Shown: positions 1 to 64,000 of the stretch, in pieces | Numbering within the stretch: the first letter of the stretch is position 1 | Layout: the number at the start of each line of letters is the position of its first letter | NCBI GenBank assembly: GCA_013314775.1 | Contig: JABUFB010000017.1 | Location: 62,001 to 126,000 of the forward strand | Origin: Armatimonadota bacterium | GTDB taxonomy: Bacteria; Armatimonadota; Zipacnadia; Zipacnadales; JABUFB01 | Direction: 5' to 3' | DNA length: 64,000 bases | Program-made: the position numbers and the translations under genes | Notes under the pieces: generated by a model | Seen by the model: only the letters and a program-made list of their open reading frames with translations | Told to the model about the DNA's origin: nothing | The model's database searches: none

Positions 1-1739
1 AAGGTGCCGGCGTTCATGCGCCGGGTGACTTCCGCGACCATATCCAGCACCTTCGGATCCTCATAGGCCGGCGCGGGGAGGGCGAAAGATGCGGTGATTG
101 AGCCTGCGCAGGGCCCGGTGCGGTTGATAATGAGACATGCGGGGGTGCCGCAGACTTCGCCTGACTCGTCGAATGCCTCGATGAGGGGGATCCAGCGCCA
201 CTTGCGGTTCTTGTTATATCCGGTGCCCTGCGGGCGCGGCTGAACTGACATGAGACCGGGGTAGACGGGCAGGTCAGCAGGCTGCAGGATGCATTGCTTG
301 TCGCTGACCCTGACTGTGCGCGCGGTGGTGACCGGGTGGAACTTGTACGTGGGCCAGATCATCTCCACCGGTTCCAGGTCGAAGCCCTCGGGCAGCGTCA
401 CGTCACCCACGGGGCTCTGCGCGGTGCCGATCTGGTCGATCCAAAACTCGTGCCTGCCGCCTGGCAGGGCGGTATGGGTCATTGCGATGCCCACGGTGAA
501 CCTTGCTGCGTTCTGCGGGTTGAAGCTGTCGGTGGCCCCTCCACGTCCCTGGCTGGGGCTGTCGTGCCAGTACTTGAACTGCTTCGGTGTTATGGCGTAA
601 TGACGCCATTCCTGAGACAGGGGAACAGTGCCGATCCAGCGTGACCCGTCCTTCTCTACCCATTCGATGGCGATGTACCGGGTCTGGGGACCGCCTTTGG
701 CCCAGAAACAGGTGAGGGTCTGGCCGGGCCCGAAAGGTTGCTCAATGGTGGGGGCGATGATGGTGTTCCAGCTCTGGAAGCTGGGCACCACACAGTGCAG
801 CGCCCTGCCGGTGCCGTCCGCGCCGGGCGAGTTCAGATCCCACTCCGCGTTGGGTCCGGGCCCTCCCGTGTATCCCCAGTCCTGCGCAGTGCCCGATTCC
901 ATGTCCCAGAGGATCTTCTGCGCCCGGGTTTGGCTCATGAGCTCCTGGGCCTGGGCCGAGTCCATCCATTTCCCGCCGACCATGCCCACGGGATTTGTGA
1001 ATGCCGGCGTCTCCAGTGCGACGAGGTTTCCGCCTCTTCGCAGGAACATGCCCAGCGCATCGGCGCCGTCATTGGGGTACACGCGGGCGCTGGGGAGGAC
1101 GAGGGTCTGGAAGTTGTCGGCATTGAGGATGTGCCGGTTACAGATGTCCTCGGCGGTCAACGGCAGTGCCTCGATACCCCGTGCTGCGAGGGCGGCGATG
1201 ATCCGGTTCGCCCGTTCAGAGTCAAGGCCCGGGATGTCATCCAGAAGGATTCCGGTGGCCTTCCTCTCGGCCGACAGCTGCGGGTGTCGTGCGAGCCACG
1301 CCTGGGCGAGCTCCTTCTGGACCGCAAGCTTCGCGGCGTCTCCGGCGGACATGATCCTGATCCGCTCCGTGTGAATGATGGGCGCAAGCGGAGTGCGCCA
1401 GTCGGTCCCGTACCAGATGGCAAAGGTGATAAAGCTCTCCTCGGTGACCCCGGGAGCCGTGAATGTGAAGTGCCGCTGGCCCTCACCGGAAACGTTGGCC
1501 GTCTCACTCTTGAGCACGATGTTCTGAAGGTTCTTCAGCTCCACACGCAGCGGAACGACGCCCATCGCTCCGGGCACGGCGTACCGGATGGTAAGTTCAA
1601 TGGGCTGCAGCTCCACGACCTCCAGCGGCGGGTCAAGCACCACGGTCGTGATGCCCTTCTGCGTTTGCGCGAGGCAGAGGACTGCGGCTGCGAGCAGCAG
1701 AGCTGTGAAAGACGCGATTTTCGGCATCCGGAGCACCAT
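1..1739 (-). CDS. Secreted multidomain protein, C-terminus beyond window
   Basis: This is an open reading frame on the minus strand that starts at ATG 1739 (a second in-frame ATG lies at 1727) and runs off the left edge, so its C-terminus is not visible. The first ~25 residues form a signal peptide (basic start, hydrophobic ALLLAAAVLCLA, then AQTQ), so it is probably exported. A beta-rich region follows. Residues ~150-250 have alternating strands and helices of the kind found in beta-galactosidase trimerisation or ThuA-like domains (LLDDIPGLDSERANRIIAAL, then FQTLVLPSARVYP). After that comes a Trp- and Gly-rich segment resembling a carbohydrate-binding jelly roll (WDLNSPGADGTGRALHCVVP). I do not recognise a catalytic domain in the visible part. 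Sugar-active neighbours suggest a glycan-related role, which is inference. Confidence 0.75.
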   Translation of the reverse strand, partial: MVLRMPKIASFTALLLAAAVLCLAQTQKGITTVVLDPPLEVVELQPIELTIRYAVPGAMGVVPLRVELKNLQNIVLKSETANVSGEGQRHFTFTAPGVTEESFITFAIWYGTDWRTPLAPIIHTERIRIMSAGDAAKLAVQKELAQAWLARHPQLSAERKATGILLDDIPGLDSERANRIIAALAARGIEALPLTAEDICNRHILNADNFQTLVLPSARVYPNDGADALGMFLRRGGNLVALETPAFTNPVGMVGGKWMDSAQAQELMSQTRAQKILWDMESGTAQDWGYTGGPGPNAEWDLNSPGADGTGRALHCVVPSFQSWNTIIAPTIEQPFGPGQTLTCFWAKGGPQTRYIAIEWVEKDGSRWIGTVPLSQEWRHYAITPKQFKYWHDSPSQGRGGATDSFNPQNAARFTVGIAMTHTALPGGRHEFWIDQIGTAQSPVGDVTLPEGFDLEPVEMIWPTYKFHPVTTARTVRVSDKQCILQPADLPVYPGLMSVQPRPQGTGYNKNRKWRWIPLIEAFDESGEVCGTPACLIINRTGPCAGSITASFALPAPAYEDPKVLDMVAEVTRRMNAGT

Positions 1740-1790
1740 CTTTCGCGGGCGCTTGCAGGCGCCGGGTGGTTCACTGAATGTGGGGCATTT

Positions 1791-2777
1791 TCACCGCGAT
1801 GTTCGGTTCGCCCTCCCGGAATACGCGGTACGGCCACCGTGCTTCTTGAGCAAGCGCGCGGCCCCGTAAGCCTTGCGCGCGTTGGCTCGATCAAGCGCAG
1901 TGCGACCCTCACGATCTGGCTCATTGACTTTTGCGCCCTTTCGGATGAGCAGTTCGCAGATGTCCGTCATGTTCCGCTCCGCTGCGAGATGCAGCGGGGT
2001 ATCACCCTCCCAGTTCTCCCCCTGTACGCCGACGCCGGCCTCGATCAGTATGCGCGCCGCGGACTCCCGACCCCTCTCGATGGCCTCCGGCAGAGGCGGG
2101 TGGGATGGATTGGACTCAGGTTCGTACTTGCTCTCGGTGACCAGCAGCTTGAGCATCTCATCATTTCCCAGTGCCCGGCCAATTGCGCTGACCCCCTGTT
2201 TGGCTTCCCAGTACGGGTTGGCGCCGTGCTTGAGCAAGAGCCTTGCCAGTTCGAGGTCCCGGTTCTCCACGGCGCAGAACAAGGGCGTGACCATGGTGGG
2301 GAAATTGAGCTGCTGGGCGTCCGCTCCCCTGTCCAGGAGAAGCCGCACGAGGTCCACCCGCCCGGCGTCGGCGGCCATGTAGATGAGCGAAGTCTGCCGC
2401 GTGACCTGTTCCGGATCGTCGGGTACGAGGAGAGCGGCAGGGAGGCCCTCGTCCAGCAGTTTCGCGAGAGCCGTCTCGTCCTCGGCAGCAAGCGCCTTCC
2501 TCACAGCTCGGATCTGGGCGATCTCTTCCGCGATGCGTTTCTTTCGCGCGGCTTCGGTCTCGATGGGGGCCTGCGTTGGCTGCGGCGTCACGGGGGACAG
2601 CGATGATGTGGCGGTGCCATCTTCCGAGAAACTGGGAGGGTACTGAGGCCGAGCGCGCCAGGCGAGGAGCCCGGCGAAGATCAGGATGAGAACGAACAGC
2701 GTCCAGAGCAGTCTTGCGGGGTTGCGGACAACAAGCCGCCGTGCCACCGGCAGCCCCTCCCTCGAAGTTCCAGACAT
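1791..2777 (-). CDS. Membrane-anchored ankyrin-repeat protein
   Basis: The start is taken at ATG 2777, giving 328 aa. Upstream in-frame codons look non-coding and would run under the divergent gene at 2905. Residues ~22-40 are a single hydrophobic segment (LLWTLFVLILIFAGLLAW) after a basic stretch, so the protein is probably inner-membrane anchored with the rest as one soluble domain. The C-terminal two thirds carry about five ankyrin repeats, with recognisable cores such as DLVRLLLDRGADAQQ, LARLLLKHGANPY and TPLHLAAERNMTDICELLIRKGA. A charged helical linker (KKRIAEEIAQIRAVRKALA) separates the membrane segment from the repeats. Ankyrin repeats mediate protein-protein contacts, and the partner is unknown. 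The gene is divergent from the secreted hydrolase-like gene at 2905. Confidence 0.85.
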   Translation of the reverse strand: MSGTSREGLPVARRLVVRNPARLLWTLFVLILIFAGLLAWRARPQYPPSFSEDGTATSSLSPVTPQPTQAPIETEAARKKRIAEEIAQIRAVRKALAAEDETALAKLLDEGLPAALLVPDDPEQVTRQTSLIYMAADAGRVDLVRLLLDRGADAQQLNFPTMVTPLFCAVENRDLELARLLLKHGANPYWEAKQGVSAIGRALGNDEMLKLLVTESKYEPESNPSHPPLPEAIERGRESAARILIEAGVGVQGENWEGDTPLHLAAERNMTDICELLIRKGAKVNEPDREGRTALDRANARKAYGAARLLKKHGGRTAYSGRANRTSR

Positions 2778-2904
2778 CCAGCGCCGCAGTGGCCTTCGCC
2801 TTTGGAGCAGCACTTTCCTGCAATCGAAAGGCAGACAGGTTTGGTTCGTCCGTCTGTCGAATAGGCTGTGCGAGGGAAGCCACGGACGCTGAAGGGACAC
2901 GCCG

Positions 2905-4293
2905 ATGAACCGCGTATCCACTGTGTTACAGATGACCTCGCTGCTTGCTGCGCTGGCCGCCACCGCCTTTGCCGTGGAGGACCCCGACGCACTGCTACGC
3001 AAGATGAGCGAATTCAACGCGGTGCAGGTCATCTACCGGAACAGTGTGCCGCATACGGACAGACGGGGACGCTTGCTGACGAAGTATGACCCGGAGCGTT
3101 CCTTCTTCCAGATTGCCATTTGGGGCAACCCATACGGCACGGCCTACGGATATGACTATGACCTGAAGGTTCTCACCGACTCGGGCTTCAACACAATGTG
3201 GCCATGGCCCTCGAAAAGCCTGGAAGATCAGCTTGAGACCGGGCTGAAGAGCGGCCTGCAGGTGGTCACCATGCAGAAGCACGATCTCGCCGCGGTGGCT
3301 GCCTTCAAGGACCACCCGGCATGGCTGGGCAACTGCTGGCATGACGAACCCACCGGGGGCTTCTGGGGCAAGGACATGGATGGCAAGTTCGCCGAATTCC
3401 TTGCCTACAAGAAGAAAATGAACGAGCTCGTGCCGGGCGTCCCGGTGTTCATCAATGATGTGCCGTGGGTCACTCCACCCGCGACAACCTGGTGGGTGAA
3501 GTGGAACACTTCCGGGGACGTGGCCTGCCACGACAACTACCCTCTCCTGGACCGCAAGCGCCGGGCACGGACGCTGGGCACCGACCCGCCTTCCACCGGG
3601 ATCTCCGAGACGGTGTCCCTCGCGGTGGCCGCCAACGAGGAGCGCAAGCCGGTGTGGTTCATCGTGGGAGCATTCACCACCCAGGAACGGGGTGCGTTCC
3701 CCTTCCGGATGGCGACCCCGGTACAGTTGCGCGCTCAGGTGTATGCGGCACTGGTGCATGGGGCAACGGGGATTATCTACTTCTGCTGGGACACCTACGT
3801 CTGCCGGGACGGGAAGGTAGTCGGCATGTCGCCCGACCCCCGGCCCGCGTACCTTGAGCCGGGCCCCGGCAGACCCAAGGCATCCCCGGCGAAGCCCATG
3901 CAGCTTGCCCAATCGAAAGCCCTGTGGATGGCGGCGACTCAGATCAACAGCGAGATCCGGGAACTGACGCCGTCACTCCTCTCGCCGACCGCTCCCGCGA
4001 GCGTGAAGTACGGGGTCACCTTCAAAGGCGAACCGGTGACCAGCGACCCGTTGCGGTGTGTCCTGAAACCTCACCCCGAAGGTGGTTTCGTGCTGCTCAC
4101 TGTGAACCTGGACGACGCGGTCCTGGACGCAACGTATCGGTTCCAAGATGGCCTGGCGAGCGCGGCACCTTTGTTTGAGAACCGCGAGCCGCTGGAATTG
4201 TCTGAGGACAGTCTGGAGTTCAGCGACGTGTATGAGCCTTTCGATGTTCACGTGTACCGAATCATGCCTCGACAGCCCGAAGGAGGGCAGTAG
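2905..4293 (+). CDS. Secreted TIM-barrel glycoside-hydrolase-like protein
   Basis: A 462-aa protein with an N-terminal signal peptide (MTSLLAALAATAFAVE). The body looks like a (beta/alpha)8 barrel of the GH42/GH-A type. Successive strands carry aromatic and acidic residues typical of sugar sites: FNTMWPWP, AWLGNCWHDEPTGG, VPVFINDVPW, VACHDNYPLLD, KPVWFIVGAF and GATGIIYFCWDTYV. The C-terminal ~100 residues form a small beta domain (VKYGVTFKGEPV...FVLLTVNLDD), as in many hydrolases that follow the barrel with an all-beta module. The Glu in HDEP could be catalytic, but I cannot assign a nucleophile with certainty, so the substrate is open. The next gene, an ABC sugar importer ATPase-permease, starts 9 bp after the stop, suggesting that hydrolysis products are imported by the same operon. 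Confidence 0.75.
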   Translation: MNRVSTVLQMTSLLAALAATAFAVEDPDALLRKMSEFNAVQVIYRNSVPHTDRRGRLLTKYDPERSFFQIAIWGNPYGTAYGYDYDLKVLTDSGFNTMWPWPSKSLEDQLETGLKSGLQVVTMQKHDLAAVAAFKDHPAWLGNCWHDEPTGGFWGKDMDGKFAEFLAYKKKMNELVPGVPVFINDVPWVTPPATTWWVKWNTSGDVACHDNYPLLDRKRRARTLGTDPPSTGISETVSLAVAANEERKPVWFIVGAFTTQERGAFPFRMATPVQLRAQVYAALVHGATGIIYFCWDTYVCRDGKVVGMSPDPRPAYLEPGPGRPKASPAKPMQLAQSKALWMAATQINSEIRELTPSLLSPTAPASVKYGVTFKGEPVTSDPLRCVLKPHPEGGFVLLTVNLDDAVLDATYRFQDGLASAAPLFENREPLELSEDSLEFSDVYEPFDVHVYRIMPRQPEGGQ

Positions 4294-4302
4294 ATTCGGC
4301 CA

Positions 4303-6831
4303 ATGTCCTCCAACGGCATTCCCCTCCCGTCTGAGCCCGCGCCCGGCGACCCCTGTGCGCTGAAGTGCTCGCGTCTGCGCAAGGAGTATCCCGGCGTGCT
4401 GGCACTGGACGACGTGTCCCTCCAGATCAGAGCGGGGGAGATTCATGCGCTGGTGGGCGAGAACGGCGCCGGCAAGTCCACCTTGGTGCGCATCATCGCG
4501 GGGCAGTTCGCGCCCGACTCGGGGGAGCTAATGGTCTTCGGGCGGCGCGTGAGCCAGTTCTCACCCCGCGCCGCTCGTGAGATCGGCGTCACGATGGTGC
4601 CCCAACACCCTGATCTGTTCCACTCCATGACCGCCCTGGAGAACCTGTTCGTGGGCGACTGGCCGCGTTCGAAGATCGGGCTCTTGGACTGGCGCGAAAT
4701 GCGACGGCAGGCGCAAGACGTTCTGTCCCGGCTGGAGACGGAACTCGATTTGGATGTGCCGGTGGAGAGCCTCAGCGTGGCTGACCGGCAAATCCTCCAG
4801 ATCGCCCGGGCGATGCTGGTGGACGCGCAGGTGCTGATCCTCGACGAGCCTACCGCTCCGCTGGGACATGACGACACCGAGCGGCTGTTTGGTCTCGTGC
4901 GCAATCTCAATGCCCGCGGGGCCACGGTCATCTACATCAGCCACCGGCTGGCCGAGGTGTTTGAACTGGCGCATCGTGTGAGCGTCCTTCGGGACGGCCG
5001 GCTGGTTCGCACCTGCCCGATCGCAGAGGTGACTCGCGACGACCTCATTGAGCTGATGGTGGGACACTCGGTGGCGTCGGATGCGCCGCAGGGCAGGAAA
5101 GACCTCACGCCGGGCGCCTCCCGAGACGGGACGGACGCAGATACTCCTTATCTGGAGGCTTGCGGGCTCACTCTCGCAGGAAAGTTCGAGGGCATCCACC
5201 TCGCCGTCCGACCCGGGGAGATCGTGGGCATCGCGGGAGTGGCCGGGTCGGGGCGGAACGAATTGCTGCACACGCTGGCCGGGGTGCAGAAAGCGAGTGC
5301 GGGGAATGTGACTGTGCTGGGCCGGGATGCGTGCGGCGTGGGCCCGGCGCGGATGCGAGACCTGGGCGTGGCCCTCGTCCCGGCCGACCGCCACCACGAA
5401 GCGCTCGTCTTGCCCATGACGGTGCGGGAGAACATCAGCCTGCCTCGGCTGCGGGACTTTGCCGGCCGGCTGGGACTGGTGCGACGGCAACAGGAGCAGG
5501 AGCGGATCGAAACCCTCGCCCGAGACCTGCGAGTGCGGTCGGCAGGGCTGGAGCAACCGGTCGCCCAGCTTTCGGGCGGAAACCAGCAGAAGGTGGCACT
5601 GGCCTCGCGGCTTCTGGGGGAGCCGCGTGTGCTGCTGCTCGAGGAGCCCACACAGGGAGTCGATGTGGGTGCGCGGGCCGAGATACACCGGCTCATGCGC
5701 GCGCTTGCGGAGCGCGGTGTGGCGATTATCCTGGTGTCGTCTGACCTGCCGGAGCTATTGGCCCTGAGCACGAGGGTTCTGGTAATGCACCGGGGGAGGA
5801 TGGTGGGTGAGTTCCCGGCCGAAGGGGCCACCCAGCAGGCGGTGCTGGACCTGGCACTGGGCACCGCGCAGGAGGGAGTGCGCCACGAGACGGCACCACG
5901 CACACCGGTGCTGCAGCGGGAACTGGGGCTTGGCGTGCTGCTGGTGCTGTTCCTGGCGGGCGTCTCCCTGGCTGCTCCGAGTTTCGCCACAAGGCAGAAC
6001 TTCGCGGACATGCTCATCAACAACGCCTACCTGCTGGTGGCCTCGGTGGGGATGACTTTCGTGATCCTCACCGCAGGAATTGACATCTCAGTGGGAGCGA
6101 TTCTTGCCGTGAGCGCCACTGTCGCTGCGCTCTCGGCGGAACGCGGCGCACCAGTGATCGGTGTGCTTCTTGCAGCGCTTCTGTCAGGCGGCGTGCTGGG
6201 GGCAGTGAATGGCGGACTGGTGGCCCGGGTGCGAATCCCGCCGATCATTGCCACTCTCGCCACACTCACGCTGTTTCGCAATACCCTGATCCACTTCACG
6301 GGCGGACGCTGGATCAATCTGCCCGGCGGGTTTCGCGAGTTCGGTCTGAGCGAACCGCTGGGGGTACCCGTGGCGGTCTGGATCGCCGCGGTGGTGGTTG
6401 CGCTGGCGGCTGTGGTTGCGCGGTGGACGGCTTTTGGGCGCAGCGTGTACGCGGTAGGAAGCAACCCCGACGCCGCCGGTCACCAGGGCATCGCAGTGCA
6501 GGCGGTGCGAGGGCACGTGTATCTCGTGATGGGCCTGCTGGCGGGGCTTGCGGCCTTCGTGTATCTCACCCGCCTGAGCGCCGTTCAGACGAATGCCGGC
6601 GGCGGGCTGGAGATGGTGGTTATTACGGCGGTGGTTGTGGGCGGCGCCAATATCTTTGGTGGATCGGGGACCATTGCCGGGACTGTCATCGGCGTGCTCT
6701 TGCTGGGTGCGATTGCAGGGTCGCTCACGCACCTGCGCATCGACCCAAGTTGGGAGCGGGCTTGCCAGGGCGTGCTCATCCTCGGTGCGGTGGTTGTGGA
6801 CGCCGTGCAGACTGCCCGGAGGCGACGATGA
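4303..6831 (+). CDS. Fused ribose-type ABC importer: tandem ATPase plus permease
   Basis: An 842-aa protein joining two normally separate subunits. Residues ~15-265 are a first RbsA/MglA-type nucleotide-binding domain with Walker A GENGAGKST, Walker B VLILDEPTA and a relaxed signature (LSVADRQILQ). Residues ~275-520 are the second ATPase half, with a degenerate Walker A (GVAGSGRNE), a good signature LSGGNQQKV and Walker B LLLEEPTQGVD. This asymmetry is normal for the RbsA family. From ~545 to the end is a multi-span RbsC/BPD_transp_2 permease, recognisable by TFVILTAGIDISVGAI and VARVRIPPIIATLATLT. ATPase and permease are usually separate polypeptides. Here the linker is short and no stop or frameshift separates them. 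The protein should drive uptake of a monosaccharide with the permease at 6828 and the lipoprotein at 8112. The stop codon overlaps the next ATG (ATGA). Confidence 0.92.
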   Translation: MSSNGIPLPSEPAPGDPCALKCSRLRKEYPGVLALDDVSLQIRAGEIHALVGENGAGKSTLVRIIAGQFAPDSGELMVFGRRVSQFSPRAAREIGVTMVPQHPDLFHSMTALENLFVGDWPRSKIGLLDWREMRRQAQDVLSRLETELDLDVPVESLSVADRQILQIARAMLVDAQVLILDEPTAPLGHDDTERLFGLVRNLNARGATVIYISHRLAEVFELAHRVSVLRDGRLVRTCPIAEVTRDDLIELMVGHSVASDAPQGRKDLTPGASRDGTDADTPYLEACGLTLAGKFEGIHLAVRPGEIVGIAGVAGSGRNELLHTLAGVQKASAGNVTVLGRDACGVGPARMRDLGVALVPADRHHEALVLPMTVRENISLPRLRDFAGRLGLVRRQQEQERIETLARDLRVRSAGLEQPVAQLSGGNQQKVALASRLLGEPRVLLLEEPTQGVDVGARAEIHRLMRALAERGVAIILVSSDLPELLALSTRVLVMHRGRMVGEFPAEGATQQAVLDLALGTAQEGVRHETAPRTPVLQRELGLGVLLVLFLAGVSLAAPSFATRQNFADMLINNAYLLVASVGMTFVILTAGIDISVGAILAVSATVAALSAERGAPVIGVLLAALLSGGVLGAVNGGLVARVRIPPIIATLATLTLFRNTLIHFTGGRWINLPGGFREFGLSEPLGVPVAVWIAAVVVALAAVVARWTAFGRSVYAVGSNPDAAGHQGIAVQAVRGHVYLVMGLLAGLAAFVYLTRLSAVQTNAGGGLEMVVITAVVVGGANIFGGSGTIAGTVIGVLLLGAIAGSLTHLRIDPSWERACQGVLILGAVVVDAVQTARRRR

Positions 6832-7835
6832 TGCTGTGGCGCCTGCGGGGACTGCTTGGGCCGGAGGAAGCGGCGGTGCTCGCGCTGCTGGTGGTCACCT
6901 TCTGCGCGATGGGTGCCCTGAACCCGCGCTTCTTCGAGCCCAATAATCTGCTGGAGATGTCCCGCTTCTTCGTGGAAACCGGGCTGATCGCCCTCGCGAT
7001 GGCACCGATCATCATCACCGGCGGAATCGACCTGTCCGTGGGCTCGATACTGGGCCTGAGCGTGGTGGTGATGGGCATGGGCTGGCGACATCTCGGTCTG
7101 GGGCCGGGTCCGGACATCGCGCTGGGACTGGTGTCGGGCGGTCTCGCGGGGTTCATCAACGGCCTGTTCATCGCGAAAGTGCGCATCCCGCCGCTCATCG
7201 TGACTCTGGCGACGATGGCGCTGTATCGGGGCGTCGCACTGGGCCTCGGAGCGAGGGCGCCGGTTAGCGACTTCCCGCCGGAGTACTACGAACTGGGGCA
7301 GGCCTACTACACGGTGTTTGGAGCAGTGCAGATCCCGCAGCAGTTGCCGTTGCTGGTGGTTCTTGGCGTGTTCGCGGCGATTGTGCTGCACCGGACGGTG
7401 TTCGGTCGCTGGGTGTACGCGATCGGCCACAGCGAGCGCGCGGCGTGGTTCGCGGGAGTTCCTGTTCCCACGGTGAGGCTGGTGCTGTACACTTTCAGCG
7501 GGCTCATGTCCGCGCTTGCAGGTGCGGTGTTCCTGTCGCGGGTCGCCACTGCAAAGGCGGACGCGGGGACTCTCGTGGAATTGGATGTCATCACCGTTTG
7601 CGTGCTGGGCGGGGTGAGTATCTACGGCGGGAGGGGCAGCATCCTGGGCGCGGTGTTGGGGTTGCTGGTGGTGAGCAGCCTGGTCCGGGGGCTGACCCTG
7701 GGCCGGGTGCCCTTCGAGGACCAGAAAATCATCCTGGGTGCGGTGTTGCTCATCGCCGCAGTGGCCCAGCATTTCCTAACCCAGCGCGCTGCGAGGGCGA
7801 GGACTCCCGCCGCGAAGAGCGAACCCGCTCAGTGA
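6828..7835 (+). CDS. Ribose-type ABC importer permease
   Basis: A 335-aa integral membrane protein of the RbsC family. The ATG at 6828 overlaps the upstream stop in an ATGA arrangement, giving translational coupling, and a second ATG follows immediately at 6831. Family landmarks are IIITGGIDLSVGSILGLSVVV in the N-terminal half, the cytoplasmic loop AKVRIPPLIVTLATMALYRG, and GGVSIYGGRGSILGAVLG near the C-terminus. About eight to ten hydrophobic spans are visible. The permease domain fused to the ATPase at 4303 is a different, homologous subunit, so this protein probably completes a heterodimeric channel. The C-terminal tail is short and basic (RAARARTPAAKSEPAQ). Confidence 0.93.
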   Translation: MMLWRLRGLLGPEEAAVLALLVVTFCAMGALNPRFFEPNNLLEMSRFFVETGLIALAMAPIIITGGIDLSVGSILGLSVVVMGMGWRHLGLGPGPDIALGLVSGGLAGFINGLFIAKVRIPPLIVTLATMALYRGVALGLGARAPVSDFPPEYYELGQAYYTVFGAVQIPQQLPLLVVLGVFAAIVLHRTVFGRWVYAIGHSERAAWFAGVPVPTVRLVLYTFSGLMSALAGAVFLSRVATAKADAGTLVELDVITVCVLGGVSIYGGRGSILGAVLGLLVVSSLVRGLTLGRVPFEDQKIILGAVLLIAAVAQHFLTQRAARARTPAAKSEPAQ

Positions 7836-7910
7836 GGCATCGAGAAAACTGCTTCCTCTTGGCGACAGGAAGCCGTCGTCTCGTGGAAAGCATCGGCACA
7901 CGGTCGAGCC

Positions 7911-8027
7911 GCCGACCGGGACGGTCGGCCTGCGCGAGAGCATCCATTACCGCATCGCCTGGGTCGGACGTCTCGTCCGACGGCCGTTCTTACCCCTCAT
8001 CCTGACCAAAGCGACCGCCTGCGGTCG
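7911..8027. repeat. Cluster of three short perfect hairpins between importer genes
   Basis: Three perfect inverted repeats lie in the gap between the permease and binding-protein genes. They are GCCGACCG/CGGTCGGC at 7911-7918 and 7922-7929 (3-nt loop), GTCGGACG/CGTCCGAC at 7963-7970 and 7974-7981 (3-nt loop), and CGACCGC/GCGGTCG at 8012-8018 and 8021-8027 (2-nt loop). None is followed by a T-run, so they are not classical terminators. Similar GC-rich hairpins within operons can stabilise the 3' end of upstream mRNA or act as REP-like elements. Here they could set different expression levels for the permease and the more abundant binding protein. The rest of 7836-8111 shows no gene. Confidence 0.6.
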
Positions 8028-8111
8028 TCGCGAGGGAGAGGGGGACCGAGGGGTCGAGGCGGCCGTTCCTCTGCCGCCTTGTCCCGAACAACACATCAGG
8101 AGTTGAGAACC

Positions 8112-9176
8112 ATGTCCCTGCGTCTCGTCCCCTACGTGGTCGCGATCTGTGTCACTGCGCTCCTCACAGGGTGCACAAAGACATCCCCCACCGACACCCA
8201 GGCGACAGATGCCACTCAGCCGCCCGCCGAACAGCTCACCGGCGGCGGGGGCACCGAAAGCATCAGTGTCCTGATGGTGCCGAAAATCAAGGGCACAGAT
8301 TACTTCAATGCCTGCGAGCGTGGTGCGAAGGAAGCCGCCGACGAGCTGGGCGGCGTGGACCTGGTTTTCGACGGCCCTACAGAGGACAAGGTGGACGCTC
8401 AGATCCAGCTCATCGAGGGCTACATCGCCCAGGACACGGATGTCATCATCGTCTCGCCCAATGACCCGGATTCCATCGCGCCGGTGCTGAAAAAGGCGCG
8501 AGACAAAGGCATCCATGTTCTGACCTTCGACGCCGACGCGTCACCCGAGAAGTCGGGGCGGGAGTTCTTCATCAACCAGGCTTCCGAGGATGCTGTAGGC
8601 AAGGCGCTGGTGGACGAGATGGCGGATCAGGTCGGCGATGACGCGCCCGTGGCGATTATCACGGCGTCCCTCACCGCTGCCAACCAAAACGCGTGGATCC
8701 GTGAGATGAAGGCCTACATGGCCGAGAAGTACCCGAAGATGAAGCTGGTCAGCGAGCCGAAGCCCAGCGAGGAAGACCAGACCCTGGCCTTCCGCGCGGC
8801 CCAGGAACTGCTGAAAACCTACCCGGAACTCAAGGGGATCTTCGCGCTATCATCGGTGGCGCTACCCGGCGCGGCGGATGCGATCCAGCAGGCAGGAGCA
8901 TCGGGGAAGGTGGCGGTGGTGGGTCTCGCGACGCCGAAGCCCATGAAGCAATGGGTGGAGAGCGGCACGGTGAAAACGGTGATCCTCTGGAATCCGGTGG
9001 ATCTGGGTTATCTCGCAATCCAGGCGGCGAAGGCGATCTCTGAGGGGAAGCTGACCGCAGACAGCACGACGCTGTCGGCCGGACGGCTGGGCGAAGTGGA
9101 AGTGCGCAACGGCCAGGTGTTGCTCGGGGCGCCCATGCGATTCACAAAGGAGAACATCGCGGACTTCGACTTCTGA
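8112..9176 (+). CDS. Sugar-binding lipoprotein of ribose-type ABC importer
   Basis: A 354-aa periplasmic-binding-protein type 1 (RbsB-like) lipoprotein. The ATG at 8112 is chosen because AGGAG sits at 8098-8102 and the product then begins with a lipoprotein signal ending in the lipobox LTGC, predicting lipidation of Cys21. A Thr/Pro-rich linker follows, then the two-lobe domain. Motifs are ISVLMVPKIKGTDYFNACERG at the first strand, AQDTDVIIVSPNDPDS, and KGIHVLTFDADA in the hinge region, all typical of monosaccharide or autoinducer-2 class binding proteins. The substrate cannot be read from the sequence. It follows the fused ATPase-permease and the second permease, so the three form one importer. 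Confidence 0.92.
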   Translation: MSLRLVPYVVAICVTALLTGCTKTSPTDTQATDATQPPAEQLTGGGGTESISVLMVPKIKGTDYFNACERGAKEAADELGGVDLVFDGPTEDKVDAQIQLIEGYIAQDTDVIIVSPNDPDSIAPVLKKARDKGIHVLTFDADASPEKSGREFFINQASEDAVGKALVDEMADQVGDDAPVAIITASLTAANQNAWIREMKAYMAEKYPKMKLVSEPKPSEEDQTLAFRAAQELLKTYPELKGIFALSSVALPGAADAIQQAGASGKVAVVGLATPKPMKQWVESGTVKTVILWNPVDLGYLAIQAAKAISEGKLTADSTTLSAGRLGEVEVRNGQVLLGAPMRFTKENIADFDF

Positions 9177-9190
9177 GTACCGAGCTTATG

Positions 9191-9210
9191 GGGCAGCACG
9201 GGTTCTGCCC
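9191..9210. terminator. Possible terminator hairpin after the importer operon
   Basis: GGGCAG (9191-9196) and CTGCCC (9205-9210) form a 6-bp stem with an 8-nt loop, 14 bp after the stop of the binding-protein gene. The sequence after it has only three T residues. The site lies between convergent genes, which fits a terminator, but the weak T tract keeps confidence low. Confidence 0.35.
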
Positions 9211-9338
9211 GCTTTGCGCTGGATGACCCGCAGCTTTCCCGTCGCTTCGGGCAGGGCCCTGAGGGATGCCTGGGGCCCGCCCGGACGGGTCCGTGCACGC
9301 GACGACCATGAGCGGGCTGAGTGACCAACTATCAGGCT

Positions 9339-9995
9339 CTACTCGGCGTCTTCGACCTTCTTGCCGCAACCCGCGCAGAACCGGGCATCCGGCTGCAGCT
9401 TCTCGCCGCAACCGGTGCAGAAAGCCACAGCCTTGAGCTTCTCGCCGCAGTTGGGGCAGAAGCGGGCATTGACTTCCAGCGGGTGCTCGCACTTTGGGCA
9501 GGAAGCGCGAATGGTCTCGCGCCAGTTCTCCCGGGCGAGCTTCTTGTCTTCTTCAGCCATTGCCGCGTGACGCCAGATTTCTTCGACGGAGCGGCTCGAC
9601 TGGGCGGCGGACATCTCCACACCCAGGTCGGGCGCGCATTCCTTGCACAGGCCGCGCTTGTTATTCCAGCAACTCTTGCGACAGACCCAGGACATGCATC
9701 GCGGGCACTGCACGAACTGGGGCCTGATCTCCTCGACGGCCTGCTTGAACGCCGAATCGTGGGCGCGCTCCCAGGTCGCGGAACGTACCCGTTCGCTCAC
9801 GTCTGCAGCCCGGCCAAGGACGCCGCCGAAGATGCTGCCGGCGGTATCCAGTACGTTGGCGACGGTTCCGGTGGCGCTGGCGCGGAAGGGCGTGCGATAG
9901 CCGGAGCCGCAGCGATTGCAGAAGAATTCGAATTGAAATCCCTGGTCCGTGCTGTGGTCAGAATAGTTGCTGACGAATTCAATGAGCTCGGACAT
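9339..9995 (-). CDS. Multi zinc-ribbon protein of unknown function
   Basis: A 218-aa protein. The start is set at ATG 9995 because upstream in-frame codons lie in poorly coding sequence. It has zinc-binding CxxC pairs at both ends: FFCNRCGSGYRTPF near residue 27, VQCPRCMSWVCRKSCWNNKRG with LCKEC in the middle, and three C-terminal double-zinc-ribbon units (CPKCEHPLEVNARFCPNCG, FCTGCGEKL, FCAGCGKKVEDAE). The central Gly/Ala-rich region (VANVLDTAGSIFGGVLGRAADV) may be an amphipathic or membrane-associating helix. Similar zinc ribbons recur at 25171 and at the C-terminus of the protein at 48306. The function is unknown; a structural or nucleic-acid/protein-binding role is possible. It is convergent with the importer operon. 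Confidence 0.8.
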   Translation of the reverse strand: MSELIEFVSNYSDHSTDQGFQFEFFCNRCGSGYRTPFRASATGTVANVLDTAGSIFGGVLGRAADVSERVRSATWERAHDSAFKQAVEEIRPQFVQCPRCMSWVCRKSCWNNKRGLCKECAPDLGVEMSAAQSSRSVEEIWRHAAMAEEDKKLARENWRETIRASCPKCEHPLEVNARFCPNCGEKLKAVAFCTGCGEKLQPDARFCAGCGKKVEDAE

Positions 9996-10223
9996 AACGG
10001 CGAAGCCTCCCGGGGGCAAGAACCGTCCCAGACGTCCGTACGAGGTCGCGAGGGTGGCGCTGGTTCGCAACTGTATTATGCAGCGCGCCGGGTCACCGTG
10101 CAAGTGTGAGTTTCCCTGGATGGGGCCGACCTGCCGATCGGTGTCCTGGCGTTGACAAAACGTGCCCAACGTGGTCAACTATCCGCGCTGCTCATCCCTC
10201 GGTGGCTCTTGGAGAGATGCGCC

Positions 10224-11168
10224 ATGAAGACCGTGCTGATTGTCCTGACAATGACCCTCGCTGTTCACTGCACCTGGGTATGCGCCCAGGACCAGCCCGG
10301 TACGGTGAACGCCATGCTCGGATACCCGCCGGACGCCCGTCTGCTCATCATCAATGCCGATGATTTTGGCATGAGTCACAACACCAATCTCGCGGTTTTC
10401 GACGCTTTCGAACGCGGAGTTCTGACTTCGGCGACCGTGATGATGCCCACCGCATGGGTCAAGGAAGTCGCCGACTGGGTGCGCGCGCACCCGCAGGCCA
10501 ATGTTGGCATCCACCTGACCCATACCAGCGAGTGGCGCAACTACAAGTGGGGGCCGGTTGCAGGAAGGGAGAAAGTTCCGGGATTGGTCTCGCCCGATGG
10601 ATACATGTGGCCCGACTGCGAGCCAGCCTGGGAGCATGCGACGCCCGAGGAGGCTGAGATCGAGTCCCGGGCGCAGATTGAGCTGGCCAAGAAAATGGGC
10701 ATCGATCCCACCCACATTGATTCCCACATGGGCACTATGCAGTTGAACCCGGCATTCGCCGATGTCTACCTGAAGCTCTCTCAGGAGTACAGGCTTCCCC
10801 AGCGGCAGGCCTCCGCAGAGATGTACGCGCTCTTTGGCGCCCCCGACCGGAAGAAGCGGGAGCGCGAGGCCGGCGTGCTGGGGCCGGATGTGCTGATCCA
10901 CGGCGTACCCCTTCCGCCAGACCCGGCCGATCTCGCGGAAGCCTACAATAATATCCTTCGGAACCTGAAGCCCGGGCTGACGGAGTTCTACCTGCACCCG
11001 GCCATAGACGGCCCGGAGATGCAATCCATCAGTGGCAGCCATGCCCGGCGGCATGCGGACTATGAGTGGCTGATCAATCCGGCTACCCGGGCGCTCATCG
11101 ATGAACTCGGCATCAAGCTCATCAGCTACCGCGACTTGCGCGATGCCATGAGAGGCGGGCAAGGCTAA
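10224..11168 (+). CDS. YdjC/ChbG-family carbohydrate deacetylase
   Basis: A 314-aa protein. ATG 10224 follows GGAGAG (10211-10216) and gives a signal peptide (VLIVLTMTLAVHCTWVCAQ), so this copy is probably exported, unlike cytoplasmic ChbG. The YdjC fold is shown by LLIINADDFGMSH, whose Asp pair and His bind the metal, then VGIHLTHTSEW, THIDSHMGT and TEFYLHPAID, which supply further metal and catalytic residues. The family removes acetyl groups from N-acetylated di- or oligosaccharides. The stop is 2 bp before the fumarase alpha gene. That proximity suggests cotranscription but gives no obvious pathway link. Confidence 0.88.
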   Translation: MKTVLIVLTMTLAVHCTWVCAQDQPGTVNAMLGYPPDARLLIINADDFGMSHNTNLAVFDAFERGVLTSATVMMPTAWVKEVADWVRAHPQANVGIHLTHTSEWRNYKWGPVAGREKVPGLVSPDGYMWPDCEPAWEHATPEEAEIESRAQIELAKKMGIDPTHIDSHMGTMQLNPAFADVYLKLSQEYRLPQRQASAEMYALFGAPDRKKREREAGVLGPDVLIHGVPLPPDPADLAEAYNNILRNLKPGLTEFYLHPAIDGPEMQSISGSHARRHADYEWLINPATRALIDELGIKLISYRDLRDAMRGGQG

Positions 11169-11170
11169 GC

Positions 11171-12031
11171 ATGGCTCCGCGCCGAAAGGTCATGGAGATC
11201 AGTGTCGAAGCGATTGCCGCAGCGGTGGCGGACATGTCGGCGGAAGCGAACTTCGAGTTGCCAGGGGATGTGCTGGCAGCACTGCGGGCTGCACGAGATG
11301 CTGAGACCAGCGTCGTGGCAAGAGACGTGCTCGGTCAGCTCATCGAAAATGCCCGAATCGCCCACGAACAGAGGATAGCGCTCTGTCAGGATTGCGGGAT
11401 CGCGGTGGTCTTCGCCGAACTGGGCCGGGACGTGCACCTGGACGGAGACCTGTATCAGGCCATCAACCGGGGTGTGCGCGAGGGCTATCGCAATGCGTAC
11501 CTGCGCAAGTCCATGGTGCTCGATCCTTTGCGCCGGGATACGAATACGGGCGACAACACCCCGGCCATCGTGCATCTCAAGCTGGTGGAGGGTGACCGCC
11601 TCACGCTCACCCTCGCCCCCAAAGGCGGCGGGAGCGAGAATATGAGCGCGGTGTGGATGATGGTCCCTTCCGAGGGCGAAGACGGTGTTGTGCAGAGGAT
11701 TGTCGAGCGCATCCAGCAAGCGGGCGGCAAGCCCTGCCCGCCGCTGGTCCTGGGCGTGGGACTGGGCGGGAACCTGGAGAAAGCAGCACTCATGGCGAAG
11801 GAGAGCCTCCTGCGGCCCGTGGGCCAACCGAGCCCGATCCCGGAAGTGGCCGCGCTGGAGGGCCGCCTACTCGAGGCGGTCAATGCTACGGGTATCGGTC
11901 CCATGGGGCTGGGGGGGCGCACCACCGCGCTTGCGGTGCACGTGGAACGCTACCCGTGTCACATCGCTAGCCTGCCGCTGGCCCTGAATGTGCAATGTCA
12001 CGCGGCCCGGCACGTGTCGCGGGTACTGTAG
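11171..12031 (+). CDS. Class I fumarate hydratase/tartrate dehydratase, alpha subunit
   Basis: A 286-aa protein matching the N-terminal (alpha) half of iron-sulphur class I fumarases. Recognisable segments are IALCQDCGIAVVFAELG, with a cluster-ligand Cys, LDPLRRDTNTGDNTPAIVH, LAPKGGGSENMSAVWMM and LGVGLGGNLEKAALMAKESL, the last group being substrate-site motifs conserved in TtdA/FumA. The enzyme interconverts fumarate and malate, or related diacids, in the cytoplasm using a [4Fe-4S] cluster. ATG 11171 is 2 bp after the previous stop; an internal ATG at 11192 is an alternative start. The beta subunit follows at 12079, so the two-subunit form is complete. Confidence 0.93.
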   Translation: MAPRRKVMEISVEAIAAAVADMSAEANFELPGDVLAALRAARDAETSVVARDVLGQLIENARIAHEQRIALCQDCGIAVVFAELGRDVHLDGDLYQAINRGVREGYRNAYLRKSMVLDPLRRDTNTGDNTPAIVHLKLVEGDRLTLTLAPKGGGSENMSAVWMMVPSEGEDGVVQRIVERIQQAGGKPCPPLVLGVGLGGNLEKAALMAKESLLRPVGQPSPIPEVAALEGRLLEAVNATGIGPMGLGGRTTALAVHVERYPCHIASLPLALNVQCHAARHVSRVL

Positions 12032-12078
12032 TGCCTCATTCTTGGCAGGAGTCGCTTGCCAGTAGGGATGACCTGCGA

Positions 12079-12633
12079 ATGACCGTTGACGCAAAGCGAA
12101 TCAGCACCCCGCTGGACGAAGCGATGGTGCGCTCTCTTCGAGCGGGCGACCGGGTGCTTCTGTCCGGGGTGATCTACACCGCGCGGGATGCTGCGCACAA
12201 GCGGATGCTGGACGGCTTCGCTGCCGGAGATGGTCTGCCCTTCGACCTGGTGGGGCAGGTGATCTATTACTGCGGCCCATCCGAAACGCCTCCGGGGCAC
12301 GCCATCGGGTCGGCAGGTCCGACGACGAGCTACCGCATGGATGCCTACGCGCCGGAGCTGCATCGGCTGGGACTGAAAGGCACTATCGGCAAGGGCGACC
12401 GTACGTTGGAAGTGCGCAAAGCCTGCGTTGAAACGTGTTCGGTCTATTTCGTGGCGGTGGGTGGTGCGGGAGCCCTTCTGGCGGGAGCGGTTGTTTATTC
12501 AGAAGTAGTGGCATACGAGGACCTCGGGCCCGAGGCCGTCCGCAGGTTGACGGTGCGCGAGTTCCCGATCACCGTGGCCTACGACTGTTTTGGCGGAAGC
12601 GTGTTTCCCGGTGACGTCCCACTGAGAACGTGA
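12079..12633 (+). CDS. Class I fumarate hydratase/tartrate dehydratase, beta subunit
   Basis: A 184-aa protein corresponding to the C-terminal half of class I fumarase. ATG 12079 is chosen because homology-like sequence (ISTPLDEAMVRSLRAGDRVL) begins just after it. An upstream in-frame region to 12031 is possible but lacks family features. Motifs are SGVIYTARDAAHKRM, YYCGPSETPPGHAIGSAGPT (substrate-binding) and GLKGTIGKGDR, as in TtdB. The AYDCFGGSVF segment near the C-terminus is usual for the family. It assembles with the subunit at 11171. Confidence 0.92.
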   Translation: MTVDAKRISTPLDEAMVRSLRAGDRVLLSGVIYTARDAAHKRMLDGFAAGDGLPFDLVGQVIYYCGPSETPPGHAIGSAGPTTSYRMDAYAPELHRLGLKGTIGKGDRTLEVRKACVETCSVYFVAVGGAGALLAGAVVYSEVVAYEDLGPEAVRRLTVREFPITVAYDCFGGSVFPGDVPLRT

Positions 12634-12671
12634 GGTTCCCGGTCGCGAGCGAACGCAGACAGGTAGCGCCA

Positions 12672-14021
12672 ATGCAGACCCGCCCTACAACCCGGGTCCT
12701 GATATCCGCGGCCCAGTTCCTCGCGGCACTGGGGGGGCCGGGGGTGCGTCTTGCCCGGCGGCTTCTGGATCACGCGGTTCTGCTGTCGCCGCGCTCGCCG
12801 GAAGTCCGCGGCTGGCGCTGTATGCTGGAGGCTTCGGCGGCACGCTCCGAGGGCGATATCGAGCGTTCGATAGCCCTGTTGCGGGAAGCCGGGGCGCACA
12901 TGCCCGGCAACGACCTCGTGATCGCGAGTCTGGGCGTGGACCTGTCCGCAGCAGGCAGGCACGAGGAAGCGATCCAGACCCTTGAACGCGCGCTCCGGGG
13001 CGAGACGGACATCACCGGCGAAGCCCAGGTGTGGACGAGCCTCGCTTGGTCGTACCTGCGATCGGGCAGAGCCCCGAAGGTCTCGCATGTGTTCGATCGC
13101 GCCCAGGAGAGCCATGCTGTGTCACCTGAACTGCGGGTGATCCGCGTCCTGGCGCTGGCGATTGTCCACGGTTTCGTGCAGCGCGACCGACTCATGGAGC
13201 TTGTGCGCCTGCGGGCCAGCGCGGTGCCGATGGTGTTGGATTTCGCCCACCAGCTTGCGGGACAGAGCAAGTACGATCTGGCGCGCCAGCTTCTGCGCTG
13301 CCTGCCGGAGACTCTGGCCCGGCGGGGTTACGAAATGATGGCGCGTAAGTCCATCAGTCTGGCAGACTACACCACCGCAGTCTGGGCCCTGAAACAGCAC
13401 GAAATCGCCCAGCCCAGCTCGTGCCTCGCTCCGATGCTGAGGGCCGAAGTTTCACTCAGGCGTGGGGATGCTGCCGGTGCAGTGAAGCACCTGCGGGTCG
13501 CCCTTGAGCGCGCCCCGACCTCGCGGGCGGTGCTTGAGCAGGCCGTCCGGGTGCGAGCGGTGCGTGGAGACTGGCCCGAGGCGGATGGGTTGGCCCGGAA
13601 AGCCTTGGAGAAGCGCAGCACGAGCGCCCTTGTTGGCGGCGTGGCCGCGCTGGCATTGCTGGCTGAGCATCAGCCGGAGCAGGCGCGCCGACTGTTCACC
13701 GTCCAACGCGTGGGAGACGACCTCGACTGCATTTTCGGGTACGCCGCGCAGGCCTTGATCGCCGCTCGCTTCGGGGGTTGGGACCGTAGCCTGGAGCTGG
13801 TGGAGCAGGCCCTGCGCCAGATGCAGCGCAGTCCTGCCTGGGTGCTCACGGAACCGGTGAAGGCTCGCATCGCGGCTGCTCTGGAAGAGGCGCTGGATGC
13901 CAGTGAGACGGCTGTGGACGACTTATCTGCCGAGACCCTGAAAGAGCTGCGAGAGCGTGTTGCGCAGCTTTCCGGGGCTGCGGATCGAGCTCTTCCACAG
14001 GCACGGAACGGCGCTGACTGA
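12672..14021 (+). CDS. TPR-repeat protein
   Basis: A 449-aa helical repeat protein. ATG 12672 is used; a GTG at 12630 overlapping the upstream stop (GTGA) would add 14 residues and is a fair alternative that would imply coupling to the fumarase genes. Throughout there are ~34-residue helix-turn-helix units with TPR-like small residues, for example PEVRGWRCMLEASAARSEGD, LGVDLSAAGRHEEAIQTLER and VSLRRGDAAGAVKHLRVALE. No signal peptide or enzyme domain is visible. TPRs scaffold protein complexes, and the partner is unknown. The gene ends 10 bp before the convergent exopolysaccharide operon. Confidence 0.8.
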   Translation: MQTRPTTRVLISAAQFLAALGGPGVRLARRLLDHAVLLSPRSPEVRGWRCMLEASAARSEGDIERSIALLREAGAHMPGNDLVIASLGVDLSAAGRHEEAIQTLERALRGETDITGEAQVWTSLAWSYLRSGRAPKVSHVFDRAQESHAVSPELRVIRVLALAIVHGFVQRDRLMELVRLRASAVPMVLDFAHQLAGQSKYDLARQLLRCLPETLARRGYEMMARKSISLADYTTAVWALKQHEIAQPSSCLAPMLRAEVSLRRGDAAGAVKHLRVALERAPTSRAVLEQAVRVRAVRGDWPEADGLARKALEKRSTSALVGGVAALALLAEHQPEQARRLFTVQRVGDDLDCIFGYAAQALIAARFGGWDRSLELVEQALRQMQRSPAWVLTEPVKARIAAALEEALDASETAVDDLSAETLKELRERVAQLSGAADRALPQARNGAD

Positions 14022-14031
14022 TTGCGTCACA

Positions 14032-15216
14032 TCAGTCCTGCAGGTCCGTCGCCAGTTCCTCGTAAAGTGCCGCAGTAGCTTGAAGCATATACATGATGTC
14101 GTGCCGCTCGCGCACAAGAGCTGATGCCGCTCTTCCCCGCCTGAGCCGTTCTCCCGCATCACCCAGCGCATCCCGCAAAGCCAGCGCCAGGCCGGTTGCA
14201 TCGTCCGCCGGGGAGAGCCAGCCCGTTTCTCCGTGGCGCACGACGTCAATGTTGCCGGGGATCGCCGTGGCAACCAGCGCGCAGCCGTGGGATGCGGCCT
14301 CGATCAGGGCATAGGGGCAACCCTCCCAGCGTGAGGGCTGGCAATAGACGTCGCAGGAACACAGGAGCTCGGGTACATCGGAGCGGTGTCCCGGAAGGTG
14401 GACGACATCGCCCAAACCCTCCCGGGTGACGAGTTGCTCCAGCGCCGGTCGCTGGTCGCCTTCGCCCGCGATTAGCAGGTGTGCATCAGGAACTACGCCC
14501 TGCAGGAGCTTGATGGCGCGCACCGCCGTGTCGTACCCCTTCTGACGGCGCAAGTCACCCACGGACAGAACCAGCCTGCACTGCTCCGGCAGCCCCAGGC
14601 GTGCGCGAACCTCGGAGCTGTTCACCTCCGGAACGGGGCCGAGACGGATTCCGTTGGGGATGCAGACGCAGGACTCCGGCGGCGTTACGCGGTACTTCAG
14701 GGCGATATCGCGCTCGCTTTCACACACGCAGATGATGCGGTCGGTTACCCGTCCCAGGCGGCGTTCGGCAGTAACGAGAAGCGTCTTCACGGGGGCCGGA
14801 ACGTCCATCAGGAAGGGGAAACCGTGGGGCGTGTAGACGGCCCTGCTAACTCCCACTCGCCGGGCTGCGTTCCGACCAATGAATCCCGCGATGGCACTGT
14901 GGGCATGGACGATATGCGGGCGGAGTTCGCGCAGAATCGGGGCAAGGCCCGCGATGGCACTTGCCAGCGATACCGGGTTCATGGACCGGTGAACGGGGAA
15001 CTCGATGACCCGTACGCCTGCGTCCTTGAGAATGCGCGAGGTTGTCGCAAAGTCTCGGTCGCGCAGGGGCGAAAGCACCGCGGACAGTTCGAAGCGCTCC
15101 GGGTCCAGCCCGGTGCACAGGTCCAGGACGTGCTTGCGCGTCCCGCCCACGCAGGCTTCGAGCACCTGTGTGACCCGCACCCGCCTACTGACCACGGCCG
15201 CTCTTGAGTCTGGCAT
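14032..15216 (-). CDS. GT4-family glycosyltransferase (last gene of polysaccharide operon)
   Basis: A 394-aa two-Rossmann-domain glycosyltransferase. ATG 15216 gives a start just before the N-terminal strand VRVTQVLEACVGGTRKHVLD and overlaps the flippase gene by 32 bp. The N-domain binds the acceptor (PHIVHAHSAIAGFIGRNAAR, TPHGFPFLMDVP). The C-domain carries the donor-nucleotide site: LVLSVGDLRRQKGYDTAVRA, LLIAGEGDQR, and the E-x7-E type motif PSRWEGCPYALIEAASHGCALVA (written here in two parts: PSRWEGCPY and LIEAASHG). It adds one sugar from an activated donor to a growing glycan on the cytoplasmic face. Sugar specificity cannot be predicted. Confidence 0.9.
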   Translation of the reverse strand: MPDSRAAVVSRRVRVTQVLEACVGGTRKHVLDLCTGLDPERFELSAVLSPLRDRDFATTSRILKDAGVRVIEFPVHRSMNPVSLASAIAGLAPILRELRPHIVHAHSAIAGFIGRNAARRVGVSRAVYTPHGFPFLMDVPAPVKTLLVTAERRLGRVTDRIICVCESERDIALKYRVTPPESCVCIPNGIRLGPVPEVNSSEVRARLGLPEQCRLVLSVGDLRRQKGYDTAVRAIKLLQGVVPDAHLLIAGEGDQRPALEQLVTREGLGDVVHLPGHRSDVPELLCSCDVYCQPSRWEGCPYALIEAASHGCALVATAIPGNIDVVRHGETGWLSPADDATGLALALRDALGDAGERLRRGRAASALVRERHDIMYMLQATAALYEELATDLQD

Positions 15217-16921
15217 TGATCTTGCGCCCGACCTTGCGTGCCGCATCCCAGACGAGACTGATCTCGTTGATCCGTAGCAGTGCGGCACAGCCCAGGAACA
15301 CCAGCGCGCCCACCACAAAACTGCTGCCCATGTGCGCTGCCGCCTTGATCTTCAGTCCACCGTCCCAGCCCTCGAGCACAGGCGCCATCTGCTGTTCCAG
15401 CAGGTAGAGAACCAGCCCCATGAGCCCCACGCAGACGGCGAGTTGCAGGGTGAAGCGAACCTGTTTCGCCACGTCGATGTGGCCGATGCGCCGGCGAATC
15501 AGGACGTACAAGGCGATGACCTTGGTGCTCTTACTGATGGTCAGCGCGGCAGCCACCCAGGAGAGCTTCGCGCCGGGAGTGGCTCCGAACACGTACACGC
15601 CGAGGTAACCGATGACCACGTGGAGGATGGCAAACAGAGCCCCCACGATATTCGGGGTCATCGTGTCCTGGTATGCGAAGAACCAGTGGTTGATTGAACC
15701 CTCCACCGAGTAGAAAAACATCCCCGGCGCGTACCAATAGACGCCCATTGCAGAGAGCCGGGCATGCTCGGCGGTGAACTCTCCGGCCTGGAACACCAGG
15801 CGGATGATGGGCAGCGAAGCGACCATCAATACCACGCTGACCGGCACGTAAACGAAAGCCATAGCGCGTGTGGTGGCCACCAGGGCGTCGGCCATCTTGT
15901 CCTTCTCGCCGCGCAGAGCCCATTCCGAAAGGTACGGGTAGACAACGAAGCTGACTGCCAGGGGGAGCGTCTGCAAGAACAAGTCGGTGATCTTCCGGCC
16001 GAAATCCAGGCAGGTGTACACGCCACTGCCGATATCTGTGCCGAAGCGGCTGTCGGCCCAGGTGCGAAGGGTGGAGAAAGCCACCCCGATCAGTACGGGT
16101 GGCATCAGGGTGATGACTTTCCACGCGTTGGGGTTGCGGAACACGTTGGCTGTCAGCCGGAAGCGGTGCAGATGGTTCCACAGGCCGGGAATCTGCACCA
16201 GCAAGCGCAGACAACCGCCGGCCATGACCCCGAACGCGAAGGCGTAGATGGCCTCGTCAGGACGGTGCGGGTCGGCATCCACCCGGTACGGCCAGACGAG
16301 ATAAAGCAGCATGAAGGAGATGACTACCACTGCAAACCGGAAGGACGCTTCAGCGATTGCAGGGAGGGAGAAGCGTTTGTAGGCGTGGAGGGTGAGTTCG
16401 GGCATTACCGACAGGGAGAAAAGGAGCAACGCGGGGGCCATAATCCGCAGGACGACGACACCACGGTGCAACGCGGCGGGATCGTTCGCGAGCCCTTTGC
16501 CCACGAAGAGAAGAATCGGCTCGGCGAAAACCACGCAGATGAGGGCGAGTGCACCCAGCACCAGGAACTGGAAACCGGTCATGGCGCTGGCCAGTTCCCA
16601 CGCGGGCTGCTCTCCGTCTTCCCGACGCACTTTGACGAACTGGGGCAGGTATGTGGGCCGCAGTGTCTTCTCCACCTTGGTATAGATGGTGAAGATGACG
16701 CTGTTGTAGGCGACCTTGAAAGCATCAGTGCTGCTGCTGGCGCCGAGACTGGCAATGAGCATTTCCTTGACGTAGCCCATCAGCTTGCCCACTGAGAGGA
16801 ACACGGTGATGACCAGGGCCGCGATGCTCATACGACGCCCGGCGGTGGCATCCGACTGCTGGTCGGCCTGGCGAAGCTCTTCGGTGGTTCTCAAGTCATC
16901 TTCGTGCATGGGGTGCTCCAC
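15185..16921 (-). CDS. MurJ/Wzx-like lipid-linked oligosaccharide flippase
   Basis: A 578-aa membrane protein with about 13-14 hydrophobic spans and the MOP-superfamily layout of MurJ (MviN). MurJ-like segments are KLMGYVKEMLIASLGASSS near the N-terminus, TDAFKVAYNSV, VLRIMAPALLLFSLSVMPE and LVFQAGEFTAEHA, the last resembling the GxF motif of MurJ transmembrane helix 8-9. Its place inside an operon of glycosyltransferases suggests that it moves a lipid-linked exopolysaccharide repeat unit across the inner membrane rather than lipid II, which is inference. A hydrophilic charged N-terminus (MHEDDLRTTEELRQADQQ) precedes the first span. It is separated by 53 bp from the preceding GT gene. Confidence 0.88.
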   Translation of the reverse strand: MEHPMHEDDLRTTEELRQADQQSDATAGRRMSIAALVITVFLSVGKLMGYVKEMLIASLGASSSTDAFKVAYNSVIFTIYTKVEKTLRPTYLPQFVKVRREDGEQPAWELASAMTGFQFLVLGALALICVVFAEPILLFVGKGLANDPAALHRGVVVLRIMAPALLLFSLSVMPELTLHAYKRFSLPAIAEASFRFAVVVISFMLLYLVWPYRVDADPHRPDEAIYAFAFGVMAGGCLRLLVQIPGLWNHLHRFRLTANVFRNPNAWKVITLMPPVLIGVAFSTLRTWADSRFGTDIGSGVYTCLDFGRKITDLFLQTLPLAVSFVVYPYLSEWALRGEKDKMADALVATTRAMAFVYVPVSVVLMVASLPIIRLVFQAGEFTAEHARLSAMGVYWYAPGMFFYSVEGSINHWFFAYQDTMTPNIVGALFAILHVVIGYLGVYVFGATPGAKLSWVAAALTISKSTKVIALYVLIRRRIGHIDVAKQVRFTLQLAVCVGLMGLVLYLLEQQMAPVLEGWDGGLKIKAAAHMGSSFVVGALVFLGCAALLRINEISLVWDAARKVGRKINARLKSGRGQ

Positions 16922-16974
16922 TCTTGTTCTGGGCGCTTGCAGGGCTGCAGGACTGTAAGCGCATATGCGCGTGG

Positions 16975-18267
16975 TCAGGGCTCTATGCTGCGGCCTTGTT
17001 CCCGTGCTGCGTCGGGTGCCTCGCGCGGGGCGACGTACCTGCGCAATAACGCCGCCAGGTCTTCGATGTTCCGTGCAATATCGAACTCGCGCTCAACCTT
17101 GCCGCGGCCGTGGTTGCTGACCGTGGCGCGAAGTTCGTCGTCGTAGATGATCCGTTCGAGGCACGCCGCAAGTTCGCCCACATGTCCGGGCCTGGCGAGA
17201 AGACCGGTCTGCTCATGCTCAATGAGTTCAGGAATGCCGCCGACACTGGTGGCCACCGCTGGGACGCCCAGGGCCAGGGCCTCGATGAGCGCGTTGGGTA
17301 TGCCGTCCCGGTCGCCGTCTTCCGTGACGATACATGCAAGAGCGAAGGCGTGGGCTCGGGCGAAGACGGGCGCGAGTTGCTCCTGGGTCAAGGTTCCGTG
17401 GAACTTGACGACATCGCGCAGGCCCAGGCCGGCCGTGAGCCGCTCCAGGTCTTCACGCTCGGGACCGTCGCCAACGATCTCCAGCCGGAATTCGGCGCCG
17501 TTGGAGCGGGCGATTGCGGCGGCGCGCAGGAGGATATCCATGCCCTTCTTCGGCACAAGGCGGCCCACGGAGATCACCAATGGCGGTTTTTCGCGGGGTT
17601 CGGGTCGGGGAATGAACCGGGTGATATCGACGCCGTGGTGGATCAGATGGAGCCTGTCGCCGACCGTGAGCGGGTTCTGGCGCTGTAAGCGTTCAAAACC
17701 GTGCTGGGTGCAGACTGCAGTGAACTCGGCCTCCGAAAGCTTCACGCCCAGCAGGATTGACTCGTTTGTGAATATATCCCGGGCGTGGGCGGACATGCTA
17801 AAGGTAACGCCGATAATCTCAGCCAGGAGCAGTCCGGTGGTCGCCGGAGCACTCGCGAACTGCGCATGTACGTGAACCGGGCGTTCGGAGCGGGGAACGC
17901 GAGTGGCAAAGTAGCCGGCCGCCAGCAGGGAGGACACCAATTCACGAAGAGCCCCCCGATGGCGCAGGCCATGCTTCGTGACGAAAGAAAGGGCGCTGAT
18001 GTAGCCGCCGGGAAACCGCATGAAGGCTATGGCCTGGGAGATCAGGCTGCGGAAAGACAGCGGTCGGGGCCTGTGGAATGTCCGGTCCTCGAAGGCAGCG
18101 GTGTCTGCATGGGGCTCCTCTGAGGGCTGTTCAAGAGCGAGCAGGGTGAGACGGAAGCCCCGGCGTTCGAGTTCCAGCATCTCGCGCAGGATGAACGTCT
18201 CGGAGATAGACGGGAACTCTCCGAGTACTACCCCGAGATTGCCCGTTCTACGTCGTCTTCGCCGCAA
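16975..18267 (-). CDS. GT4-family glycosyltransferase, WcaL/AmsK-like
   Basis: A 430-aa GT-B glycosyltransferase. The N-terminal GEFPSISETFILREMLELER is the hallmark of the colanic-acid/amylovoran transferase group (WcaL, AmsK). Further motifs are VHVHAQFASAPATTGLL, FSMSAHARDIF, LVISVGRLVPKKGMDILLRA and the donor-site DGIPNALIEALALGVPAVAT (E in IEAL). It starts with a run of Arg residues and overlaps the upstream gene by 20 bp, so translation is coupled. The expected role is addition of a hexose in exopolysaccharide repeat-unit assembly; the exact sugar is unknown. Confidence 0.9.
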   Translation of the reverse strand: MRRRRRRTGNLGVVLGEFPSISETFILREMLELERRGFRLTLLALEQPSEEPHADTAAFEDRTFHRPRPLSFRSLISQAIAFMRFPGGYISALSFVTKHGLRHRGALRELVSSLLAAGYFATRVPRSERPVHVHAQFASAPATTGLLLAEIIGVTFSMSAHARDIFTNESILLGVKLSEAEFTAVCTQHGFERLQRQNPLTVGDRLHLIHHGVDITRFIPRPEPREKPPLVISVGRLVPKKGMDILLRAAAIARSNGAEFRLEIVGDGPEREDLERLTAGLGLRDVVKFHGTLTQEQLAPVFARAHAFALACIVTEDGDRDGIPNALIEALALGVPAVATSVGGIPELIEHEQTGLLARPGHVGELAACLERIIYDDELRATVSNHGRGKVEREFDIARNIEDLAALLRRYVAPREAPDAAREQGRSIEP

Positions 18268-19381
18268 GCTCGATTGCCTCCCGGTAGATCCCCAGCGCCT
18301 GCCGGGCGTGCTGGGCCCAGGTGAATTGCCGGGCCCATTCTATGCCAGCTTCGCGAAGCTGTGCGAGGCGGTCTCGGTCTGCCAGCAATGACGTCATCGC
18401 ATGGGCCAGTTGGTCAGGGTCGCCCAGCGGAACTACCGGCGCCACCTGTCCGGCAAGCTCAGGCAGTGCGCCTGAATCGGACACGATTGCTGGCGTACCG
18501 CACGCCATGGCCTCGATGGGTGTCAGGCCCGCGCCCTCATACAGGGACCAGTGTACCAGCAGATCGGCCCCCGCGTACAGTGCCGGCAGGTCTTCGGCGG
18601 GCACGTAGCCCAGCCGGATGATGCGCGCTCTTGCCGGACTGGTCTCGATGGCGCGCAGGTCAGGCTCGGATTTCCAGGCCGCGCGACCAACGAGGATGAG
18701 CCGGTGTGGAATAGCCCTTGCGATCCGCTCGAAGGCTTGTACGATCCCGGCCACGTTCTTCTTGGGTTCGATGTTGCCGACCCACAGGAGATATGGTCGT
18801 TCGACATGATACCTGTCCATGACCCGGTCCATAGCCTGCCTGTCAGGCGGCTGCATGATTGCGGAGATGCCGAGATGGACGACGTGAACCCTTCGTGGAT
18901 CAGCACCCAGGTGCCCGACGAGTTCTGCGCGCACGGCTTCCGAAGGCGCCAGGATCGCGTGGGCCTGACGAACAGTCCGGGGCAGGGCGAAGCGGTAATG
19001 CAGGGCATTGGCTCGGCTGCACCACTCCGGGTGGGTGATGGCCAGGATGTCGTAAATAGTGACGACTGACGGGCCCCTCCAGCCGGAAGGCAGGAGGTAG
19101 CCCGGCCCATGGAGCACTTCGGCTCCCCACTCCCGGGCCACCTTGGGCAGGCAGATGCGCTCCCAGATTATGCGGCCCGCCTTCCCCGCCGTCCAGCCGG
19201 GTGCAAGCCGAAAGTCGAAGGGCCCGTCTTCTATGTCGGCCGGTGTGTATCCGGGCCGATGAGTGATGAGAAATCGGTGGTCTTCGCAGACCGCCGCCAG
19301 GCCCTCGCAGAGACCCTCGATGGACACCTCAACGCCCGAGTGAGCGCCCCCCAGGAGCATGGCGTCGACAGCCACTCTCAT
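18248..19381 (-). CDS. GT4-family glycosyltransferase
   Basis: A 377-aa mannosyltransferase-like GT4 enzyme. The start MRVAVDAMLLGGAHSGVEV is the typical first strand of this subgroup. Middle motifs are GPSVVTIYDILAITHPEW and ILAPSEAVRAELVGHLG. The donor domain has YLLWVGNIEPKKNVAGIVQA and EGAGLTPIEAMACGTPAIVS. The gene overlaps its upstream neighbour by 4 bp (ATGA-type) and its downstream neighbour by 20 bp, so it is firmly within the polysaccharide operon. Donor and acceptor cannot be deduced. Confidence 0.9.
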   Translation of the reverse strand: MRVAVDAMLLGGAHSGVEVSIEGLCEGLAAVCEDHRFLITHRPGYTPADIEDGPFDFRLAPGWTAGKAGRIIWERICLPKVAREWGAEVLHGPGYLLPSGWRGPSVVTIYDILAITHPEWCSRANALHYRFALPRTVRQAHAILAPSEAVRAELVGHLGADPRRVHVVHLGISAIMQPPDRQAMDRVMDRYHVERPYLLWVGNIEPKKNVAGIVQAFERIARAIPHRLILVGRAAWKSEPDLRAIETSPARARIIRLGYVPAEDLPALYAGADLLVHWSLYEGAGLTPIEAMACGTPAIVSDSGALPELAGQVAPVVPLGDPDQLAHAMTSLLADRDRLAQLREAGIEWARQFTWAQHARQALGIYREAIELAAKTT

Positions 19382-20535
19382 GGGAAGGCCCCCTTCAGGG
19401 CCCGGTCGTAGATCCCCAGTATCTCCCGTGCCGTTTTCTCGGCCGTGAAGTGCTCCAATACCCGTTCCTTCCCCGCGAGCCCGTATGATCGGGCGAGCCC
19501 CGGTTCTGAAAGCATCCTGCCCACGGCTTCGGCAAGCGCTCCGGCATCGTGAGGTGGTACCAGAAGCCCCGTGCGCTCGTGCTGTACCAGCTCAGCGGGC
19601 CCCCCGACATTCGCAGCCACCACCGGCCGAGCCATCCACATCGCTTCGAGCACCACGCGCCCCAGTGGCTCGCCCGCCGCCGCGTGCCAGAAGACATCAC
19701 AGGCCGCCAGCAAGTCCGGCACGTCTTCGCGGTGTCCCCAAAATGTGACATTGCGTTCCAGACCGAGGTCCCGCGCCCGGGTGCGAAGGCGATCAGCAGC
19801 CCGGCTTTCCCGCGGCCCCCACGCTCCGACAAACAGAAAACGCGTGTCGGGAAAACGGCGCAGCAGCAGCGCCGCCGACTCCAGGAGAAGCCCGTGTTCC
19901 TTCCAGGGGGCCGGCCGCGCAATGCTGCAGATTAGCGGCGCATCCGATGCAATGCCCAGTTCGGCGCGGACCTCGCCAGGGAGGCGCTTCGCGACGAAAC
20001 GCTTCACATCCACACCGTTGTAGACAATATCAACGTGGTCGGGGGGAAAGCCCCGTTGGTGCAAGAAATCGGCGACGAACTGTGAAATAGCGATTTCCCT
20101 ATCGCAGCGACCCTTCAACGCCCATGTAACCATCGGGCGGATCCGCACATCGCGCACATGCCAGATGACAGGGACAGGCAGCCGGGCCCGAGTTGCGGCC
20201 ATGGCCGCGGGCCACGTGTTGGCATGGATGAAATCCGGCCGGAACTCGGCGACAGCATGCCGGATGCGGCGAGTCAGGTCGCCGAGCGAAGCCGCTTGGC
20301 CCAGGAGCGCGACAGGGTTCAGCGACAACCGGACATCCCACCATGGCGCGGGGAAGTGTGATTCCAGCGCCGGAGCGCTCAGGGGTGCCGCGAGGCCCAC
20401 GGTGGGGCTCAACAGCGCTGCTGTGACACGGTCCGCAGGCAGGTAATCGAGAAGGCAGCGCAGGCTGGCAGCAGCCCCGCCGATCAGCTCGGCATGGTGG
20501 ACGAACAGAACCCTCAGCGGCGTCTTAGTCACCAC
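19378..20535 (-). CDS. GT4-family glycosyltransferase
   Basis: A 385-aa GT-B glycosyltransferase. It begins at GTG 20535 (a second GTG follows directly) and overlaps the hydrolase gene upstream by 11 bp. Motifs are RVLFVHHAELIGGAAASLRC (G-G loop of the first strand), FIHANTWPAAMAATRAR, IWHVRDVRIR, YNGVDVKRF, RFLFVGAWGPRES and the donor-site EPLGRVVLEAMWMARPVVAA. The WHVRD segment is common in GT4 enzymes of capsule and O-antigen loci. It acts in the cytoplasm on a lipid-linked intermediate; specificity is unknown. Confidence 0.9.
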   Translation of the reverse strand: MVTKTPLRVLFVHHAELIGGAAASLRCLLDYLPADRVTAALLSPTVGLAAPLSAPALESHFPAPWWDVRLSLNPVALLGQAASLGDLTRRIRHAVAEFRPDFIHANTWPAAMAATRARLPVPVIWHVRDVRIRPMVTWALKGRCDREIAISQFVADFLHQRGFPPDHVDIVYNGVDVKRFVAKRLPGEVRAELGIASDAPLICSIARPAPWKEHGLLLESAALLLRRFPDTRFLFVGAWGPRESRAADRLRTRARDLGLERNVTFWGHREDVPDLLAACDVFWHAAAGEPLGRVVLEAMWMARPVVAANVGGPAELVQHERTGLLVPPHDAGALAEAVGRMLSEPGLARSYGLAGKERVLEHFTAEKTAREILGIYDRALKGAFP

Positions 20536-21385
20536 CGCCGCCGGTCTCCCCCGACCCGGTGAGCCAGTTCAGTGTGGTATGGATGACCTCGCGTTCCCAG
20601 GCAACGGAGTAGAAGGCGTGATTTGCGCCTTCGACAAGGTGCAGTTCGAATTCCCGCTGCGCGTCATCGGACAGGTCCCGGTAATGGGCGACGGCCGGAT
20701 CGGTGGTGGGGTCCTGGGCGCCGAAGATAAACAGCACGCGGCCTTGGAAGCGGGTGAAGCATTTGTACCAGTCGATGTCCTTATCGGATGCGCTGCCTTC
20801 TTCGCCTTTGCCCCTTCCGCCGCCGACCAGGGCCCGTCGGATCATGCCCAGTTGCAGCTTCCCGCCCACCAGCTTGGCCCACGTCTCGCGCCGGAAGAGC
20901 TTGCCCAGGTACTGGCGGATGATGTAGCGCTTCTTGGCCTGTTGGGCTGTCTGGCGGTCTCCGGCCACGATAGGCGCCGACCACAGGATCAGGCGGTCGC
21001 AACCGGGGATGTCCCTGCAAGCGCCGATGGCCACCTCGCTGCCCGAACAATCGCCGACCAGCGCGACGCGCTGAACCCCGGTCTCGGCGCAAAGGACCCG
21101 GGCTGCCTCGCGCGCGTCCTGAATCATGGTGGACAGGCTCGCAGCATTCATGTCGCCTTCACTGTCACCGCGCCCACGGAAGTCGAATCTCAGGCACGGA
21201 ATGCCTCGGCGAGCGGCCTCACGGGCGAGCTTGACGAACATCTGGTGGGCTCCGGCGCGGTATCCGGCCCAGCCATGAAGAAGAATCAGACCCACTGGCG
21301 CATCGCCGGCAGCGTCCGGGACATTCAAGGTCCCCAGCAAGCGGTCTCCCTGGACCTCAAAATAGAGGTGGCGCTCAGTGTTCAT
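20525..21385 (-). CDS. Exosortase-system-type alpha/beta hydrolase (hydrolase 1 type)
   Basis: A 286-aa alpha/beta hydrolase with the oxyanion-hole motif LILLHGWAGY (residues ~33-42) and RFDFRGRGDSEG (~67-77), as in hydrolases of PEP-CTERM/exosortase gene clusters. The nucleophile elbow reads GDCSG (111-115), so Cys113 takes the place usually held by Ser. The acid is probably in FGAQDPTTDP and the catalytic His in EGANHAFYS. It overlaps hydrolase 2 by 4 bp. In exosortase clusters such proteins are encoded beside acyl carrier proteins and are thought to act on acyl or peptidyl thioesters, but their reaction is not established. No exosortase gene is present in this window. Confidence 0.82.
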   Translation of the reverse strand: MNTERHLYFEVQGDRLLGTLNVPDAAGDAPVGLILLHGWAGYRAGAHQMFVKLAREAARRGIPCLRFDFRGRGDSEGDMNAASLSTMIQDAREAARVLCAETGVQRVALVGDCSGSEVAIGACRDIPGCDRLILWSAPIVAGDRQTAQQAKKRYIIRQYLGKLFRRETWAKLVGGKLQLGMIRRALVGGGRGKGEEGSASDKDIDWYKCFTRFQGRVLFIFGAQDPTTDPAVAHYRDLSDDAQREFELHLVEGANHAFYSVAWEREVIHTTLNWLTGSGETGGGGD

Positions 21386-22191
21386 GCCTGTTCGCCCCCG
21401 TCGGGCGGGCAGGAACCCAGCCAGCCCAGGGTCAGGTCAGCCAGCGCCCGGATGTCCACCAGGCCGATTCGGTTCCAGAAAGGCTCCAGGCGGATGCCAA
21501 GAGCGCTGCCCGCCGGGAGCGCCTCAGCCAGGCGGGTCATGTCCGGGTGTGGTTCGTCCCGGGGGCCAATGTTGAGCACCAGCGCCTGCCCGGGGAAGAG
21601 GGCTTCGGGCGGCTTCAGGGCCTGGAGTTCGCCCATTGCCCGTGCGCTGATTTCGTAGCCGTCGAAGTCCACGACCTCCGACCGGTGCTTCTGAGCAACC
21701 GCGTCCGCGTCGAACTTCTGCCCGTCGGTGAGCATCGCCTTGATCATCGAGCGTCGCAGATTCTGGCGCACGTAGGTCTGCCCGTCCAGGATCGGCTCCC
21801 AGAGAATCACCGCGGCGATGTCTGCCATGCTTGTTGCGACCCTCAATGCCAGAGTGGCTCCCAGTCGCAGGCCGGCCAGGCCGATCCATGCCCGCCCGCT
21901 CTCGGCGCGCAGGAACACGGTCGCCCGGCGTATGTCTTCCTCCCAGTCAGATGGGCCATAGTCCACGAAATCGCCTGGGCTGTTACCGCAGCCGCGGTAG
22001 TCGAAGCGCAGGACCGTATAACCACCTGCGCACAGTGCCCGGGCGATGTCCACCAAGGGCCTGTGCGCGCACTTCTTTTCTTCCGCAAAGGGGTCGCAGA
22101 CGAGTATGCAGCGGTCGCAACCCTCATCCGGCTCGTGCAGGATGCCGTGAAGGAGCAATCCTCCGCTGTCGAACTGGACGATTCTCTCCAT
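21382..22191 (-). CDS. Exosortase-system-type alpha/beta hydrolase (hydrolase 2 type), nucleophile missing
   Basis: A 269-aa protein of alpha/beta-hydrolase fold. RFDYRGCGNSPGDF (residues ~62-75) matches the family, but the nucleophile elbow reads GLRLG (107-111), placing Arg109 where Ser or Cys should be. The oxyanion region is VCDPFAEEKKCAHRP instead of HG. It therefore looks non-hydrolytic or uses another mechanism. The same GLRLG elbow is, as far as I recall, a feature of the exosortase A-associated hydrolase 2 family, so it is not local decay. Together with hydrolase 1 and the acyl carrier protein it forms the head of the operon, 8 bp after the ACP gene. Confidence 0.8.
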   Translation of the reverse strand: MERIVQFDSGGLLLHGILHEPDEGCDRCILVCDPFAEEKKCAHRPLVDIARALCAGGYTVLRFDYRGCGNSPGDFVDYGPSDWEEDIRRATVFLRAESGRAWIGLAGLRLGATLALRVATSMADIAAVILWEPILDGQTYVRQNLRRSMIKAMLTDGQKFDADAVAQKHRSEVVDFDGYEISARAMGELQALKPPEALFPGQALVLNIGPRDEPHPDMTRLAEALPAGSALGIRLEPFWNRIGLVDIRALADLTLGWLGSCPPDGGEQA

Positions 22192-22199
22192 GGGTAATG

Positions 22200-22454
22200 C
22201 TACTTTCCGCGCTTGCTTTCCACGAATCCCGCGATGTTGGACACCGTGGAGAAGGTCTCCACGTTGAGGTCTTCCTCTTCGAGTTGGATACCGAACTCGT
22301 CTTCGAGGCCCACGATGATTTCGAAGAGGTTCACCGAGTCGATGTTGTACTCGTCCATCAGGTTCTCATCATCGTCGATCTCATCAGGGCTGACGTTGAG
22401 GAAGAGACGCTCGACGATCATGTTCTTGAGCTGGCTGCGCAGGTCGTCAGGCAT
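22200..22454 (-). CDS. Acyl carrier protein
   Basis: An 84-aa acidic four-helix protein. The phosphopantetheine attachment motif is DSV with Ser40 (YNIDSVNLFEIIVGLEDEFG), the standard ACP helix II. The protein begins the minus-strand polysaccharide operon and precedes the two alpha/beta hydrolases by 8 bp. Dedicated ACPs in such clusters are thought to deliver an acyl or aminoacyl group to the exported glycan or protein. It is distinct from the fatty-acid-synthesis ACP, since no fab genes are nearby. The upstream region 22455-22679 has no gene and probably contains the operon promoter, although I could not identify clear -35/-10 boxes. Confidence 0.92.
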   Translation of the reverse strand: MPDDLRSQLKNMIVERLFLNVSPDEIDDDENLMDEYNIDSVNLFEIIVGLEDEFGIQLEEEDLNVETFSTVSNIAGFVESKRGK

Positions 22455-22679
22455 GAAACGGTCCTCCGTGGCCTCGGCGCTTGGAAGTCATTTGGGCGTC
22501 AACGTGCGACGCGCGGCGAGTTTGGGCGCGGCACGCCCATGCAATGACGCCTTATTCGTTACCAGGGTTCTTCGACGCCATGACTCCATCGACCTTCCGG
22601 GTCAGGCAGTAGGCCGGCGAAGCTGGGCGGCTGCGTGGCGCTGAGGATTTGGGGCCAAGAGCGCCGACTCGGCGCAAGA

Positions 22680-22847
22680 TCATGGGCTTCCGGGGACACT
22701 GACAGAGGGGATTTCGGCGGGCCGGGAGAGCAGTTCCGCGACCGTGTGCCGCACCTTGGCCTGCTGGGGATCCCGGCGAACGCAGGCGACGAGTTTGCGA
22801 GTCAACTCGAGTTGCCGATCGGCCTGGGGGCAAGACGACTTGTCCAT
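22680..22847 (-). CDS. Possible small protein downstream of ClpX-like gene
   Basis: A 55-aa reading frame starting at ATG 22847, 19 bp after the stop of the ClpX-like gene and on the same strand. The sequence (QLELTRKLVACVRRDPQQAK then VRHTVAELLSRP) reads like two amphipathic helices and has normal amino-acid composition. There is no strong ribosome-binding site, and a larger frame extends upstream into the ClpX-like gene. It may be a real small partner or chance coding. I do not recognise it. Confidence 0.4.
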   Translation of the reverse strand: MDKSSCPQADRQLELTRKLVACVRRDPQQAKVRHTVAELLSRPAEIPSVSVPGSP

Positions 22848-22866
22848 TGTCCGAGGTGGTTTCCCG

Positions 22867-24615
22867 TCATTCTTCCTCGCCGGGGTCTTCGTCCTGTGCG
22901 TATTTGCCGAGTTGCTCCCGGGCATAGAGGCGCACGGATCGGTCTGGATCGTGGGTGATCATGTGGCTTACCATCTCCCGGGCCACCGGGTTGTCCATGC
23001 GCCCAAGTATCCAGGCCGCGGCTTCGCGCCGGCGCGGGTCTGGGTGTCCAGTAAGTCCGAGGATCCGGGGCAGAATGAACACTCCCGCACGGAGTAGCAC
23101 GATGCGCGCGACTTCGTGCAGGTCCGGGGAAACCAGTGCTGAGAAGACGGTCTCGGTTCGCCTGTCACCCGGAGTCAATGGGTGCGTGTCGAATGCTGCG
23201 AGAAAGCGCAATGCTCGCATATCGGCCTCAATCGTCGCGCTCAGAGCCTCCTCGTCATCCTCGTCCAGGAAGTCCAGTTCGTCATCATCCTCGTCCCATA
23301 GCGAGTGTTGTTCGGGGGCGTCAGCGTCGGCCGTCTGCGCTTCCTCATCCGCCTCAAACTCCAGCTCTTCGTCCTCGGGGAAATCATCTTCCGGCAGATC
23401 CTCGCGGAGAAACAGGTCCAGCCAGTGGGGCGCTGTGGGCTCCTCAATATACGACTGCCCCGGCGCAGGGCTGTCGAGAACGTCGCCCGCTCGCGAGGGA
23501 ACGACCTCATAGTCTCCGTCATCCAGCGCATTGGCCCGGAAGCGAAGCGTTGCGCCGGTCTCCATTGTGCCGGGGACCTCGAACATCGCCCGCCGAGTTG
23601 CCCGCGACACCAGACTGTCCAACGGGCGCGCTCCAAGCCCTGCGGCGGAGGCCATCTGCGCCGCACGCGACACGAAATCCGGCGTGAAATCGAGACTCAG
23701 CCCTTCGAGAGAAGCGGCTTCACGCAGGCGCGCGATGGGGCCGCCGTCCTCCTGTTCAAGGATCCTCTGCAGATCACTCTCGTCCAGTTCGCGGAGGGGA
23801 ATCACGGTATTCAGGCGCCCTGCCAGTTCCGGGCGGATACCGTAAGCGATGAGGTCATCCGGCGTCACCTCGGACAGCAGGCTCGTGCGAGACAGTTCGC
23901 ACAACTCATGTGTCGCACTGCCGGGCCCGAACCCGATGCGGCCCGACCTCGGCCGTAGTCGCTCTCGCACGATCTCGTCGAGCCCTTCGAAAGCACCGGC
24001 GGCGATAATACACAGTCCGTGTGTTTCGAATTGGCCCTGGTAGACTGCGCGGCGTTCGCGGGACGACCCGGTGCTCGCCAGATTGAGCTTGCGTCCTTCG
24101 ACCAACGCGAGCAGTTCCACCTGAACATCGTCGCCTCGAATGTCTCGGCCATCGCCCTCCTGGGTGCGCAGCTTGTCCAGTTCGTCCAGGAAGAGGACAC
24201 CGCGCTGGGCATCGGCGACATCTCCTCCAGCGGAGCAGATCAGGTCCTGAACGGCGTCCACAACCGAACGCCCTACGTAGCCGGTGCCGCTGAGGTGGCC
24301 GCAGTCCTCGGCGTGGAACGGGAGCCCACAGATCCGCGCGAAAGTTCTCACCATGTGGGTTTTCCCACTGCCGGTGGGACCGATGAGGAGCACGGTGTCG
24401 CGCCATCGTGGCACGCAGGGGAGATCAAGCTCCGAAGCCCTGACCCGGAGAAGATGCTGTCGCATCACTGCTGCGAGGTCGCGGACAGCCGCATCCTGCC
24501 CGACCACGCTGCGCTGGACCGCCAGGGCGAGCTCACGCGGACTGGGCAACTGGTCCAGCACGCGGCGCCGGACATCGGAACGCTGGCCTTCGGACGGTCT
24601 CGTGGGATCAAGCAT
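22867..24615 (-). CDS. ClpX-like AAA+ unfoldase without zinc domain, HEAT-like C-terminus
   Basis: A 582-aa protein starting at ATG 24615 after GGGG spacing. The N-terminal zinc-binding domain of ClpX is absent. The AAA+ core is clearly ClpX-type: Walker A GPTGSGKT (79-86), pore loop GYVG (112-115), Walker B VLFLDELDKL (140-149), RIGFG (226-230) at the position of the ClpP-docking IGF loop, and sensor-2 GARPLDSLVSRATR. After residue ~390 comes a long acidic linker (many Glu/Asp, 430-490) and then a helical segment with HEAT-like repeats (DPRRREAAAWILGRMDNP, DPDRSVRLYAREQLG). It could unfold selected substrates for ClpP. The extra domain may be a substrate or adaptor receptor, which is inference. 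It is cotranscribed with the coiled-coil gene at 24662, and a paralogue lies at 38175. Confidence 0.88.
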   Translation of the reverse strand: MLDPTRPSEGQRSDVRRRVLDQLPSPRELALAVQRSVVGQDAAVRDLAAVMRQHLLRVRASELDLPCVPRWRDTVLLIGPTGSGKTHMVRTFARICGLPFHAEDCGHLSGTGYVGRSVVDAVQDLICSAGGDVADAQRGVLFLDELDKLRTQEGDGRDIRGDDVQVELLALVEGRKLNLASTGSSRERRAVYQGQFETHGLCIIAAGAFEGLDEIVRERLRPRSGRIGFGPGSATHELCELSRTSLLSEVTPDDLIAYGIRPELAGRLNTVIPLRELDESDLQRILEQEDGGPIARLREAASLEGLSLDFTPDFVSRAAQMASAAGLGARPLDSLVSRATRRAMFEVPGTMETGATLRFRANALDDGDYEVVPSRAGDVLDSPAPGQSYIEEPTAPHWLDLFLREDLPEDDFPEDEELEFEADEEAQTADADAPEQHSLWDEDDDELDFLDEDDEEALSATIEADMRALRFLAAFDTHPLTPGDRRTETVFSALVSPDLHEVARIVLLRAGVFILPRILGLTGHPDPRRREAAAWILGRMDNPVAREMVSHMITHDPDRSVRLYAREQLGKYAQDEDPGEEE

Positions 24616-24661
24616 TGGAGTTTCCCCATTACGTGTTGTTCTCGGTTCGTGTGCTGGGCGC

Positions 24662-24862
24662 TCACCGCATTGCGTTGGCAATCTGTCGCTCGATGTCGGC
24701 GATCTGGCGGTCCAGGTCTGCGATGTCGCGCTCCGCCACGGACGCCTGGTACTCCCACCCGGTCAACTGCCGATAGCGGAGGAGATCCCTGGTGCGGTTC
24801 GCTTTGCGTTGCAAAAGGCTGGCCTTGCGGCTCTGAAGGCTGGCGATCTGGTTGTTGGACAT
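24662..24862 (-). CDS. Small coiled-coil protein upstream of ClpX-like gene
   Basis: A 66-aa protein starting at ATG 24862, with AGAGG about 11 bp upstream. The whole length is predicted helix with heptad-like hydrophobics: IASLQSRKASLLQRKAN and ERDIADLDRQIADIERQIAN, suggesting an antiparallel or dimeric coiled coil. It ends 46 bp before the ClpX-like gene on the same strand, so the pair is likely cotranscribed, and it may be a substrate, adaptor or regulator of that ATPase. I do not recognise a named family. Confidence 0.7.
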   Translation of the reverse strand: MSNNQIASLQSRKASLLQRKANRTRDLLRYRQLTGWEYQASVAERDIADLDRQIADIERQIANAMR

Positions 24863-25170
24863 GCGGCGTGTTCCTCTTTTCAGGTGATGTCTGGGCCCGC
24901 ATGGCGGTCTGCATTCCCATGCACCGCCACTGGCCTGTCTTGCTTCACCGTGTTCTACGCCCCGGCAGTTCGAAGTGTGACAGTTGGTGCCGTCGTGTCT
25001 GAAGCGTTTCGCTGCATGATGTCGGTCTGTATCTTGCGGTGCGCGAAAGCTGTGCATCTTACTGTCACAGTCTGCTCTCGGAGAATGTAAAAGCAATTGT
25101 TCGTCCGACCGTTGCGCGTCTGCTGGATGCCAGAGGATGAAGCGCTCGGCTTGGGCCGGGAGGGACCCGT
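24863..25170. promoter_or_regulatory. Divergent promoter region with distant inverted repeat
   Basis: This 308-bp gap separates the minus-strand coiled-coil/ClpX-like pair from the plus-strand zinc-ribbon/ARPP-1 operon, and so must hold two divergent promoters. It is less GC-rich than its surroundings. TGTGACAGT at 24976-24984 and ACTGTCACA at 25061-25069 are a perfect 9-bp inverted pair 76 bp apart, suitable as two facing operator half-sites. I could not fix -35/-10 boxes with confidence. No gene is visible. Confidence 0.45.
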
Positions 25171-25881
25171 ATGCTTTGCAAGTCGTGCGGTGCCAGTTTC
25201 CCGCCGAAGGTGGACCGTTGCCCGTACTGCGGAGCCGGGCGGCCACCGGCGCCCATAGGCGACGTCGGGAAAACCGGCTGCGTGTGCCCGACTTGCTATT
25301 CGGCGCTGGTGAAAGTTCCCGAGAAACGAGACTACTTCAGAACTGAGACTCGGTACACCCGGCGAGCCCAGGAGATACGCGCCGAACATGAGGCTGCCCA
25401 TGCCAAGGAGGTGCGCGATTACCGGGCGGCCCATTCGGGCTGGGGTTGCGGGTGCTCGCTGGCAGCACTTGGGCTGTTTCTGATGTGGGTCAGTGGCGGC
25501 GGGGGCTTCCTGACGCAGGTCGGGGTCTACTGTCTACTCGGCGGGGCAGCGTACGTGCTCTGCAAGTACGCCTATACCGAGCTGACCCTCCCGAAGCAGG
25601 CGCCCCTTCCGGACGGAGCAGAAGAGACCGAGGAAGTGCAGGAGCTCGATCGCACCCGTCGCGGGATGATGCTGAAGTGCCTGAGTTGCGGGTGGGAGGA
25701 CTGGGAGCTCAACTACAACGAGGGCGCTCAAGCAGCAGTGCAGGCGGCGAAGGCGGCAAAGAAACAAGCCCGGGCGGCCGAGCGCGCTGCGGAGGCTGCG
25801 GAGAGCCAGGCGCAGGCTGCTCGCGACCAGGCGGATGCCCGGGAACAGATGCTCTGGGAACAGCGGTTTCGCGGCAAGTGA
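25171..25881 (+). CDS. Zinc-ribbon membrane protein with coiled-coil tail
   Basis: A 236-aa protein. It opens with a zinc ribbon (LCKSCGASFPPKVDRCPYCG), has a second Cys pair (CVCPTCYSALVKVP), then a charged helix (~60-85), and a hydrophobic region of two spans (residues ~95-135, SLAALGLFLMWVSGGGGFLT and GVYCLLGGAAYVLCKYAY). A third zinc-binding-like motif LKCLSCGWEDWELNYN follows, and the C-terminus is a long Ala/Gln-rich coiled coil (AERAAEAAESQAQAARDQAD). It is probably an inner-membrane protein with cytoplasmic zinc domains. The function is unknown. It is the first gene of a short operon with 25940 and 26188, divergent from the ClpX-like pair. Confidence 0.8.
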   Translation: MLCKSCGASFPPKVDRCPYCGAGRPPAPIGDVGKTGCVCPTCYSALVKVPEKRDYFRTETRYTRRAQEIRAEHEAAHAKEVRDYRAAHSGWGCGCSLAALGLFLMWVSGGGGFLTQVGVYCLLGGAAYVLCKYAYTELTLPKQAPLPDGAEETEEVQELDRTRRGMMLKCLSCGWEDWELNYNEGAQAAVQAAKAAKKQARAAERAAEAAESQAQAARDQADAREQMLWEQRFRGK

Positions 25882-25939
25882 ATCTCCGTTTCGAACACCG
25901 GCACCCATTTCAGGACAAGGAGAGTTTGGAGGAGCGACA

Positions 25940-26191
25940 ATGAGTTTCAGAGATTTCGTTGAACGCCTCACACCAGTCTACCCGCAGGAGAGTGACGAAT
26001 GGCAGGAGGTACTCAGTGACGGTTCGGCTGGGGCCACTACGGCGGGAACAAGTCGGAGATGGTTCAGCTCCGGCAGTAGCGGCCCCATAATTGCCCGGCG
26101 ATCTGCGGATACAAGATGGGTTGTCACACTCCGGCCCCCCGCAAGCTATATACAGGAAAGAGACGCACATCCCAGGAGGCTACACAGATGA
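25940..26191 (+). CDS. Small protein coupled to ARPP-1 gene
   Basis: An 83-aa reading frame. It has a strong ribosome-binding site (GGAGGAG at 25928-25934) and its stop overlaps the next ATG in an ATGA arrangement at 26188, both arguing for real translation. The first 25 residues (SFRDFVERLTPVYPQESDEW) look like a folded protein. The rest is Ser/Gly/Thr/Arg-rich and may be disordered or serve mainly for coupling. No family is recognised. Confidence 0.6.
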   Translation: MSFRDFVERLTPVYPQESDEWQEVLSDGSAGATTAGTSRRWFSSGSSGPIIARRSADTRWVVTLRPPASYIQERDAHPRRLHR

Positions 26192-27126
26192 ACGCACTGA
26201 AGGACCGCATCGCCACGCTGCAAGTTGGCGAACCGATCTCCGCTGGAGATCTGGCGGTATTCCCGCTACTGGGAACGCCGCAGCCCGGACCGGACTACCT
26301 GACCCTTGACGAAGCGGTGGCCCAGAACGCCGTGGTGATATCGGAGGTTGATGCTTCGGGCGTCGTGGGGGAGGTGATCGCGAGAAACCTGGCTGCAACA
26401 CTCGTTCTGATCGTGGAGGGCGAGCAACTGGTCGGCGCCAAACAGAACCGCACCCTCAATACCTCGGTTCTCCTGGGGGCAGGACAGGCGGTCAACATCC
26501 CCGTCAGCTGCACCGAGTCTGGCCGCTGGCACTACGTCTCTCGTGGTTTCGGCCCCAGCAGGAACTATTCGCACCCGGAGATGCGCCGCCAGAAGTCGCG
26601 CAGCGTCAACCGCTCCCTGCGTGTTCGCATGGGCTTCCGGTCTGACCAGCATGCGGTCTGGCAGGAGGTCGACCGGGTGGCGACGCGCCTCGGCGCCGTC
26701 TCACCCACCTGCGACTACGAAGGGGTCCACGAGGCCGTGGGGCGTCTGCAGGAGACGCGCTCTGGTCGTCTGGAGGAAATCCGCTTGCCCGAAGATGCGC
26801 TCGGCGTGGTGGTCACCTGCCGGGGGAGGATCGAGGCGGCGGATCTGTTCGACCGCCCCCGGACCTTGCAGCTGCTCTGGCCAAAGCTGGCACGAGGTTA
26901 CGCGCTCTGCGCGCTGGACCGAACGAGTGGCAAAGAACCTGGCGAACTGAGCACTTCCACCGTCGCGCATTTTCTCGAGAGTGCCGCTTCAACGGCGAGC
27001 GAGAAGTATCCATCGCCGGGAGTGGGGGAGACAGTCCGCATCGACGGCCCGGGCATCACCGGCGCATGCCTGACCGTTGGAGACCACCTTGTCCACGCGT
27101 CGGTCTTTGGCATGTCTGAGAGGTAA
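26188..27126 (+). CDS. ARPP-1-type domain protein
   Basis: A 312-aa protein from ATG 26188, preceded by CCAGGAGGC. The N-terminal half fits the ARPP-1 domain (named for association with ADP-ribosylglycohydrolase and rhodanese-phosphatase proteins): DLAVFPLLGTPQPGPDYLTL, VIARNLAATLVLIVEGEQLV, GAKQNRTLNTSVLLGAGQAV and the conserved CTESGRWHYVSRGF. The C-terminal part has a second mixed alpha/beta region (GVVVTCRGRIEAADLFDRP). The domain's biochemical activity is not established; it is found with ADP-ribose-linked signalling genes, none of which I see here. It is coupled to 25940, and the helicase module begins 195 bp downstream. Confidence 0.75.
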   Translation: MNALKDRIATLQVGEPISAGDLAVFPLLGTPQPGPDYLTLDEAVAQNAVVISEVDASGVVGEVIARNLAATLVLIVEGEQLVGAKQNRTLNTSVLLGAGQAVNIPVSCTESGRWHYVSRGFGPSRNYSHPEMRRQKSRSVNRSLRVRMGFRSDQHAVWQEVDRVATRLGAVSPTCDYEGVHEAVGRLQETRSGRLEEIRLPEDALGVVVTCRGRIEAADLFDRPRTLQLLWPKLARGYALCALDRTSGKEPGELSTSTVAHFLESAASTASEKYPSPGVGETVRIDGPGITGACLTVGDHLVHASVFGMSER

Positions 27127-27321
27127 GCCGCATCACAGCTGCAGCGTCAGCATCAGTGCAGATGAAGCGCGGCAGCATGTGCAGCACACGGGAGGACTCG
27201 TGGCAGGCATGGGCGAAGCCGCAACACGATCTGCACGGGTGCTGGACGCCGCCGTCCTCTGCGACCCGTCATATCTGCATCGCTCGCAGTTGAACGTGAT
27301 GCACAAACGGGGGGAGCAGCC

Positions 27322-30216
27322 TTGATCCTCGACCAATACATGGACCTGGCCCAGTGTGAAGAAGCGCTGGCGAGCCAGTTATCCGGCAAGACACTCTTAG
27401 GAGAAGCGCCACTAGAAGCCGAAGATGTCTGCAAGCTGGGAAGGCTCTTCTGCCTTATGGACTCGCCGGCTACGATTTGGCGACGGTTCCCTTTCTGCGC
27501 TGCGTGTTTCACCACCGGAGTTTTCTCCCATTTCTATGACGACAAGTACTGGCCACATTTTAGGGACCAGTACTTGCAGCTGTCTGGTGCAGAAGAGACC
27601 GAATGGCGCGATGCCTTTGAGGGCTTCCTGAGGCGCACTGGATTGCCCGCTTTTCACCACGTAGACGGGCAGAGGTTTCTAAGGCATGTGCGCATTCACG
27701 CCCTTATCCCGGCAAACGGGGTCGGGCGGCTCTTCGAGCACGTAGTGCGTCCAGCGGTCATGCGTGGTCTTGATGATGGCGAATGGACAGCCGCAGAGAT
27801 CCTTCGCGAACTGGGAGTCTCATACCCTCAACTGCATAGGCCTGAGGAGAACTTCCTGAACTACGGGGGACATGTTGCGGATGACCTGCTCGGACGCTGC
27901 ATGACCCTTTATCGAAGATCGGTACAGGGGTCTGTCGGCGATGACAGTCTCGACCTGCCGCAGTGGCTTGTGGATGCCTTTCGCGAATGGATAGACGGGC
28001 ACCCCTCCCACCGCATCCCGTTGGAGGGCCATGCGGAACGCCCGCAGATACATCTTCGGCTATCTCTTGACAGTGCAGCGGTTACGCTGGTGGTCGCGCA
28101 ACTGCCCTCAGAGTGGCGTTCCGGACGGACGATGAACGTATACGCCGAAAACGGGCCCGATGATTCCACTCTGGTGGCCGCGCAACGCGTCGAGGTCGAC
28201 CCGTTCGTGAGACAGACGGAGTCGCGGCTCGAGCTGCCGCTCGAGACTTTGGCTTCTCGCTACCGTGTGGAATGGCGGAAAACTGACGACGAATGCTCCA
28301 CCGTCGAACATGTGCGGGGGTTCCTGGGTAACGGAGTCCGCTGGGCGGCATTCGCGGCCAACGACCCGGAGAACAGATTGATCCGACAGCAGTACCTGCC
28401 ACGGGGCGAAGTCTGGCTGGTGTGCCCGACAGATGCATGCGTGAAGGCAGTCCAAATAGACGGCGGAGTGGTCGAGCCGGCCCAATGCCCAGAGAGCTTT
28501 GGGTTGGATGGGATCAGCGGGATGTCAGCACGCCTCATTGATACCATGCGTTGCTCCGGCCTCGTACTTGAGATGAGTCCGGCAGACGGCAAGACGGCCG
28601 AAGAACACATCCCAGTGGACTTGATGCCCCAACTCAGGCTGGTAGGGGAGGTCCCGGGGGCGTCGATCGCCGGAGTGCCGGTGTGCGCAGAGGTTCCCGA
28701 AGTTGACTGTATTGGCGACAACAATGGTGTAGTCGTGGAGATCGAACTGCTGGACGGCATGGCGAGACCGCCACTTCCTGCGTTCGTTCAGGCGTCAGAA
28801 TTGCGGGCAGTTTTGCAGGGACGGTCTGGGGTCTTTCGGTTCCGTGTTCGCGGTCGTCTGGGGCGACGCGGAACGCCAGTCACGGTCGCCCTGATCCCCG
28901 GCTTGCAGGTCCGCTTCACTCCCCCCATCGTACTCCCCGGGCACAATGGGCACACGGTAGTTGACGTCTCAGCGCCTCATTGCCAGGTGCGCAGAAACCC
29001 CCAGTCTGCACACCCGGGTGTATCCGGCCATGACCCGATGGTAGTTAGTCCCGATGCGCGCCGGCTAAATCTGCAATTGGTGCACCTGCCGCCAGGGGGG
29101 GGAGCGCGCCAGTTCGATCTGGCGGTGGTTGTCCCCAGGCTACTGGTGGGAGTGACCACGCCCGGTGGTGAGCCCAATTTGCTTCCGGCTGTGGCGAGAA
29201 TACCGAAGCAGTCAATTGAGAACACGCCCCGCGTTTTCCTGGACCTCTTGATGCAGCCTAATCCGACTAGATGGAATGCGACTCTGCGCGCGGATGCCCT
29301 CCAAGCCGCCGTTACGCAGCCGGCGGGCCGGCAGACCTCCAGCGCGCGCATAAGGTTCGACCTCGCGATGTGGAGAGACGCCATTCTCGCGGCAAACAGG
29401 GCTGTCGAGTTGCGTGTCGATGCCTATCGCGCCGACCTGCAGATAGCTGAAGGAACTCTTGTCGCTCTCATATCATCGGAGTGCCGACTGGTCAATGCCA
29501 CTGCTGAATTCGTTCTAGGTGGCCGAGGCGCAATTCTCCGCTACGAATTCGATCCCCACGGCCCTGCGGCGAATTTGCGCCTGGTCAGCACCTCTTACCC
29601 TTGGCTGTCACCCATCGAGATCCAGGTTCCCGGACGGCACAGAGGCGAGATCGAGCTGCCCAATATGGCCCCGGGGGCGTACGCGATCGAGCCCGTGGGA
29701 GACCCGTGCAGTCAGGCTGACATCATCCCTGATCTCGACGGCATGAAGTGCTTGGACCTGCTGACCCACGACGAGGCGCAGCAACATGGTTGGGAGGCGT
29801 TGCTTCGAAAGACCGCGCAGATCTGGGACGGAACGTGGCGTCAGCGCGGCGGCCAATGGGAACTGGACGAGGAGAGCGCGGACCGGGCGGACCATGATAT
29901 GTCCCGGTACGTCAGAGAAGCGCAGGGCACGCACCCCGCTTTGCGTCTCAAAGCCGACGATCTCCGCCACACATTGGTGCTCATGGTGTACTGGGGCAGC
30001 CAGTCTGTCCGCTGCAAGCAGGCCATGTCTGCGCAGTACTGGGAGCGGGCGGTGCTTCTGACGGTCAGGCTGCTTAGGCAGTGCACTCACGCACCCAACC
30101 TCTTCGGAATGCTCACCGATCGGCTCGATGAGCTCAGACAGGTCGCATGCCCGAGGACCCGCGAGATCTGCCGTCGACTTCAGGGCGTGCTCATCAGATG
30201 TTTCCAGCGCTGCTGA
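27322..30216 (+). CDS. Large partner protein of DUF1998 helicase, unknown family
   Basis: A 964-aa protein with no recognised enzyme motif. The start is TTG 27322, 4 bp after a GGGGGGAG run (27310-27317); ATG 27340 is the alternative. The N-terminal ~220 residues carry segments that recall a conserved domain of large helicase-associated proteins: FPFCAACFTTGVFSHFYDDKYWPHF, where FPFC and YWPHF are key, then GLPAFHHVDGQRFLRHVRIH, ALIPANGVGRLFEHVV and FLNYGGHVADDLLGRCMTLY. Residues ~240-800 are beta-rich, possibly several Ig- or CARDB-like modules. The last ~150 are helical. It ends 20 bp before the helicase start and is surely cotranscribed. By position it is equivalent to the large non-helicase subunit of two-gene helicase defence systems such as Druantia III; homology to DruH is not shown. 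Confidence 0.6.
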   Translation: MILDQYMDLAQCEEALASQLSGKTLLGEAPLEAEDVCKLGRLFCLMDSPATIWRRFPFCAACFTTGVFSHFYDDKYWPHFRDQYLQLSGAEETEWRDAFEGFLRRTGLPAFHHVDGQRFLRHVRIHALIPANGVGRLFEHVVRPAVMRGLDDGEWTAAEILRELGVSYPQLHRPEENFLNYGGHVADDLLGRCMTLYRRSVQGSVGDDSLDLPQWLVDAFREWIDGHPSHRIPLEGHAERPQIHLRLSLDSAAVTLVVAQLPSEWRSGRTMNVYAENGPDDSTLVAAQRVEVDPFVRQTESRLELPLETLASRYRVEWRKTDDECSTVEHVRGFLGNGVRWAAFAANDPENRLIRQQYLPRGEVWLVCPTDACVKAVQIDGGVVEPAQCPESFGLDGISGMSARLIDTMRCSGLVLEMSPADGKTAEEHIPVDLMPQLRLVGEVPGASIAGVPVCAEVPEVDCIGDNNGVVVEIELLDGMARPPLPAFVQASELRAVLQGRSGVFRFRVRGRLGRRGTPVTVALIPGLQVRFTPPIVLPGHNGHTVVDVSAPHCQVRRNPQSAHPGVSGHDPMVVSPDARRLNLQLVHLPPGGGARQFDLAVVVPRLLVGVTTPGGEPNLLPAVARIPKQSIENTPRVFLDLLMQPNPTRWNATLRADALQAAVTQPAGRQTSSARIRFDLAMWRDAILAANRAVELRVDAYRADLQIAEGTLVALISSECRLVNATAEFVLGGRGAILRYEFDPHGPAANLRLVSTSYPWLSPIEIQVPGRHRGEIELPNMAPGAYAIEPVGDPCSQADIIPDLDGMKCLDLLTHDEAQQHGWEALLRKTAQIWDGTWRQRGGQWELDEESADRADHDMSRYVREAQGTHPALRLKADDLRHTLVLMVYWGSQSVRCKQAMSAQYWERAVLLTVRLLRQCTHAPNLFGMLTDRLDELRQVACPRTREICRRLQGVLIRCFQRC

Positions 30217-30236
30217 CTCCGGAGGTCCGCTTCGCC

Positions 30237-33200
30237 ATGTTCGACCCGATCCAAGTGACTCTAGACTTGCGTTCACAGTATGAGAGCTACGTGACGACGA
30301 CGCTGCCGATCCGGTATGACGGTCTAATGGACGACCTGCGCCGTGAGTTGGCCAGCCCCGATACCTTCGTCAAGGGCCCCTATCTGGAGGCGACGCCTCC
30401 TTTCGTTCACCATGATCAGACCTACTCTGAGCTGGTGGAGCAGGGCCTCCTGTGCCAGGGCTGGAAGGCGGTTTTTGGCCCCGATTTTCCCCCCGAGCGC
30501 CGCCCCTATCGACACCAGTACCTAGCATATGAACAGGTCATTCGGCGGAACCGCAACCTGGTTGTTGCCACTGGAACGGGTAGCGGCAAGACGGAAGCTT
30601 TTCTCGTGCCGGTCATCGACTATCTGTTGCGGCAACAGGAAAAAGGGGAGCTTGGGCCGGGTGTACGTGCGCTGCTGCTGTACCCGATGAACGCGCTGGC
30701 CAATGACCAGCTCAAGCGAATGCGGGAGTTGTTGCAGCATCTGCCGACGATCACCTTCGGACGTTACACAGGCGACACGCAGAATCAACGCGACCAAGGC
30801 AGACAGCAATACATTGAGGAGCACCGGAATGAAAGTCGGTTCCGCGAACCCCTGAAGAACGAGCTCCTCTCCAGAGAAGAGATGCACGCAAGCCCTCCCC
30901 ATCTATTGTTGACGAACTATGCGATGCTGGAGTACCTGCTCCTCCGTCCCGAGGCATCCCCACTCTTCGGACGCGATCAGTGGCGGTTTGTTGTTCTGGA
31001 CGAAGCTCATACCTATGACGGTGCACGAGGTATCGAGGTCGCAATGTTGCTGCGCCGCCTGAAGGATCGGGTTGTGCGCAGCGAACCAGACCGACTGCGC
31101 TACATTGCAACCAGCGCTACTTTGGGTACCGAAGAACGGTCAGACATCAAGGTGGCCGAATTCGCAGGGGAGCTGTTCAGCGAGGAGTTCTGTGCGGACG
31201 ATGTGGTCATGGGTGAGAGACAGGCATTGTGCGAAGATGGTCAGGCTCTGTGGACCATGAAACCATCTGCATTTGCATCTCTGGCGGAGGCGGCCCAGAA
31301 AGAGCCCTGCGACTTGTCCGATCTCGCGGTCCATGCAATTGATCTTGGCGTGCCTGCAGACATCGTTGCCGAAGCGAAGGGGCATGCTGAACAGCTCTCC
31401 ATGACAGAAAGCTCGGACGACACTCGCGCGCGGATCAGTCGTTTCCTTTATGATCTTCTGAAACGCGAGGAATACCTGTGGAAGCTGCGAGCCACTCTGG
31501 ATGAGCACCGTGTCCAGAGCTTGGAAGCTGCCCGGCGAAAAGTCTTTGGTGAGCTTGACCCGGACACGGGGCGAGAGGCCCTCGTGGGGCTTGTCGCCCT
31601 CGCTGCTCGTGCTCGCCCATCGTCGTCAGAGACCAGCCTGCTTCCTGCAAGATACCATGTGTTCGTTCGCGCTCTTGAGGGAGGCTTCGTTCGGCTCTAT
31701 AAAGGGGCGAGGCTTCACCTCGCTCCGCGCGAGACCGAGGAAGTAGAGGGCCGAGAAGTCCCAGTGTTCGAAGCTGCCGTCTGCACCAACTGCGGCTCGC
31801 TCTTCCTCGTAGGCGACTGGCAAAGTGGCAGGATCTGTCAGGCACCCCTCAAGGCCGCTGACCACATTGGTGACAATGTGGAGCTCTTTTGGGTGACCCC
31901 GGACGCAATGTGCCCTGGCAACGCGGACGATGAGGATGAGGACCTGGAAGGCGAGAGTGATGCGTTGGCGACGGTCGACCCGGAGTCCTTCGCTTTGTGC
32001 ACTGCGTGCGGGGACGTGCGACCACAGAGCGAGACCACCCCATTAGTGTGCACTTGCGGCGCGAGTCAACAGTTCGTGAGACTGATCAGGGCTGCCAAGT
32101 CCAAGGATGACATGGTGCGCCAATGTCCGGCCTGCAAGAAGACTGCTCAGCGCCGCTCCATGATTTCGCGGTTCACACTCGGGCGCGACGCACCGATCGC
32201 CGTCTTGGCCAGCACGCTGTACGCTCATCTGCCGGAGACGACCTTCGGGGGCCAAGAAGAGACCGAGGAGCGGAGAGCACGGCAGTTTCTTTCCTTCGCA
32301 GACAGCCGTCAAGACGCGGCATTCTTTGCTGCGTATCTTGAGCGTACCCACAACCGCGTCCAATGGCGCAGGATCATTTACCAGACACTGCTGCGCAGTT
32401 CCTCTATGGCGCGTGACGGGGAGTGGGTGTTGGATGACTTGCAGCCCTTGGTGCAACGATCCGCCGTGGAGCTCGGCCTACTGGACGCGACCGAAAGACC
32501 GCAAGAACTGATTAACGAAACGTGGCGTAACCTGCTTCTTGAGTGTCTTCGTTTCGACCGCCACAATGACCTGGAGGCTACAGGCTGTATTGCATACAGG
32601 TATCGACGGCCTGCAAGCTGGACAGCGCCGTCCCTGCTCAAAGATGATCCGTGGGGGCTAACAGATGACGAAGTCTGGGCACTGTATGAGACTTTGCTCG
32701 ACACGGCACGCGTACACGGGGCTGTGACGTTCCCGAACACTACGCTGCAGCCCAACGATGAATGCTTCGCGCCAAGAAATCGTGAGGTGTTCCTCGTCTA
32801 CCAGGTAGAAGGCGCCCGTCGCGATGTGGTGAAGTGGCTTCCGTCCGAAGGGCGCACGAACGGCCGGTTTCGCGTGCTGGAAAGGCTCTCAGAAGGCAGA
32901 GCCGAGATCGGCCACCAACAGATCGAGGAAGCGCTCCATGCCATCTGGGACGACCTGACATCACCCCGCACGTCCGTACTGCGCTTTCGGTGCGATAGGC
33001 GCGGTGCGTACTACTACCAGATCGATCGTGAACGCCTCCTGCTAGCCGGCCCCGAGATCGGCAATGCGCAATGGTTCCAGTGCAACCTGTGCAAACAGTT
33101 GACCACTCACAATCTTCGCGGCGTGTGTTTTCAGACAGGCTGCAACGGTGTCTTGGTCCCATGCCACCCCAATGAGGCTCTAGCTGACAACCATTACCGT

Positions 33201-35195
33201 CGCCAATACTCGACGCCACACGAGGACGTACCTATCATCCCGATGTCAGTGCGCGAACACACAGCGCAGCTTTCGAACGAGCGCGCTGCACGGCTGGCAA
33301 CCGACTTCGTTGCCGGGCGCGTGAACGTTCTGAGTTGCTCAACTACCTTCGAACTCGGTGTGGACATCGGTGAGTTGCAGTCCGTATTGCTTCGCAACAT
33401 GCCGCCGAAGCCCGCGAACTACGTGCAAAGAGCGGGCCGGGCAGGGCGGCGCCTCGATTCTGTTGGCTTTGCACTCACCTACGCCCAACGTCGCACCCAT
33501 GATCTATTCTTCTTCCAACACCCTGAGCGGATCGTCAACGGGCAGATGCGTGCTCCCCGCGTGCGGGTGGCCAACGATAAGATCATCAAGCGCCACATGA
33601 ATGCCGTCGCGCTGGCAGCCTTCTGGCGAGAGCACCCGCAGTATTTCTACGATGCGGGCACCACGTCCGAACGAGCCAGGGCGTTCTTTGGGTCTGGTGA
33701 TCGCGCAGACGGCGTGGAGGCTTTTCGGCGGTTTATCGCCCAGAAGCCAGAACACGTGAGAGACGCTCTCACGAGAATAGTCCCAGATTTCGAGATCCGT
33801 TCCGGCCTCTTCTTTCATGACTATATCGGCGTTAGGGATTGGGGTCGGTGGGTAGAAGATCTGCTCGCCGAGGGCGACTCCGAGACGCCTGGGGTGCTGA
33901 CCAAGGCATCCGAGGGCTATACCGGAGAGTTGATGAGCATCAAGGACCTTATGGACCAGCTCGAGAGCGAGAAGCCCCCCAATTGGACAGGGCGCTATGG
34001 GCACTTGGAAAGAGTGCGGGAGACAATCTGGAAGAGGAGGCTGATCGGCTACCTCGCGAGTAAGGGTGTCTTGCCTAAGTACGGTTTCCCGGTGGACGTC
34101 GTTCCTTTGCAGATCAACAACACGAACATCCCACGAGGCGACACCAATCCGGAAGATCCTCTCGAATTGGACCTGGATCGCGACTTGAGAATCGCTCTCG
34201 CTGAGTATTCGCCCGGCTGCCAGATCGTGGCCGGCGGCAGCGTGTGGACATCGCGAGGCATCCATCGTCCGTCGGACCGCCAGTGGGTGCGGCGGGAATG
34301 GCGAGTGTGTGATGGGTGCGGGCGATACTTCTCACGCGTCTACCTGCCGGGCGAACAGACAGCGGACTTCGGCGACTGCAACGTGTGTCAGACAAGACTC
34401 CGAAGAGGTAGCGGGTCCGGAGGGGTGTTCATCGTGCCTGAGTTCGGCTTTAGCACACATCATGAGAAGCCCGGCCGCCCGGGCGAGCGCAGACCCCGAC
34501 GTGCGCATACGACAGAGGTGTATTTCTCCGGAAAAGACCAAGCTATCGCGCAGGGCGCCCCCCGAATCGTTGCAGGCGGCAAGATCACGGCCACAGCCTG
34601 GCGCGACGCGGACCTGGCAGTGATCACCCGCGACAGTTTCAGGATCTGCGATCGCTGCGGCTACGGGGTCGCGGGATGGGAGACGCCTCCTAAGGCACAC
34701 GAAACGCCGTGGGGCAAGCCCTGCGGTGGACACATCCAAAGGGCGCCCTGCCAACTAGGGTACGAGTTCAAGACAGACATCTGCCAGATCGCCCTTGCGG
34801 GTCTCGACTTCCCCGCAGGCGACCGGGCCAACTCGTTCTGGCCGTCACTTCTCTACGCTCTCGTTGAAGGGTGTGCCGTGGCTCTGGACATCTCACGAGA
34901 CGACATTGGAGGGGTCCTCTTCCGGGAGGCTGCAGGCCACAGCATCATCCTCTACGACGATGTGCCAGGGGGGGCCGGCCACACCTGGCGCATCGTGAAT
35001 GAGGACAACGCGCTTGAATCACTACTTCTGGCGGCGAGAGACCGTGTCGGCGGGGAGTGCGGCTGCCAACCGGAGACCAGCTGCTACGGCTGCCTGCGCG
35101 CCTTCAGCAACCAGCGGTATCACGAGCAGCTCCGACGCGGGGACGCATATGAGTTCCTGGACCACCAGGTCGTGCCTTACCTGACAGCGAATTGA
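30237..35195 (+). CDS. DEAH-box helicase with DUF1998/zinc-rich C-terminus (DruE/YprA-like)
   Basis: A 1652-aa superfamily 2 helicase. ATG 30237 is chosen because GGAGG lies at 30221-30225 and the product opens MFDPIQVTLDLRSQY, as in relatives; longer frames back to 30147 overlap the upstream gene. The Q-motif region is YRHQYLAYEQ (91-100), motif I TGTGSGKT (112-119), motif II DEAH (255-258), motif III SAT (293-295), and motif VI QRAGRAGRR (~1064). It has many zinc-type Cys clusters (CTNCGSLF, CTACGDV, CNLCKQLT, CDGCGRYF, CDRCGYG) and a C-terminal DUF1998/MZB domain with IILYDDVPGGAGH and CGCQPETSCYGCLRAF. The family translocates on nucleic acid and is the signature subunit of Druantia and related defence systems. 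The size and two-gene context favour a defence role over YprA/MrfA-type repair. Confidence 0.88.
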   Translation: MFDPIQVTLDLRSQYESYVTTTLPIRYDGLMDDLRRELASPDTFVKGPYLEATPPFVHHDQTYSELVEQGLLCQGWKAVFGPDFPPERRPYRHQYLAYEQVIRRNRNLVVATGTGSGKTEAFLVPVIDYLLRQQEKGELGPGVRALLLYPMNALANDQLKRMRELLQHLPTITFGRYTGDTQNQRDQGRQQYIEEHRNESRFREPLKNELLSREEMHASPPHLLLTNYAMLEYLLLRPEASPLFGRDQWRFVVLDEAHTYDGARGIEVAMLLRRLKDRVVRSEPDRLRYIATSATLGTEERSDIKVAEFAGELFSEEFCADDVVMGERQALCEDGQALWTMKPSAFASLAEAAQKEPCDLSDLAVHAIDLGVPADIVAEAKGHAEQLSMTESSDDTRARISRFLYDLLKREEYLWKLRATLDEHRVQSLEAARRKVFGELDPDTGREALVGLVALAARARPSSSETSLLPARYHVFVRALEGGFVRLYKGARLHLAPRETEEVEGREVPVFEAAVCTNCGSLFLVGDWQSGRICQAPLKAADHIGDNVELFWVTPDAMCPGNADDEDEDLEGESDALATVDPESFALCTACGDVRPQSETTPLVCTCGASQQFVRLIRAAKSKDDMVRQCPACKKTAQRRSMISRFTLGRDAPIAVLASTLYAHLPETTFGGQEETEERRARQFLSFADSRQDAAFFAAYLERTHNRVQWRRIIYQTLLRSSSMARDGEWVLDDLQPLVQRSAVELGLLDATERPQELINETWRNLLLECLRFDRHNDLEATGCIAYRYRRPASWTAPSLLKDDPWGLTDDEVWALYETLLDTARVHGAVTFPNTTLQPNDECFAPRNREVFLVYQVEGARRDVVKWLPSEGRTNGRFRVLERLSEGRAEIGHQQIEEALHAIWDDLTSPRTSVLRFRCDRRGAYYYQIDRERLLLAGPEIGNAQWFQCNLCKQLTTHNLRGVCFQTGCNGVLVPCHPNEALADNHYRRQYSTPHEDVPIIPMSVREHTAQLSNERAARLATDFVAGRVNVLSCSTTFELGVDIGELQSVLLRNMPPKPANYVQRAGRAGRRLDSVGFALTYAQRRTHDLFFFQHPERIVNGQMRAPRVRVANDKIIKRHMNAVALAAFWREHPQYFYDAGTTSERARAFFGSGDRADGVEAFRRFIAQKPEHVRDALTRIVPDFEIRSGLFFHDYIGVRDWGRWVEDLLAEGDSETPGVLTKASEGYTGELMSIKDLMDQLESEKPPNWTGRYGHLERVRETIWKRRLIGYLASKGVLPKYGFPVDVVPLQINNTNIPRGDTNPEDPLELDLDRDLRIALAEYSPGCQIVAGGSVWTSRGIHRPSDRQWVRREWRVCDGCGRYFSRVYLPGEQTADFGDCNVCQTRLRRGSGSGGVFIVPEFGFSTHHEKPGRPGERRPRRAHTTEVYFSGKDQAIAQGAPRIVAGGKITATAWRDADLAVITRDSFRICDRCGYGVAGWETPPKAHETPWGKPCGGHIQRAPCQLGYEFKTDICQIALAGLDFPAGDRANSFWPSLLYALVEGCAVALDISRDDIGGVLFREAAGHSIILYDDVPGGAGHTWRIVNEDNALESLLLAARDRVGGECGCQPETSCYGCLRAFSNQRYHEQLRRGDAYEFLDHQVVPYLTAN

Positions 35196-35232
35196 CGCGC
35201 CACGGTAGTCCTGACAGCCCGGGGCGGGACTC

Positions 35233-35556
35233 TTGTATCTCGCACCCCCAATTCCGAAGGGTGAAGCAACGTCGATCGAGCAGATACGAGAAAAGGTCGC
35301 CGAACGCATCAGCAAGCGTGGCTTGGAGTACGCCGATGACATACTGTTGCAGTGCTGCAGATTCGAGCAGCTGACGGACGGGTCGCCCTTTGCAAAGGCG
35401 TTCTCCGCAGCACTGGATTCCTTGGGCGGGCTGGGTGGCGCTGAAACGCAGGACGGTACGTGCCCTGAGGAAATGCTCGAGACGGCGCGCGGCCGGTACG
35501 GGTATGATAAGCGAGATCAGAGCGAAAAGCGCTGGTGGTTCGAAAGCCCAGAGTAG
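35233..35556 (+). CDS. Small protein downstream of the helicase
   Basis: A 107-aa reading frame beginning at TTG 35233, 37 bp after the helicase stop. It reads as a compact helical protein (IEQIREKVAERISKRGLEYA, DDILLQCCRFEQL, KAFSAALDSLGGLGG) with a Trp-rich end (KRWWFESPE). Its last 40 bp overlap the 3' end of the decayed McrB-like gene on the other strand, as if an insertion or deletion joined two loci here. No RBS of note and no known family. It could be a third component of the helicase module. Confidence 0.5.
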   Translation: MYLAPPIPKGEATSIEQIREKVAERISKRGLEYADDILLQCCRFEQLTDGSPFAKAFSAALDSLGGLGGAETQDGTCPEEMLETARGRYGYDKRDQSEKRWWFESPE

Positions 35557-36656
35557 CTGCGCCTATCCCATGATGGATGCGAATGTTGGGACCGCTGCAC
35601 GAGGTCTAGGAGCCTGTCCACGAATAGGCCGGGGCCGACCTCGAGCGACACCGTGCCGCATGCCGCCATCTGGTACTCGAACAGGTAGAATACTGGCCCC
35701 AGCACAGTGGCCAGGTTGGCGCGGTTGATTTCGTCGATGATCAGCAGCACGGGGCTCTGCGGATGGTCTCTGGCCAAGCAGATGGCACGGTGCAAGGGGC
35801 CCTCGGTTTTCTCATATGCCACGTCATCCCGTCCCAGTCTGGGCCTGATGCCCCAGACGAAGTCGGAATAGCCGGTCTCAGCGTGGAACTGGGTGAATAC
35901 ACTGTGATCCTCGGTGACGCCCAGTCTCTCAGCCATCAGCTTGGCCAGATGGGTCTTACCTGTTCCGGGCGCGCCCTGCAGAACCAGGTACTTGCGCGCA
36001 CGCAGGAGCCTCAGGACCTCCGCTTCGTCGTCGACCTCGTCGCCCCGGTTACGGTCAGAAAGGGCCTGAATCGCCTTCTCCACTGCTCGACGGTGCTGCT
36101 GGTTCCTTGGCCAGTTCCGCAGTCGCGCGTCGGCAGCAAGATAGCCCTTCACGATCTCTTCATACTCTGCGCTTCCGGGATCACGTACAACATCACACGC
36201 CAGTATGTGCTGGCCGTACTTCTCGAGTGTGGTGGACAGATGGGGCAATGGGTCGGACTGATCCGCCGGGAGCCTGGTCTCGACGTCGGCGAAGTTGGAC
36301 TAGCAGAATCCCACCGTGCGACTGGTCAGCCGGCGGTAGATGCGTTGGGTTCCCGGCCGTGTGGCCAGCTCGTAGTCGTCACCGAAACCGGCGGTGCCAA
36401 CCACGAGGCTAACCAGCCAGGGGCCGTCCAGGGCCGGGAACACGACCAGGGAGAGCCCCTGGTATGGTCCAGAAGGCGGCTCAGATCCACCGATCACCCC
36501 GAAGTACGGTGCCCCCTTTTCCAGTGCATCGCCTTCAGTCGCCTTGCGAACGATGTAGGTGACCCCTTCCTTGCCACCATACTCAGCAGACCATTACCAG
36601 AACTGCTCTGATACCTCGTCGATCTGATCCCTGTCGCTCCGGGTGGGTTCCGACAT
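35517..36656 (-). pseudogene. Decayed McrB-like AAA+ ATPase gene
   Basis: A single minus-strand frame runs from ATG 36656 (ribosome-binding site AGAGGGAG upstream) to 35517 but is broken by in-frame TAA at 36594-36596 and TAG at 36300-36302. The N-terminal part has PYFGVIGGSEPPSGPYQGLS, LVVFPALDG and LVVGTAGFGDDYELATRPGT, a domain seen before the ATPase in some McrB-like proteins. Then come Walker A GAPGTGKTHLA and Walker B VLLIIDEINRANLATVLGPV. The protein stops soon after Walker B, so sensor 1, the arginine finger and the rest of the AAA+ lid are lost, and no McrC partner adjoins. It is the remnant of a type IV restriction-like gene, cut at its 3' end near the helicase module. Confidence 0.8.
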
Positions 36657-36708
36657 CGCGCTCCCTCTTCTTGCGGGTACCGTCTCTGCAGACGTGTCAA
36701 CCTTCGCG

Positions 36709-37758
36709 TTACCGCCCTAACACTGTCAGGGCCTTCTGCTTCAGTGTGTCTTCGTTGTCCACCATGGAACGCAGGAAGCGGCGGCTGTGCTGGGTCAGGT
36801 TTCCGCGGCTGCGCACTGGAATGACCCAGTCCGAGTACTCCGTCACCGCCTGCAGGGCTGCCCAGCGCGTCCCGGAAATCGCCGGCATCTGCGTACCCGT
36901 GCTCTCAAAGAGCTCGGTAACGGAGTGCCGCGCGTCCTGCACCTGCGCCCGTTTCCGCTCCAGCTTATCCCGTTCCTTCTCGCTGCACTCGCCGTCGTGC
37001 CGTGGGGGGATCTTCGGCAAGGGCAGGAGTTCGTCCAGGAAATCGGCAAAGCCCTGGGTATTCATCTGCTGTTCCGCGAGCCACCCCGCCAGCTCCCGGA
37101 ACTCTTCGACCCAGGCCCAGGCAAGGCCCAGGGCCTGGGCCGCCTCTTTGATGCGTTGCAGCGGATTGCCCACGTGGCGGATGGTGTAACTGGCTTTGTT
37201 CCTGCGCAGAGCCAGGCTCAGGGTGTTCCAGCACACTACACGCACCGAGGTGACCGCCGCCTTGAAGGCGTGCTCTCCGTCATGCCCTGCGGTGATCAGC
37301 AGATACCCCTGAGATACGTCTTCGGTGCTTGGGATGGTGACGTCCATATCCAGCAGGCGCGCCAGTGCCCAGACGATCTTCCCGCCCGCGAGCGCTCCCG
37401 CCGTCTCGATCTGCACCGGGTGGCCTTCGTCTCGGCCCGCCTTGAGGAGATCGAAGCAGAAGCCTACGACCTCCTCGTTCTGCACGGGCGTGTAACGGTC
37501 CGTCGTGATGCCCAGGAAGCCCTCCGGGGAGTTCGCGCGGTCCAGCCGGACGATGATTGCTTTTCCCGGGACTTCCACGGTTCGGGCAGGATCGCTCGGG
37601 TCCAGAGCGGCGTAGAGGGGCCTGCGCGCCACCTGCCAGTCCAGCCCTGACAGCCGGCAAGTGGCTGCCACGTCAACGGGGTGGTCTTCGAGCACCGCAC
37701 CGAGACCGTGCCACATGGGTTGTCGCACTGAGAACCCAGACTCGAACAGGTGAGGCAT
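36709..37758 (-). CDS. DUF932 phage/plasmid-like protein
   Basis: A 349-aa protein of the DUF932 family (phage/plasmid-like). Family segments are PMWHGLGAVLEDHPVDVAA near the N-terminus, IIVRLDRANSPEGFLGITTD, YTPVQNEEVVGFCFDLL, SQGYLLITAGHDGEHAFKAA and RVVCWNTLSLALR, followed by a helical C-terminal third. ATG 37758 has GAAGGAGCC about 10 bp upstream. DUF932 proteins are carried by phages, plasmids and islands and their function is unknown. It faces away from the ClpX-like gene at 38175 and shares with it a 416-bp control region containing a long palindrome. It supports a mobile origin for this part of the window. Confidence 0.85.
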   Translation of the reverse strand: MPHLFESGFSVRQPMWHGLGAVLEDHPVDVAATCRLSGLDWQVARRPLYAALDPSDPARTVEVPGKAIIVRLDRANSPEGFLGITTDRYTPVQNEEVVGFCFDLLKAGRDEGHPVQIETAGALAGGKIVWALARLLDMDVTIPSTEDVSQGYLLITAGHDGEHAFKAAVTSVRVVCWNTLSLALRRNKASYTIRHVGNPLQRIKEAAQALGLAWAWVEEFRELAGWLAEQQMNTQGFADFLDELLPLPKIPPRHDGECSEKERDKLERKRAQVQDARHSVTELFESTGTQMPAISGTRWAALQAVTEYSDWVIPVRSRGNLTQHSRRFLRSMVDNEDTLKQKALTVLGR

Positions 37759-37878
37759 ATTGCTTGGCTCCTTCGGTCTGCTTGTATGATGCGCAGCGCG
37801 CCTGGAATCTGCCAGAGACAGTACACCCGCTGAGGCACGAGTGTGACATTTCCACTGGAAAAATCGGGAGTCGCCTGA

Positions 37879-37914
37879 CGAGAGCGCTTATTGACTGTTC
37901 GATAAGCACTCTCG
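37879..37914. promoter_or_regulatory. 13-bp palindrome in divergent control region
   Basis: CGAGAGCGCTTAT (37879-37891) and ATAAGCACTCTCG (37902-37914) form a 13-bp stem with one G-T wobble and a 10-nt loop. The site is 121 bp upstream of the DUF932 start and 261 bp upstream of the second ClpX-like gene. It could be a regulator operator or the site of a structured RNA. The rest of 37759-38174 contains no gene. Confidence 0.5.
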
Positions 37915-38064
37915 CCTCCGCACAATCAACCGGTAAATAGCGCGAGTGCCCGCATCCCCTCCTACCCTTCCTTTAATGGTTTCCCTTCCTCCCCACTAGA
38001 CGGCCCCTGGTCCGGCTGATTTGCGCCGCCGATGTCACACTGGCGCCGCGCCCGGCGTACATCC

Positions 38065-38165
38065 AGTGTATATCCAACCGGGGCTGACGCCATCATGAGT
38101 TGTTGTTGCCTCAGTCAGCCGACTCAGAGGCGACCGGCACACAGACAGTGCACATCCAATCGGGG
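38065..38165 (+). repeat. Two direct 19-bp repeats before ClpX-like gene
   Basis: AGTGTATATCCAACCGGGG (38065-38083) and AGTGCACATCCAATCGGGG (38147-38165) agree at 16 of 19 positions and start 82 bp apart. The second copy includes the GGGGAG that acts as ribosome-binding site for ATG 38175. They may bind a regulator, or reflect a small duplication of the leader. Confidence 0.45.
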
Positions 38166-38174
38166 AGTGATCAA

Positions 38175-39902
38175 ATGGGCGAAGCTATCCTTGTGCGTTC
38201 GGAAGACGACGTTCGGCCTCAACTCCAGAGCCAGTATTGCCAGGTGCTGCGTTTCGACCTCAAGCCCGAGGAGATTGCTGCAGCACTGAACCGGACCGTG
38301 GTGGGACAGCAAGATGCATGCCGGGCGCTGTCGGTACATCTGCGCCGGCATATGCTCAAGGTCCGGGAGATGCATTACTACCGCTACATGCGGCGCGCGC
38401 CCTGGAGCACCGATGACCTGGGCGGAGTCCTGCTCCTGGGCCCGACCGGATGTGGCAAGACCTACCTGGTGCGCGCTCTCGCCCAACTGGCCTCTCTGGT
38501 TTTCCACTCCGAAGACGCATCGAGCCTCACCGAGACTGGCTACGTCGGGCGCGACACCAGCGACATAGCTCGGGCGATCACCCTGGAGGCCGGTGGATAT
38601 GCACCACTGGCCTCGACGGCGCTGCTGTTCCTGGACGAAGTGGACAAGCTGCGCTTCCGCCCAGACAGTGCCGGCAAGGATGTTACCGGGGAGGGGGTCC
38701 AGCGCAGCCTGCTCGCTCTGCTCGACGGGGCGGAGGTCCGCTTCGCCAGCGACGGACGTCAGCGGAACCGCGACGTGGCCCTGGGCACCGACTGCTTGTT
38801 CATCACACTTGCCGGCGCGTTCTCAGGCCTGGAGGAGATCATCGCCCGCAGGCTGCGGCGAGGGAAGACAAGCATCGGCTTTGGGCGCGAGCCCCTCGAC
38901 CACGACCGGGCTCGGCGCCAGGGCGATCTGCTGCAGGAGGTCACCCCTGAGGACTTGGTCCAGTACGGGTTCATGACCGAACTGGTGGGACGCCTGCGCG
39001 ACATCGTGCCTCTGCGTCCCCTGGACGCCGACACCATGCGAGACATCCTGCTACATCCGGAGTGCGGCCCCCTGGCCATCTACCAGCGCAACGCCATCAA
39101 GGAGGGTTTCAGCCTGGAGTTGACCGACGATTTGGTGGACAGGATTGTCACCAACGCGCTCGGTTCCGGCCAGGGCGCGCGCGCTCTCAAGCGGATTCTC
39201 GCCCAGGTCACGGAACGCGCGCTCTTCGAGATGCCCGGGCGTGTGAGCAGGCGCGGCGACACAGTGGTGAGGTTGGGCCTGAGCGCTCTGGAGGACGGTA
39301 GGTATGAGGTGATCACTGCTCCCGCAGAGGGCGGCGCCGTGGACTGGGAGCGGATGTTCAACGAAGTGAAGGACTGGATCGAGGATCGGGAACAGATGAT
39401 GCCCCGGGGGATGGTGGCCGAGGATGAAGAGATGCTTCTGACCAAGACGTCGCAGACCGAGAAAGCAGTCAGGAACCCCACTCCCTGTTCTCGTCCGGCT
39501 GAGGAGGAAAAGCAGGTACCGGCGGAGCTGGAAGCCTCCGCAGAGGTGGCCGCAGCTCTGATCGCCAGCCAGATCAGTGGAGAGGGTTACGAAGTTGTTT
39601 GCGAGACGGAATTGAAGATGAGGGGTAGGCAGCTGGGCATCTACGACATGAGTAGCGACTTGCCCACTGTCAGGGTGACTTTGTGGGTAGCTTCCCCCGA
39701 AAACCCCGATGTCCCCCCCGAACTGTCCGGTCGTCGCCTGCGCGCTTACGCAGAGAAGGCAGGTATCGAGGCCGACGGCTGGTGCCTGCGACGAGGTGCT
39801 CGTGCGTGTGAGGTCCGGGTGCGTCCGGACGGGCGCCGCTGGCGCCGGCATGTGGTGATTATCGGGCTCGACTATTCAGAAGCCAGGAAGTACCTGCATT
39901 GA
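38175..39902 (+). CDS. Second ClpX-like AAA+ unfoldase with novel C-terminal domain
   Basis: A 575-aa protein starting at ATG 38175 with GGGGAG 8 bp upstream. Like the protein at 22867 it lacks the ClpX zinc-binding domain. The core has Walker A GPTGCGKT (89-96), pore loop GYVG (122-125), Walker B LLFLDEVDKL (150-159), SIGFG (233-237) at the ClpP-docking loop and sensor-2 GARALKRILAQVTERALFEM. The C-terminal region from ~400 differs entirely: an acidic linker, then a ~120-aa alpha/beta domain (VAAALIASQISGEGYEVVCE, TVRVTLWVASPENPDVP, RRHVVIIGLDYSEARKYLH) that I do not recognise. It probably unfolds a specific set of substrates for ClpP. It is divergent from the DUF932 gene and followed by an intrinsic terminator. 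Confidence 0.88.
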   Translation: MGEAILVRSEDDVRPQLQSQYCQVLRFDLKPEEIAAALNRTVVGQQDACRALSVHLRRHMLKVREMHYYRYMRRAPWSTDDLGGVLLLGPTGCGKTYLVRALAQLASLVFHSEDASSLTETGYVGRDTSDIARAITLEAGGYAPLASTALLFLDEVDKLRFRPDSAGKDVTGEGVQRSLLALLDGAEVRFASDGRQRNRDVALGTDCLFITLAGAFSGLEEIIARRLRRGKTSIGFGREPLDHDRARRQGDLLQEVTPEDLVQYGFMTELVGRLRDIVPLRPLDADTMRDILLHPECGPLAIYQRNAIKEGFSLELTDDLVDRIVTNALGSGQGARALKRILAQVTERALFEMPGRVSRRGDTVVRLGLSALEDGRYEVITAPAEGGAVDWERMFNEVKDWIEDREQMMPRGMVAEDEEMLLTKTSQTEKAVRNPTPCSRPAEEEKQVPAELEASAEVAAALIASQISGEGYEVVCETELKMRGRQLGIYDMSSDLPTVRVTLWVASPENPDVPPELSGRRLRAYAEKAGIEADGWCLRRGARACEVRVRPDGRRWRRHVVIIGLDYSEARKYLH

Positions 39903-40029
39903 GAGCCACGCCGTATCTTGGGTCAACGGAAACGACGCAGGTTGGCTGAGCGTGATGCGCGTCACTCTGGCTCCGTCTCCTCGTGCCAACCGTTCCCCAC
40001 ACAGAGAGAAAAGGCACCTATCACCATTC

Positions 40030-40062
40030 CGGGGCTCTTCAGACAAGAAAGCCCCGTTTTTT
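40030..40062 (+). terminator. Intrinsic terminator after the second ClpX-like gene
   Basis: CGGGGCT (40030-40036) pairs perfectly with AGCCCCG (40050-40056), with an additional inner TCTT/AAGA pairing possible, and is followed at once by six T residues (40057-40062). This is a classical Rho-independent terminator, 128 bp after the stop of the ClpX-like gene. The remainder of 39903-40301 has no gene and must contain the promoter of the sigma-factor gene. Confidence 0.8.
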
Positions 40063-40301
40063 CGCAAGATGTGGATTGGCCCAAATAACTCCATCATGGC
40101 CGCGTGTTGCCGCCATCCTGCGGGTGAGAAAAGGCGCGTCGACTGTCACGTCGTGTCATCCATGACGTGTACAAATAGCTCCCGGGTCACCGTAAGCCGT
40201 AACGAAGCGATAAAAGGCTTCACGACGGTGGCCTCGCACCAGCAGGCTTGGGCTTGCGTGCCAGGGAGCAAGGGACGTGCCTACCCAGGAGTTGGTACAC
40301 A

Positions 40302-41081
40302 ATGAACGCCATGCAGGTCAGCGCTATCGTGTCTGTCGCCAATTGCCCCATCCGCGAATCGCGCGGCAGCCTTACCCGGGCGGCTTCGAGACCGTTGAGC
40401 CTCCGGAGGCGCCTTCAGGCGCTCGCTCTGCAGGCGGCGGCCGGCGATCCTGCCGCCTGGCAGGCGCTGTGGAAGGCAGTTCTCGACAGCAGTCTGATCC
40501 TGAGTTGGGCAAGGAAGCGCTTCAACTCCCGCGATGACGCAGAGGATGCGGCATCGGAGGCACTCATCCGCGCGATCAAGGGCTTCCCCACCTACGAGCC
40601 GCGGCTGTCCAAGTTCACGACCTGGGTATACAAGGTGGCACACAATGCCTTCAATGGTTATTACAGGCGCCGGGTGAAGCCCCAGAAGGACATCGATTCG
40701 CTTGAGGAGCAGCCCGTGGATGTGCCGGATCAGCGGACGCCCTTTGGTGGCGGGGAGCATGGCCTGCGCTTTCTTTGGGCGCTGCTCTGCTCCTCCGCTG
40801 CCGGGCTGTCGGACCGGCAGCGTCAGGTTGTGTGGTTGGTGGCCGTGGAGCGGCTGGAGCATTCGGAGGCTGCGGTGATCGTGGGGATTACCGAAGGGTA
40901 TTGCAGGCAGGAGTACTCTCGCGCCAGGGCGAAGCTCCGCAATGCATTTCCCGAGGCCGCTCGCATCTCTTACTGGCGGGGCGAAGATCTCCTGCCGTCG
41001 GGAGCTGTCTGCGGGACGCCCACAAGTCGCGCACCATATGACGTCGAGTTCGCACCGTATCAGGCACGGCCTTGTCCTTGA
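40302..41081 (+). CDS. Sigma-70-family (ECF-like) RNA polymerase sigma factor
   Basis: A 259-aa protein. ATG 40302 is preceded by AGGAG at 40287-40291. Region 2 is visible as LILSWARKRFNSRDDAEDAA, SEALIRAIKGFPTYEPRLSKF and TTWVYKVAHNAFNGYYRRR, the last containing the aromatic -10 melting segment. Region 4 is LSDRQRQVVWLVAVERLEHS then EAAVIVGITEGYCRQEYSRARAKL, a helix-turn-helix of -35 recognition type. A ~45-aa basic N-terminal extension and a ~40-aa C-terminal tail are unusual. It lies 38 bp before the WYL regulator gene. It probably directs transcription of a small regulon, possibly island genes; no anti-sigma factor is adjacent. Confidence 0.85.
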   Translation: MNAMQVSAIVSVANCPIRESRGSLTRAASRPLSLRRRLQALALQAAAGDPAAWQALWKAVLDSSLILSWARKRFNSRDDAEDAASEALIRAIKGFPTYEPRLSKFTTWVYKVAHNAFNGYYRRRVKPQKDIDSLEEQPVDVPDQRTPFGGGEHGLRFLWALLCSSAAGLSDRQRQVVWLVAVERLEHSEAAVIVGITEGYCRQEYSRARAKLRNAFPEAARISYWRGEDLLPSGAVCGTPTSRAPYDVEFAPYQARPCP

Positions 41082-41119
41082 CCCAATTAAGCGGCTATCG
41101 AAACGGGGAGGGATTTCCG

Positions 41120-42091
41120 ATGAACCAGGCGCTCCGCCTGCTCAGGATCCTGCAAGAACTGCCGAGGCTTCGCGGGAACGAAGAGAGCACAGCTGCCGCC
41201 CTTGGGGAAAGGTTGGGCGCCTGCGAGCGGACGATCTACCGGGACATGGCGCTTCTCGCGGAGGCCGGGTTCCCCGTCCGTAATGATGGTGAAGGCTACT
41301 ACCTGCCGCCCACGAACCCGGGACTGTCTGTGCAGCTGAGCGCCACGGAACTCAGCGCGATCCATTATGCACTGGACTGGCTGGAGGAAGCTCTCCCTGA
41401 CGCGCTGGCGATCGATTCGGACGCCCTTGTGGGAAAACTGGCGGCCGTGTGCGGCACGCGCGAGGCGCAGATATGCGCGGGTACGGAGGGGCTGCGCATC
41501 TGGCCGCGGCTTACTGACGGGCCGGCGGTGACCAAGAACCTGCAAACTGCCCTGAAGGCGCGTCGCGAGCGGCGCAAATTGCGGGGGATCTACTGCAGTC
41601 TGGAAAGCAACACCACGCTGGAACGCATTCTTCACCCGTACGCGATCATCTACCGGGCGCAGGCCCACTACATCGTGGCCTACTGCGAAGAGCGCCGGGC
41701 AGTCAGGACATTCCGCCTAGATCGTTTTCGGGAACTTGCGGTGCTGCCGCAGGCGGCGGAGATCGACGATGACTACGATCTCGAGGAGCATTTCGCCGGA
41801 GCGTGGGAGATGGTCGGCGGGCGCAAGCAAACGGTGAGACTGCGCCTCACCGGGAAGGTTGCCCAGCGCATGTCCCAGGCATGCGTGCACCCCAGCCAGC
41901 AGATCCTCAACCGCACGGAGGACGCCCTGGAACTGCAACTCAACGTAGCGCTGACCGAGGAGTTCGAGGGCTGGCTCCTGAGCATGGGCGGAAGCGTCGA
42001 GGTCCTTGCGCCGCAGACACTGCGCAGCCGTATCCGCGAACAGGCCCGAAGACTGTTCGAGAACCACAGCGACAACAGCGACGGGAGTTGA
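41120..42091 (+). CDS. WYL-domain transcriptional regulator
   Basis: A 323-aa protein. ATG 41120 follows GGGGAGGG (41105-41112), which fixes the start. Residues 1-60 are a winged helix-turn-helix of DeoR/HTH_11 type (LGERLGACERTIYRDMALLA, EAGFPVRND). A WYL domain follows (LERILHPYAIIYRAQAHYIV), in which the family's W-Y-L reads H-Y-I, and then the WCX C-terminal extension (VRLRLTGKVAQRMSQACVHP). WYL regulators sense nucleic-acid or nucleotide ligands and often repress phage-defence loci. Its place between the helicase module and the McrBC-like genes fits such a role, which is inference. Confidence 0.88.
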   Translation: MNQALRLLRILQELPRLRGNEESTAAALGERLGACERTIYRDMALLAEAGFPVRNDGEGYYLPPTNPGLSVQLSATELSAIHYALDWLEEALPDALAIDSDALVGKLAAVCGTREAQICAGTEGLRIWPRLTDGPAVTKNLQTALKARRERRKLRGIYCSLESNTTLERILHPYAIIYRAQAHYIVAYCEERRAVRTFRLDRFRELAVLPQAAEIDDDYDLEEHFAGAWEMVGGRKQTVRLRLTGKVAQRMSQACVHPSQQILNRTEDALELQLNVALTEEFEGWLLSMGGSVEVLAPQTLRSRIREQARRLFENHSDNSDGS

Positions 42092-42106
42092 CCGGCGAAC
42101 CCGCAG

Positions 42107-42140
42107 GGGGGACTTGGTTCAAGTCCCCCTCCCAGGACCA
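42107..42140 (+). other. 10-bp hairpin ending like a tRNA 3' terminus (possible att site)
   Basis: GGGGGACTTG (42107-42116) and CAAGTCCCCC (42120-42129) are perfect inverted repeats around GTT. The right arm is followed by TCCCAGG, A and CCA (to 42140). The run GTTCAAGT-CCCCC-TCCCAGG-ACCA has the order of a tRNA T-loop, T-stem 3' strand, acceptor 3' strand, discriminator and CCA, but no matching upstream tRNA body is present. It sits 241 bp before the tyrosine recombinase. It may be a tRNA-derived attachment site, or simply a strong hairpin after the WYL gene. Confidence 0.4.
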
Positions 42141-42170
42141 CGGCCGGGGCACAGAGACGCAGAACGAGCA

Positions 42171-42254
42171 CATAACCCGAGTTACACTGAGCCCATAAGC
42201 CCTACGGACTTACGCGCACAGGTGCTGAAAACCTGAGTGCATAATCCGGCTTAC
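42171..42254 (+). repeat. CATAA...TTAC iterons upstream of recombinase
   Basis: Three copies of a CATAA-N(5-11)-TTAC motif lie in 84 bp: CATAACCCGAGTTAC (42171-42185), CATAAGCCCTACGGACTTAC (42194-42213) and CATAATCCGGCTTAC (42240-42254). A related segment with GGAACTTACGCGG ends near 42322. Tyrosine recombinases bind short repeated arm or core sites next to their own gene, so these are candidate binding sites or autoregulatory elements. Confidence 0.5.
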
Positions 42255-42380
42255 AGGCCCACTCTTCGCACGTTTGCGTCCGGGGCGTTATCCATTATCG
42301 GACGGTAACGGAACTTACGCGGACGGTGCCGGCATCGAGACTGACCACGGTAGTGTTCATTACTATCGTGGAGGCTCGAG

Positions 42381-44027
42381 ATGCAGATCCCCCAACTCGT
42401 CGACCTGTTCGTCGATCACCTGCGCACGGAGCGTGGGGCGTCGGAAGCAACGGTGACCGCCTATCGCTCCACACTCGTCATGCTGCAACAGTTTCTCGAT
42501 CGCGAGAGCGATGCGCCGGACTTCGAGGACGTCACGACGGCCACTCTCCGGCGGTTTGTCAGTTCCCTGAAGGTCGCTGGGGCAGCGAACTCATCGGTTG
42601 GGCGCCACGTGCATGCGATCCGCAGTTTCTGGCGTTTCGTGGTCGAGACGTACGATCTCGGCACCAACGCTTCGCTTCCCCTGCGCGCGCCGAAGCCCGA
42701 TCACCGGATCCCCACGGTCTTGTCTCCCGATGAATGTCAGGCGCTCATCAACGCCTGCGAGCACAATCACTATCGTCTCTATCGCGTCCGTGACCGGGTG
42801 CTGGTCAAGCTGATGTGCGTGGTCGGACTGCGTCGGAGCGAGGTCATTGCGCTCCGCGTCTGTGACTATGACCGGTCGGGGCGTGCAATCACGGTCGCCA
42901 TGTCCAAGGGGCGCAAGTCCCGCCTGGTGCCGATCCCGGGCGATCTAGCGGCCGACATCGACGCCTGGCTGCAGATGCGTCCGGTGGTGGATCACGACCG
43001 CCTGCTGACCACGCGTACCGGCAAGGGGCTGTCGACGAAGTGCCTGTACCGCACGCTGGAGCGTCTGGCTGAGGAAGCAGACCTGTCGGATCGGCACATC
43101 ACGCCACACGGGCTTCGGCACACGGCCGCGACTCTCGTCCTGCGTAACTCCGGGGATCTGGTGGCGACCAGTCGCATGCTCGGGCATTCGAGCGTTGCGG
43201 TGACGGGGGATGTGTACTGCCATCTCACCACGGACGACGTGCGACGCGCGGTGGGTGCGCATCCTCTTGCCGGGCTTGAGCGGAGAACAGTCGCGTTGGC
43301 GGTGGGGCCGACGGCGGATGGTGTGCGCCTGCCGGAAGACGCGCGGGAGATCGTCCACGCCGCCGAATGCCGGGCCAGTGAGGCGCTCGCGGCATTTCGC
43401 GATTGGGCCACAGCCGACAGGGCTCGGGCTGAGCGCAATCGGCGCCAGTGCGTTCTGGAGGTGGTGCGCAACTACGTGCGACCGCGGGAGACGGTGGACC
43501 GGTCGGTAGTGGAAACGGTGCTGGTGCGGGGCGGCGTTGTGGACGGGTTCACCATGGCCGAGCATCTGCGGATCGCTAACCTGTATGAGGTCCTGGTCCA
43601 CTTGCCGGACCTCGCTGCGGCGGCTGGAAGCTGGGGCGAGTTGTTCAGCGATGTGGCCGGGCGTCTGACCGGGAAACGCAGTGGAGGTATGTCACCGGCG
43701 CAGGCGAGACGGATTGACGACGTGGAGCGGGAACTGCGCCAGACGGACCCGGACGCTGAGCCTGAGACAGCCTGGTTCGCGCATGCCCCAGCGCTTGTGG
43801 GGCGGACTGACTTGCCGCCGGAGGATGGGTTGTTGCTGGCTCAACTTGCGGCCAATGTTGCCTGGGCGAGACGAGGTCTGCCTCTCGTGTTCGCTGGAGC
43901 CTTCGAACTGCCGCTGCTGCAGCGGTGCATTGGGACCTACAACTCACTGGATTCCAGTCTGCTCCGTCTTTTCGTCGCCGGGCGCGTGAGCGAGTTTTGC
44001 CAGGAGGCTATCGGATCTGATGGGTGA
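42381..44027 (+). CDS. Tyrosine recombinase/integrase with long C-terminal extension
   Basis: A 548-aa protein. Residues 1-95 are a SAM-like core-binding domain (LFVDHLRTERGASEATVTAY). The catalytic domain keeps the full active site: Arg151 (GLRRSEV), Lys176 (SKGRKSR), His243 and Arg246 (PHGLRHTAA), His269 (MLGHSS) and Tyr279 (GDVYCHL). It most resembles XerC/D-type recombinases, which are usually ~300 aa. About 240 further residues follow, ending with LPPEDGLLLAQLAANVAWAR and FELPLLQRCIGTYNSLDSS; their layout vaguely recalls the C-terminal helices of Fic proteins but lacks the HPFxDGNGR motif. It probably integrates the element that carries part of this island. Repeats lie immediately upstream. 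Confidence 0.9.
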   Translation: MQIPQLVDLFVDHLRTERGASEATVTAYRSTLVMLQQFLDRESDAPDFEDVTTATLRRFVSSLKVAGAANSSVGRHVHAIRSFWRFVVETYDLGTNASLPLRAPKPDHRIPTVLSPDECQALINACEHNHYRLYRVRDRVLVKLMCVVGLRRSEVIALRVCDYDRSGRAITVAMSKGRKSRLVPIPGDLAADIDAWLQMRPVVDHDRLLTTRTGKGLSTKCLYRTLERLAEEADLSDRHITPHGLRHTAATLVLRNSGDLVATSRMLGHSSVAVTGDVYCHLTTDDVRRAVGAHPLAGLERRTVALAVGPTADGVRLPEDAREIVHAAECRASEALAAFRDWATADRARAERNRRQCVLEVVRNYVRPRETVDRSVVETVLVRGGVVDGFTMAEHLRIANLYEVLVHLPDLAAAAGSWGELFSDVAGRLTGKRSGGMSPAQARRIDDVERELRQTDPDAEPETAWFAHAPALVGRTDLPPEDGLLLAQLAANVAWARRGLPLVFAGAFELPLLQRCIGTYNSLDSSLLRLFVAGRVSEFCQEAIGSDG

Positions 44028-44033
44028 GGAACG

Positions 44034-44650
44034 GTGCGAGAGGCCGGCCGCACGTCCATTCCCGGCAGAAGGGGCACCACAAGTTCGCGGAGGCGGCTGC
44101 GCTTGGGAAGGCTGGTGCCGCTCTTGCGGGCCGCGCGTTCGCGCTGGCCTGGTTGGGGGCTCCTGTCGTTCACCGGCTGCGCGCACGCGGACCGCATCGC
44201 CGACCTGGACTTCATATCACGAGAGGAAGCGTTGGCCGGCTAGGAGCTCTGGGCGGGCAGACTGGGAGTGGAGTGCGATCTGCGCGACATGGAGCCGTAC
44301 ACATCTGACGGTGTGTTAGACGCGACCTACGCGGTGCGTTCCCGCAACGGCGCGCATCAGTTCCTGATCCAGGGCTTGTCTGGAGAGTTCATCTCGTACC
44401 GAAGACGCCGCTACGCCCAGCCAGGAGGCGCCTTCGTGGAGTTAGCACTACCGCTACCCAATGACAAGCTGTGCGCGATGCGCCGAACCTTACTGGACTG
44501 CACGAACTGTTGGACGACCCCGAGTGGTCCGACCAGGTAACGCCCGACTGGGTAGAAGCCCTGCTGCGCATCAAGTGTGGTGGGAGATGGCTGCAGACCA
44601 AGCACGATTTCCTCGAAGCATTCCTCGCTCTCAGACGCATCTTCGGATAA
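44034..44650 (+). pseudogene. Decayed gene downstream of the integrase, unknown family
   Basis: A good coding frame starts around 44034 and contains DRIADLDFISREEALAG, in-frame TAG at 44241-44243, then ELWAGRLGVECDLRDMEPYT and GAHQFLIQGLSGEFISYRRR. Near 44465-44480 the frame changes, and VRDAPNLTGLHELLDDPEW, QVTPDWVEALLRIKCGGRW and DFLEAFLALRRIFG continue to a TAA at 44648-44650. Both halves look like one protein of ~200 aa broken by one stop and one frameshift. The family is not recognised. It begins 6 bp after the integrase stop, so it may have been cotranscribed with it. Confidence 0.6.
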
Positions 44651-44758
44651 CCCCCCGCATAGCCGGGAACCCTCGCGTGGGGAAGGTCCATCGCCGTCGC
44701 TGCGCGAATTGCTCGGCGGTAGTCCCCCACGATGTTTCAGGGAGCGGTCGATTGAAGC

Positions 44759-46390
44759 ATGGCGCAACAGGAGACGCTGGGGGTGGGCCTGCCCGCGCCT
44801 GCCCACTGTGAATGCAGCCTACCTGAAGGTGTCGTTATCGACGATCTCGGGACCGAGATCGCGCCGCGTGACCGTGTGCACCCGGTCCCTGAGGCGCTTG
44901 CCCGCGACCTGGCGCCGGCGACGCTGGTGCTCAATGAATGGTGCGACTACACCATGCGCAGACCGGGTGCTGATGAGCTTCTCGTCGGCCACCAAAGCGC
45001 CGAGCGGATCACCGCGGATTGCTTCCGGGTCCGGCTGGAGAATCGCCTGGGCCTCACCCGCATTCGGTTCCTGCGGGATGGACGCCAACTCAAGGAGGAC
45101 CTCAGGGCTGAGGTGGTCTCGCCCAAGTTCCCCAGCCCCGCTGCTCACCTCAGCTTCCTGACCGCACTGCTGGATGACCTGTTCCTGCGCGCCGCGCGAC
45201 TGCCTTTCGAGTTCGACGCCGCAACCAGCCGACAGGTGGCTGAGTCACTCCGGCCTCCCAGCCCGCTGTTCACCTTCCACTTCCTGTGCAACCACGCCCG
45301 CACACTGGACACGGCACTGCGCACCGTCCTTGCTTCGCCCCATCGGGCGCTGCTGGATGAACGCCGGCGCGTGCCCATCGGTCAGGCCACCGAGGTGGAT
45401 GCCGACACAATCCAGGCGCTGCTGTTCGAGACCGGCGACTTGGGGCGCGCGCCGCACCTTCCTGTGGCCCGCGCCCTTGGAGGGTATGCACCCAGTCGCG
45501 TCTGGCAGCGTCTCCCGCGCCAGTCCTTCGATACTCCCGAAAACCGCTTCGTCCTGGCGTTCCTGCGCAGTGTGCAGGCGGCCGTGGACGCACTTCCCTC
45601 CCAGCGCTGGTGGGGCAATGTATCGCCGGATCGCAAGCGTCGCATTCAAGACGTGCGCAACGTCCTGAACCACGGGTGCCTGCACCCGATGTGGGAGGAG
45701 GTGGGGGAGATGGCGAGCATCCCCGCATCGTCGCAGGTGCTGGTGCGCCGCGAAGGGTACCGGGATCTGCGCCTCCTGTGGCAGCTCTTCCACCAGGCCC
45801 GGCGGCCCCTCTTTGCTCCACTCCAGTCAGCCATCGACTTGCGCGACGTGGCGACCCTGTACGAGTTCTGGGTCTTCTTCCGGCTGTGCGAGGAGATAGG
45901 TGACATTCTACAGCAGGACCCGGTCCTGAGACTGGAGCCCGGGGACAGGGAGGGACTCGGGTGGACATCCCGCGTTCTCTTTGGGGGGCGCGGTGAGTTG
46001 CGCTACAACCAGACCTTCCGCGGCGGCGGGCGTTCGTACTCTGTCTCGCTGCGGCCCGACTGCACGTGGTTGTTTGCGGGGAAGCCCACGGTGGTCCTGG
46101 ATGCCAAGTTCCGAATGAGCTGGGCGGACGTGGTCGCAGCAACCGACCCCGACGAGACCGACGAAGGGCCGTCCCTGCAGCGGCAAACGGTGGCGACCCG
46201 CGAGGACCTCTACAAGATGCACACCTATCGCGACGCGCTGAAGGTGCGCGCCGCGGTGGCGATCTACCCCGGGGACACCGCGCTCTTCTGCTCAACAGAT
46301 GGATCCCGGCGGAATGACGTTACCTTGCGCGAGATTCTCTTGGGCGGCTGCAGCGGCATCGGGGCGATTCCCATGCAGCCGGGACAATAA
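44759..46390 (+). CDS. McrC-like DUF2357 protein with PD-(D/E)XK nuclease
   Basis: A 543-aa protein. The N-terminal two thirds fit the DUF2357 region of McrC-like proteins (PKFPSPAAHLSFLTALLDDL, SFDTPENRFVLAFLRSVQAA, LRDVATLYEFWVFFRLCEEI). The C-terminal domain has a PD-(D/E)XK nuclease core: YSVSLRPDCTWLF with Asp (~432), VVLDAKFR with the D-x-K pair (~445-448), and a following helix YKMHTYRDAL. Such proteins supply the cleavage subunit of type IV McrBC-like systems, which cut modified DNA after GTP-driven translocation by the McrB subunit. The McrB-like gene follows 11 bp downstream, so the order is C then B, the reverse of E. coli mcrBC. Confidence 0.88.
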   Translation: MAQQETLGVGLPAPAHCECSLPEGVVIDDLGTEIAPRDRVHPVPEALARDLAPATLVLNEWCDYTMRRPGADELLVGHQSAERITADCFRVRLENRLGLTRIRFLRDGRQLKEDLRAEVVSPKFPSPAAHLSFLTALLDDLFLRAARLPFEFDAATSRQVAESLRPPSPLFTFHFLCNHARTLDTALRTVLASPHRALLDERRRVPIGQATEVDADTIQALLFETGDLGRAPHLPVARALGGYAPSRVWQRLPRQSFDTPENRFVLAFLRSVQAAVDALPSQRWWGNVSPDRKRRIQDVRNVLNHGCLHPMWEEVGEMASIPASSQVLVRREGYRDLRLLWQLFHQARRPLFAPLQSAIDLRDVATLYEFWVFFRLCEEIGDILQQDPVLRLEPGDREGLGWTSRVLFGGRGELRYNQTFRGGGRSYSVSLRPDCTWLFAGKPTVVLDAKFRMSWADVVAATDPDETDEGPSLQRQTVATREDLYKMHTYRDALKVRAAVAIYPGDTALFCSTDGSRRNDVTLREILLGGCSGIGAIPMQPGQ

Positions 46391-46401
46391 CGGAGGCTTC
46401 G

Positions 46402-48249
46402 ATGGATACCGCACAACAAGAACCACCCAGGGAACCGTGGGCCGACGGAATCTACAGAGTCCTGAAAGAAGCGGGGGAGCCACTCCATTACGTAGAGATC
46501 GCCAAGCGGGTAACTGGGGTCGAGGACCTTTCAAGCCTCGGTACTCCGCAGAACACCGTCAACTACACCATAAACAAGGAGATACGTCGCTCGACAAACC
46601 CGAGATTCGTGAGCATCGGAGGCGGCGTCTACGGCTTGACTGAGTGGGCGGATGGCCATGGTACCTTTGAGCAGACCTGCGACATCCTGCCTCTCCTCCA
46701 GTCCCGCCTGCAGGCGCAGGGGTTCAAGTTTAGCGACTGGCAAGTGGCCTGCTTCTATACCGCCCTGCAGACCAAGGGCTTCGTGCTACTCAGCGGCATC
46801 AGCGGCACGGGGAAGACAAAGCTGGCCCAACTGTTCGCCGAAATGCTGCCTCAGCCCCGAAAAGAGTTGCGAGCGTCCGAAGACGCCATCGCTGTGACCG
46901 TCAAACCCTACATGCTCAAGTACCAACGGGTTATCATCCCGAAGCAGTCGCTGCGTTTGTTCACGCCCCCGGCACCGGGTGAGACCCGTGACGTGACGGT
47001 GCGCTTCCCGGGTGGAGAGCAAGACTGCGGCCTGACTCACGTTGCCTACGAGAGCACGCGGTATGTCCAGATACTGTTTCGCGGGAAGGCCAAGGCCTGG
47101 GTCAATTCGCATTTCGCCGAAGGCGATCAGTTGTTCCTGGAACCCGAGGTAAGCGACACGGGCGAGATCACGGGCTTTCGTCTCTCGGATGGAGATGGCT
47201 CAGATGCCCCTTCCAGTCCAGGGGCGGAGGTTCAGGAAGGCTCCAATCATCTCTTCCTGCCCGTACGCCCGGACTGGCGAGACAGCAAGAACCTGCTGGG
47301 CTACTACAACCCGCTGGACAACTCGTACCACTGGACCGAGTTCCTGCGGTTCCTCGTGCGCGCCCGGGAGAGTCACCAGAAGGGCGACGGTCTGGCGTGG
47401 TTCGTGCTGCTGGATGAGATGAACCTGGCACACGTGGAGTACTACTTCGCCGACCTCCTAAGCGTGATGGAGTCCGGGCGGGACCCCGACACCGGGCTGA
47501 CCCGAGAGGCCCTGCGTCTGGACTGTCCTGAAGATGCCGAAGGGGAGATCCCGCCCACTGATCTGCACCTGCCGCCGAACCTCTACGTCATTGGCACGGT
47601 GAATATGGACGAGACCACCCACGCCTTCAGCCCGAAGGTGCTGGACCGCGCCTTCACCATCGAGTTCAACCACGTCGACTTCAGCGATTACCCCGGCGAC
47701 TACGAGGGGGAGGCCGAGGACCTGCCGGACAATGTGCGCAAGAACCTCCTGTCTCGGTTCACGGGCGACGGCGCTTTCGCGGTCATCGACAAGCAGCGCA
47801 TTGCCAAGACCGTCGCCGCTCACCCGGCGTACGCAGGCTGGCTCCAGAAGCTGAACGAGGGCCTTCGCGACCACGACCTGCACTTTGGTTACCGGGTGTT
47901 CGACGAGATCCACATGTTCCTGTCATGGGCGGCTGACAACGGGGTCTTCGACGCACATGATGGCATAGCCGGGGCCTTCGACGCAGCGGTGTTGATGAAA
48001 GTGCTGCCCAAGTTCAACGGCTCCCGCGCCCGGCTGGAAGCTCCATTGCGCCATGTACTCGCCTGGTGCTTCAATCCGGACAGCCCGGACGATTTGTCGG
48101 TTACCCAGGCCATCCAGGCAGACGAAGCATCACGCAGCGGCACGCTGGCGACACTTAGCGCCTTGCAGTTCCGCCTGCCCCACACCGCCCGCAAGGCGAT
48201 CCGCATGCTCCGGTCTCTCCAGACCGACGGCTTTGCAGCGTTTGGGTAG
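46402..48249 (+). CDS. McrB-like AAA+ ATPase with HARE-HTH and inserted domain
   Basis: A 615-aa protein starting at ATG 46402 after GGAGG. Residues ~14-80 are a HARE-type helix-turn-helix (GIYRVLKEAGEPLHYVEIAK, GGGVYGLTEW), used by several restriction proteins to contact modified DNA. The AAA+ core has Walker A GISGTGKT (132-139), the McrB signature VRPDWRDSKNLLGYYNPL, Walker B FVLLDEMNLAHVEYYFADLL (~333) and sensor 1 VIGTVNMDETTHAFSPKVLD. Between Walker A and that signature lies a ~120-aa mostly beta insertion (residues ~155-285, with VTVRFPGGEQDCGLTHVAY and EGDQLFLEPEV) that resembles a B3-like DNA-binding module. It works with the nuclease at 44759, probably restricting modified foreign DNA. 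Confidence 0.9.
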   Translation: MDTAQQEPPREPWADGIYRVLKEAGEPLHYVEIAKRVTGVEDLSSLGTPQNTVNYTINKEIRRSTNPRFVSIGGGVYGLTEWADGHGTFEQTCDILPLLQSRLQAQGFKFSDWQVACFYTALQTKGFVLLSGISGTGKTKLAQLFAEMLPQPRKELRASEDAIAVTVKPYMLKYQRVIIPKQSLRLFTPPAPGETRDVTVRFPGGEQDCGLTHVAYESTRYVQILFRGKAKAWVNSHFAEGDQLFLEPEVSDTGEITGFRLSDGDGSDAPSSPGAEVQEGSNHLFLPVRPDWRDSKNLLGYYNPLDNSYHWTEFLRFLVRARESHQKGDGLAWFVLLDEMNLAHVEYYFADLLSVMESGRDPDTGLTREALRLDCPEDAEGEIPPTDLHLPPNLYVIGTVNMDETTHAFSPKVLDRAFTIEFNHVDFSDYPGDYEGEAEDLPDNVRKNLLSRFTGDGAFAVIDKQRIAKTVAAHPAYAGWLQKLNEGLRDHDLHFGYRVFDEIHMFLSWAADNGVFDAHDGIAGAFDAAVLMKVLPKFNGSRARLEAPLRHVLAWCFNPDSPDDLSVTQAIQADEASRSGTLATLSALQFRLPHTARKAIRMLRSLQTDGFAAFG

Positions 48250-48305
48250 GGAAAGGGCTTTTGGCAGCAGAGGGATTCCATGCTGAGATAGAAGGAGGAC
48301 GACCG

Positions 48306-49691
48306 ATGCGCCGGACCTGTCTTGCCGCACTTGTCGTGCTTTGCTCGCTGGGCAGTGTCATCGCGCAGGAGATGCCTCGGTACCCCAATGTCAAGATCAT
48401 GGTCGTGATTCCAGAGAAGGACTACGAGAAGTTCATTTTCCCCTTCTTCTGGCAACCACTGGACTTCTATGTCGACCGCACGTTTCCGACTAATGCAGCC
48501 GAGGAGGAGATCACGAAGGCCTTCACGGATGCCGGCTACATCGTTGTCGACCAGCAGCAATACGCTGCCCAGAGATACAGCAGTGAATTTGCCGAAGCCA
48601 TGAAGGATCCCACGGGACTCAAGGCCAGACAGCTCACCTCGATCTATGGTGCCGACATTCTCGTGATTGGCCAAGCTTTCAGCGAGAAGGGCAGACAGGT
48701 CGGCGGCACCACCACGGCCCGGGCACGCGTCGAGGCGCGCGCCGTGGTCACGCGAGGGACGCCTCAGATAATTGCCGTGGATGGGCGCAATGGTGGGGGA
48801 GCGGATCCGAGTCGCATCATCGCAGGCAAAGTTGCCCTCGAGAGCACGGCGCGTCTGGTGGCCCCGTATCTCGTGAACCGCGTGGCGGAAACCGTGGGCG
48901 GGCCGAAGGCGAAGGAGCAGGAAGCATTGGGGCCGCAACCGACACGGGTGGCCATCTTGCCCTTCGACTTCCGCGCCCAGTACGGTCGCACGCCACCGTG
49001 GCTCGAAGCCGCCTTGCCCGACCTGCTCGCCGCGGAACTGTACAAGGCCGCCCAGTTCGATCTCGTGGACCGCACTCACACAGACCGCATCATTGCCGAA
49101 CAGGGGTTCAATCTCTCGGGCCTGGTGAGCAACCCGGGTGAAGTGCGCACTCTGGGCACTCTGGCGGCCGCCGACTACCTGTTATTCTGCCGGGTTACGG
49201 AGTTTGCCGAGAAGACCGTCCGGCGCGATACCGGCGACTGGGGAGTCAAATACCCTATCAGCTTCGACGAGACGCGAGCGATCGTGAACGTTCACGTCAC
49301 TTTCGTCAACGCCGCGACCGGGATCAGGGTCGGCGACGCAGACTGCCGCGGCGAAGCAGTAGGCCTTCAGATGCGCACTTCCCGAGATTGGGGTTGGCTG
49401 GAGGGAGAAGCGGACAAGAGTGCAGCCGGGCGCGCCTGCCGAGAGGCCATCTGCAAGGTGGTCGAGGCCTCTCTCACGTCGATCCCGCTCATGGCCGTTT
49501 GCCCGCACTGCAACGCACAACTTGTGGCCCAGGCGAAGTTCTGCCACAAATGCGGATCGCGCCTTGAGGTTGCGGATCCGAACTGCACAGGCTGCGGCAA
49601 GCGTCTGCCCGTGGGCGCCAACTTCTGCCCGTACTGCGGAACCCCGCGCAAAGCCTCGTCTGGAGACAACAGTGCCGTCCCGACGAGGTGA
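48306..49691 (+). CDS. CsgG-like exported protein with C-terminal zinc ribbons
   Basis: A 461-aa protein. ATG 48306 follows AAGGAGG and gives a signal peptide (CLAALVVLCSLGSVIAQEMP). Residues ~40-170 resemble a DUF799/LpoB-like fold and residues ~215-400 a CsgG/FlgO-like domain (RVAILPFDFRAQYGRTPPWL, DLLAAELYKAAQFDLVDRTH, LAAADYLLFCRVTEFAEK). The C-terminal 70 residues are a double zinc ribbon (VCPHCNAQLVAQAKFCHKCG, CTGCGKRLPVGANFCPYCG). CsgG-type domains form or modulate outer-membrane secretion channels. Zinc ribbons on an exported protein are unusual because Cys pairs would face an oxidising compartment. The gene starts 56 bp after the McrB-like gene. Confidence 0.8.
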   Translation: MRRTCLAALVVLCSLGSVIAQEMPRYPNVKIMVVIPEKDYEKFIFPFFWQPLDFYVDRTFPTNAAEEEITKAFTDAGYIVVDQQQYAAQRYSSEFAEAMKDPTGLKARQLTSIYGADILVIGQAFSEKGRQVGGTTTARARVEARAVVTRGTPQIIAVDGRNGGGADPSRIIAGKVALESTARLVAPYLVNRVAETVGGPKAKEQEALGPQPTRVAILPFDFRAQYGRTPPWLEAALPDLLAAELYKAAQFDLVDRTHTDRIIAEQGFNLSGLVSNPGEVRTLGTLAAADYLLFCRVTEFAEKTVRRDTGDWGVKYPISFDETRAIVNVHVTFVNAATGIRVGDADCRGEAVGLQMRTSRDWGWLEGEADKSAAGRACREAICKVVEASLTSIPLMAVCPHCNAQLVAQAKFCHKCGSRLEVADPNCTGCGKRLPVGANFCPYCGTPRKASSGDNSAVPTR

Positions 49692-49890
49692 AGGCCCAAC
49701 AGCTCATCGGGCATCCTGACGAATGTACGCTACCGCAACTCGTGCGCACGACACCGTTCCCAGAGCCGCGCAAAGAAGGGGGTAGGGCGCTGCTCTGCGG
49801 CCAACAGCGAGCCGCTCCGAGTGGTGGTGACACGTGGGGAATCCGGGCCGGACTCCTGCACGGCCCGTTTGGTCGGACCGCGTGCAAATG

Positions 49891-49957
49891 CCTATCGCGC
49901 CTGCGATAGGACCGAATTCGCCCCGGCAAGCGATCGTTCCTCGACAACCGGCTTGCC
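49891..49957. repeat. Two hairpins between CsgG-like and CARF genes
   Basis: CCTATCGC (49891-49898) pairs with GCGATAGG (49903-49910) around a 4-nt loop, and GGCAAGC (49925-49931) pairs with GCTTGCC (49951-49957) around 19 nt. They lie between the convergent CsgG-like and CARF genes, so transcription termination is possible although no T-run follows. The rest of 49692-49981 shows no gene. Confidence 0.45.
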
Positions 49958-49981
49958 ACGTCACGGTGTATGAGCCGCCTC

Positions 49982-51097
49982 TCAGAACATGCCCTTCAGT
50001 TGCTCCAGACACCACTGGCGCTCCTGGGGCGTTGTGCACGTGGTGGTGAGGCGGATCTGCTGTGCCTTGTTGCCGTCGCCACACAGGACCAGTATCTCGT
50101 TCGTGTGCGGTGTGCCGCCCGGCTTCACCCGCCATCGTTCCCCGGTGTTCACGAACCCCTCACTCGAAGCAAGGCAGACCCACGGCAGCCCTGCAAGCCG
50201 TTCCAGGCACTGGTTCACACCCCGCGGCGGATGTCCCTGCTCCTTCGTGCTCACTCGGATGCGCCTATCAACGGGTGTATCTGCCTTTGGCGGTTCGGTC
50301 AGGTCTGGGGGCGAAATGAGCGCAAAGCCCTGGTGCAGGAGTTCGAGGATTGGGCTCAATGCGATGTACTCGACGCCGTCGATGCACTCGCGGTCGAGCA
50401 GCGTCTCGACCTCGGGCGCGATGTACCACGACGCGAACTCATTGGCCGGGATCATGAGTTCATCGGACAGCCGCGCAAACAGCGGGTAGTGCTCGATCCA
50501 GAGGGCGCGGTCGAAGCCCACAGGTAGCGGCGGGAGCTCGATGCACCGAGGGAACTGCTCGAACAGGTACACCACCGGCACCTTCAACACTTGGCCGATG
50601 AGGCCCGCAAAGCTGATCTGGGCCTTATAGCCGCCGGTTGCGTTGATGACGCGCGTCATGCCCTGCGTCCCGCCGACACCAGACGTCAGAGCGCGCGCGC
50701 AGGCCTTGACCAGGTTGCGCAGACCGGTGCGCGCGAACTTGTCGCAGTCATCGCCGGAAAGCCCCGCGATCGACTGGGACGATACGGATTCCACTTCGCC
50801 GCGTGTTCCGTAGTACCGCGTCAGCACGTGGACAGTCCATTCGCCATCCTGCGTGTCTGAGCCGAGGAAATGCAGGTGCAGGGGCTGGGTGACAGTCCCG
50901 ACGCTGAGGTTCTGCCCCAACAAGTGTGCGATGGAGTTGATCTCGGCGCCGCACAGCCGGTCCGTGGAATCCACCCGGCGCAGAGCCGCGAGTGCTTTCT
51001 GCTCATCCGGGTAGTCCGCGGGATCGATGCCGAATTGCCGGCGCAGGTTGGTGAGCATTGAGGTTCCGACAGTTGAGACGATGAAGGTGGCCAAGCG
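49982..51097 (-). CDS. Orphan CARF-domain protein, possible RelE-like C-terminus
   Basis: A 371-aa protein. TTG 51097 is preferred: GGGGGA lies just upstream and the frame then starts at the first CARF strand (ATFIVSTVGTSMLTNLRR). ATG 51115 is an alternative that touches the insertion-sequence end. The CARF fold is shown by this strand-loop and by TRVINATGGYKAQISFAGLI with GQVLKVPVVYLFEQF, as in the APE2256/Csx1-type CRISPR-associated family that binds cyclic oligoadenylate. The middle has a winged-helix-like part (YIALSPILELLHQGFALI). The last ~85 residues (CLERLAGLPWV, WRVKPGGTPHTNEILVLC, IRLTTTCTTPQERQWCLEQL) have the length and strand pattern of RelE-type mRNA interferases, as in Cami1. 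That last match is inference. No cas gene or CRISPR array is visible. Confidence 0.78.
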   Translation of the reverse strand, partial: RLATFIVSTVGTSMLTNLRRQFGIDPADYPDEQKALAALRRVDSTDRLCGAEINSIAHLLGQNLSVGTVTQPLHLHFLGSDTQDGEWTVHVLTRYYGTRGEVESVSSQSIAGLSGDDCDKFARTGLRNLVKACARALTSGVGGTQGMTRVINATGGYKAQISFAGLIGQVLKVPVVYLFEQFPRCIELPPLPVGFDRALWIEHYPLFARLSDELMIPANEFASWYIAPEVETLLDRECIDGVEYIALSPILELLHQGFALISPPDLTEPPKADTPVDRRIRVSTKEQGHPPRGVNQCLERLAGLPWVCLASSEGFVNTGERWRVKPGGTPHTNEILVLCGDGNKAQQIRLTTTCTTPQERQWCLEQLKGMF

Positions 51098-51112
51098 AGG
51101 TCCCCCTAGGGT

Positions 51113-52235
51113 CATTGCATTGTCTATGGACAAGCGGCAGCAAGTGCCAATGCGCGATTTGGATGGGCAGCGTACGTACGTAGGGCCGCCGCGATGTTGC
51201 TCGCCCCGGCGCAGCGCAGCACGCCGATCACCAAGTTGCGCAGGGCTGACATCACGTGGGGTGCCGCACCGCTGCGCACCTGACAGCGGTCTTCGTCGAA
51301 GGTCACATCGCGCACCCAGTGTAGCCGGTTCTCGATCCCCCAGTGTCCCCGCGACAACTCCAGCAAGCGGCCCGGATCGGCCTGCTCGGGCGGCAGGCTG
51401 GTGATGAGATAGTGGGTCTCTTGCGTGGCCTGGTCACCCTCGGCACGCCAACTGGTCAGTTGCGCAACCTGAGCCAGGTGAGGCCACTGTGCCCATTCGT
51501 TGAGCATCGTCGACGCCACCAATTGCCGAACTTCTACTCGCCCGCCATGCTTGCTCACGCGGCGCACCGGCGCGGATGTCTCCACGCCCGAAGAAAACAA
51601 CACAGCAATCCCCTCATACAGCGTCGGTTGGTTCGCCTTCACTCGCAACAGGTAGTGCCCCTTTTTTCACCACTTGCCGACACAGGCTCCGTTGCGCCAA
51701 TAGCGCGTCTCCGGTCACCACGTGCCCCTGCAGGTCCAAACGCGCCAGTACGGCCTTGACCGCCGCCAACTCCTGTCCCTTGCCGGGCGCCGCCTCCTGG
51801 GTCAGCACGATCCCGCTGCAATGGCTGAACGCCGCCACCAGATGCACTCCGGGCACCTGATCCCCATGAATGCCACGAAGCGTCTTGCCATCGAGGGCAA
51901 TCGCTTCGCCCTCCTTCAAGCCCCGCGCGCACAGCCACTCGCCCAGCACCTGCTCAAACGCTCCCACATCCAGATGACGGAAGATGCGATGCAGCGTCGC
52001 CGAGTCCGGGGTCGTCAGCCGCTGGATCCCCAATGCATCGCACACCAGTTCGCAGCGAAGAACCTTGGTGCGCAGGCCAGCGAAGGACGTTGGCGGGATC
52101 TCACGGCCCAATTTGCAGAAAACAGTTGACGTAACTCCTCGCCCCCTGGTCCGGTTTCCCAGCCTGGTGTGCTGGCTGCTTTGCATGGGAGTAACGGCAC
52201 ACCCGGGGAGTCTGTCTGTGCATAGAGAGATTGTC
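51113..52235 (-). mobile_element. Decayed ISAs1-family insertion sequence
   Basis: A transposase of ISAs1 type is split over two frames. The upstream part has LTTPDSATLHRIFRHLDVG, IALDGKTLRGI, TGDALLAQRSLCRQVVKKG. The downstream part, from about 51640 to 51124, has VKANQPTLYEGIAVLF, SRGHWGIENRLHWVRDVTFD and SALRNLVIGVLRCAGA. The break is at a run of six A and four G (minus strand) near 51652-51661 and needs a +1 shift. The usual N-terminal region is not recognisable in any frame above ~52100. Imperfect terminal repeats TCTATGGACA (51123-51132) and TGTGCATAGA (52217-52226) suggest boundaries giving a ~1.1-kb element, the normal size, but these ends are tentative. It abuts the 5' end of the CARF gene. 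From 52236 to 52453 nothing is seen. Confidence 0.82.
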
Positions 52236-52453
52236 CGGGCTGCCGGCGGGATGTCAACATCGGCTCTATCAATTTGGGCAGTGCTGGCAGGAGGAGAAGG
52301 CTCGGCCGTCCTGAGGCGCATCACTGCGCACTGGCGGTCAATGATCTTGCTCGGGCACGCGGCAAGCCCTCCAGCGGCCGGCCGGGGCACCTAGTCCGGT
52401 CTTCAGGCAGCGCGGCACACGTGAGCAGGTCTTCACAGCCGCACTGGTCCAGA

Positions 52454-54328
52454 TCATCCCCCTGTCTGGCGTCTGCCGAACCACTTTTCGTTTCCGTCCG
52501 GATGTTTCAAAAGCAACCCCCTCCACCCATCCTGCTTGACGAAAGCCGCCGATACGCCCGCCGCCCCGCGGAGAGCAGAGAGTTCGTGTTCGCCCAACTG
52601 GCGCGCCGTGTCCGGCTCCAGATCGTAGTCCTGGAAAGCTCGCGCGATCTCGAGCCACGCGGGGTCCGACTCGGCACCCGGCACCAGAAAGCCCCAGCGT
52701 TCCCAGCCGTCCAGCGCGGCCTCTTCGCTGAGCTGGTACATGCCATACCACGAGCACACTTTCACGAACCGGCGGAACAGGTAGCCGCTCAGCGGGTGCC
52801 CAAGTTGCATTGATGTGAGCGCGAAGGCCGCGTGCCGTGCGTTCATCGGGTTGAACTGTTCTGTCTGGATCGCGACGTGAGGATACGCTTCGAGGATCTC
52901 CCTCTGCAGCGCCATCACGCCCTGGATCGCGGTCTCACCGTCCACCAGGAAGGCCCCGGTAGGTGTGTGGCTCTCGTCCAGGTAAATAACGTCCGCACCC
53001 GAGTCCACCACGTCGCGCATCTGGGCGATCAAGTGCTCTCGCCAGGGCTTGTGGGCAGTCGAACAGTAGGCGAAGTTCACCTGCCCGTAGGCGTTGCGGA
53101 ACTTCGGTCCCCAGTACAGCGGCTCGCCCAGTTCGCTCCACCCCGTCTGCTTCAGGCCCGGGCGGAACCGCTCAATGAGGTCCTTGAAGCGCACGTCTAT
53201 GCCGGTGGTGTTGAAATGCACTGAGACGTGGAACCCCAACTCGCGGGCGCGGCGGATGAACTTACGCGCTTCCTCGGTGGGTGTATAATCGGGATATCCC
53301 ATGTCGAATCCGAACTCAGGAATCGGCCGGTACTCCGAGATCTTCCCCAGGAGGGTCTTGCGCGGGTCGAGCTGCGTCGCGATGCGCTCGAGCTTGGCGA
53401 TCCCCTCGCCTTGCACCCACTCGCGCGGGTCCACATACGTCTGGGCGCGGATGTCGCGCACCCACGACGGCTGCTTGCGCTCCAGCGGCACCATCCCAAG
53501 CCCGCTTTCCATCCAGTCGACGTAGGGATCCACTGCCGCCTGCCAGCGCCCGGAGTAGGCCCGTATGCGGATCTCGAACATCGTCGGTGCGCGCGTGGGT
53601 CGGGGGAAACCGCGGATGAAAGTGAGATCCGCGGTGTCGCCGCGCCCACGTGCGATCAGGTTGGCCGGACCGACCTCGAGGCACCGGCCCTCGATGAAGA
53701 AGCCTCCGCCCGGACCCTCAAAGAGGGCCGTCAGCGGCTGCACGTACTCGGGGAAGTACTCATCGTGGGTGGGGTCCACAGGGGGCTGTTGCCAGGGCGC
53801 CTGCCGCACCAGACCCACGCCGAAGTTGGTGACCGTCACCAGCTTCATGTCCCGGATATCGCAACCAGACAGGGGAAACCGGAACTGCCCCACGGGATGC
53901 CGGCTGCGCCCGCTGGCGCGGAGAATGATGTCTCCGGAAGGATCAGCAAGCCAGCGCAGCAACCACGCCGAGCCGTCCGGGAACTCGTGTCGGGTGACGA
54001 TCTCGCCGGTGCTCACGCGCTGCTGGGTGCGGGCCTCCGCCAGGTTGAGCGCTGCCGGGCCGAAGAGGGCCACGGCTTCCGGACCCGCATCCGGTTCCCG
54101 GGCAATCAGCATCTGCCCCGTCATCCGGTTCACGATACTCACAGGCAGCCCCCGCTCCAGGACCAATTCGAGCGCGGTCGTGGTCAGGGCCGCAGTACCG
54201 CCTGCCGGTTCCGCGGCGAGCGATATACCGGAAGACTGCCGGGCAGCAGCCGCAAAGCACATGAGCAGGAAGATACGACCGAGCACAGTCACCGACCTCC
54301 GATGCGCGCATGTCGAGGCACAACTCAT
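52454..54328 (-). CDS. Secreted DUF6259-like glycoside-hydrolase-type protein
   Basis: A 624-aa protein. The start is taken at ATG 54328, giving a signal sequence (VTVLGRIFLLMCFAAAAR). The N-terminal ~200 residues form a beta-sandwich (LELVLERGLPVSIVNRMTGQ). The centre is a TIM barrel with DMGYPDYTPTEEARKFIRRA, GFHVSVHFNTTGID, DSGADVIYLDESHTPTGAF and HVAIQTEQFNP, where Asp in YLDE and Glu in QTEQ are candidate catalytic residues. The layout is that of DUF6259/GH36-like proteins encoded near sugar-uptake genes in Armatimonadota and Planctomycetota. The substrate is unknown. The downstream end lies 218 bp from the insertion-sequence remnant. Confidence 0.8.
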   Translation of the reverse strand: MSCASTCAHRRSVTVLGRIFLLMCFAAAARQSSGISLAAEPAGGTAALTTTALELVLERGLPVSIVNRMTGQMLIAREPDAGPEAVALFGPAALNLAEARTQQRVSTGEIVTRHEFPDGSAWLLRWLADPSGDIILRASGRSRHPVGQFRFPLSGCDIRDMKLVTVTNFGVGLVRQAPWQQPPVDPTHDEYFPEYVQPLTALFEGPGGGFFIEGRCLEVGPANLIARGRGDTADLTFIRGFPRPTRAPTMFEIRIRAYSGRWQAAVDPYVDWMESGLGMVPLERKQPSWVRDIRAQTYVDPREWVQGEGIAKLERIATQLDPRKTLLGKISEYRPIPEFGFDMGYPDYTPTEEARKFIRRARELGFHVSVHFNTTGIDVRFKDLIERFRPGLKQTGWSELGEPLYWGPKFRNAYGQVNFAYCSTAHKPWREHLIAQMRDVVDSGADVIYLDESHTPTGAFLVDGETAIQGVMALQREILEAYPHVAIQTEQFNPMNARHAAFALTSMQLGHPLSGYLFRRFVKVCSWYGMYQLSEEAALDGWERWGFLVPGAESDPAWLEIARAFQDYDLEPDTARQLGEHELSALRGAAGVSAAFVKQDGWRGLLLKHPDGNEKWFGRRQTGG

Positions 54329-54481
54329 TGGATTCGCCGGACCGCTCACGCTCACCTTGGCGTAGGAGTCCGTACCGAAGTCTACTGCTGGGGCGTGAAT
54401 CTTGCTGAGAACGCAGGGAGCTACCCTTTGCACGGATAACGGTAGGTTACCACCAAGACCAATCTCCGAGGAGGTAGCTCA

Positions 54482-54757
54482 ATGAGCACAATATCGATCG
54501 CGCTGTTGGATGTCAACGCGTACGAGCGGTCGGAGCGCTTCAATGGAATGGGCCGGAACCGGTACATCAATGGCCTGCCGGCTGTCCGGATTTCGGGGGA
54601 CAGTGCGCGCCCGCGGGCACCCGAGCAGTATGAGGGGTCGCATGACACATCCATTTACCCGCAACAGCGCGTCCGCACTACGGCCATCATCGCCCGCCGT
54701 CGCGCCCCAATACGCAGCCGCAGTAGGTCTGCCGGTACAGCCCCAGGTCCCGACTGA
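54482..54757 (+). CDS. Possible small protein, convergent with queH
   Basis: A 91-aa reading frame with a strong ribosome-binding site (GGAGG at 54470-54474) before ATG 54482. The first ~55 residues (STISIALLDVNAYERSERFN, GMGRNRYINGLPAVRISGD) look protein-like. The last 23 codons run antisense into the 3' end of queH and are Arg-rich, so the original gene may have been shorter or truncated here. No family is recognised. Confidence 0.45.
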   Translation: MSTISIALLDVNAYERSERFNGMGRNRYINGLPAVRISGDSARPRAPEQYEGSHDTSIYPQQRVRTTAIIARRRAPIRSRSRSAGTAPGPD

Positions 54758-55238
54758 GCTCCACGGTGCGCTGGAAGCCGCCCTGCTTCTTGAAGTCTTC
54801 GGCGAGGAAGGGCACTCCGAATGCCTGTGCCAATTCTTCCGCAATCGGGTGAACGCGGCTTGCCGGCTTGTGCGGGCTGACGGTGAGGGTCGTGGCAAAG
54901 CGGTCGAAGCCCAATCGGGCGGCCACCCCAGCGACGGTTTCAAGGCGGCAGCGGAAGCAGACGTCGCAACGCAGGCCACCCTCCGGTTCGCTCTCCAGCC
55001 CGCGCACGCGATCCAGCCACTCATCCGCGCCGCCGAGCATCTCGATCATGGGCACGGTCATTTCGCGAGCCACAATCCGTGCGCTGTCCAGCCTTCGGTC
55101 ATGCTCTTCCCGTGGCTGAATGTTGGGGTTGTACCATAAAGCGGTAACCCGAAAACGCGGCACCAGGCGCTCCAGCACCGAGGTGGCGCAGGGGCCGCAG
55201 CAGACATGGAGCAGGAGGGAGGGTTTGCGATCCGCCAC
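54687..55238 (-). CDS. queH: Epoxyqueuosine reductase QueH
   Basis: A 183-aa protein of the QueH (former DUF208) family. It carries all cysteine motifs: LLHVCCGPCATSVLERL near the N-terminus, RCDVCFRCRLE in the middle (cluster ligands), and a C-terminal YRQTYCGCVLG. YNPNIQPREEHDRR and TTLTVSPHKPASRVHPIA are further conserved segments. QueH reduces epoxyqueuosine to queuosine in tRNA, the last step of queuosine synthesis, replacing cobalamin-dependent QueG. It starts 10 bp after the phosphatase gene on the same strand. No other queuosine genes are nearby. Confidence 0.95.
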   Translation of the reverse strand: MADRKPSLLLHVCCGPCATSVLERLVPRFRVTALWYNPNIQPREEHDRRLDSARIVAREMTVPMIEMLGGADEWLDRVRGLESEPEGGLRCDVCFRCRLETVAGVAARLGFDRFATTLTVSPHKPASRVHPIAEELAQAFGVPFLAEDFKKQGGFQRTVELSRDLGLYRQTYCGCVLGRDGGR

Positions 55239-55248
55239 GCGCCACCTC

Positions 55249-55695
55249 TTAGAAGTCGAATGCGGCGACCTGTGTCAGGCGCTCGAAGTCCTGGACGACG
55301 GCGATTTGCCCGGGGTTCGGATCCACAATCGGTCGGCGGCTGCGCACGAAGTTGATGGCCTCGCGGGAAGACATACCCTGGGTGATGAGGTAGCAGGCGA
55401 CGGTCATCGGCGCGCGGCCGATCCCATGTTTGCAGTGGACCACGATGCCCTTGCCCAGGGAGACCGCAGTGTGGATAAAGCGGGCAGCGATCACCAGCTG
55501 GTCGGTGGAAGGCATATACCAGTCATCTGCGGGAAGCCACAGCTCGCCCTCGGGCATGAGGTCGCCGAAGTCATCCCGGGTTTCGGCCTGCAGGCTGAGG
55601 TCCAGGCGCACGCCCTCCCGGTACAGGCGTCGCCAGTCGGCAGGAGACAGAGCCCCGCCGCACCAGATATGTTCGTTGATACGGGAATGTTCCAT
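55249..55695 (-). CDS. Dual-specificity-phosphatase-like protein
   Basis: A 148-aa protein with a single Cys-based phosphatase domain. The P-loop is HCKHGIGRAP, giving catalytic Cys88 and Arg94 of the C-x5-R motif. A general acid is likely in PADDWYMPST (Asp57/58). The start INEHIWCGGALSPADW is typical of small bacterial DSPs. It removes phosphate from protein or small-molecule substrates that cannot be specified. It is 10 bp upstream of queH and likely cotranscribed with it. Confidence 0.9.
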   Translation of the reverse strand: MEHSRINEHIWCGGALSPADWRRLYREGVRLDLSLQAETRDDFGDLMPEGELWLPADDWYMPSTDQLVIAARFIHTAVSLGKGIVVHCKHGIGRAPMTVACYLITQGMSSREAINFVRSRRPIVDPNPGQIAVVQDFERLTQVAAFDF

Positions 55696-55772
55696 GAGGT
55701 CGATACCTTGTAACCGAAGCCCGGGACAGTGCCGGGCGGGCTAAGTGTCCGAGTCAGTGCAGTCAAGCAGGT

Positions 55773-56843
55773 TCAGAGAACCCGCCCAGCCTCGTCGATG
55801 CGCTCCACGGAATCGCGGCCCTCATAGGCAGCGGCGCGGATCCAGGTGGAAATCGTCTGGCCGGGCTTCAGCACCAGTTGTGTGCCGGCTTCGATTGCGT
55901 TGGTCAGGATCGCCGGGATACTGCTGAACGGCTCTACGGCCATGACGTAACAGCGCCCCCAGAAAGGCCACCCCATCTCGCCGCCGAGATTCTGCCAGCA
56001 CCACAGGTGCCGGAAGACCGATGTGTCGAAACTCAGGCCGATGCCCACCAGCCTGTTGCGGTTGGTGATCGCGTACCAACCCTCCTCGAGGTCAGTGAGA
56101 TAGGTCATCTCGCTAACCCGCTCTGTGGCAGGTCGCATGCGACTGATATCCCAGGTGCCACCGTCTTTCGCGGGTCCCTCGGGCCATTCGAACTCCTGCC
56201 CCGGGACAAAATGGGAGGCCTCGCCCGAGTTCTTGTCCACCACCACCCGGCGCGCGCCGGTCTCGAGGATGCAGGAGGCGTCCAGGAACGGCGGCCCAAA
56301 GGCCGGATGATGACCCCACATGAGATCGAGGGTCTCGGCGCCCTCATTGGTCAGTTCCTCATCGATCTCAAGCACGGGGGTTTCGGTACGGATGGTCATG
56401 CGGCGCACAAGAAGGTAGGGCGAGCGCGGAGTGCGGCACCAGAGTTGGACACTCACGATGTCTGGGGTGTCTTCAAGGATTTCATAGCGCCACGGGATGC
56501 CCCAGACTTCTCCGTGCAGGCCCATTTCGACGCCCTTGTAAGTGCAGACGCGGCCACCATTGGGCATGCATTCCTGCCAGCCGCCCTCGTAGAAGTCGGC
56601 GAAGGGCCCAACTGACGCCGGGCGCATATCGAAGTTGTTGGCATGCGGGCGGACACCCTTTGGACTGCGCCACATGAAGTCCACGTCGAGGGGTTTGTAG
56701 ATGAACTCGTAAACATCCGCGCCCTTGTCAAGAAGCACGGTGACCTTGATGAACTCGTTCTCGAGGGTCAGGATGCGCAGGCCGCGGTATGTCAGTTCGT
56801 GATTGATGCGGCAGCCGAAATTGCGTTCGTGAATGTAGAACAT
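55773..56843 (-). CDS. DUF4432 aldose-epimerase-like protein
   Basis: A 356-aa protein starting at ATG 56843 after GGAGGG. It has the galactose-mutarotase-like beta-supersandwich with GLRILTLENEFIKVTVLLDK near the N-terminus, GGWQECMPNGG, GLHGEVWGIPW, MWGHHPAFGPPFLD with the catalytic-type His pair, and WCWQNLGGEMGWPFW. DUF4432 proteins are thought to bind or epimerise sugars in catabolic operons. No signal peptide is seen, so it is cytoplasmic. It lies on the same strand as azoR upstream and the phosphatase downstream, with modest gaps. Confidence 0.88.
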   Translation of the reverse strand: MFYIHERNFGCRINHELTYRGLRILTLENEFIKVTVLLDKGADVYEFIYKPLDVDFMWRSPKGVRPHANNFDMRPASVGPFADFYEGGWQECMPNGGRVCTYKGVEMGLHGEVWGIPWRYEILEDTPDIVSVQLWCRTPRSPYLLVRRMTIRTETPVLEIDEELTNEGAETLDLMWGHHPAFGPPFLDASCILETGARRVVVDKNSGEASHFVPGQEFEWPEGPAKDGGTWDISRMRPATERVSEMTYLTDLEEGWYAITNRNRLVGIGLSFDTSVFRHLWCWQNLGGEMGWPFWGRCYVMAVEPFSSIPAILTNAIEAGTQLVLKPGQTISTWIRAAAYEGRDSVERIDEAGRVL

Positions 56844-56943
56844 GGCGATCCCTCCAGGGCGCGCATGGTGTACCGAGCTGCCCAATGCGCTGATTCAGAG
56901 ACAGTGGCCTGCAATGAGCTGCCCAAACAGCGCCCGTCGGCCG

Positions 56944-57564
56944 CTACCACGATGTGAGGATGTGCTCCAGTCTCGCCTCCGCCGCGGCCAGCGATGCCTC
57001 GTGCAGTTGGCCGCCGATGTTGGTGGCCTCGCAGCGGATCAATTCCACGTCGCCGATGCCCATGAAGCCGAACATGAGCCGGAGCCAGGGAGTCTGCAGG
57101 TCGGCCTCCTGGTTCGGACTGCCCTCTCCGTAGTACCCGCCGCGGACGCTGATGATAATGACCTTCCTGCCCCCGGCAAGGCCGACCGCGCCCTCTTCGG
57201 TAAACTTGAAGGTGCGACCGGCGCGAGTGACGTGGTCGAACCAATTCTTGAGGGTCGGAGGCACGTGGAAGTTGTACATGGGCGTGGCGATGAGGATCCG
57301 GTCTGATGCCAGAAACTCGTCCACAACGAGGTCGGAAAGGGCGAGTCCGGCTTTCATCTCCGGCGTTCTGACCTCTTCCGGAAGGAACATGCCGGAGACC
57401 GCGGCCTCGCTGAGCATGGGCAGCGGGTCGGCGGCAAGATCTCTGTAGACCAGGGTTGCATCCGGGTGCAACATCTGCCAGCGGTCCACGAACTTCCGGC
57501 TGAGCCTGCGCGAGTAAGACTCCTCCCTGCGAATGCTGCAGTCGATGTGCAGAAGCTGGGACAT
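56944..57564 (-). CDS. azoR: FMN-dependent NADH:quinone/azo reductase AzoR
   Basis: A 206-aa flavodoxin-fold protein. ATG 57564 has GGAGGG upstream. The FMN phosphate site is IDCSIRREESYSRRLS, and the flavin loop is TPMYNFHVPPTLKNWFDHVT with the conserved MYNF. GLAGGRKVIIISVRGGYYG is the third loop. The enzyme reduces quinones and azo compounds in two-electron steps with NADH as donor and protects against thiol and quinone stress. It is encoded 23 bp downstream of the large secreted GH42-like gene on the same strand, which has no clear functional link. Confidence 0.93.
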   Translation of the reverse strand: MSQLLHIDCSIRREESYSRRLSRKFVDRWQMLHPDATLVYRDLAADPLPMLSEAAVSGMFLPEEVRTPEMKAGLALSDLVVDEFLASDRILIATPMYNFHVPPTLKNWFDHVTRAGRTFKFTEEGAVGLAGGRKVIIISVRGGYYGEGSPNQEADLQTPWLRLMFGFMGIGDVELIRCEATNIGGQLHEASLAAAEARLEHILTSW

Positions 57565-57587
57565 GTGAGAAGAGTTCCCTCCTGTTG

Positions 57588-60500
57588 TCAGGGCGCCACT
57601 GTGAGTTGCCGCTCGGATTTCACGCCGGTTGCCGCGTCGGTGAAGACGAGCCGCCAGATGCCATCAGGGTCATTCAATGCGAAGGGAACGGCGACGGTTC
57701 CCGCGCCGGCCGGACAGTCGATGTTCCGGCTGTACTGCCGGTGCTCGCGGTCCGCCCCCGGCGCGAACACCGACAGGTGCACCACATGGAAGCCGGGCTC
57801 GCGCCCGTCGATGGAAACACGGACACCAAGTTCCACCGTTTGCCCCGGCGCGATCGATGAAGCAGAGTCCGGATTGCGGACGAAGTCTTCAGGGCCATCT
57901 GCCGGGCCGGCGACTTGCGTGATTTCCACGGAAAGTCCGGTGACGCGGTAGGGCAGAAGCGCGAAAAGCCGAGGCGTGCCGCGGGAGACTGTGGTCTCCC
58001 AGGTGTTTGTGGGCTCATGGCTTACGGGTTCCCCGGCGCGCACGTCGTAGATGTAGGCAGAATCGGGCATCTCTACCCGGACGGCCTGTTCGGGCAGACC
58101 GCGCATGAGAATGTCCTGCTGGAGAGCGAGGTAGCGCAGGTCACCGTCGGCGAAGGTGACCGGCTGTATGCAGCGCACCGGTCCCGCCGGGGAGCTGATC
58201 CGGGCTGCCGGCCCCAGCCCTTCAGCGCCCAGGAACCTGCGGAGCATCTCGGCGAAGACCCACTCCCTGGCATCCGCGCGCAGCCTGTTGTATGTGTGGA
58301 AGGGGAAGTTGAGCCACATGGTCTGGCCGGCGCCGAAGGCGTTGGCGATGAATGCCGGAGCGCCCTGTTCGTTGGCCACCGTTTCGCCGACAGTGGCCCG
58401 CACGCTCTCCAGCAAGGGCAGTTCCATCTCCACTGGGCCTGTGCTGGCTTTCACGGTGGTCGGCTTTGCGGACAGGGCTTCCGGTCCGGCGGGGGTATTG
58501 ATCCCGAAAACCTCGTCCAGCGGCCGAGTACCCCGCATCGCGCCGTCTCCTGTGAGCAGCCCGGCGCGACCATCCGCGAGAAGCATCCCGCCGGCCAGCA
58601 CGAACTGCCGAATGCGAGCCACCGCGGCATCCGACAGGCACATTGCCTGGGGAAGAACGAACAGCCGGCAGTCCTTCAGAGCGTCCGGGTTGGCTTCCAG
58701 CTCTGCCGCCGCGAGGAACCGGTACGGGTACCCCGCGTCCTTGAGAGCGCGGGAGATCGCCGACAGGTTGTTTTCGAACTCGTGGCCGCCGTCCCAGACA
58801 GAACCGCCGCGCAGTCGTGCGGCGAGCACCTGGGCATACAGATCGGCTTGGTTGTACAGGACGAGGACATGGGAGTCCTCGCGGGTGGCGTGGAGGAGGA
58901 GCCTGCCGGGCCCGGACTTGATCTCCCGTGCCGCGTCAAAATACCACTTCCCCGCGTTGGATACAGTCATGTCGGGGTTGAAGGGGATGTAATCGCAGCC
59001 CCAGGATGTCCACCACCAGCATGAGTTGTGGCCGCGGAAGAGATTGTGCCAGCCGATGGCGGTGAAGCCGTCCTCGCGGTCTGCCACCGCGTTTCCCCAC
59101 TCGCCGGTGAGCGCCCCGGGCTCCTTGAAGGACCTGGCCAGTTCTCCCTGCAGGTACCCGCTGGTGTAACACTGGTTCAGCTCCAGATCGCGGGTCAGTT
59201 TGTAGAAGTCGTACCCCGCCCCCCAGTGGTAGCCGAGAAAACCGTCCCAGCCCACCTTGGCGCCGGGGTCTTCGGCCCGGATGAACCCCGCCATGTGCTG
59301 ATGCAGGCCTGCGAAAGCGCTGTCCATGAAGGCCCTGAAGTCGAACCACGGTGCACAATTCTCGGGCTGCTGTAGGGCCTCGTCCAGCAGCATGGGCTTC
59401 GTAATTGCGTCGAAGTCGGCGTGATCCGTGGCCCAGACTGCATTGAGCGCCTCAATGGTCTCGTACTTGTCTCGCAGCCACTCGCGGAAGGCCTTCATAC
59501 TTGCCGGGGACACTTCTACCTCGTAATGACCGTGGGACATGTAGTTCTCATCGCCGAGAGTGTACGCAGGCGGCTGGTACGGCGCTGCCTGGCGTGAGGC
59601 GATCTGCATCGACTGGCGCTCGCGCTCGATCCACTCCTCCGAGAACAGGCTAGGCACGAGGGTGTTGTCCGGCCGATCCTCGCAGGCAATGCGGGTCACG
59701 TACGGCACGAGACGCTGGCCGGACATGGAAGCGAGCGCGTACTCGCGCGCCGCGCTCGCGTCGGTGTAGCCTCGCATGTGGCACAGGTCCATCATATCGG
59801 TGCCCATCTCGTAGCACAGGCGGTTTTCGACCCGCACCGGCAGGTCTCCGCCGGGGTACGACCACATGAGATAGGTAAAGTCGCCGTACGGATAGGGCAC
59901 CGGCATGGTGAATATGCGGCGCGCAACAGCCTGGGGACTGTCGCCGTCATATACAGAGCATTCGAGCTCGTGGGCGACGACCACTGGCCGCGGCATGTTC
60001 AGCTGCACGGTGCTGACCCCGTCACCGGCGATCCTGCCCGAGCTCTGCGCCACGAGCCTGCCCACGCAGTCGCGGGCCTCCCAGAAGACGGTCTTGCCGG
60101 CGGCTCGCTCGGCGGGGGCAACGCGGACTTCGCAGGTCATCACGCCACCATCGGGCAGGTCGATGAGCGGCGGTGCAGTCTCGTGGAAGCTCTTCGCGGG
60201 CGACAGGGAGACGGATTCGATGTTGATGACAGGGGCCACGTCCACCAGCTGCGAGGCGAAGGCAAGACACTCATTGCCCTCATCGCGCAGGAGCAGGTCG
60301 ACATAGTACCGCCGACTTGCTGGAAGCGGGGGCAGGGCGATGCGACTTGTGGCGCGGTCCAGCAGGTCGCCCCTCTCAGCGACGAGCGTGCCGTGGTCGT
60401 CCTGGATGCGCACCAGGGCCGACGCGAATGCGTCGGGGGCCTGCACCGCAAGATGGGACGGCTTACCCGCAGGGATGGGGGCCTCGGGCGCGGCGATCCG

Positions 60501-62207
60501 AGCCTGCGAAGGCAGGCTTCTGCCGGCAGCCGCGAGCACCGCCAGCCCCTGCAGCGCCAGGATGCGGTCCTCGGCGGCATCCAGGCCGAAGGTTCGGTCG
60601 ATCTTCGGAAGGAGGCCGCAGTAGGTGTTGAGCTTGCCGGTAAAGACCACAACGCGTCCGGCGCCGTAGCGGAAGCCTCGCAGCGGGGCGATGTCGCCGA
60701 TCCGGGCGCCATCACCCGGCGCGAAGCCCGGTATCGAGTCACAGGGAATTGCAGTAAGCGCGGGGGCGACCAGGGCGTCATCCGGTGTTGCGGTCAGGTC
60801 GGCGGGCCATCCCTCCAGTTTTCCGCCGGCGGTGGAGACGAACAGGCCCTTCCCGGCGCGGACCTGGTCGAGGATGAGATTGCGGACGGGCTCCGGGATC
60901 GCGGTTCCGGAAACCCCGGCCACGAGGAAGACCTCGCGCTTTGGGTCCTCGCAGATCCGAAGCAAGGCACGGGTCGCGACCCGGGGGCCCAGCGCACCCA
61001 CGCCGGTGACGCTCCAGTACGGCCAGGCATCGACGTCCGACAGCGCACCCTTACTGTCGAAATACTGGTGCATCACGTCCATCTCGAGACGGCGCGCCAG
61101 TTCCATAGTGTCGAATGCCGCGAAGCGCGCAGCCATCAGGGCAGTCCTCACAGGCTCGCCGGGCATCCGCGCAGCCCATGGGAAACTGAGTGGTTCGGGA
61201 TTCGGCGTCCAGCGCTCTGCAGGACGAGCGATCTTCGTGTCGTCCTTCGCCAGTATCTGCGTGGTTCGCTGCGCATCCACCGGCAGCGGCTTCAATGGCT
61301 GGTCGAGGTCGGTCGAATTCAGTGCCGCCAATGCGTCGCTTTCGGCATCCGCGCTGCGGCGAAAATACTCGCGGGTCTCGTTGAAGTCGCGTATGTCCGG
61401 GAACTCGTAGAACGCAAGGGCGAACTGCCGACGCTCGGGCCTGATGGTGAGGGTCACGTTCTCCGGGTAGCCACCGATGTTGTCCACGCTGATGCGTGAG
61501 AATGCCGACGCGTCGCCCAGCAGCAGGCCTGCAGAACCCGATCCGGTTGGGGTGTCGCCGATATCTTCCAGGAGCACCCAGCGCTCTTTCACCGGGTCAA
61601 GCACGGCGCCGCCTTCAGTGAGGGTGCGCAGGGCAGTTGTGGCGGCGCGTTTGCGCGGCTCCTCGAAGTGATCCGGGTACGCGGTCAGGCGCATGACCAC
61701 ATTCGTGATTTCCTCTTTGGGCTCGTAGCCGGCGAACATCAGGAGCTTGTCGCTGCCGGAAGTCACGGCGAAACGCAACCATGCCCGGACCTTTGGCGTA
61801 TCCCAGGAATACTCCACCATGGCGTCAGAGCCGGACTCGCGGATTGCTCTGATCTCCGCGGGGGTGTCGTAGATGTTGAACCCGTCGAAGGTCCAGTGGA
61901 TGAATCCCTGCCAGTACCAGTTGGCCATGGAGGGTTCCTGCATCCCCAGTGGTATCTCGTGGCCGTGGAGTGGGCCCCATTTCTCGAAGGTGACCTTGCC
62001 GGTGTCTTCGGCGGGCTCGACGACCTCGTACCGCAGCGTGTAGGAGGTGATCGACGTCTCCAGGATCGCGTCCCGGATCACCCGCGTCCCGTCCTGCACG
62101 GTGGCTTTCTGCGGCGCTGGAATGATGAGCCGGGCGTCACGTGCCTGACAATGGGCGAAGGGGCAGCAGGCAGCGGCGAACATAGCGGCGAAAAGGTATG
62201 TGCGCAT
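57588..62207 (-). CDS. Very large secreted GH42-like protein (1539 aa)
   Basis: A 1539-aa protein starting at ATG 62207 after GGAGGC, with signal peptide YLFAAMFAAACCPFAHCQA. Residues ~40-330 are beta-rich. A second part has ThuA/trimerisation-like Rossmann segments (LILDQVRAGKGLFVSTAGGK). The central region (~820-1130) is a TIM barrel of GH42 type with YTLGDENYMSHGHY (candidate acid/base Glu), DYDFYKLTRDLELNQC-like strand and GALTGEWGN (candidate nucleophile Glu), then HNSCWWWTSWGCDY. A beta-galactosidase trimerisation domain follows (LFVLPQAMCLSDAAVARIRQ), and C-terminal beta modules. GH42 enzymes act on beta-galactosides, but this protein is twice the usual size and its substrate is open. 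Confidence 0.85.
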   Translation of the reverse strand: MRTYLFAAMFAAACCPFAHCQARDARLIIPAPQKATVQDGTRVIRDAILETSITSYTLRYEVVEPAEDTGKVTFEKWGPLHGHEIPLGMQEPSMANWYWQGFIHWTFDGFNIYDTPAEIRAIRESGSDAMVEYSWDTPKVRAWLRFAVTSGSDKLLMFAGYEPKEEITNVVMRLTAYPDHFEEPRKRAATTALRTLTEGGAVLDPVKERWVLLEDIGDTPTGSGSAGLLLGDASAFSRISVDNIGGYPENVTLTIRPERRQFALAFYEFPDIRDFNETREYFRRSADAESDALAALNSTDLDQPLKPLPVDAQRTTQILAKDDTKIARPAERWTPNPEPLSFPWAARMPGEPVRTALMAARFAAFDTMELARRLEMDVMHQYFDSKGALSDVDAWPYWSVTGVGALGPRVATRALLRICEDPKREVFLVAGVSGTAIPEPVRNLILDQVRAGKGLFVSTAGGKLEGWPADLTATPDDALVAPALTAIPCDSIPGFAPGDGARIGDIAPLRGFRYGAGRVVVFTGKLNTYCGLLPKIDRTFGLDAAEDRILALQGLAVLAAAGRSLPSQARIAAPEAPIPAGKPSHLAVQAPDAFASALVRIQDDHGTLVAERGDLLDRATSRIALPPLPASRRYYVDLLLRDEGNECLAFASQLVDVAPVINIESVSLSPAKSFHETAPPLIDLPDGGVMTCEVRVAPAERAAGKTVFWEARDCVGRLVAQSSGRIAGDGVSTVQLNMPRPVVVAHELECSVYDGDSPQAVARRIFTMPVPYPYGDFTYLMWSYPGGDLPVRVENRLCYEMGTDMMDLCHMRGYTDASAAREYALASMSGQRLVPYVTRIACEDRPDNTLVPSLFSEEWIERERQSMQIASRQAAPYQPPAYTLGDENYMSHGHYEVEVSPASMKAFREWLRDKYETIEALNAVWATDHADFDAITKPMLLDEALQQPENCAPWFDFRAFMDSAFAGLHQHMAGFIRAEDPGAKVGWDGFLGYHWGAGYDFYKLTRDLELNQCYTSGYLQGELARSFKEPGALTGEWGNAVADREDGFTAIGWHNLFRGHNSCWWWTSWGCDYIPFNPDMTVSNAGKWYFDAAREIKSGPGRLLLHATREDSHVLVLYNQADLYAQVLAARLRGGSVWDGGHEFENNLSAISRALKDAGYPYRFLAAAELEANPDALKDCRLFVLPQAMCLSDAAVARIRQFVLAGGMLLADGRAGLLTGDGAMRGTRPLDEVFGINTPAGPEALSAKPTTVKASTGPVEMELPLLESVRATVGETVANEQGAPAFIANAFGAGQTMWLNFPFHTYNRLRADAREWVFAEMLRRFLGAEGLGPAARISSPAGPVRCIQPVTFADGDLRYLALQQDILMRGLPEQAVRVEMPDSAYIYDVRAGEPVSHEPTNTWETTVSRGTPRLFALLPYRVTGLSVEITQVAGPADGPEDFVRNPDSASSIAPGQTVELGVRVSIDGREPGFHVVHLSVFAPGADREHRQYSRNIDCPAGAGTVAVPFALNDPDGIWRLVFTDAATGVKSERQLTVAP

Positions 62208-62336
62208 TTTGTGATGCCTCCACGCGATCTGCCCAATTGCCGGGCGAACGCTTCACGGATGATATTCCCCGCGAGGTTCCGCGTGGCCTCCCCGCGAAGC
62301 CCGCCGGGAGCACGGGAGCAATGAAAGGACAGGGCC

Positions 62337-63443
62337 TTGAGGATCGCCCAGATCACCCACAGCTACATGCCGGTTATTGGAGGCGCGGACGTCTGGGTTC
62401 AGATGCTGCGCGAAATCTGCGAAGAGATGGGGCATGAAGTGTTTGTCTACCAGCGCCCCGCGCAGGGCGTGGATGATGCCCATGTGCGGTTCATCCACTC
62501 GCCGCTGCGGTCGCTGCTGGGAGCGCGGGGGGAGTTCTGGACGGTTCCCTTCGGTCTGCCTGCGCTAAGGAAGGAACTGAAAACCTTTGATGCGCTGGTG
62601 GTTCACTACCCGAATCACCATCGCATGGTGGAGTGGCACCCGCGCACGGTGCTGGTCTCCCACGGGGTCTTCTGGGACGACCGCCCGGGTTCGCTGCGCA
62701 GTTCCATCAAGCGGGGTCTGGCCTGTCGCGCATACCAGAAAGCCACTGCGGTGGTGGCAAACGACACCTTCTTCCTGCGCGAGGTCGGTGAGAATGTGCT
62801 GCCCGGGGCGAAGCCCTTCTCGGAAGTGAAGCCGGGGCGCTGGTTCATCCCCAACTGCGTGGACCCGGTGCGCTTTTCGCCTACTGATCCCCTTTCGGGG
62901 CTGCGTAACGCCCGGATCATACTCGTGCCGCGGAACGTGTACCGGAATCGGGGGATCCACCTGGCGATCCAGGCCTTCGCGCAGGTTGCCGACGAGCTGT
63001 CGGACGTGCGGCTTGCGATTGTGGGCGCAGTCGGCCAGCCCGATTACGCGCAGGACTGCCGGGAGATGGTCTCCGAGCTGGGGCTCGATGCACGTGTGGT
63101 GTTCTTCGGCCCGGTGCCCTGGGCCCAGATGCCCAACGCGTACTCGGCGGGAGAGTTGACGCTGATCCCCACGCTCTGCGGAGAGGGCACTTCGCTGGCG
63201 GCCCTTGAGTCCATGGCCTGCGGCGTGGCGACCATCACAACCAATGTGGCAGGTCTGGCGGATCTGCCGGCGGTGAAGTGCGAACCCGATGCGGACGCGC
63301 TGGCGGAGGCGATCCGGGAAGTCTGGCCGCGAAGGGCGAATATCGCCGCAACGCAGCAGAGAGTGGTGCGGGAGGTCTACAATCTCGGGAACTGGCGCGC
63401 GGCCTGGGCGGAGATCGTGCGGCGGCTGGAGAGTGGGGAATAG
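62337..63443 (+). CDS. GT4-family glycosyltransferase
   Basis: A 368-aa GT-B enzyme. It starts with TTG 62337, giving MRIAQITHSYMPVIGGADVW, the usual GT4 first strand. Further motifs are FDALVVHYPNHHRMVEWHP, TVLVSHGVFWDDR and IPNCVDPVRFSPTD. The donor domain has RIILVPRNVYRNRGIHLAIQ, VVFFGPVPWAQMPNAYSAGE and EGTSLAALESMACGVATITT. It stands alone, divergent from the large secreted protein, away from the polysaccharide operon at 14-22 kb. The target glycan is unknown. Confidence 0.9.
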   Translation: MRIAQITHSYMPVIGGADVWVQMLREICEEMGHEVFVYQRPAQGVDDAHVRFIHSPLRSLLGARGEFWTVPFGLPALRKELKTFDALVVHYPNHHRMVEWHPRTVLVSHGVFWDDRPGSLRSSIKRGLACRAYQKATAVVANDTFFLREVGENVLPGAKPFSEVKPGRWFIPNCVDPVRFSPTDPLSGLRNARIILVPRNVYRNRGIHLAIQAFAQVADELSDVRLAIVGAVGQPDYAQDCREMVSELGLDARVVFFGPVPWAQMPNAYSAGELTLIPTLCGEGTSLAALESMACGVATITTNVAGLADLPAVKCEPDADALAEAIREVWPRRANIAATQQRVVREVYNLGNWRAAWAEIVRRLESGE

Positions 63444-63503
63444 GTGTTGAGGCGATATGCGGGGCCTCTATTCTGCGTTTTTCAGAATGTTTGGCCGGGG
63501 GGG

Positions 63504-63551
63504 TTGACAAGAATAGCAGCGATATATATATTCAATAATGTTTCTCATTAT
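63504..63551 (+). promoter_or_regulatory. Sigma-70 promoter with Fur/PerR-type box
   Basis: TTGACA (63504-63509) and TATATT (63527-63532) are separated by 17 bp, an almost perfect sigma-70 promoter. Directly downstream, ATAATG (63535-63540) and CATTAT (63546-63551) form an inverted repeat with a 5-bp centre, close to a Fur/PerR box and covering the expected start site. This fits autoregulation of the regulator gene at 63568. The region is strikingly AT-rich for this genome. Confidence 0.8.
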
Positions 63552-63567
63552 CAATTTGGTGGTTGGC

Positions 63568-64000
63568 ATGCAGCAGCACTCAGAGTTGGAGGAAGCGGTT
63601 CGGGGGACTCGTCGCAGCCTGACAAGGCAAAGGCGGGCGATCCTCAGCGCACTGCGATCAACCACCGCACACCCCACGGCGATGGAGATATTCGACATGG
63701 TCCGCGGGGAGCTGCCACATATCACACTCGCCACGGTCTACAGGAACCTTTCGGTGCTCCAGGAGCTTGGTCTGGTACTGGAAGTGGGCACGCAGGGGTC
63801 CGCAACGAGGTATGATGCGAGGACAGAGAGCCATCTGCACATCGTCTGCGTTGACTGCGGGCGGGTGGATGACGTAGCGGTGGCAGATCTGGCGGATATC
63901 GATGAACCGGTGGCACGCAATACAGGGTACAAAGTGCTGGGCCATTCCACCACTTACCAGGGCATCTGCCCAACGTGTCAGAGAGAGCACGCAAACCAAA
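63568..64000 (+). CDS. Fur/PerR-family metalloregulator, truncated by window edge
   Basis: The first 144 codons of a Fur-family repressor, open to the right edge. ATG 63568 follows the promoter and box at 63504-63551. The winged helix is LTRQRRAILSALRSTTAHPT, with the recognition helix HITLATVYRNLSVLQELGLV. The metal and dimer domain has RYDARTESHLHIVCVDCGRV, supplying His ligands and the first CxxC, and CPTC supplies the second CxxC of the structural zinc site. The gene is essentially complete. Sequence style is nearer PerR than Fur (HLHIVCVDCG), but the sensing residue set is not decisive. It probably represses its own promoter and peroxide or metal genes. Confidence 0.9.
   Translation, partial: MQQHSELEEAVRGTRRSLTRQRRAILSALRSTTAHPTAMEIFDMVRGELPHITLATVYRNLSVLQELGLVLEVGTQGSATRYDARTESHLHIVCVDCGRVDDVAVADLADIDEPVARNTGYKVLGHSTTYQGICPTCQREHANQ

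Follow-up and report, generated by a model that had tools for sequence, protein, structure and literature searches.

Two ClpX-like AAA+ unfoldases lacking the zinc domain flank a DruE-type helicase gene in an Armatimonadota genome

The window, by which we mean the whole stretch of 64,000 nucleotides analysed here, is part of contig C17 in an Armatimonadota genome of 6.1 Mb. Two genes for ClpX-like AAA+ unfoldases, A and B, stand in it about 13.6 kb apart and flank a DruE-type helicase gene, in keeping with the original prediction of paralogues some 14 kb apart around a helicase module. Percentages below refer to a sister species of the same genus (G001).

22867..24615, minus strand: gene A, ClpX-like AAA+ unfoldase; AAA+ region at about residues 20-380 from the ATG, then an acidic linker and C-terminal HEAT repeats
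24662..24862, minus strand: coiled-coil protein of 66 aa, immediately 5' of gene A; 94% identical in G001, dN/dS 0.08
25171..25881, plus strand: zinc-ribbon membrane-type protein, divergent from gene A; also found in this neighbourhood in G001 (88%)
26116..27126, plus strand: ARPP-1 domain protein; found near gene A in G001 too
27322..30216, plus strand: 964-aa protein in the DruH position, overlapping the helicase gene by 70 bp; orthologue in G001
30147..35195, plus strand: DruE-type helicase with DEAD (PF00270), Helicase_C (PF00271) and PF09369 domains; best PADLOC match DruE1, 616 bits
36709..37758, minus strand: DUF932 protein, divergent from gene B; also phage protein family phrog_1221
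38175..39902, plus strand: gene B, ClpX-like AAA+ unfoldase; AAA+ region at residues 20-380, a variable linker and a 136-aa C-terminal alpha/beta domain
40030..40062, plus strand: terminator-like hairpin with a T run, 3' of gene B (-14.9 kcal/mol), separating B from the sigma-factor gene
40302..41081, plus strand: sigma-70 family factor; its place near gene B is conserved in G001 (72%)
41120..42091, plus strand: WYL-domain regulator; likewise kept near gene B in G001 (90%)
42381..44027, plus strand: tyrosine integrase downstream of the gene B cluster; unmatched in the corresponding G001 contig

The reading frame of gene A runs on the minus strand from an ATG at 24615 to a stop at 22867. The 66-aa coiled-coil gene and gene A are on the same strand and possibly share a transcript. 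The hairpin behind gene B is absent from the list of the consensus terminator scan.

Both proteins were recognised as ClpX-type motors. Residues 40-373 of A and 30-357 of B matched ClpX in a PDB search with E = 2e-52 and E = 1.5e-53, respectively, far above chance, and Pfam places AAA_2 and ClpB_D2-small domains in both. The best 50 Foldseek matches listed for the model of A, which is of low confidence outside the AAA+ core, were all ClpX or ClpXP. Against the ClpX equivalog NF003745, A and B scored 226.9 and 230.7 bits, below the cut-off of 359, while the housekeeping ClpX of the same genome reached 623.5 bits. HslU (TIGR00390) belongs with A and B to one wider group by its AAA+ core, yet its match was far weaker, at 91-95 bits versus 227-231 for ClpX, and an HslU-like gene of the genome itself is located on contig C19. 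We thus rejected an HslU or Cdc48/ClpB identity, the matches being weaker by more than 100 bits. A recent duplication of the genome's own clpX was likewise ruled out, by an identity of about 33% and by long separate branches.

With ClpX (NF003745 / TIGR00382), A and B have in common the AAA+ core with Walker A (GPTG(S/C)GKT), Walker B (LDE(L/V)DK), the pore-1 loop GYVG, the GRL arginine-finger box and the GAR sensor-2, that is, the Walker, pore-1, arginine-finger and sensor-2 elements by which ClpX is recognised, as well as an IGF loop, which reads IGFG in both when aligned to the genome's own ClpX. They depart from ClpX in having no zinc domain, no RKH loop, GYVG-R in place of GYVG-E, and extra C-terminal domains. 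These features extend to a family of seven proteins, comprising A and B from the window genome, three from G001 and two from a genome of the same order (G014). The zinc-binding C4 pattern (PF06689) is absent from all seven, one of which is a fragment without its N-terminus. The RKH substrate loop is gone from all family members, compared with its presence in 154 of the 200 ordinary ClpX sequences gathered for this analysis. Pore-1 ends in R rather than E in every member that covers the loop (6/6, versus 1/200 ordinary ClpX), the sequence being GYVGR except in three members with GYIGR, GYYGR and GWVGR.

Published work assigns IGF loops to ClpP binding and RKH loops to substrate recognition (PMC7112951). 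The IGF loop is found in all seven members, as IGFG, FGFG or MGFG, and with 34-37 residues it is close in length to that of ordinary ClpX (33 in the genome's own). Its Gly-Phe-Gly core is invariant in 7/7, although the mean column identity is just 44%. In the model of A the loop (residues 247-254) is of low confidence and looks disordered and flexible, which fits the expectation for a free docking loop. By alignment, the position of E. coli ClpX V274 holds S and P in A and B and no hydrophobic residue, and by count their IGF loops are 1-2 residues longer than that of E. coli; these changes could weaken ClpP binding.

The two proteins differ behind the motor. In A, a linker of roughly 80 residues (about 400-475), acidic and predicted to be disordered, leads into helices that Pfam identifies as HEAT repeats (PF13646, 7.7e-7; PF02985, 2.6e-5), which are absent from B. 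The C-terminal domain of B was modelled as alpha/beta with a pLDDT of 71 from two sequences, and a search of the PDB with this model returned no fold match at E < 0.001. Its only convincing sequence relative is in G001; weak matches elsewhere in the phylum (E 4e-4 to 0.05) look like chance.

The sole PF06689 zinc-domain match of the genome is the housekeeping clpX on contig C11, which adjoins clpP in a tig-clpP-clpX operon, tig being assigned by position and size. One full-length ClpP match was found in the genome (PF00574); a second PF00574 match is weak, with 32 bits over 69 positions of a 493-aa frame. The original prediction had described two ClpX-like ATPases with Walker, GYVG and sensor motifs, both with IGFG, both without the zinc domain and each with a different C-terminus, and had raised the matters of a housekeeping clpX elsewhere, of an exposed IGFG loop and of divergence from ClpX by phylogeny. 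The results above bear out this description, and the phylogeny below agrees with it.

We next consider how A and B are maintained. Compared between the window genome and G001, in which the orthologues are 77% (A) and 73% (B) identical, the AAA parts of both genes have dN/dS values of 0.18-0.21, the HEAT part of A 0.21 and the C-terminal domain of B 0.18. The linkers of A and B are looser (0.38 and 0.76), and the housekeeping clpX stands at 0.03. A and B are therefore maintained under purifying selection, yet they evolve much faster than clpX; the same values rule out that they are pseudogenes.

In a careful tree that also contained 36 ordinary bacterial and viral ClpX, the seven members formed a single clade separate from these, with support 100/100; HslU and L207 were left out of this tree, its root is not settled, and the long branches call for caution. 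A quick tree including HslU did not resolve the clade because of the long branches. With a profile built from the seven proteins and run over 291 Armatimonadota genomes, members scored 554-860 bits and everything else at most 316, a gap that is partly built in since the members are the training set. Single-sequence searches gave the same split, with about 200-245 bits for members versus at most about 190 for others, the exception being L032, the most distant family member, with 154-189 bits. In all, 3 of the 291 genomes were found to have the family. Among 400 Chloroflexota genomes, searched without a positive control, there was no match at the family threshold, and the IMG/VR, phage and plasmid collections returned ordinary ClpX or nothing, with no clear family member. 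A single-pattern scan of genome contigs recovered the family from G001 and G014 only, plus ordinary ClpX. The literature on zinc-domain-less ClpX paralogues and on phage ClpX-like proteins yielded no such family. Judged by sequence, A and B belong to a small clade of ClpX-type AAA+ unfoldases that stands apart, a new branch of a known machine.

The helicase gene between A and B is of a Druantia type. Like the type III (DruH-DruE) arrangement, the pair in the window consists of a large partner, the 964-aa protein, overlapping a PF09369 DruE-type helicase. In the two-gene type III Druantia of M. smegmatis, DruH has 1132 aa, DruE 1667 aa and the overlap is 17 bp (PMC13316683). Size, order and overlap fit the 964-aa gene, yet it gave no PADLOC or Pfam match and none to the DruH profile. 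ClpX-like genes are not among the described components of Druantia. Gene A is divergent from the pair and separated from it by the zinc-ribbon and ARPP-1 genes; the ARPP-1 family occurs in 83 of 291 Armatimonadota genomes and, being common in the phylum, tells nothing specific on defence. Other defence-type genes lie further along the window.

In G001, the stretch from A to the 964-aa gene, the DruE gene and the B-sigma-WYL group are all present, on three contigs and with 80-83% DNA identity; a DNA search located the Druantia pair on contigs C227 and C484, with DruE at 83% on C484. As far as these alignments go, the block of A, Druantia genes and B is inherited within the genus, broken by contig ends in G001 so that its continuity there is unproven. 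The A-B linkage, seen in one genus only, amounts to a single evolutionary event. G001's third copy, 61% identical to B and without the C-terminal domain, adjoins a DruE-like fragment of 280 aa and the BREX genes brxL, pglZ and pglX. G014 has two family members and no DruE. Both of its copies lie in similar (duplicated) cassettes of small genes with mobile-element-type surroundings, with an ArdC-N antirestriction-type gene on the contig of one and an integrase on that of the other. A 96-aa neighbour there has a C-terminal motif in common (16/26 residues) with a protein from a phage contig, whose gene is flanked by DnaB-like and primase-like ones. In one genome, members of a plain type, lacking C-terminal domains, seem to sit on mobile elements, and the clade may have spread on them; the G014 surroundings suggest mobile elements as carriers as much as defence.

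The motor, motifs, clade, losses, conservation and context of A and B are all read from the sequence itself. Taken together, we favour, with about even confidence, a reading in which A and B are ClpX-type unfoldases that have become specialised and deliver substrates to the housekeeping ClpP, a role in defence not being established. Working alongside the ordinary ClpX, each would very probably form an ATP-driven hexamer that pulls protein through a GYVG-lined pore, and the retained IGF loop would most likely dock it on the cell's single ClpP, to which substrates are handed over for degradation. Since the zinc domain and the RKH loop, two parts of ClpX substrate choice, are gone, ssrA-tagged proteins should be poorly taken; particular substrates would probably be brought in by the C-terminal domains, the HEAT repeats in A and the alpha/beta domain in B. 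None of the neighbours conserved with A or B reveals a substrate. This reading is the most economical one, given a conserved motor and docking loop, the loss of ssrA-type recognition and the new C-termini. If true, bacteria can arrive at substrate-specialised ClpX motors by shedding two parts, zinc domain and RKH loop, and gaining C-terminal domains. A and B would then be natural test proteins in which docking on ClpP, with IGF retained, can be told apart from the choice of substrates, for which RKH and the zinc domain are missing. That the IGF motif is merely inherited, and that A and B act alone as unfoldases or remodelling chaperones, we regard as highly doubtful. ClpX itself remodels some proteins without ClpP, and the changes at the V274 position and the longer loops would agree with such a role, but the invariance of Gly-Phe-Gly in so diverged a family argues against it.

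The position of A and B raises a use in defence, whereby one or both would remove or remodel defence enzymes acting on the cell's own DNA (DruE in the window genome, BREX/DruE in the sister species), or degrade an inhibitor during infection. We consider this unlikely. A and B do enclose DruE and its partner in the window and, to judge by the contigs, in G001, where the third copy also stands beside the DruE-like fragment and BREX genes. Precedents exist as well: ClpXP degrades HsdR, the helicase-like motor subunit of type I restriction, and thereby prevents self-restriction in E. coli (PMC12707154), and CmdTAC is triggered by ClpP-dependent antitoxin decay (PMC12707154, PMC11618068). HsdR control is the nearest of these, since there a helicase-like defence enzyme is the target of a ClpX-type motor, but that motor is the ordinary housekeeping ClpX and not a dedicated paralogue. 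Moreover, DruE is present in 11 of 291 Armatimonadota genomes (E < 1e-60), and only the window genome and G001 among them have the family, leaving 9/11 without it; G014, conversely, has the family and no DruE. Gene A on the other strand and the terminator after B argue against one operon, and the linkage is seen in one genus only. Neither the proteolysis-linked immunity of the original prediction nor regulated toxin/antitoxin turnover is supported by these results, and no toxin-antitoxin pair was recognised near A or B. A survey of neighbours upheld the prediction in part, with DruE near A and B in one genus and BREX beside the third copy, but it failed in G014, with its mobile-element surroundings, and no recurrent linkage of the family to defence genes in unrelated genomes was found among the 291 Armatimonadota genomes. 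The link of A and B to the neighbouring Druantia-type genes or to virus defence is thus weak.

A similarly low probability attaches to the idea that the family is cargo of phage- or plasmid-like elements and, to the advantage of the element, remodels its replication or recombination complexes or restriction enzymes of the host, with A and B as domesticated forms. The duplicated cassettes, ArdC-N gene and integrase of G014 point this way, as do the motif in common with a phage-contig protein and the DUF932 gene and integrase near gene B; some phages do encode ClpXP homologues, of unknown function (PMC12707154). Yet the phage motif match is short, the viral and plasmid collections gave ordinary ClpX only, A and B do not differ in base composition from the DNA around them, and within the genus A and the genes next to it show vertical conservation. 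Attachment-site repeats and tRNAs were looked for, and none was found. There is a slim chance that both ideas combine, such that a set of dedicated ClpX-type motors, taken over from mobile elements and fitted with interchangeable recruiting domains at the C-terminus, directs the common ClpP against particular defence or invader proteins, with DruE, for example, held in check. The preferred reading, of specialised unfoldases feeding ClpP, is mainly about the machine, while those of defence control and of mobile cargo are about its use, and they are not strictly exclusive.

Upstream of one of the two ClpX-like unfoldase genes of the window, gene A, lies a small gene whose product, among the products measured, is second only to ClpX in conservation (94%, dN/dS 0.08), and which is a possible partner of gene A:

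24662-24862 (-), 66-aa coiled-coil protein

Immediately downstream of gene A is the end of a set of genes (16975-22454, minus strand) encoding glycosyltransferases, an alpha/beta hydrolase and an acyl carrier protein, which resembles an exopolysaccharide cluster.

Restriction- and CRISPR-associated-type genes were also found in the window:

35517-36320 (-), AAA_5 ATPase fragment of 243 aa, between the Druantia-type helicase gene druE and the DUF932 gene
44759-48249 (+), DUF2357 and PDDEXK_7 nuclease, adjoining a HARE-HTH and AAA protein (PADLOC PDC-M26A, 2.6e-47)
49982-51133 (-), Cas_APE2256-domain protein (PF09651, 2.7e-30)

The sequence immediately upstream of the AAA_5 fragment contains an in-frame stop; the fragment is probably a broken McrB-like gene. 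The gene pair at 44759-48249, which adjoins an integrase gene, looks like a McrBC-type restriction pair. Cas_APE2256 is a family of CRISPR-associated type; no CRISPR array was seen between 42000 and 58000, since direct repeats of at least 20 nt are absent there.

In a genome of the same genus, BREX genes adjoin both a 280-aa N-terminal DruE-like fragment and that genome's third ClpX-like gene:

L029, 3125-11860, brxL, pglZ and pglX (partial)

A viral ClpX-like protein without the zinc domain was also found on an IMG/VR contig; it has a long branch and was excluded from the final tree:

L207, 4983-5990, 335-aa viral ClpX-like protein

Additionally, we noticed a family of small proteins that carry the motif WTR...VK..HRAFWGMPPL at their C-terminal end:

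L173, 1367-1657, small protein
L032, 3754-4044, small protein
L255, 4920-5378, small protein

Genes of this family adjoin ClpX-like genes in a genome of the same order, and in an IMG/VR contig the family is flanked by DnaB-like and primase-like genes.

What the first reader, a model, noticed from the sequence alone, without database searches (positions are those of the whole stretch)
27322..35195. Two-gene helicase module with an unrecognised 964-aa partner
A 1652-aa DEAH helicase with multiple zinc-type Cys clusters and a DUF1998-type C-terminus is preceded, 20 bp upstream, by a 964-aa protein with no recognised enzyme motif. This two-gene layout resembles Druantia type III and other DUF1998-helicase defence systems. 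The partner's N-terminal motifs (FPFC, YWPHF, GLPAF, NYGGHVADDLLGRC) may define a conserved family. Flanking mobile and restriction genes support a defence role.
Basis: partly seen in the sequence, partly recalled or inferred. Interest (0 to 1): 0.75.

Follow-up and report, generated by a model that had tools for sequence, protein, structure and literature searches.

The report
Nuclease-less Druantia-III-like helicase pair
An Armatimonadota bacterium carries a two-gene unit, a giant DruE-type helicase plus a 964-residue protein that no database recognises; it is most likely a stripped-down cousin of the Druantia type III anti-phage system, interesting because it has no identifiable DNA-cutting domain.

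Summary
In detail: a 964-aa ORF (27322-30216, TTG start) and a 1652-aa helicase (30237-35195), 20 bp apart, each with a good ribosome-binding site. The helicase is a DruE-family YprA helicase (PADLOC DruE E = 5.6e-185) with an MZB/DUF1998 domain. It is not canonical Druantia III DruE: in a tree of 43 relatives it groups with an Armatimonadota helicase next to a DUF1156 methylase, a Ruminococcus phage helicase, an IMG/VR contig and cyanobacterial plasmids. Like the first two it ends about 35 residues after the last zinc cysteine pair, so it lacks the PLD nuclease domains of DruE3. The 964-aa partner matches nothing in Pfam, PADLOC (all DruH models), NCBIfam (YjiT/DruH), PHROGs or PDB; its only clear homologue (79%, same genus) is under purifying selection (dN/dS 0.19). 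Its best-conserved N-terminal stretch weakly resembles the N-termini of other DruE partners, DruH included: E = 0.001 in one set-up, but alignment-dependent and not significant in others; structure prediction and fold search were uninformative. Best reading: a member of the published but little-described 'Druantia type III-like' branch, with an unannotated, probably DruH-like partner. New variant of a known kind; function untested.

The parts
27310..27316 (+). ribosome-binding site GGGGGAG before the TTG start of the partner gene
   Evidence: read from sequence
27322..30216 (+). 964-aa partner gene, unrecognised; probably DruH-like (inferred)
   Evidence: ORF; no match in Pfam/PADLOC/NCBIfam/PHROGs/PDB; homologue in G254 79%, dN/dS 0.19
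27472..27729 (+). N-terminal helical module of the partner (aa ~51-136; contains FPFC, YWPHF, GLPAF and RFLRHVRIHALIP), part of the best conserved stretch
   Evidence: 88-98% identical to G254 across aa 61-180; matched by a profile of other DruE partners, E=0.001 in one set-up, not robust; predicted all-helical, pLDDT 61, pTM 0.62
30221..30225 (+). ribosome-binding site GGAGG of the helicase gene
   Evidence: read from sequence
30237..35195 (+). 1652-aa DruE-family YprA helicase without C-terminal nuclease domain
30573..30593 (+). helicase motif I GTGSGKT (aa 113-119)
30999..31010 (+). helicase motif II DEAH (aa 255-258)
33426..33452 (+). helicase motif VI QRAGRAGRR (aa 1064-1072)
34854..35096 (+). 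MZB (DUF1998) zinc-binding domain, aa 1540-1620; the protein ends about 35 residues after its last CxxC
   Evidence: Pfam PF09369 E=8e-11

Best explanation
The two genes form a Druantia-type-III-like anti-phage module without a recognisable nuclease. Shown: a DruE-family SF2 (YprA) helicase with an intact ATPase core and zinc modules but no C-terminal PLD or Vsr domain, next to a conserved partner of unknown family with operon-like spacing, both under purifying selection. Inferred: the partner plays the DruH role. It would sense infection (a phage protein or phage DNA state), and the helicase, loading on 3' single-stranded DNA of replicating phage genomes as reported for E. coli DruE, would unwind or stall these intermediates. 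DNA breakage, if any, would come from the partner (E. coli DruH is reported to be a dimer-dependent nuclease) or from host nucleases, not from the helicase itself.
For: DruE profiles match the helicase over nearly its whole length. Solved DruE (9tu7) is its best PDB relative, E=1e-84. Tree placement inside the Druantia/ARMADA branch, in a clade separate from DruE1, DruE3 and ARMADA. No nuclease: 37 residues after the last MZB cysteine pair against 364-409 in DruE3; the same short end in G225, the Ruminococcus phage and G008b. The preprint PMC12458937 describes a Druantia III-like branch that most often has no nuclease domain. Partner directly upstream in the window; in two other loci of the clade the helicase also follows a long unannotated gene: Ruminococcus phage 916 aa, IMG/VR L068 1256 aa. 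N-terminal similarity to other DruE partners: own protein found at E=0.0011 by a profile that excluded it, best shuffle of 500 5.5 bits against 14.3. Mechanistic analogy: PMC13192584 and PMC13316683.
Against: The N-terminal similarity depends on the aligner and training set: with other MAFFT modes or families left out E rises to 0.1-10 or the hit is lost, and decoys reach 0.008. DruH-only profiles do not find it and a profile of non-DruH partners did not find DruH in PDB. hhalign against DruH gave no hit. Full-length model unusable, pLDDT 34; N-terminal model gave no significant fold match. No phage assay of this clade is known to me. Co-transcription is not shown.
Confidence: 0.6

Rival explanations
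1. The helicase is DruE-like and defensive, but the partner is an unrelated protein recruited separately (partner swapping), not a DruH homologue.
For: No profile links it robustly to DruH. The closest other Armatimonadota helicase (G225, about 33-38% identity) has a different partner, a DUF1156 methylase with a C-terminal extension.
Against: Top-ranked leave-own-out profile hit in one set-up; same position and size class as DruH; low-confidence prediction of helical N-terminus, strand-rich middle and helical C-terminus as reported for DruH.
Confidence: 0.28
2. DNA-repair YprA/MrfA-type helicase with a species-specific accessory protein, not a defence system.
For: The YprA family includes repair helicases (PMC12458937); no nuclease in the helicase; the helicase matches YprA (6znp) in PDB.
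Against: Much stronger match to DruE than to YprA, 1652 aa with extra zinc clusters, no MrfB-like exonuclease seen beside it, a relative carried by a phage, defence-type neighbours, partner absent from the other Armatimonadota searched.
Confidence: 0.07
3. A decayed Druantia III that lost its nuclease and sensor domains.
For: No nuclease; a McrB-like gene that looks truncated lies next door.
Against: dN/dS 0.17-0.19 between two species; separate relatives end at the same place; helicase motifs intact.
Confidence: 0.05

Closest known systems
Druantia type III (DruH-DruE; PMC13192584, PMC13316683)
   Same: DruE-family helicase with zinc modules and MZB; two genes in the same order, partner first
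   Different: no PLD domains at the helicase C-terminus; partner fails all PADLOC DruH models and NCBIfam YjiT_fam; helicase in a different clade
Druantia type III-like branch of YprA helicases (PMC12458937)
   Same: DruE-like helicase, most often without a nuclease domain
ARMADA types I and II
   Same: YprA-like helicase of the same large branch
   Different: no BrxHII-like helicase, PglX-like methylase or C-terminal Vsr domain here; separate in the tree
Module of Ruminococcus phage NatCom_28274 (PV036439.1, L065)
   Same: helicase of the same clade (about 30% identity over its length), no C-terminal nuclease, preceded by a 916-aa gene of unknown function
   Different: partner not alignable to the 964-aa protein with confidence; carried by a phage

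Membership tests
Druantia type III | DruE-family helicase | tested here: met
   PADLOC DruE1 E=5.6e-185, DruE3 E=1.7e-173
Druantia type III | DruH (YjiT family) partner | tested here: not met
   no PADLOC DruH or NF038336 match at E<=1; remote N-terminal similarity only, not robust
Druantia type III | two C-terminal PLD domains on DruE, the last active | tested here: not met
   37 residues after the last MZB cysteines against 364-409 in DruE3
Druantia type III | two-gene order partner then helicase | tested here: met
Druantia type III | helicase in the DruE3 clade | tested here: not met
   separate clade
Druantia type III-like branch (PMC12458937) | YprA helicase of that branch, mostly nuclease-less | tested here: inconclusive
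   domain make-up fits but reference sequences of the branch were not at hand
[quoted passage not shown]
   none among the neighbouring genes scanned
DISARM | OB-CON-DUF1998 module in a separate gene (DrmB) | tested here: not met
   MZB is fused to the helicase, aa 1540-1620
Anti-phage defence system | protection from phage | not testable with these tools
   needs expression and plaque assays

The most novel reading that the evidence does not exclude
The helicase partners of several Druantia-like systems (DruH of type III, the ~950-aa protein of DruA-type operons, the cyanobacterial 967-aa protein, phage and Armatimonadota partners) share one fast-evolving N-terminal sensor module. The window's module would be a nuclease-free form that defends by helicase action alone or by a nuclease hidden in the partner.
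Probability: 0.3. Interest if true: 0.65.

Novelty: new variant of a known kind. Interest (0 to 1): 0.42.

Why it matters
If correct, it widens Druantia to a form in which neither gene has a recognisable nuclease, and so asks whether unwinding alone can stop a phage. It also shows that profile-based tools such as PADLOC and NCBIfam miss a class of DruE partners. A sensor module shared across partners would give a handle to annotate many unnamed genes beside DUF1998 helicases.

Tried and rejected
hhalign of the 2-sequence partner family against 9 DruH sequences: no hit. hhalign against cyanobacterial and L034 partners: low scores, though collinear in part. Pairwise Smith-Waterman z-scores: 2.9 at best between the window protein and other families. 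HMM tests with smaller training sets: not significant for the window protein. A profile of the non-DruH partners did not retrieve DruH from PDB. AlphaFold of the full protein: pLDDT 34; of the N-terminus: pLDDT 61, pTM 0.62, no fold match at E<0.001 in the PDB or viral libraries; the PDB fold library ends in April 2026 and may lack DruH 9tud. A weak hit in G260 (L093) reads by eye as a secreted polysaccharide-lyase-like enzyme and was taken as chance. Searches for partner homologues in plasmids and viral contigs found none. ARMADA, DISARM and repair readings rejected as stated.

Full report
Observation. The partner begins at TTG 27322 behind GGGGGAG and ends at TGA 30216; the helicase begins at ATG 30237 behind GGAGG and ends at 35195. 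The window lies in an Armatimonadota genome: the nearest public relative is a MAG titled Armatimonadetes, and the window is part of G000 contig 17. Of 291 genomes of the phylum only the window's own and one of the same genus, G254, have the partner. In G254 the partner gene runs off one contig and the helicase lies on another; blastn ends match window 29546 and 30849, so linkage is consistent but not seen directly. Upstream genes are syntenic from about 22.8 kb on. dN/dS is 0.19 (partner) and 0.17 (helicase), so both are under purifying selection; partner aa 61-180 are the most conserved part, 88-98%.

Helicase. Pfam: DEAD, Helicase_C, MZB. PADLOC: DruE1 E=5.6e-185, DruE3 1.7e-173, far above DpdJ, DrmA and BrxH. 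PDB: DruE 9tu7 at 1.4e-84, YprA 6znp at 4e-21. In FastTree trees of 35 and 43 helicases the window protein and G254 group with G225 and the Ruminococcus phage protein (support 1.00 and 0.999), then, in the larger tree, with IMG/VR L068 (0.94) and three cyanobacterial plasmid proteins (0.90; only 0.18 in the smaller tree). DruE3, DruE1 and ARMADA form separate groups. The window helicase ends 37 residues after the CYGC pair of MZB; G225, the phage protein and G008b end after 34. DruE3 has 364-409 residues there, L068, L055 and the cyanobacterial proteins 362-398. PMC12458937 reports a Druantia III-like branch that occasionally has PLD domains, sometimes Vsr, most often no nuclease. The clade seen here fits this description, but I could not place it in that tree.

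Partner. No match in any library. PADLOC DruH models do recognise Rhizobium DruH and K-12 YjiT, so the lack of a match is informative. True DruH (NF038336) occurs in two other Armatimonadota. By eye the motif block resembles a stretch in DruH and in other genes next to DruE-like helicases: a helix, Y/F-W-x-x-F, then G-x-x-[YF] and, a few residues on, [HQE]-[AGS]-x-[ILV]-P. I tested this with profiles from which the window family was left out. The database was 714 ORFs of at least 250 aa from all loci. With the widest training set (DruH, cyanobacterial, IMG/VR DruA-type, L055, L034, phage, L068) and global-pair alignment the window protein scored E=0.0012 and its G254 homologue 0.0019, below only the L082 partner (0.00019, an untrained DruE neighbour with its own weak DruH match); the best decoy had 0.58. 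Of 500 shuffles none exceeded 5.5 bits against 14.3. But this set-up came after many others tried on the same data, the training crops were chosen around the motif I had seen, and with other aligners or with families removed the E-value ranged from 0.0005 to above 10 or the hit was lost, while decoys reached 0.008. I therefore treat the homology as suggestive only. hhalign, pairwise z-scores and a PDB search did not confirm it. AlphaFold of the whole protein failed (pLDDT 34); the N-terminal domain gave an all-helical model of middling confidence without fold matches.

Context. Upstream: ARPP-1 (PF20208, 26116-27126) and a zinc-ribbon-like protein. Downstream: a 107-aa ORF, a McrB-like AAA fragment on the other strand, DUF932, a ClpX-like AAA, sigma-70, WYL regulator, phage-type integrase, DUF2357-PDDEXK (McrC-like) and a HARE-HTH AAA protein matching PADLOC PDC-M26A. 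No tRNA in the window. This is compatible with a defence island but does not prove one. G+C is 59-60% over most of the helicase against 62-66% in most of the window.

Mechanism. From PMC13192584, DruE loads on 3' single-stranded DNA, unwinds, and carries PLD domains; DruH has helical ends and Ig-like domains, is the likely sensor, and is reported as a dimer-dependent nuclease. PMC13316683 reports that DruH-DruE contact is needed for defence and that phage DNA circularisation and replication are blocked; PMC13192584 saw no stable complex of the two. By analogy the window pair would sense infection through the partner and act through the helicase. Without PLD domains the cut, if there is one, must come from the partner or the host.

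Verdict. Observation confirmed; a Druantia III-like module, not Druantia III proper; partner family unannotated. New variant of a known kind, moderate interest.

Noticed in passing
L065 6218-13641 (PV036439.1): Ruminococcus phage NatCom_28274 carries a 916-aa unknown gene overlapping a nuclease-less DruE-like helicase, between endolysin and exonuclease/polymerase genes.
   Followed up: partly
L036 4161-14357, L037, L038: Cyanobacterial plasmids hold a three-gene unit (about 967 aa, 307 aa and a roughly 2100-aa DruE-like helicase with a C-terminal extension); neither of the two partners of L036 matches PADLOC. In L038 the long partner looks split in two.
   Followed up: partly
L022 3-9073: In Armatimonadota G225 the related helicase follows a DUF1156/HmaB-like methylase with a long C-terminal extension bearing Cys/His zinc-finger-like motifs.
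   Followed up: partly
L034 6090-14117: Armatimonadota G008 has a 931-aa unknown gene 21 bp before a nuclease-less helicase that groups with DruE3 in the tree.
   Followed up: partly
L056, L057, L059, L060, about 3.9-13.5 kb: IMG/VR contigs with DruE1-like helicases (DruA confirmed in L057) carry a 950-1000-aa protein; the three scanned in PADLOC had no match.
   Followed up: partly
window 22867-24681 (-) and 38100-39902 (+): Two paralogous ClpX-like AAA proteins (41% identity over 367 aa) flank the module on opposite strands; the first has HEAT repeats.
   Followed up: partly
window 35517-36248 (-): McrB-like AAA protein that seems cut short after the Walker B region, just downstream of the module.
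   Followed up: no
window 42381-48249: DUF2357-PDDEXK (McrC-like) gene and HARE-HTH AAA gene matching PADLOC candidate PDC-M26A, next to a phage-type integrase at 42381-44027 and a WYL regulator at 41072-42091.
   Followed up: no
window 57588-62207 (-): 1539-aa ORF with only a weak PADLOC match (Cas11d, E=0.0015); not examined further.
   Followed up: no
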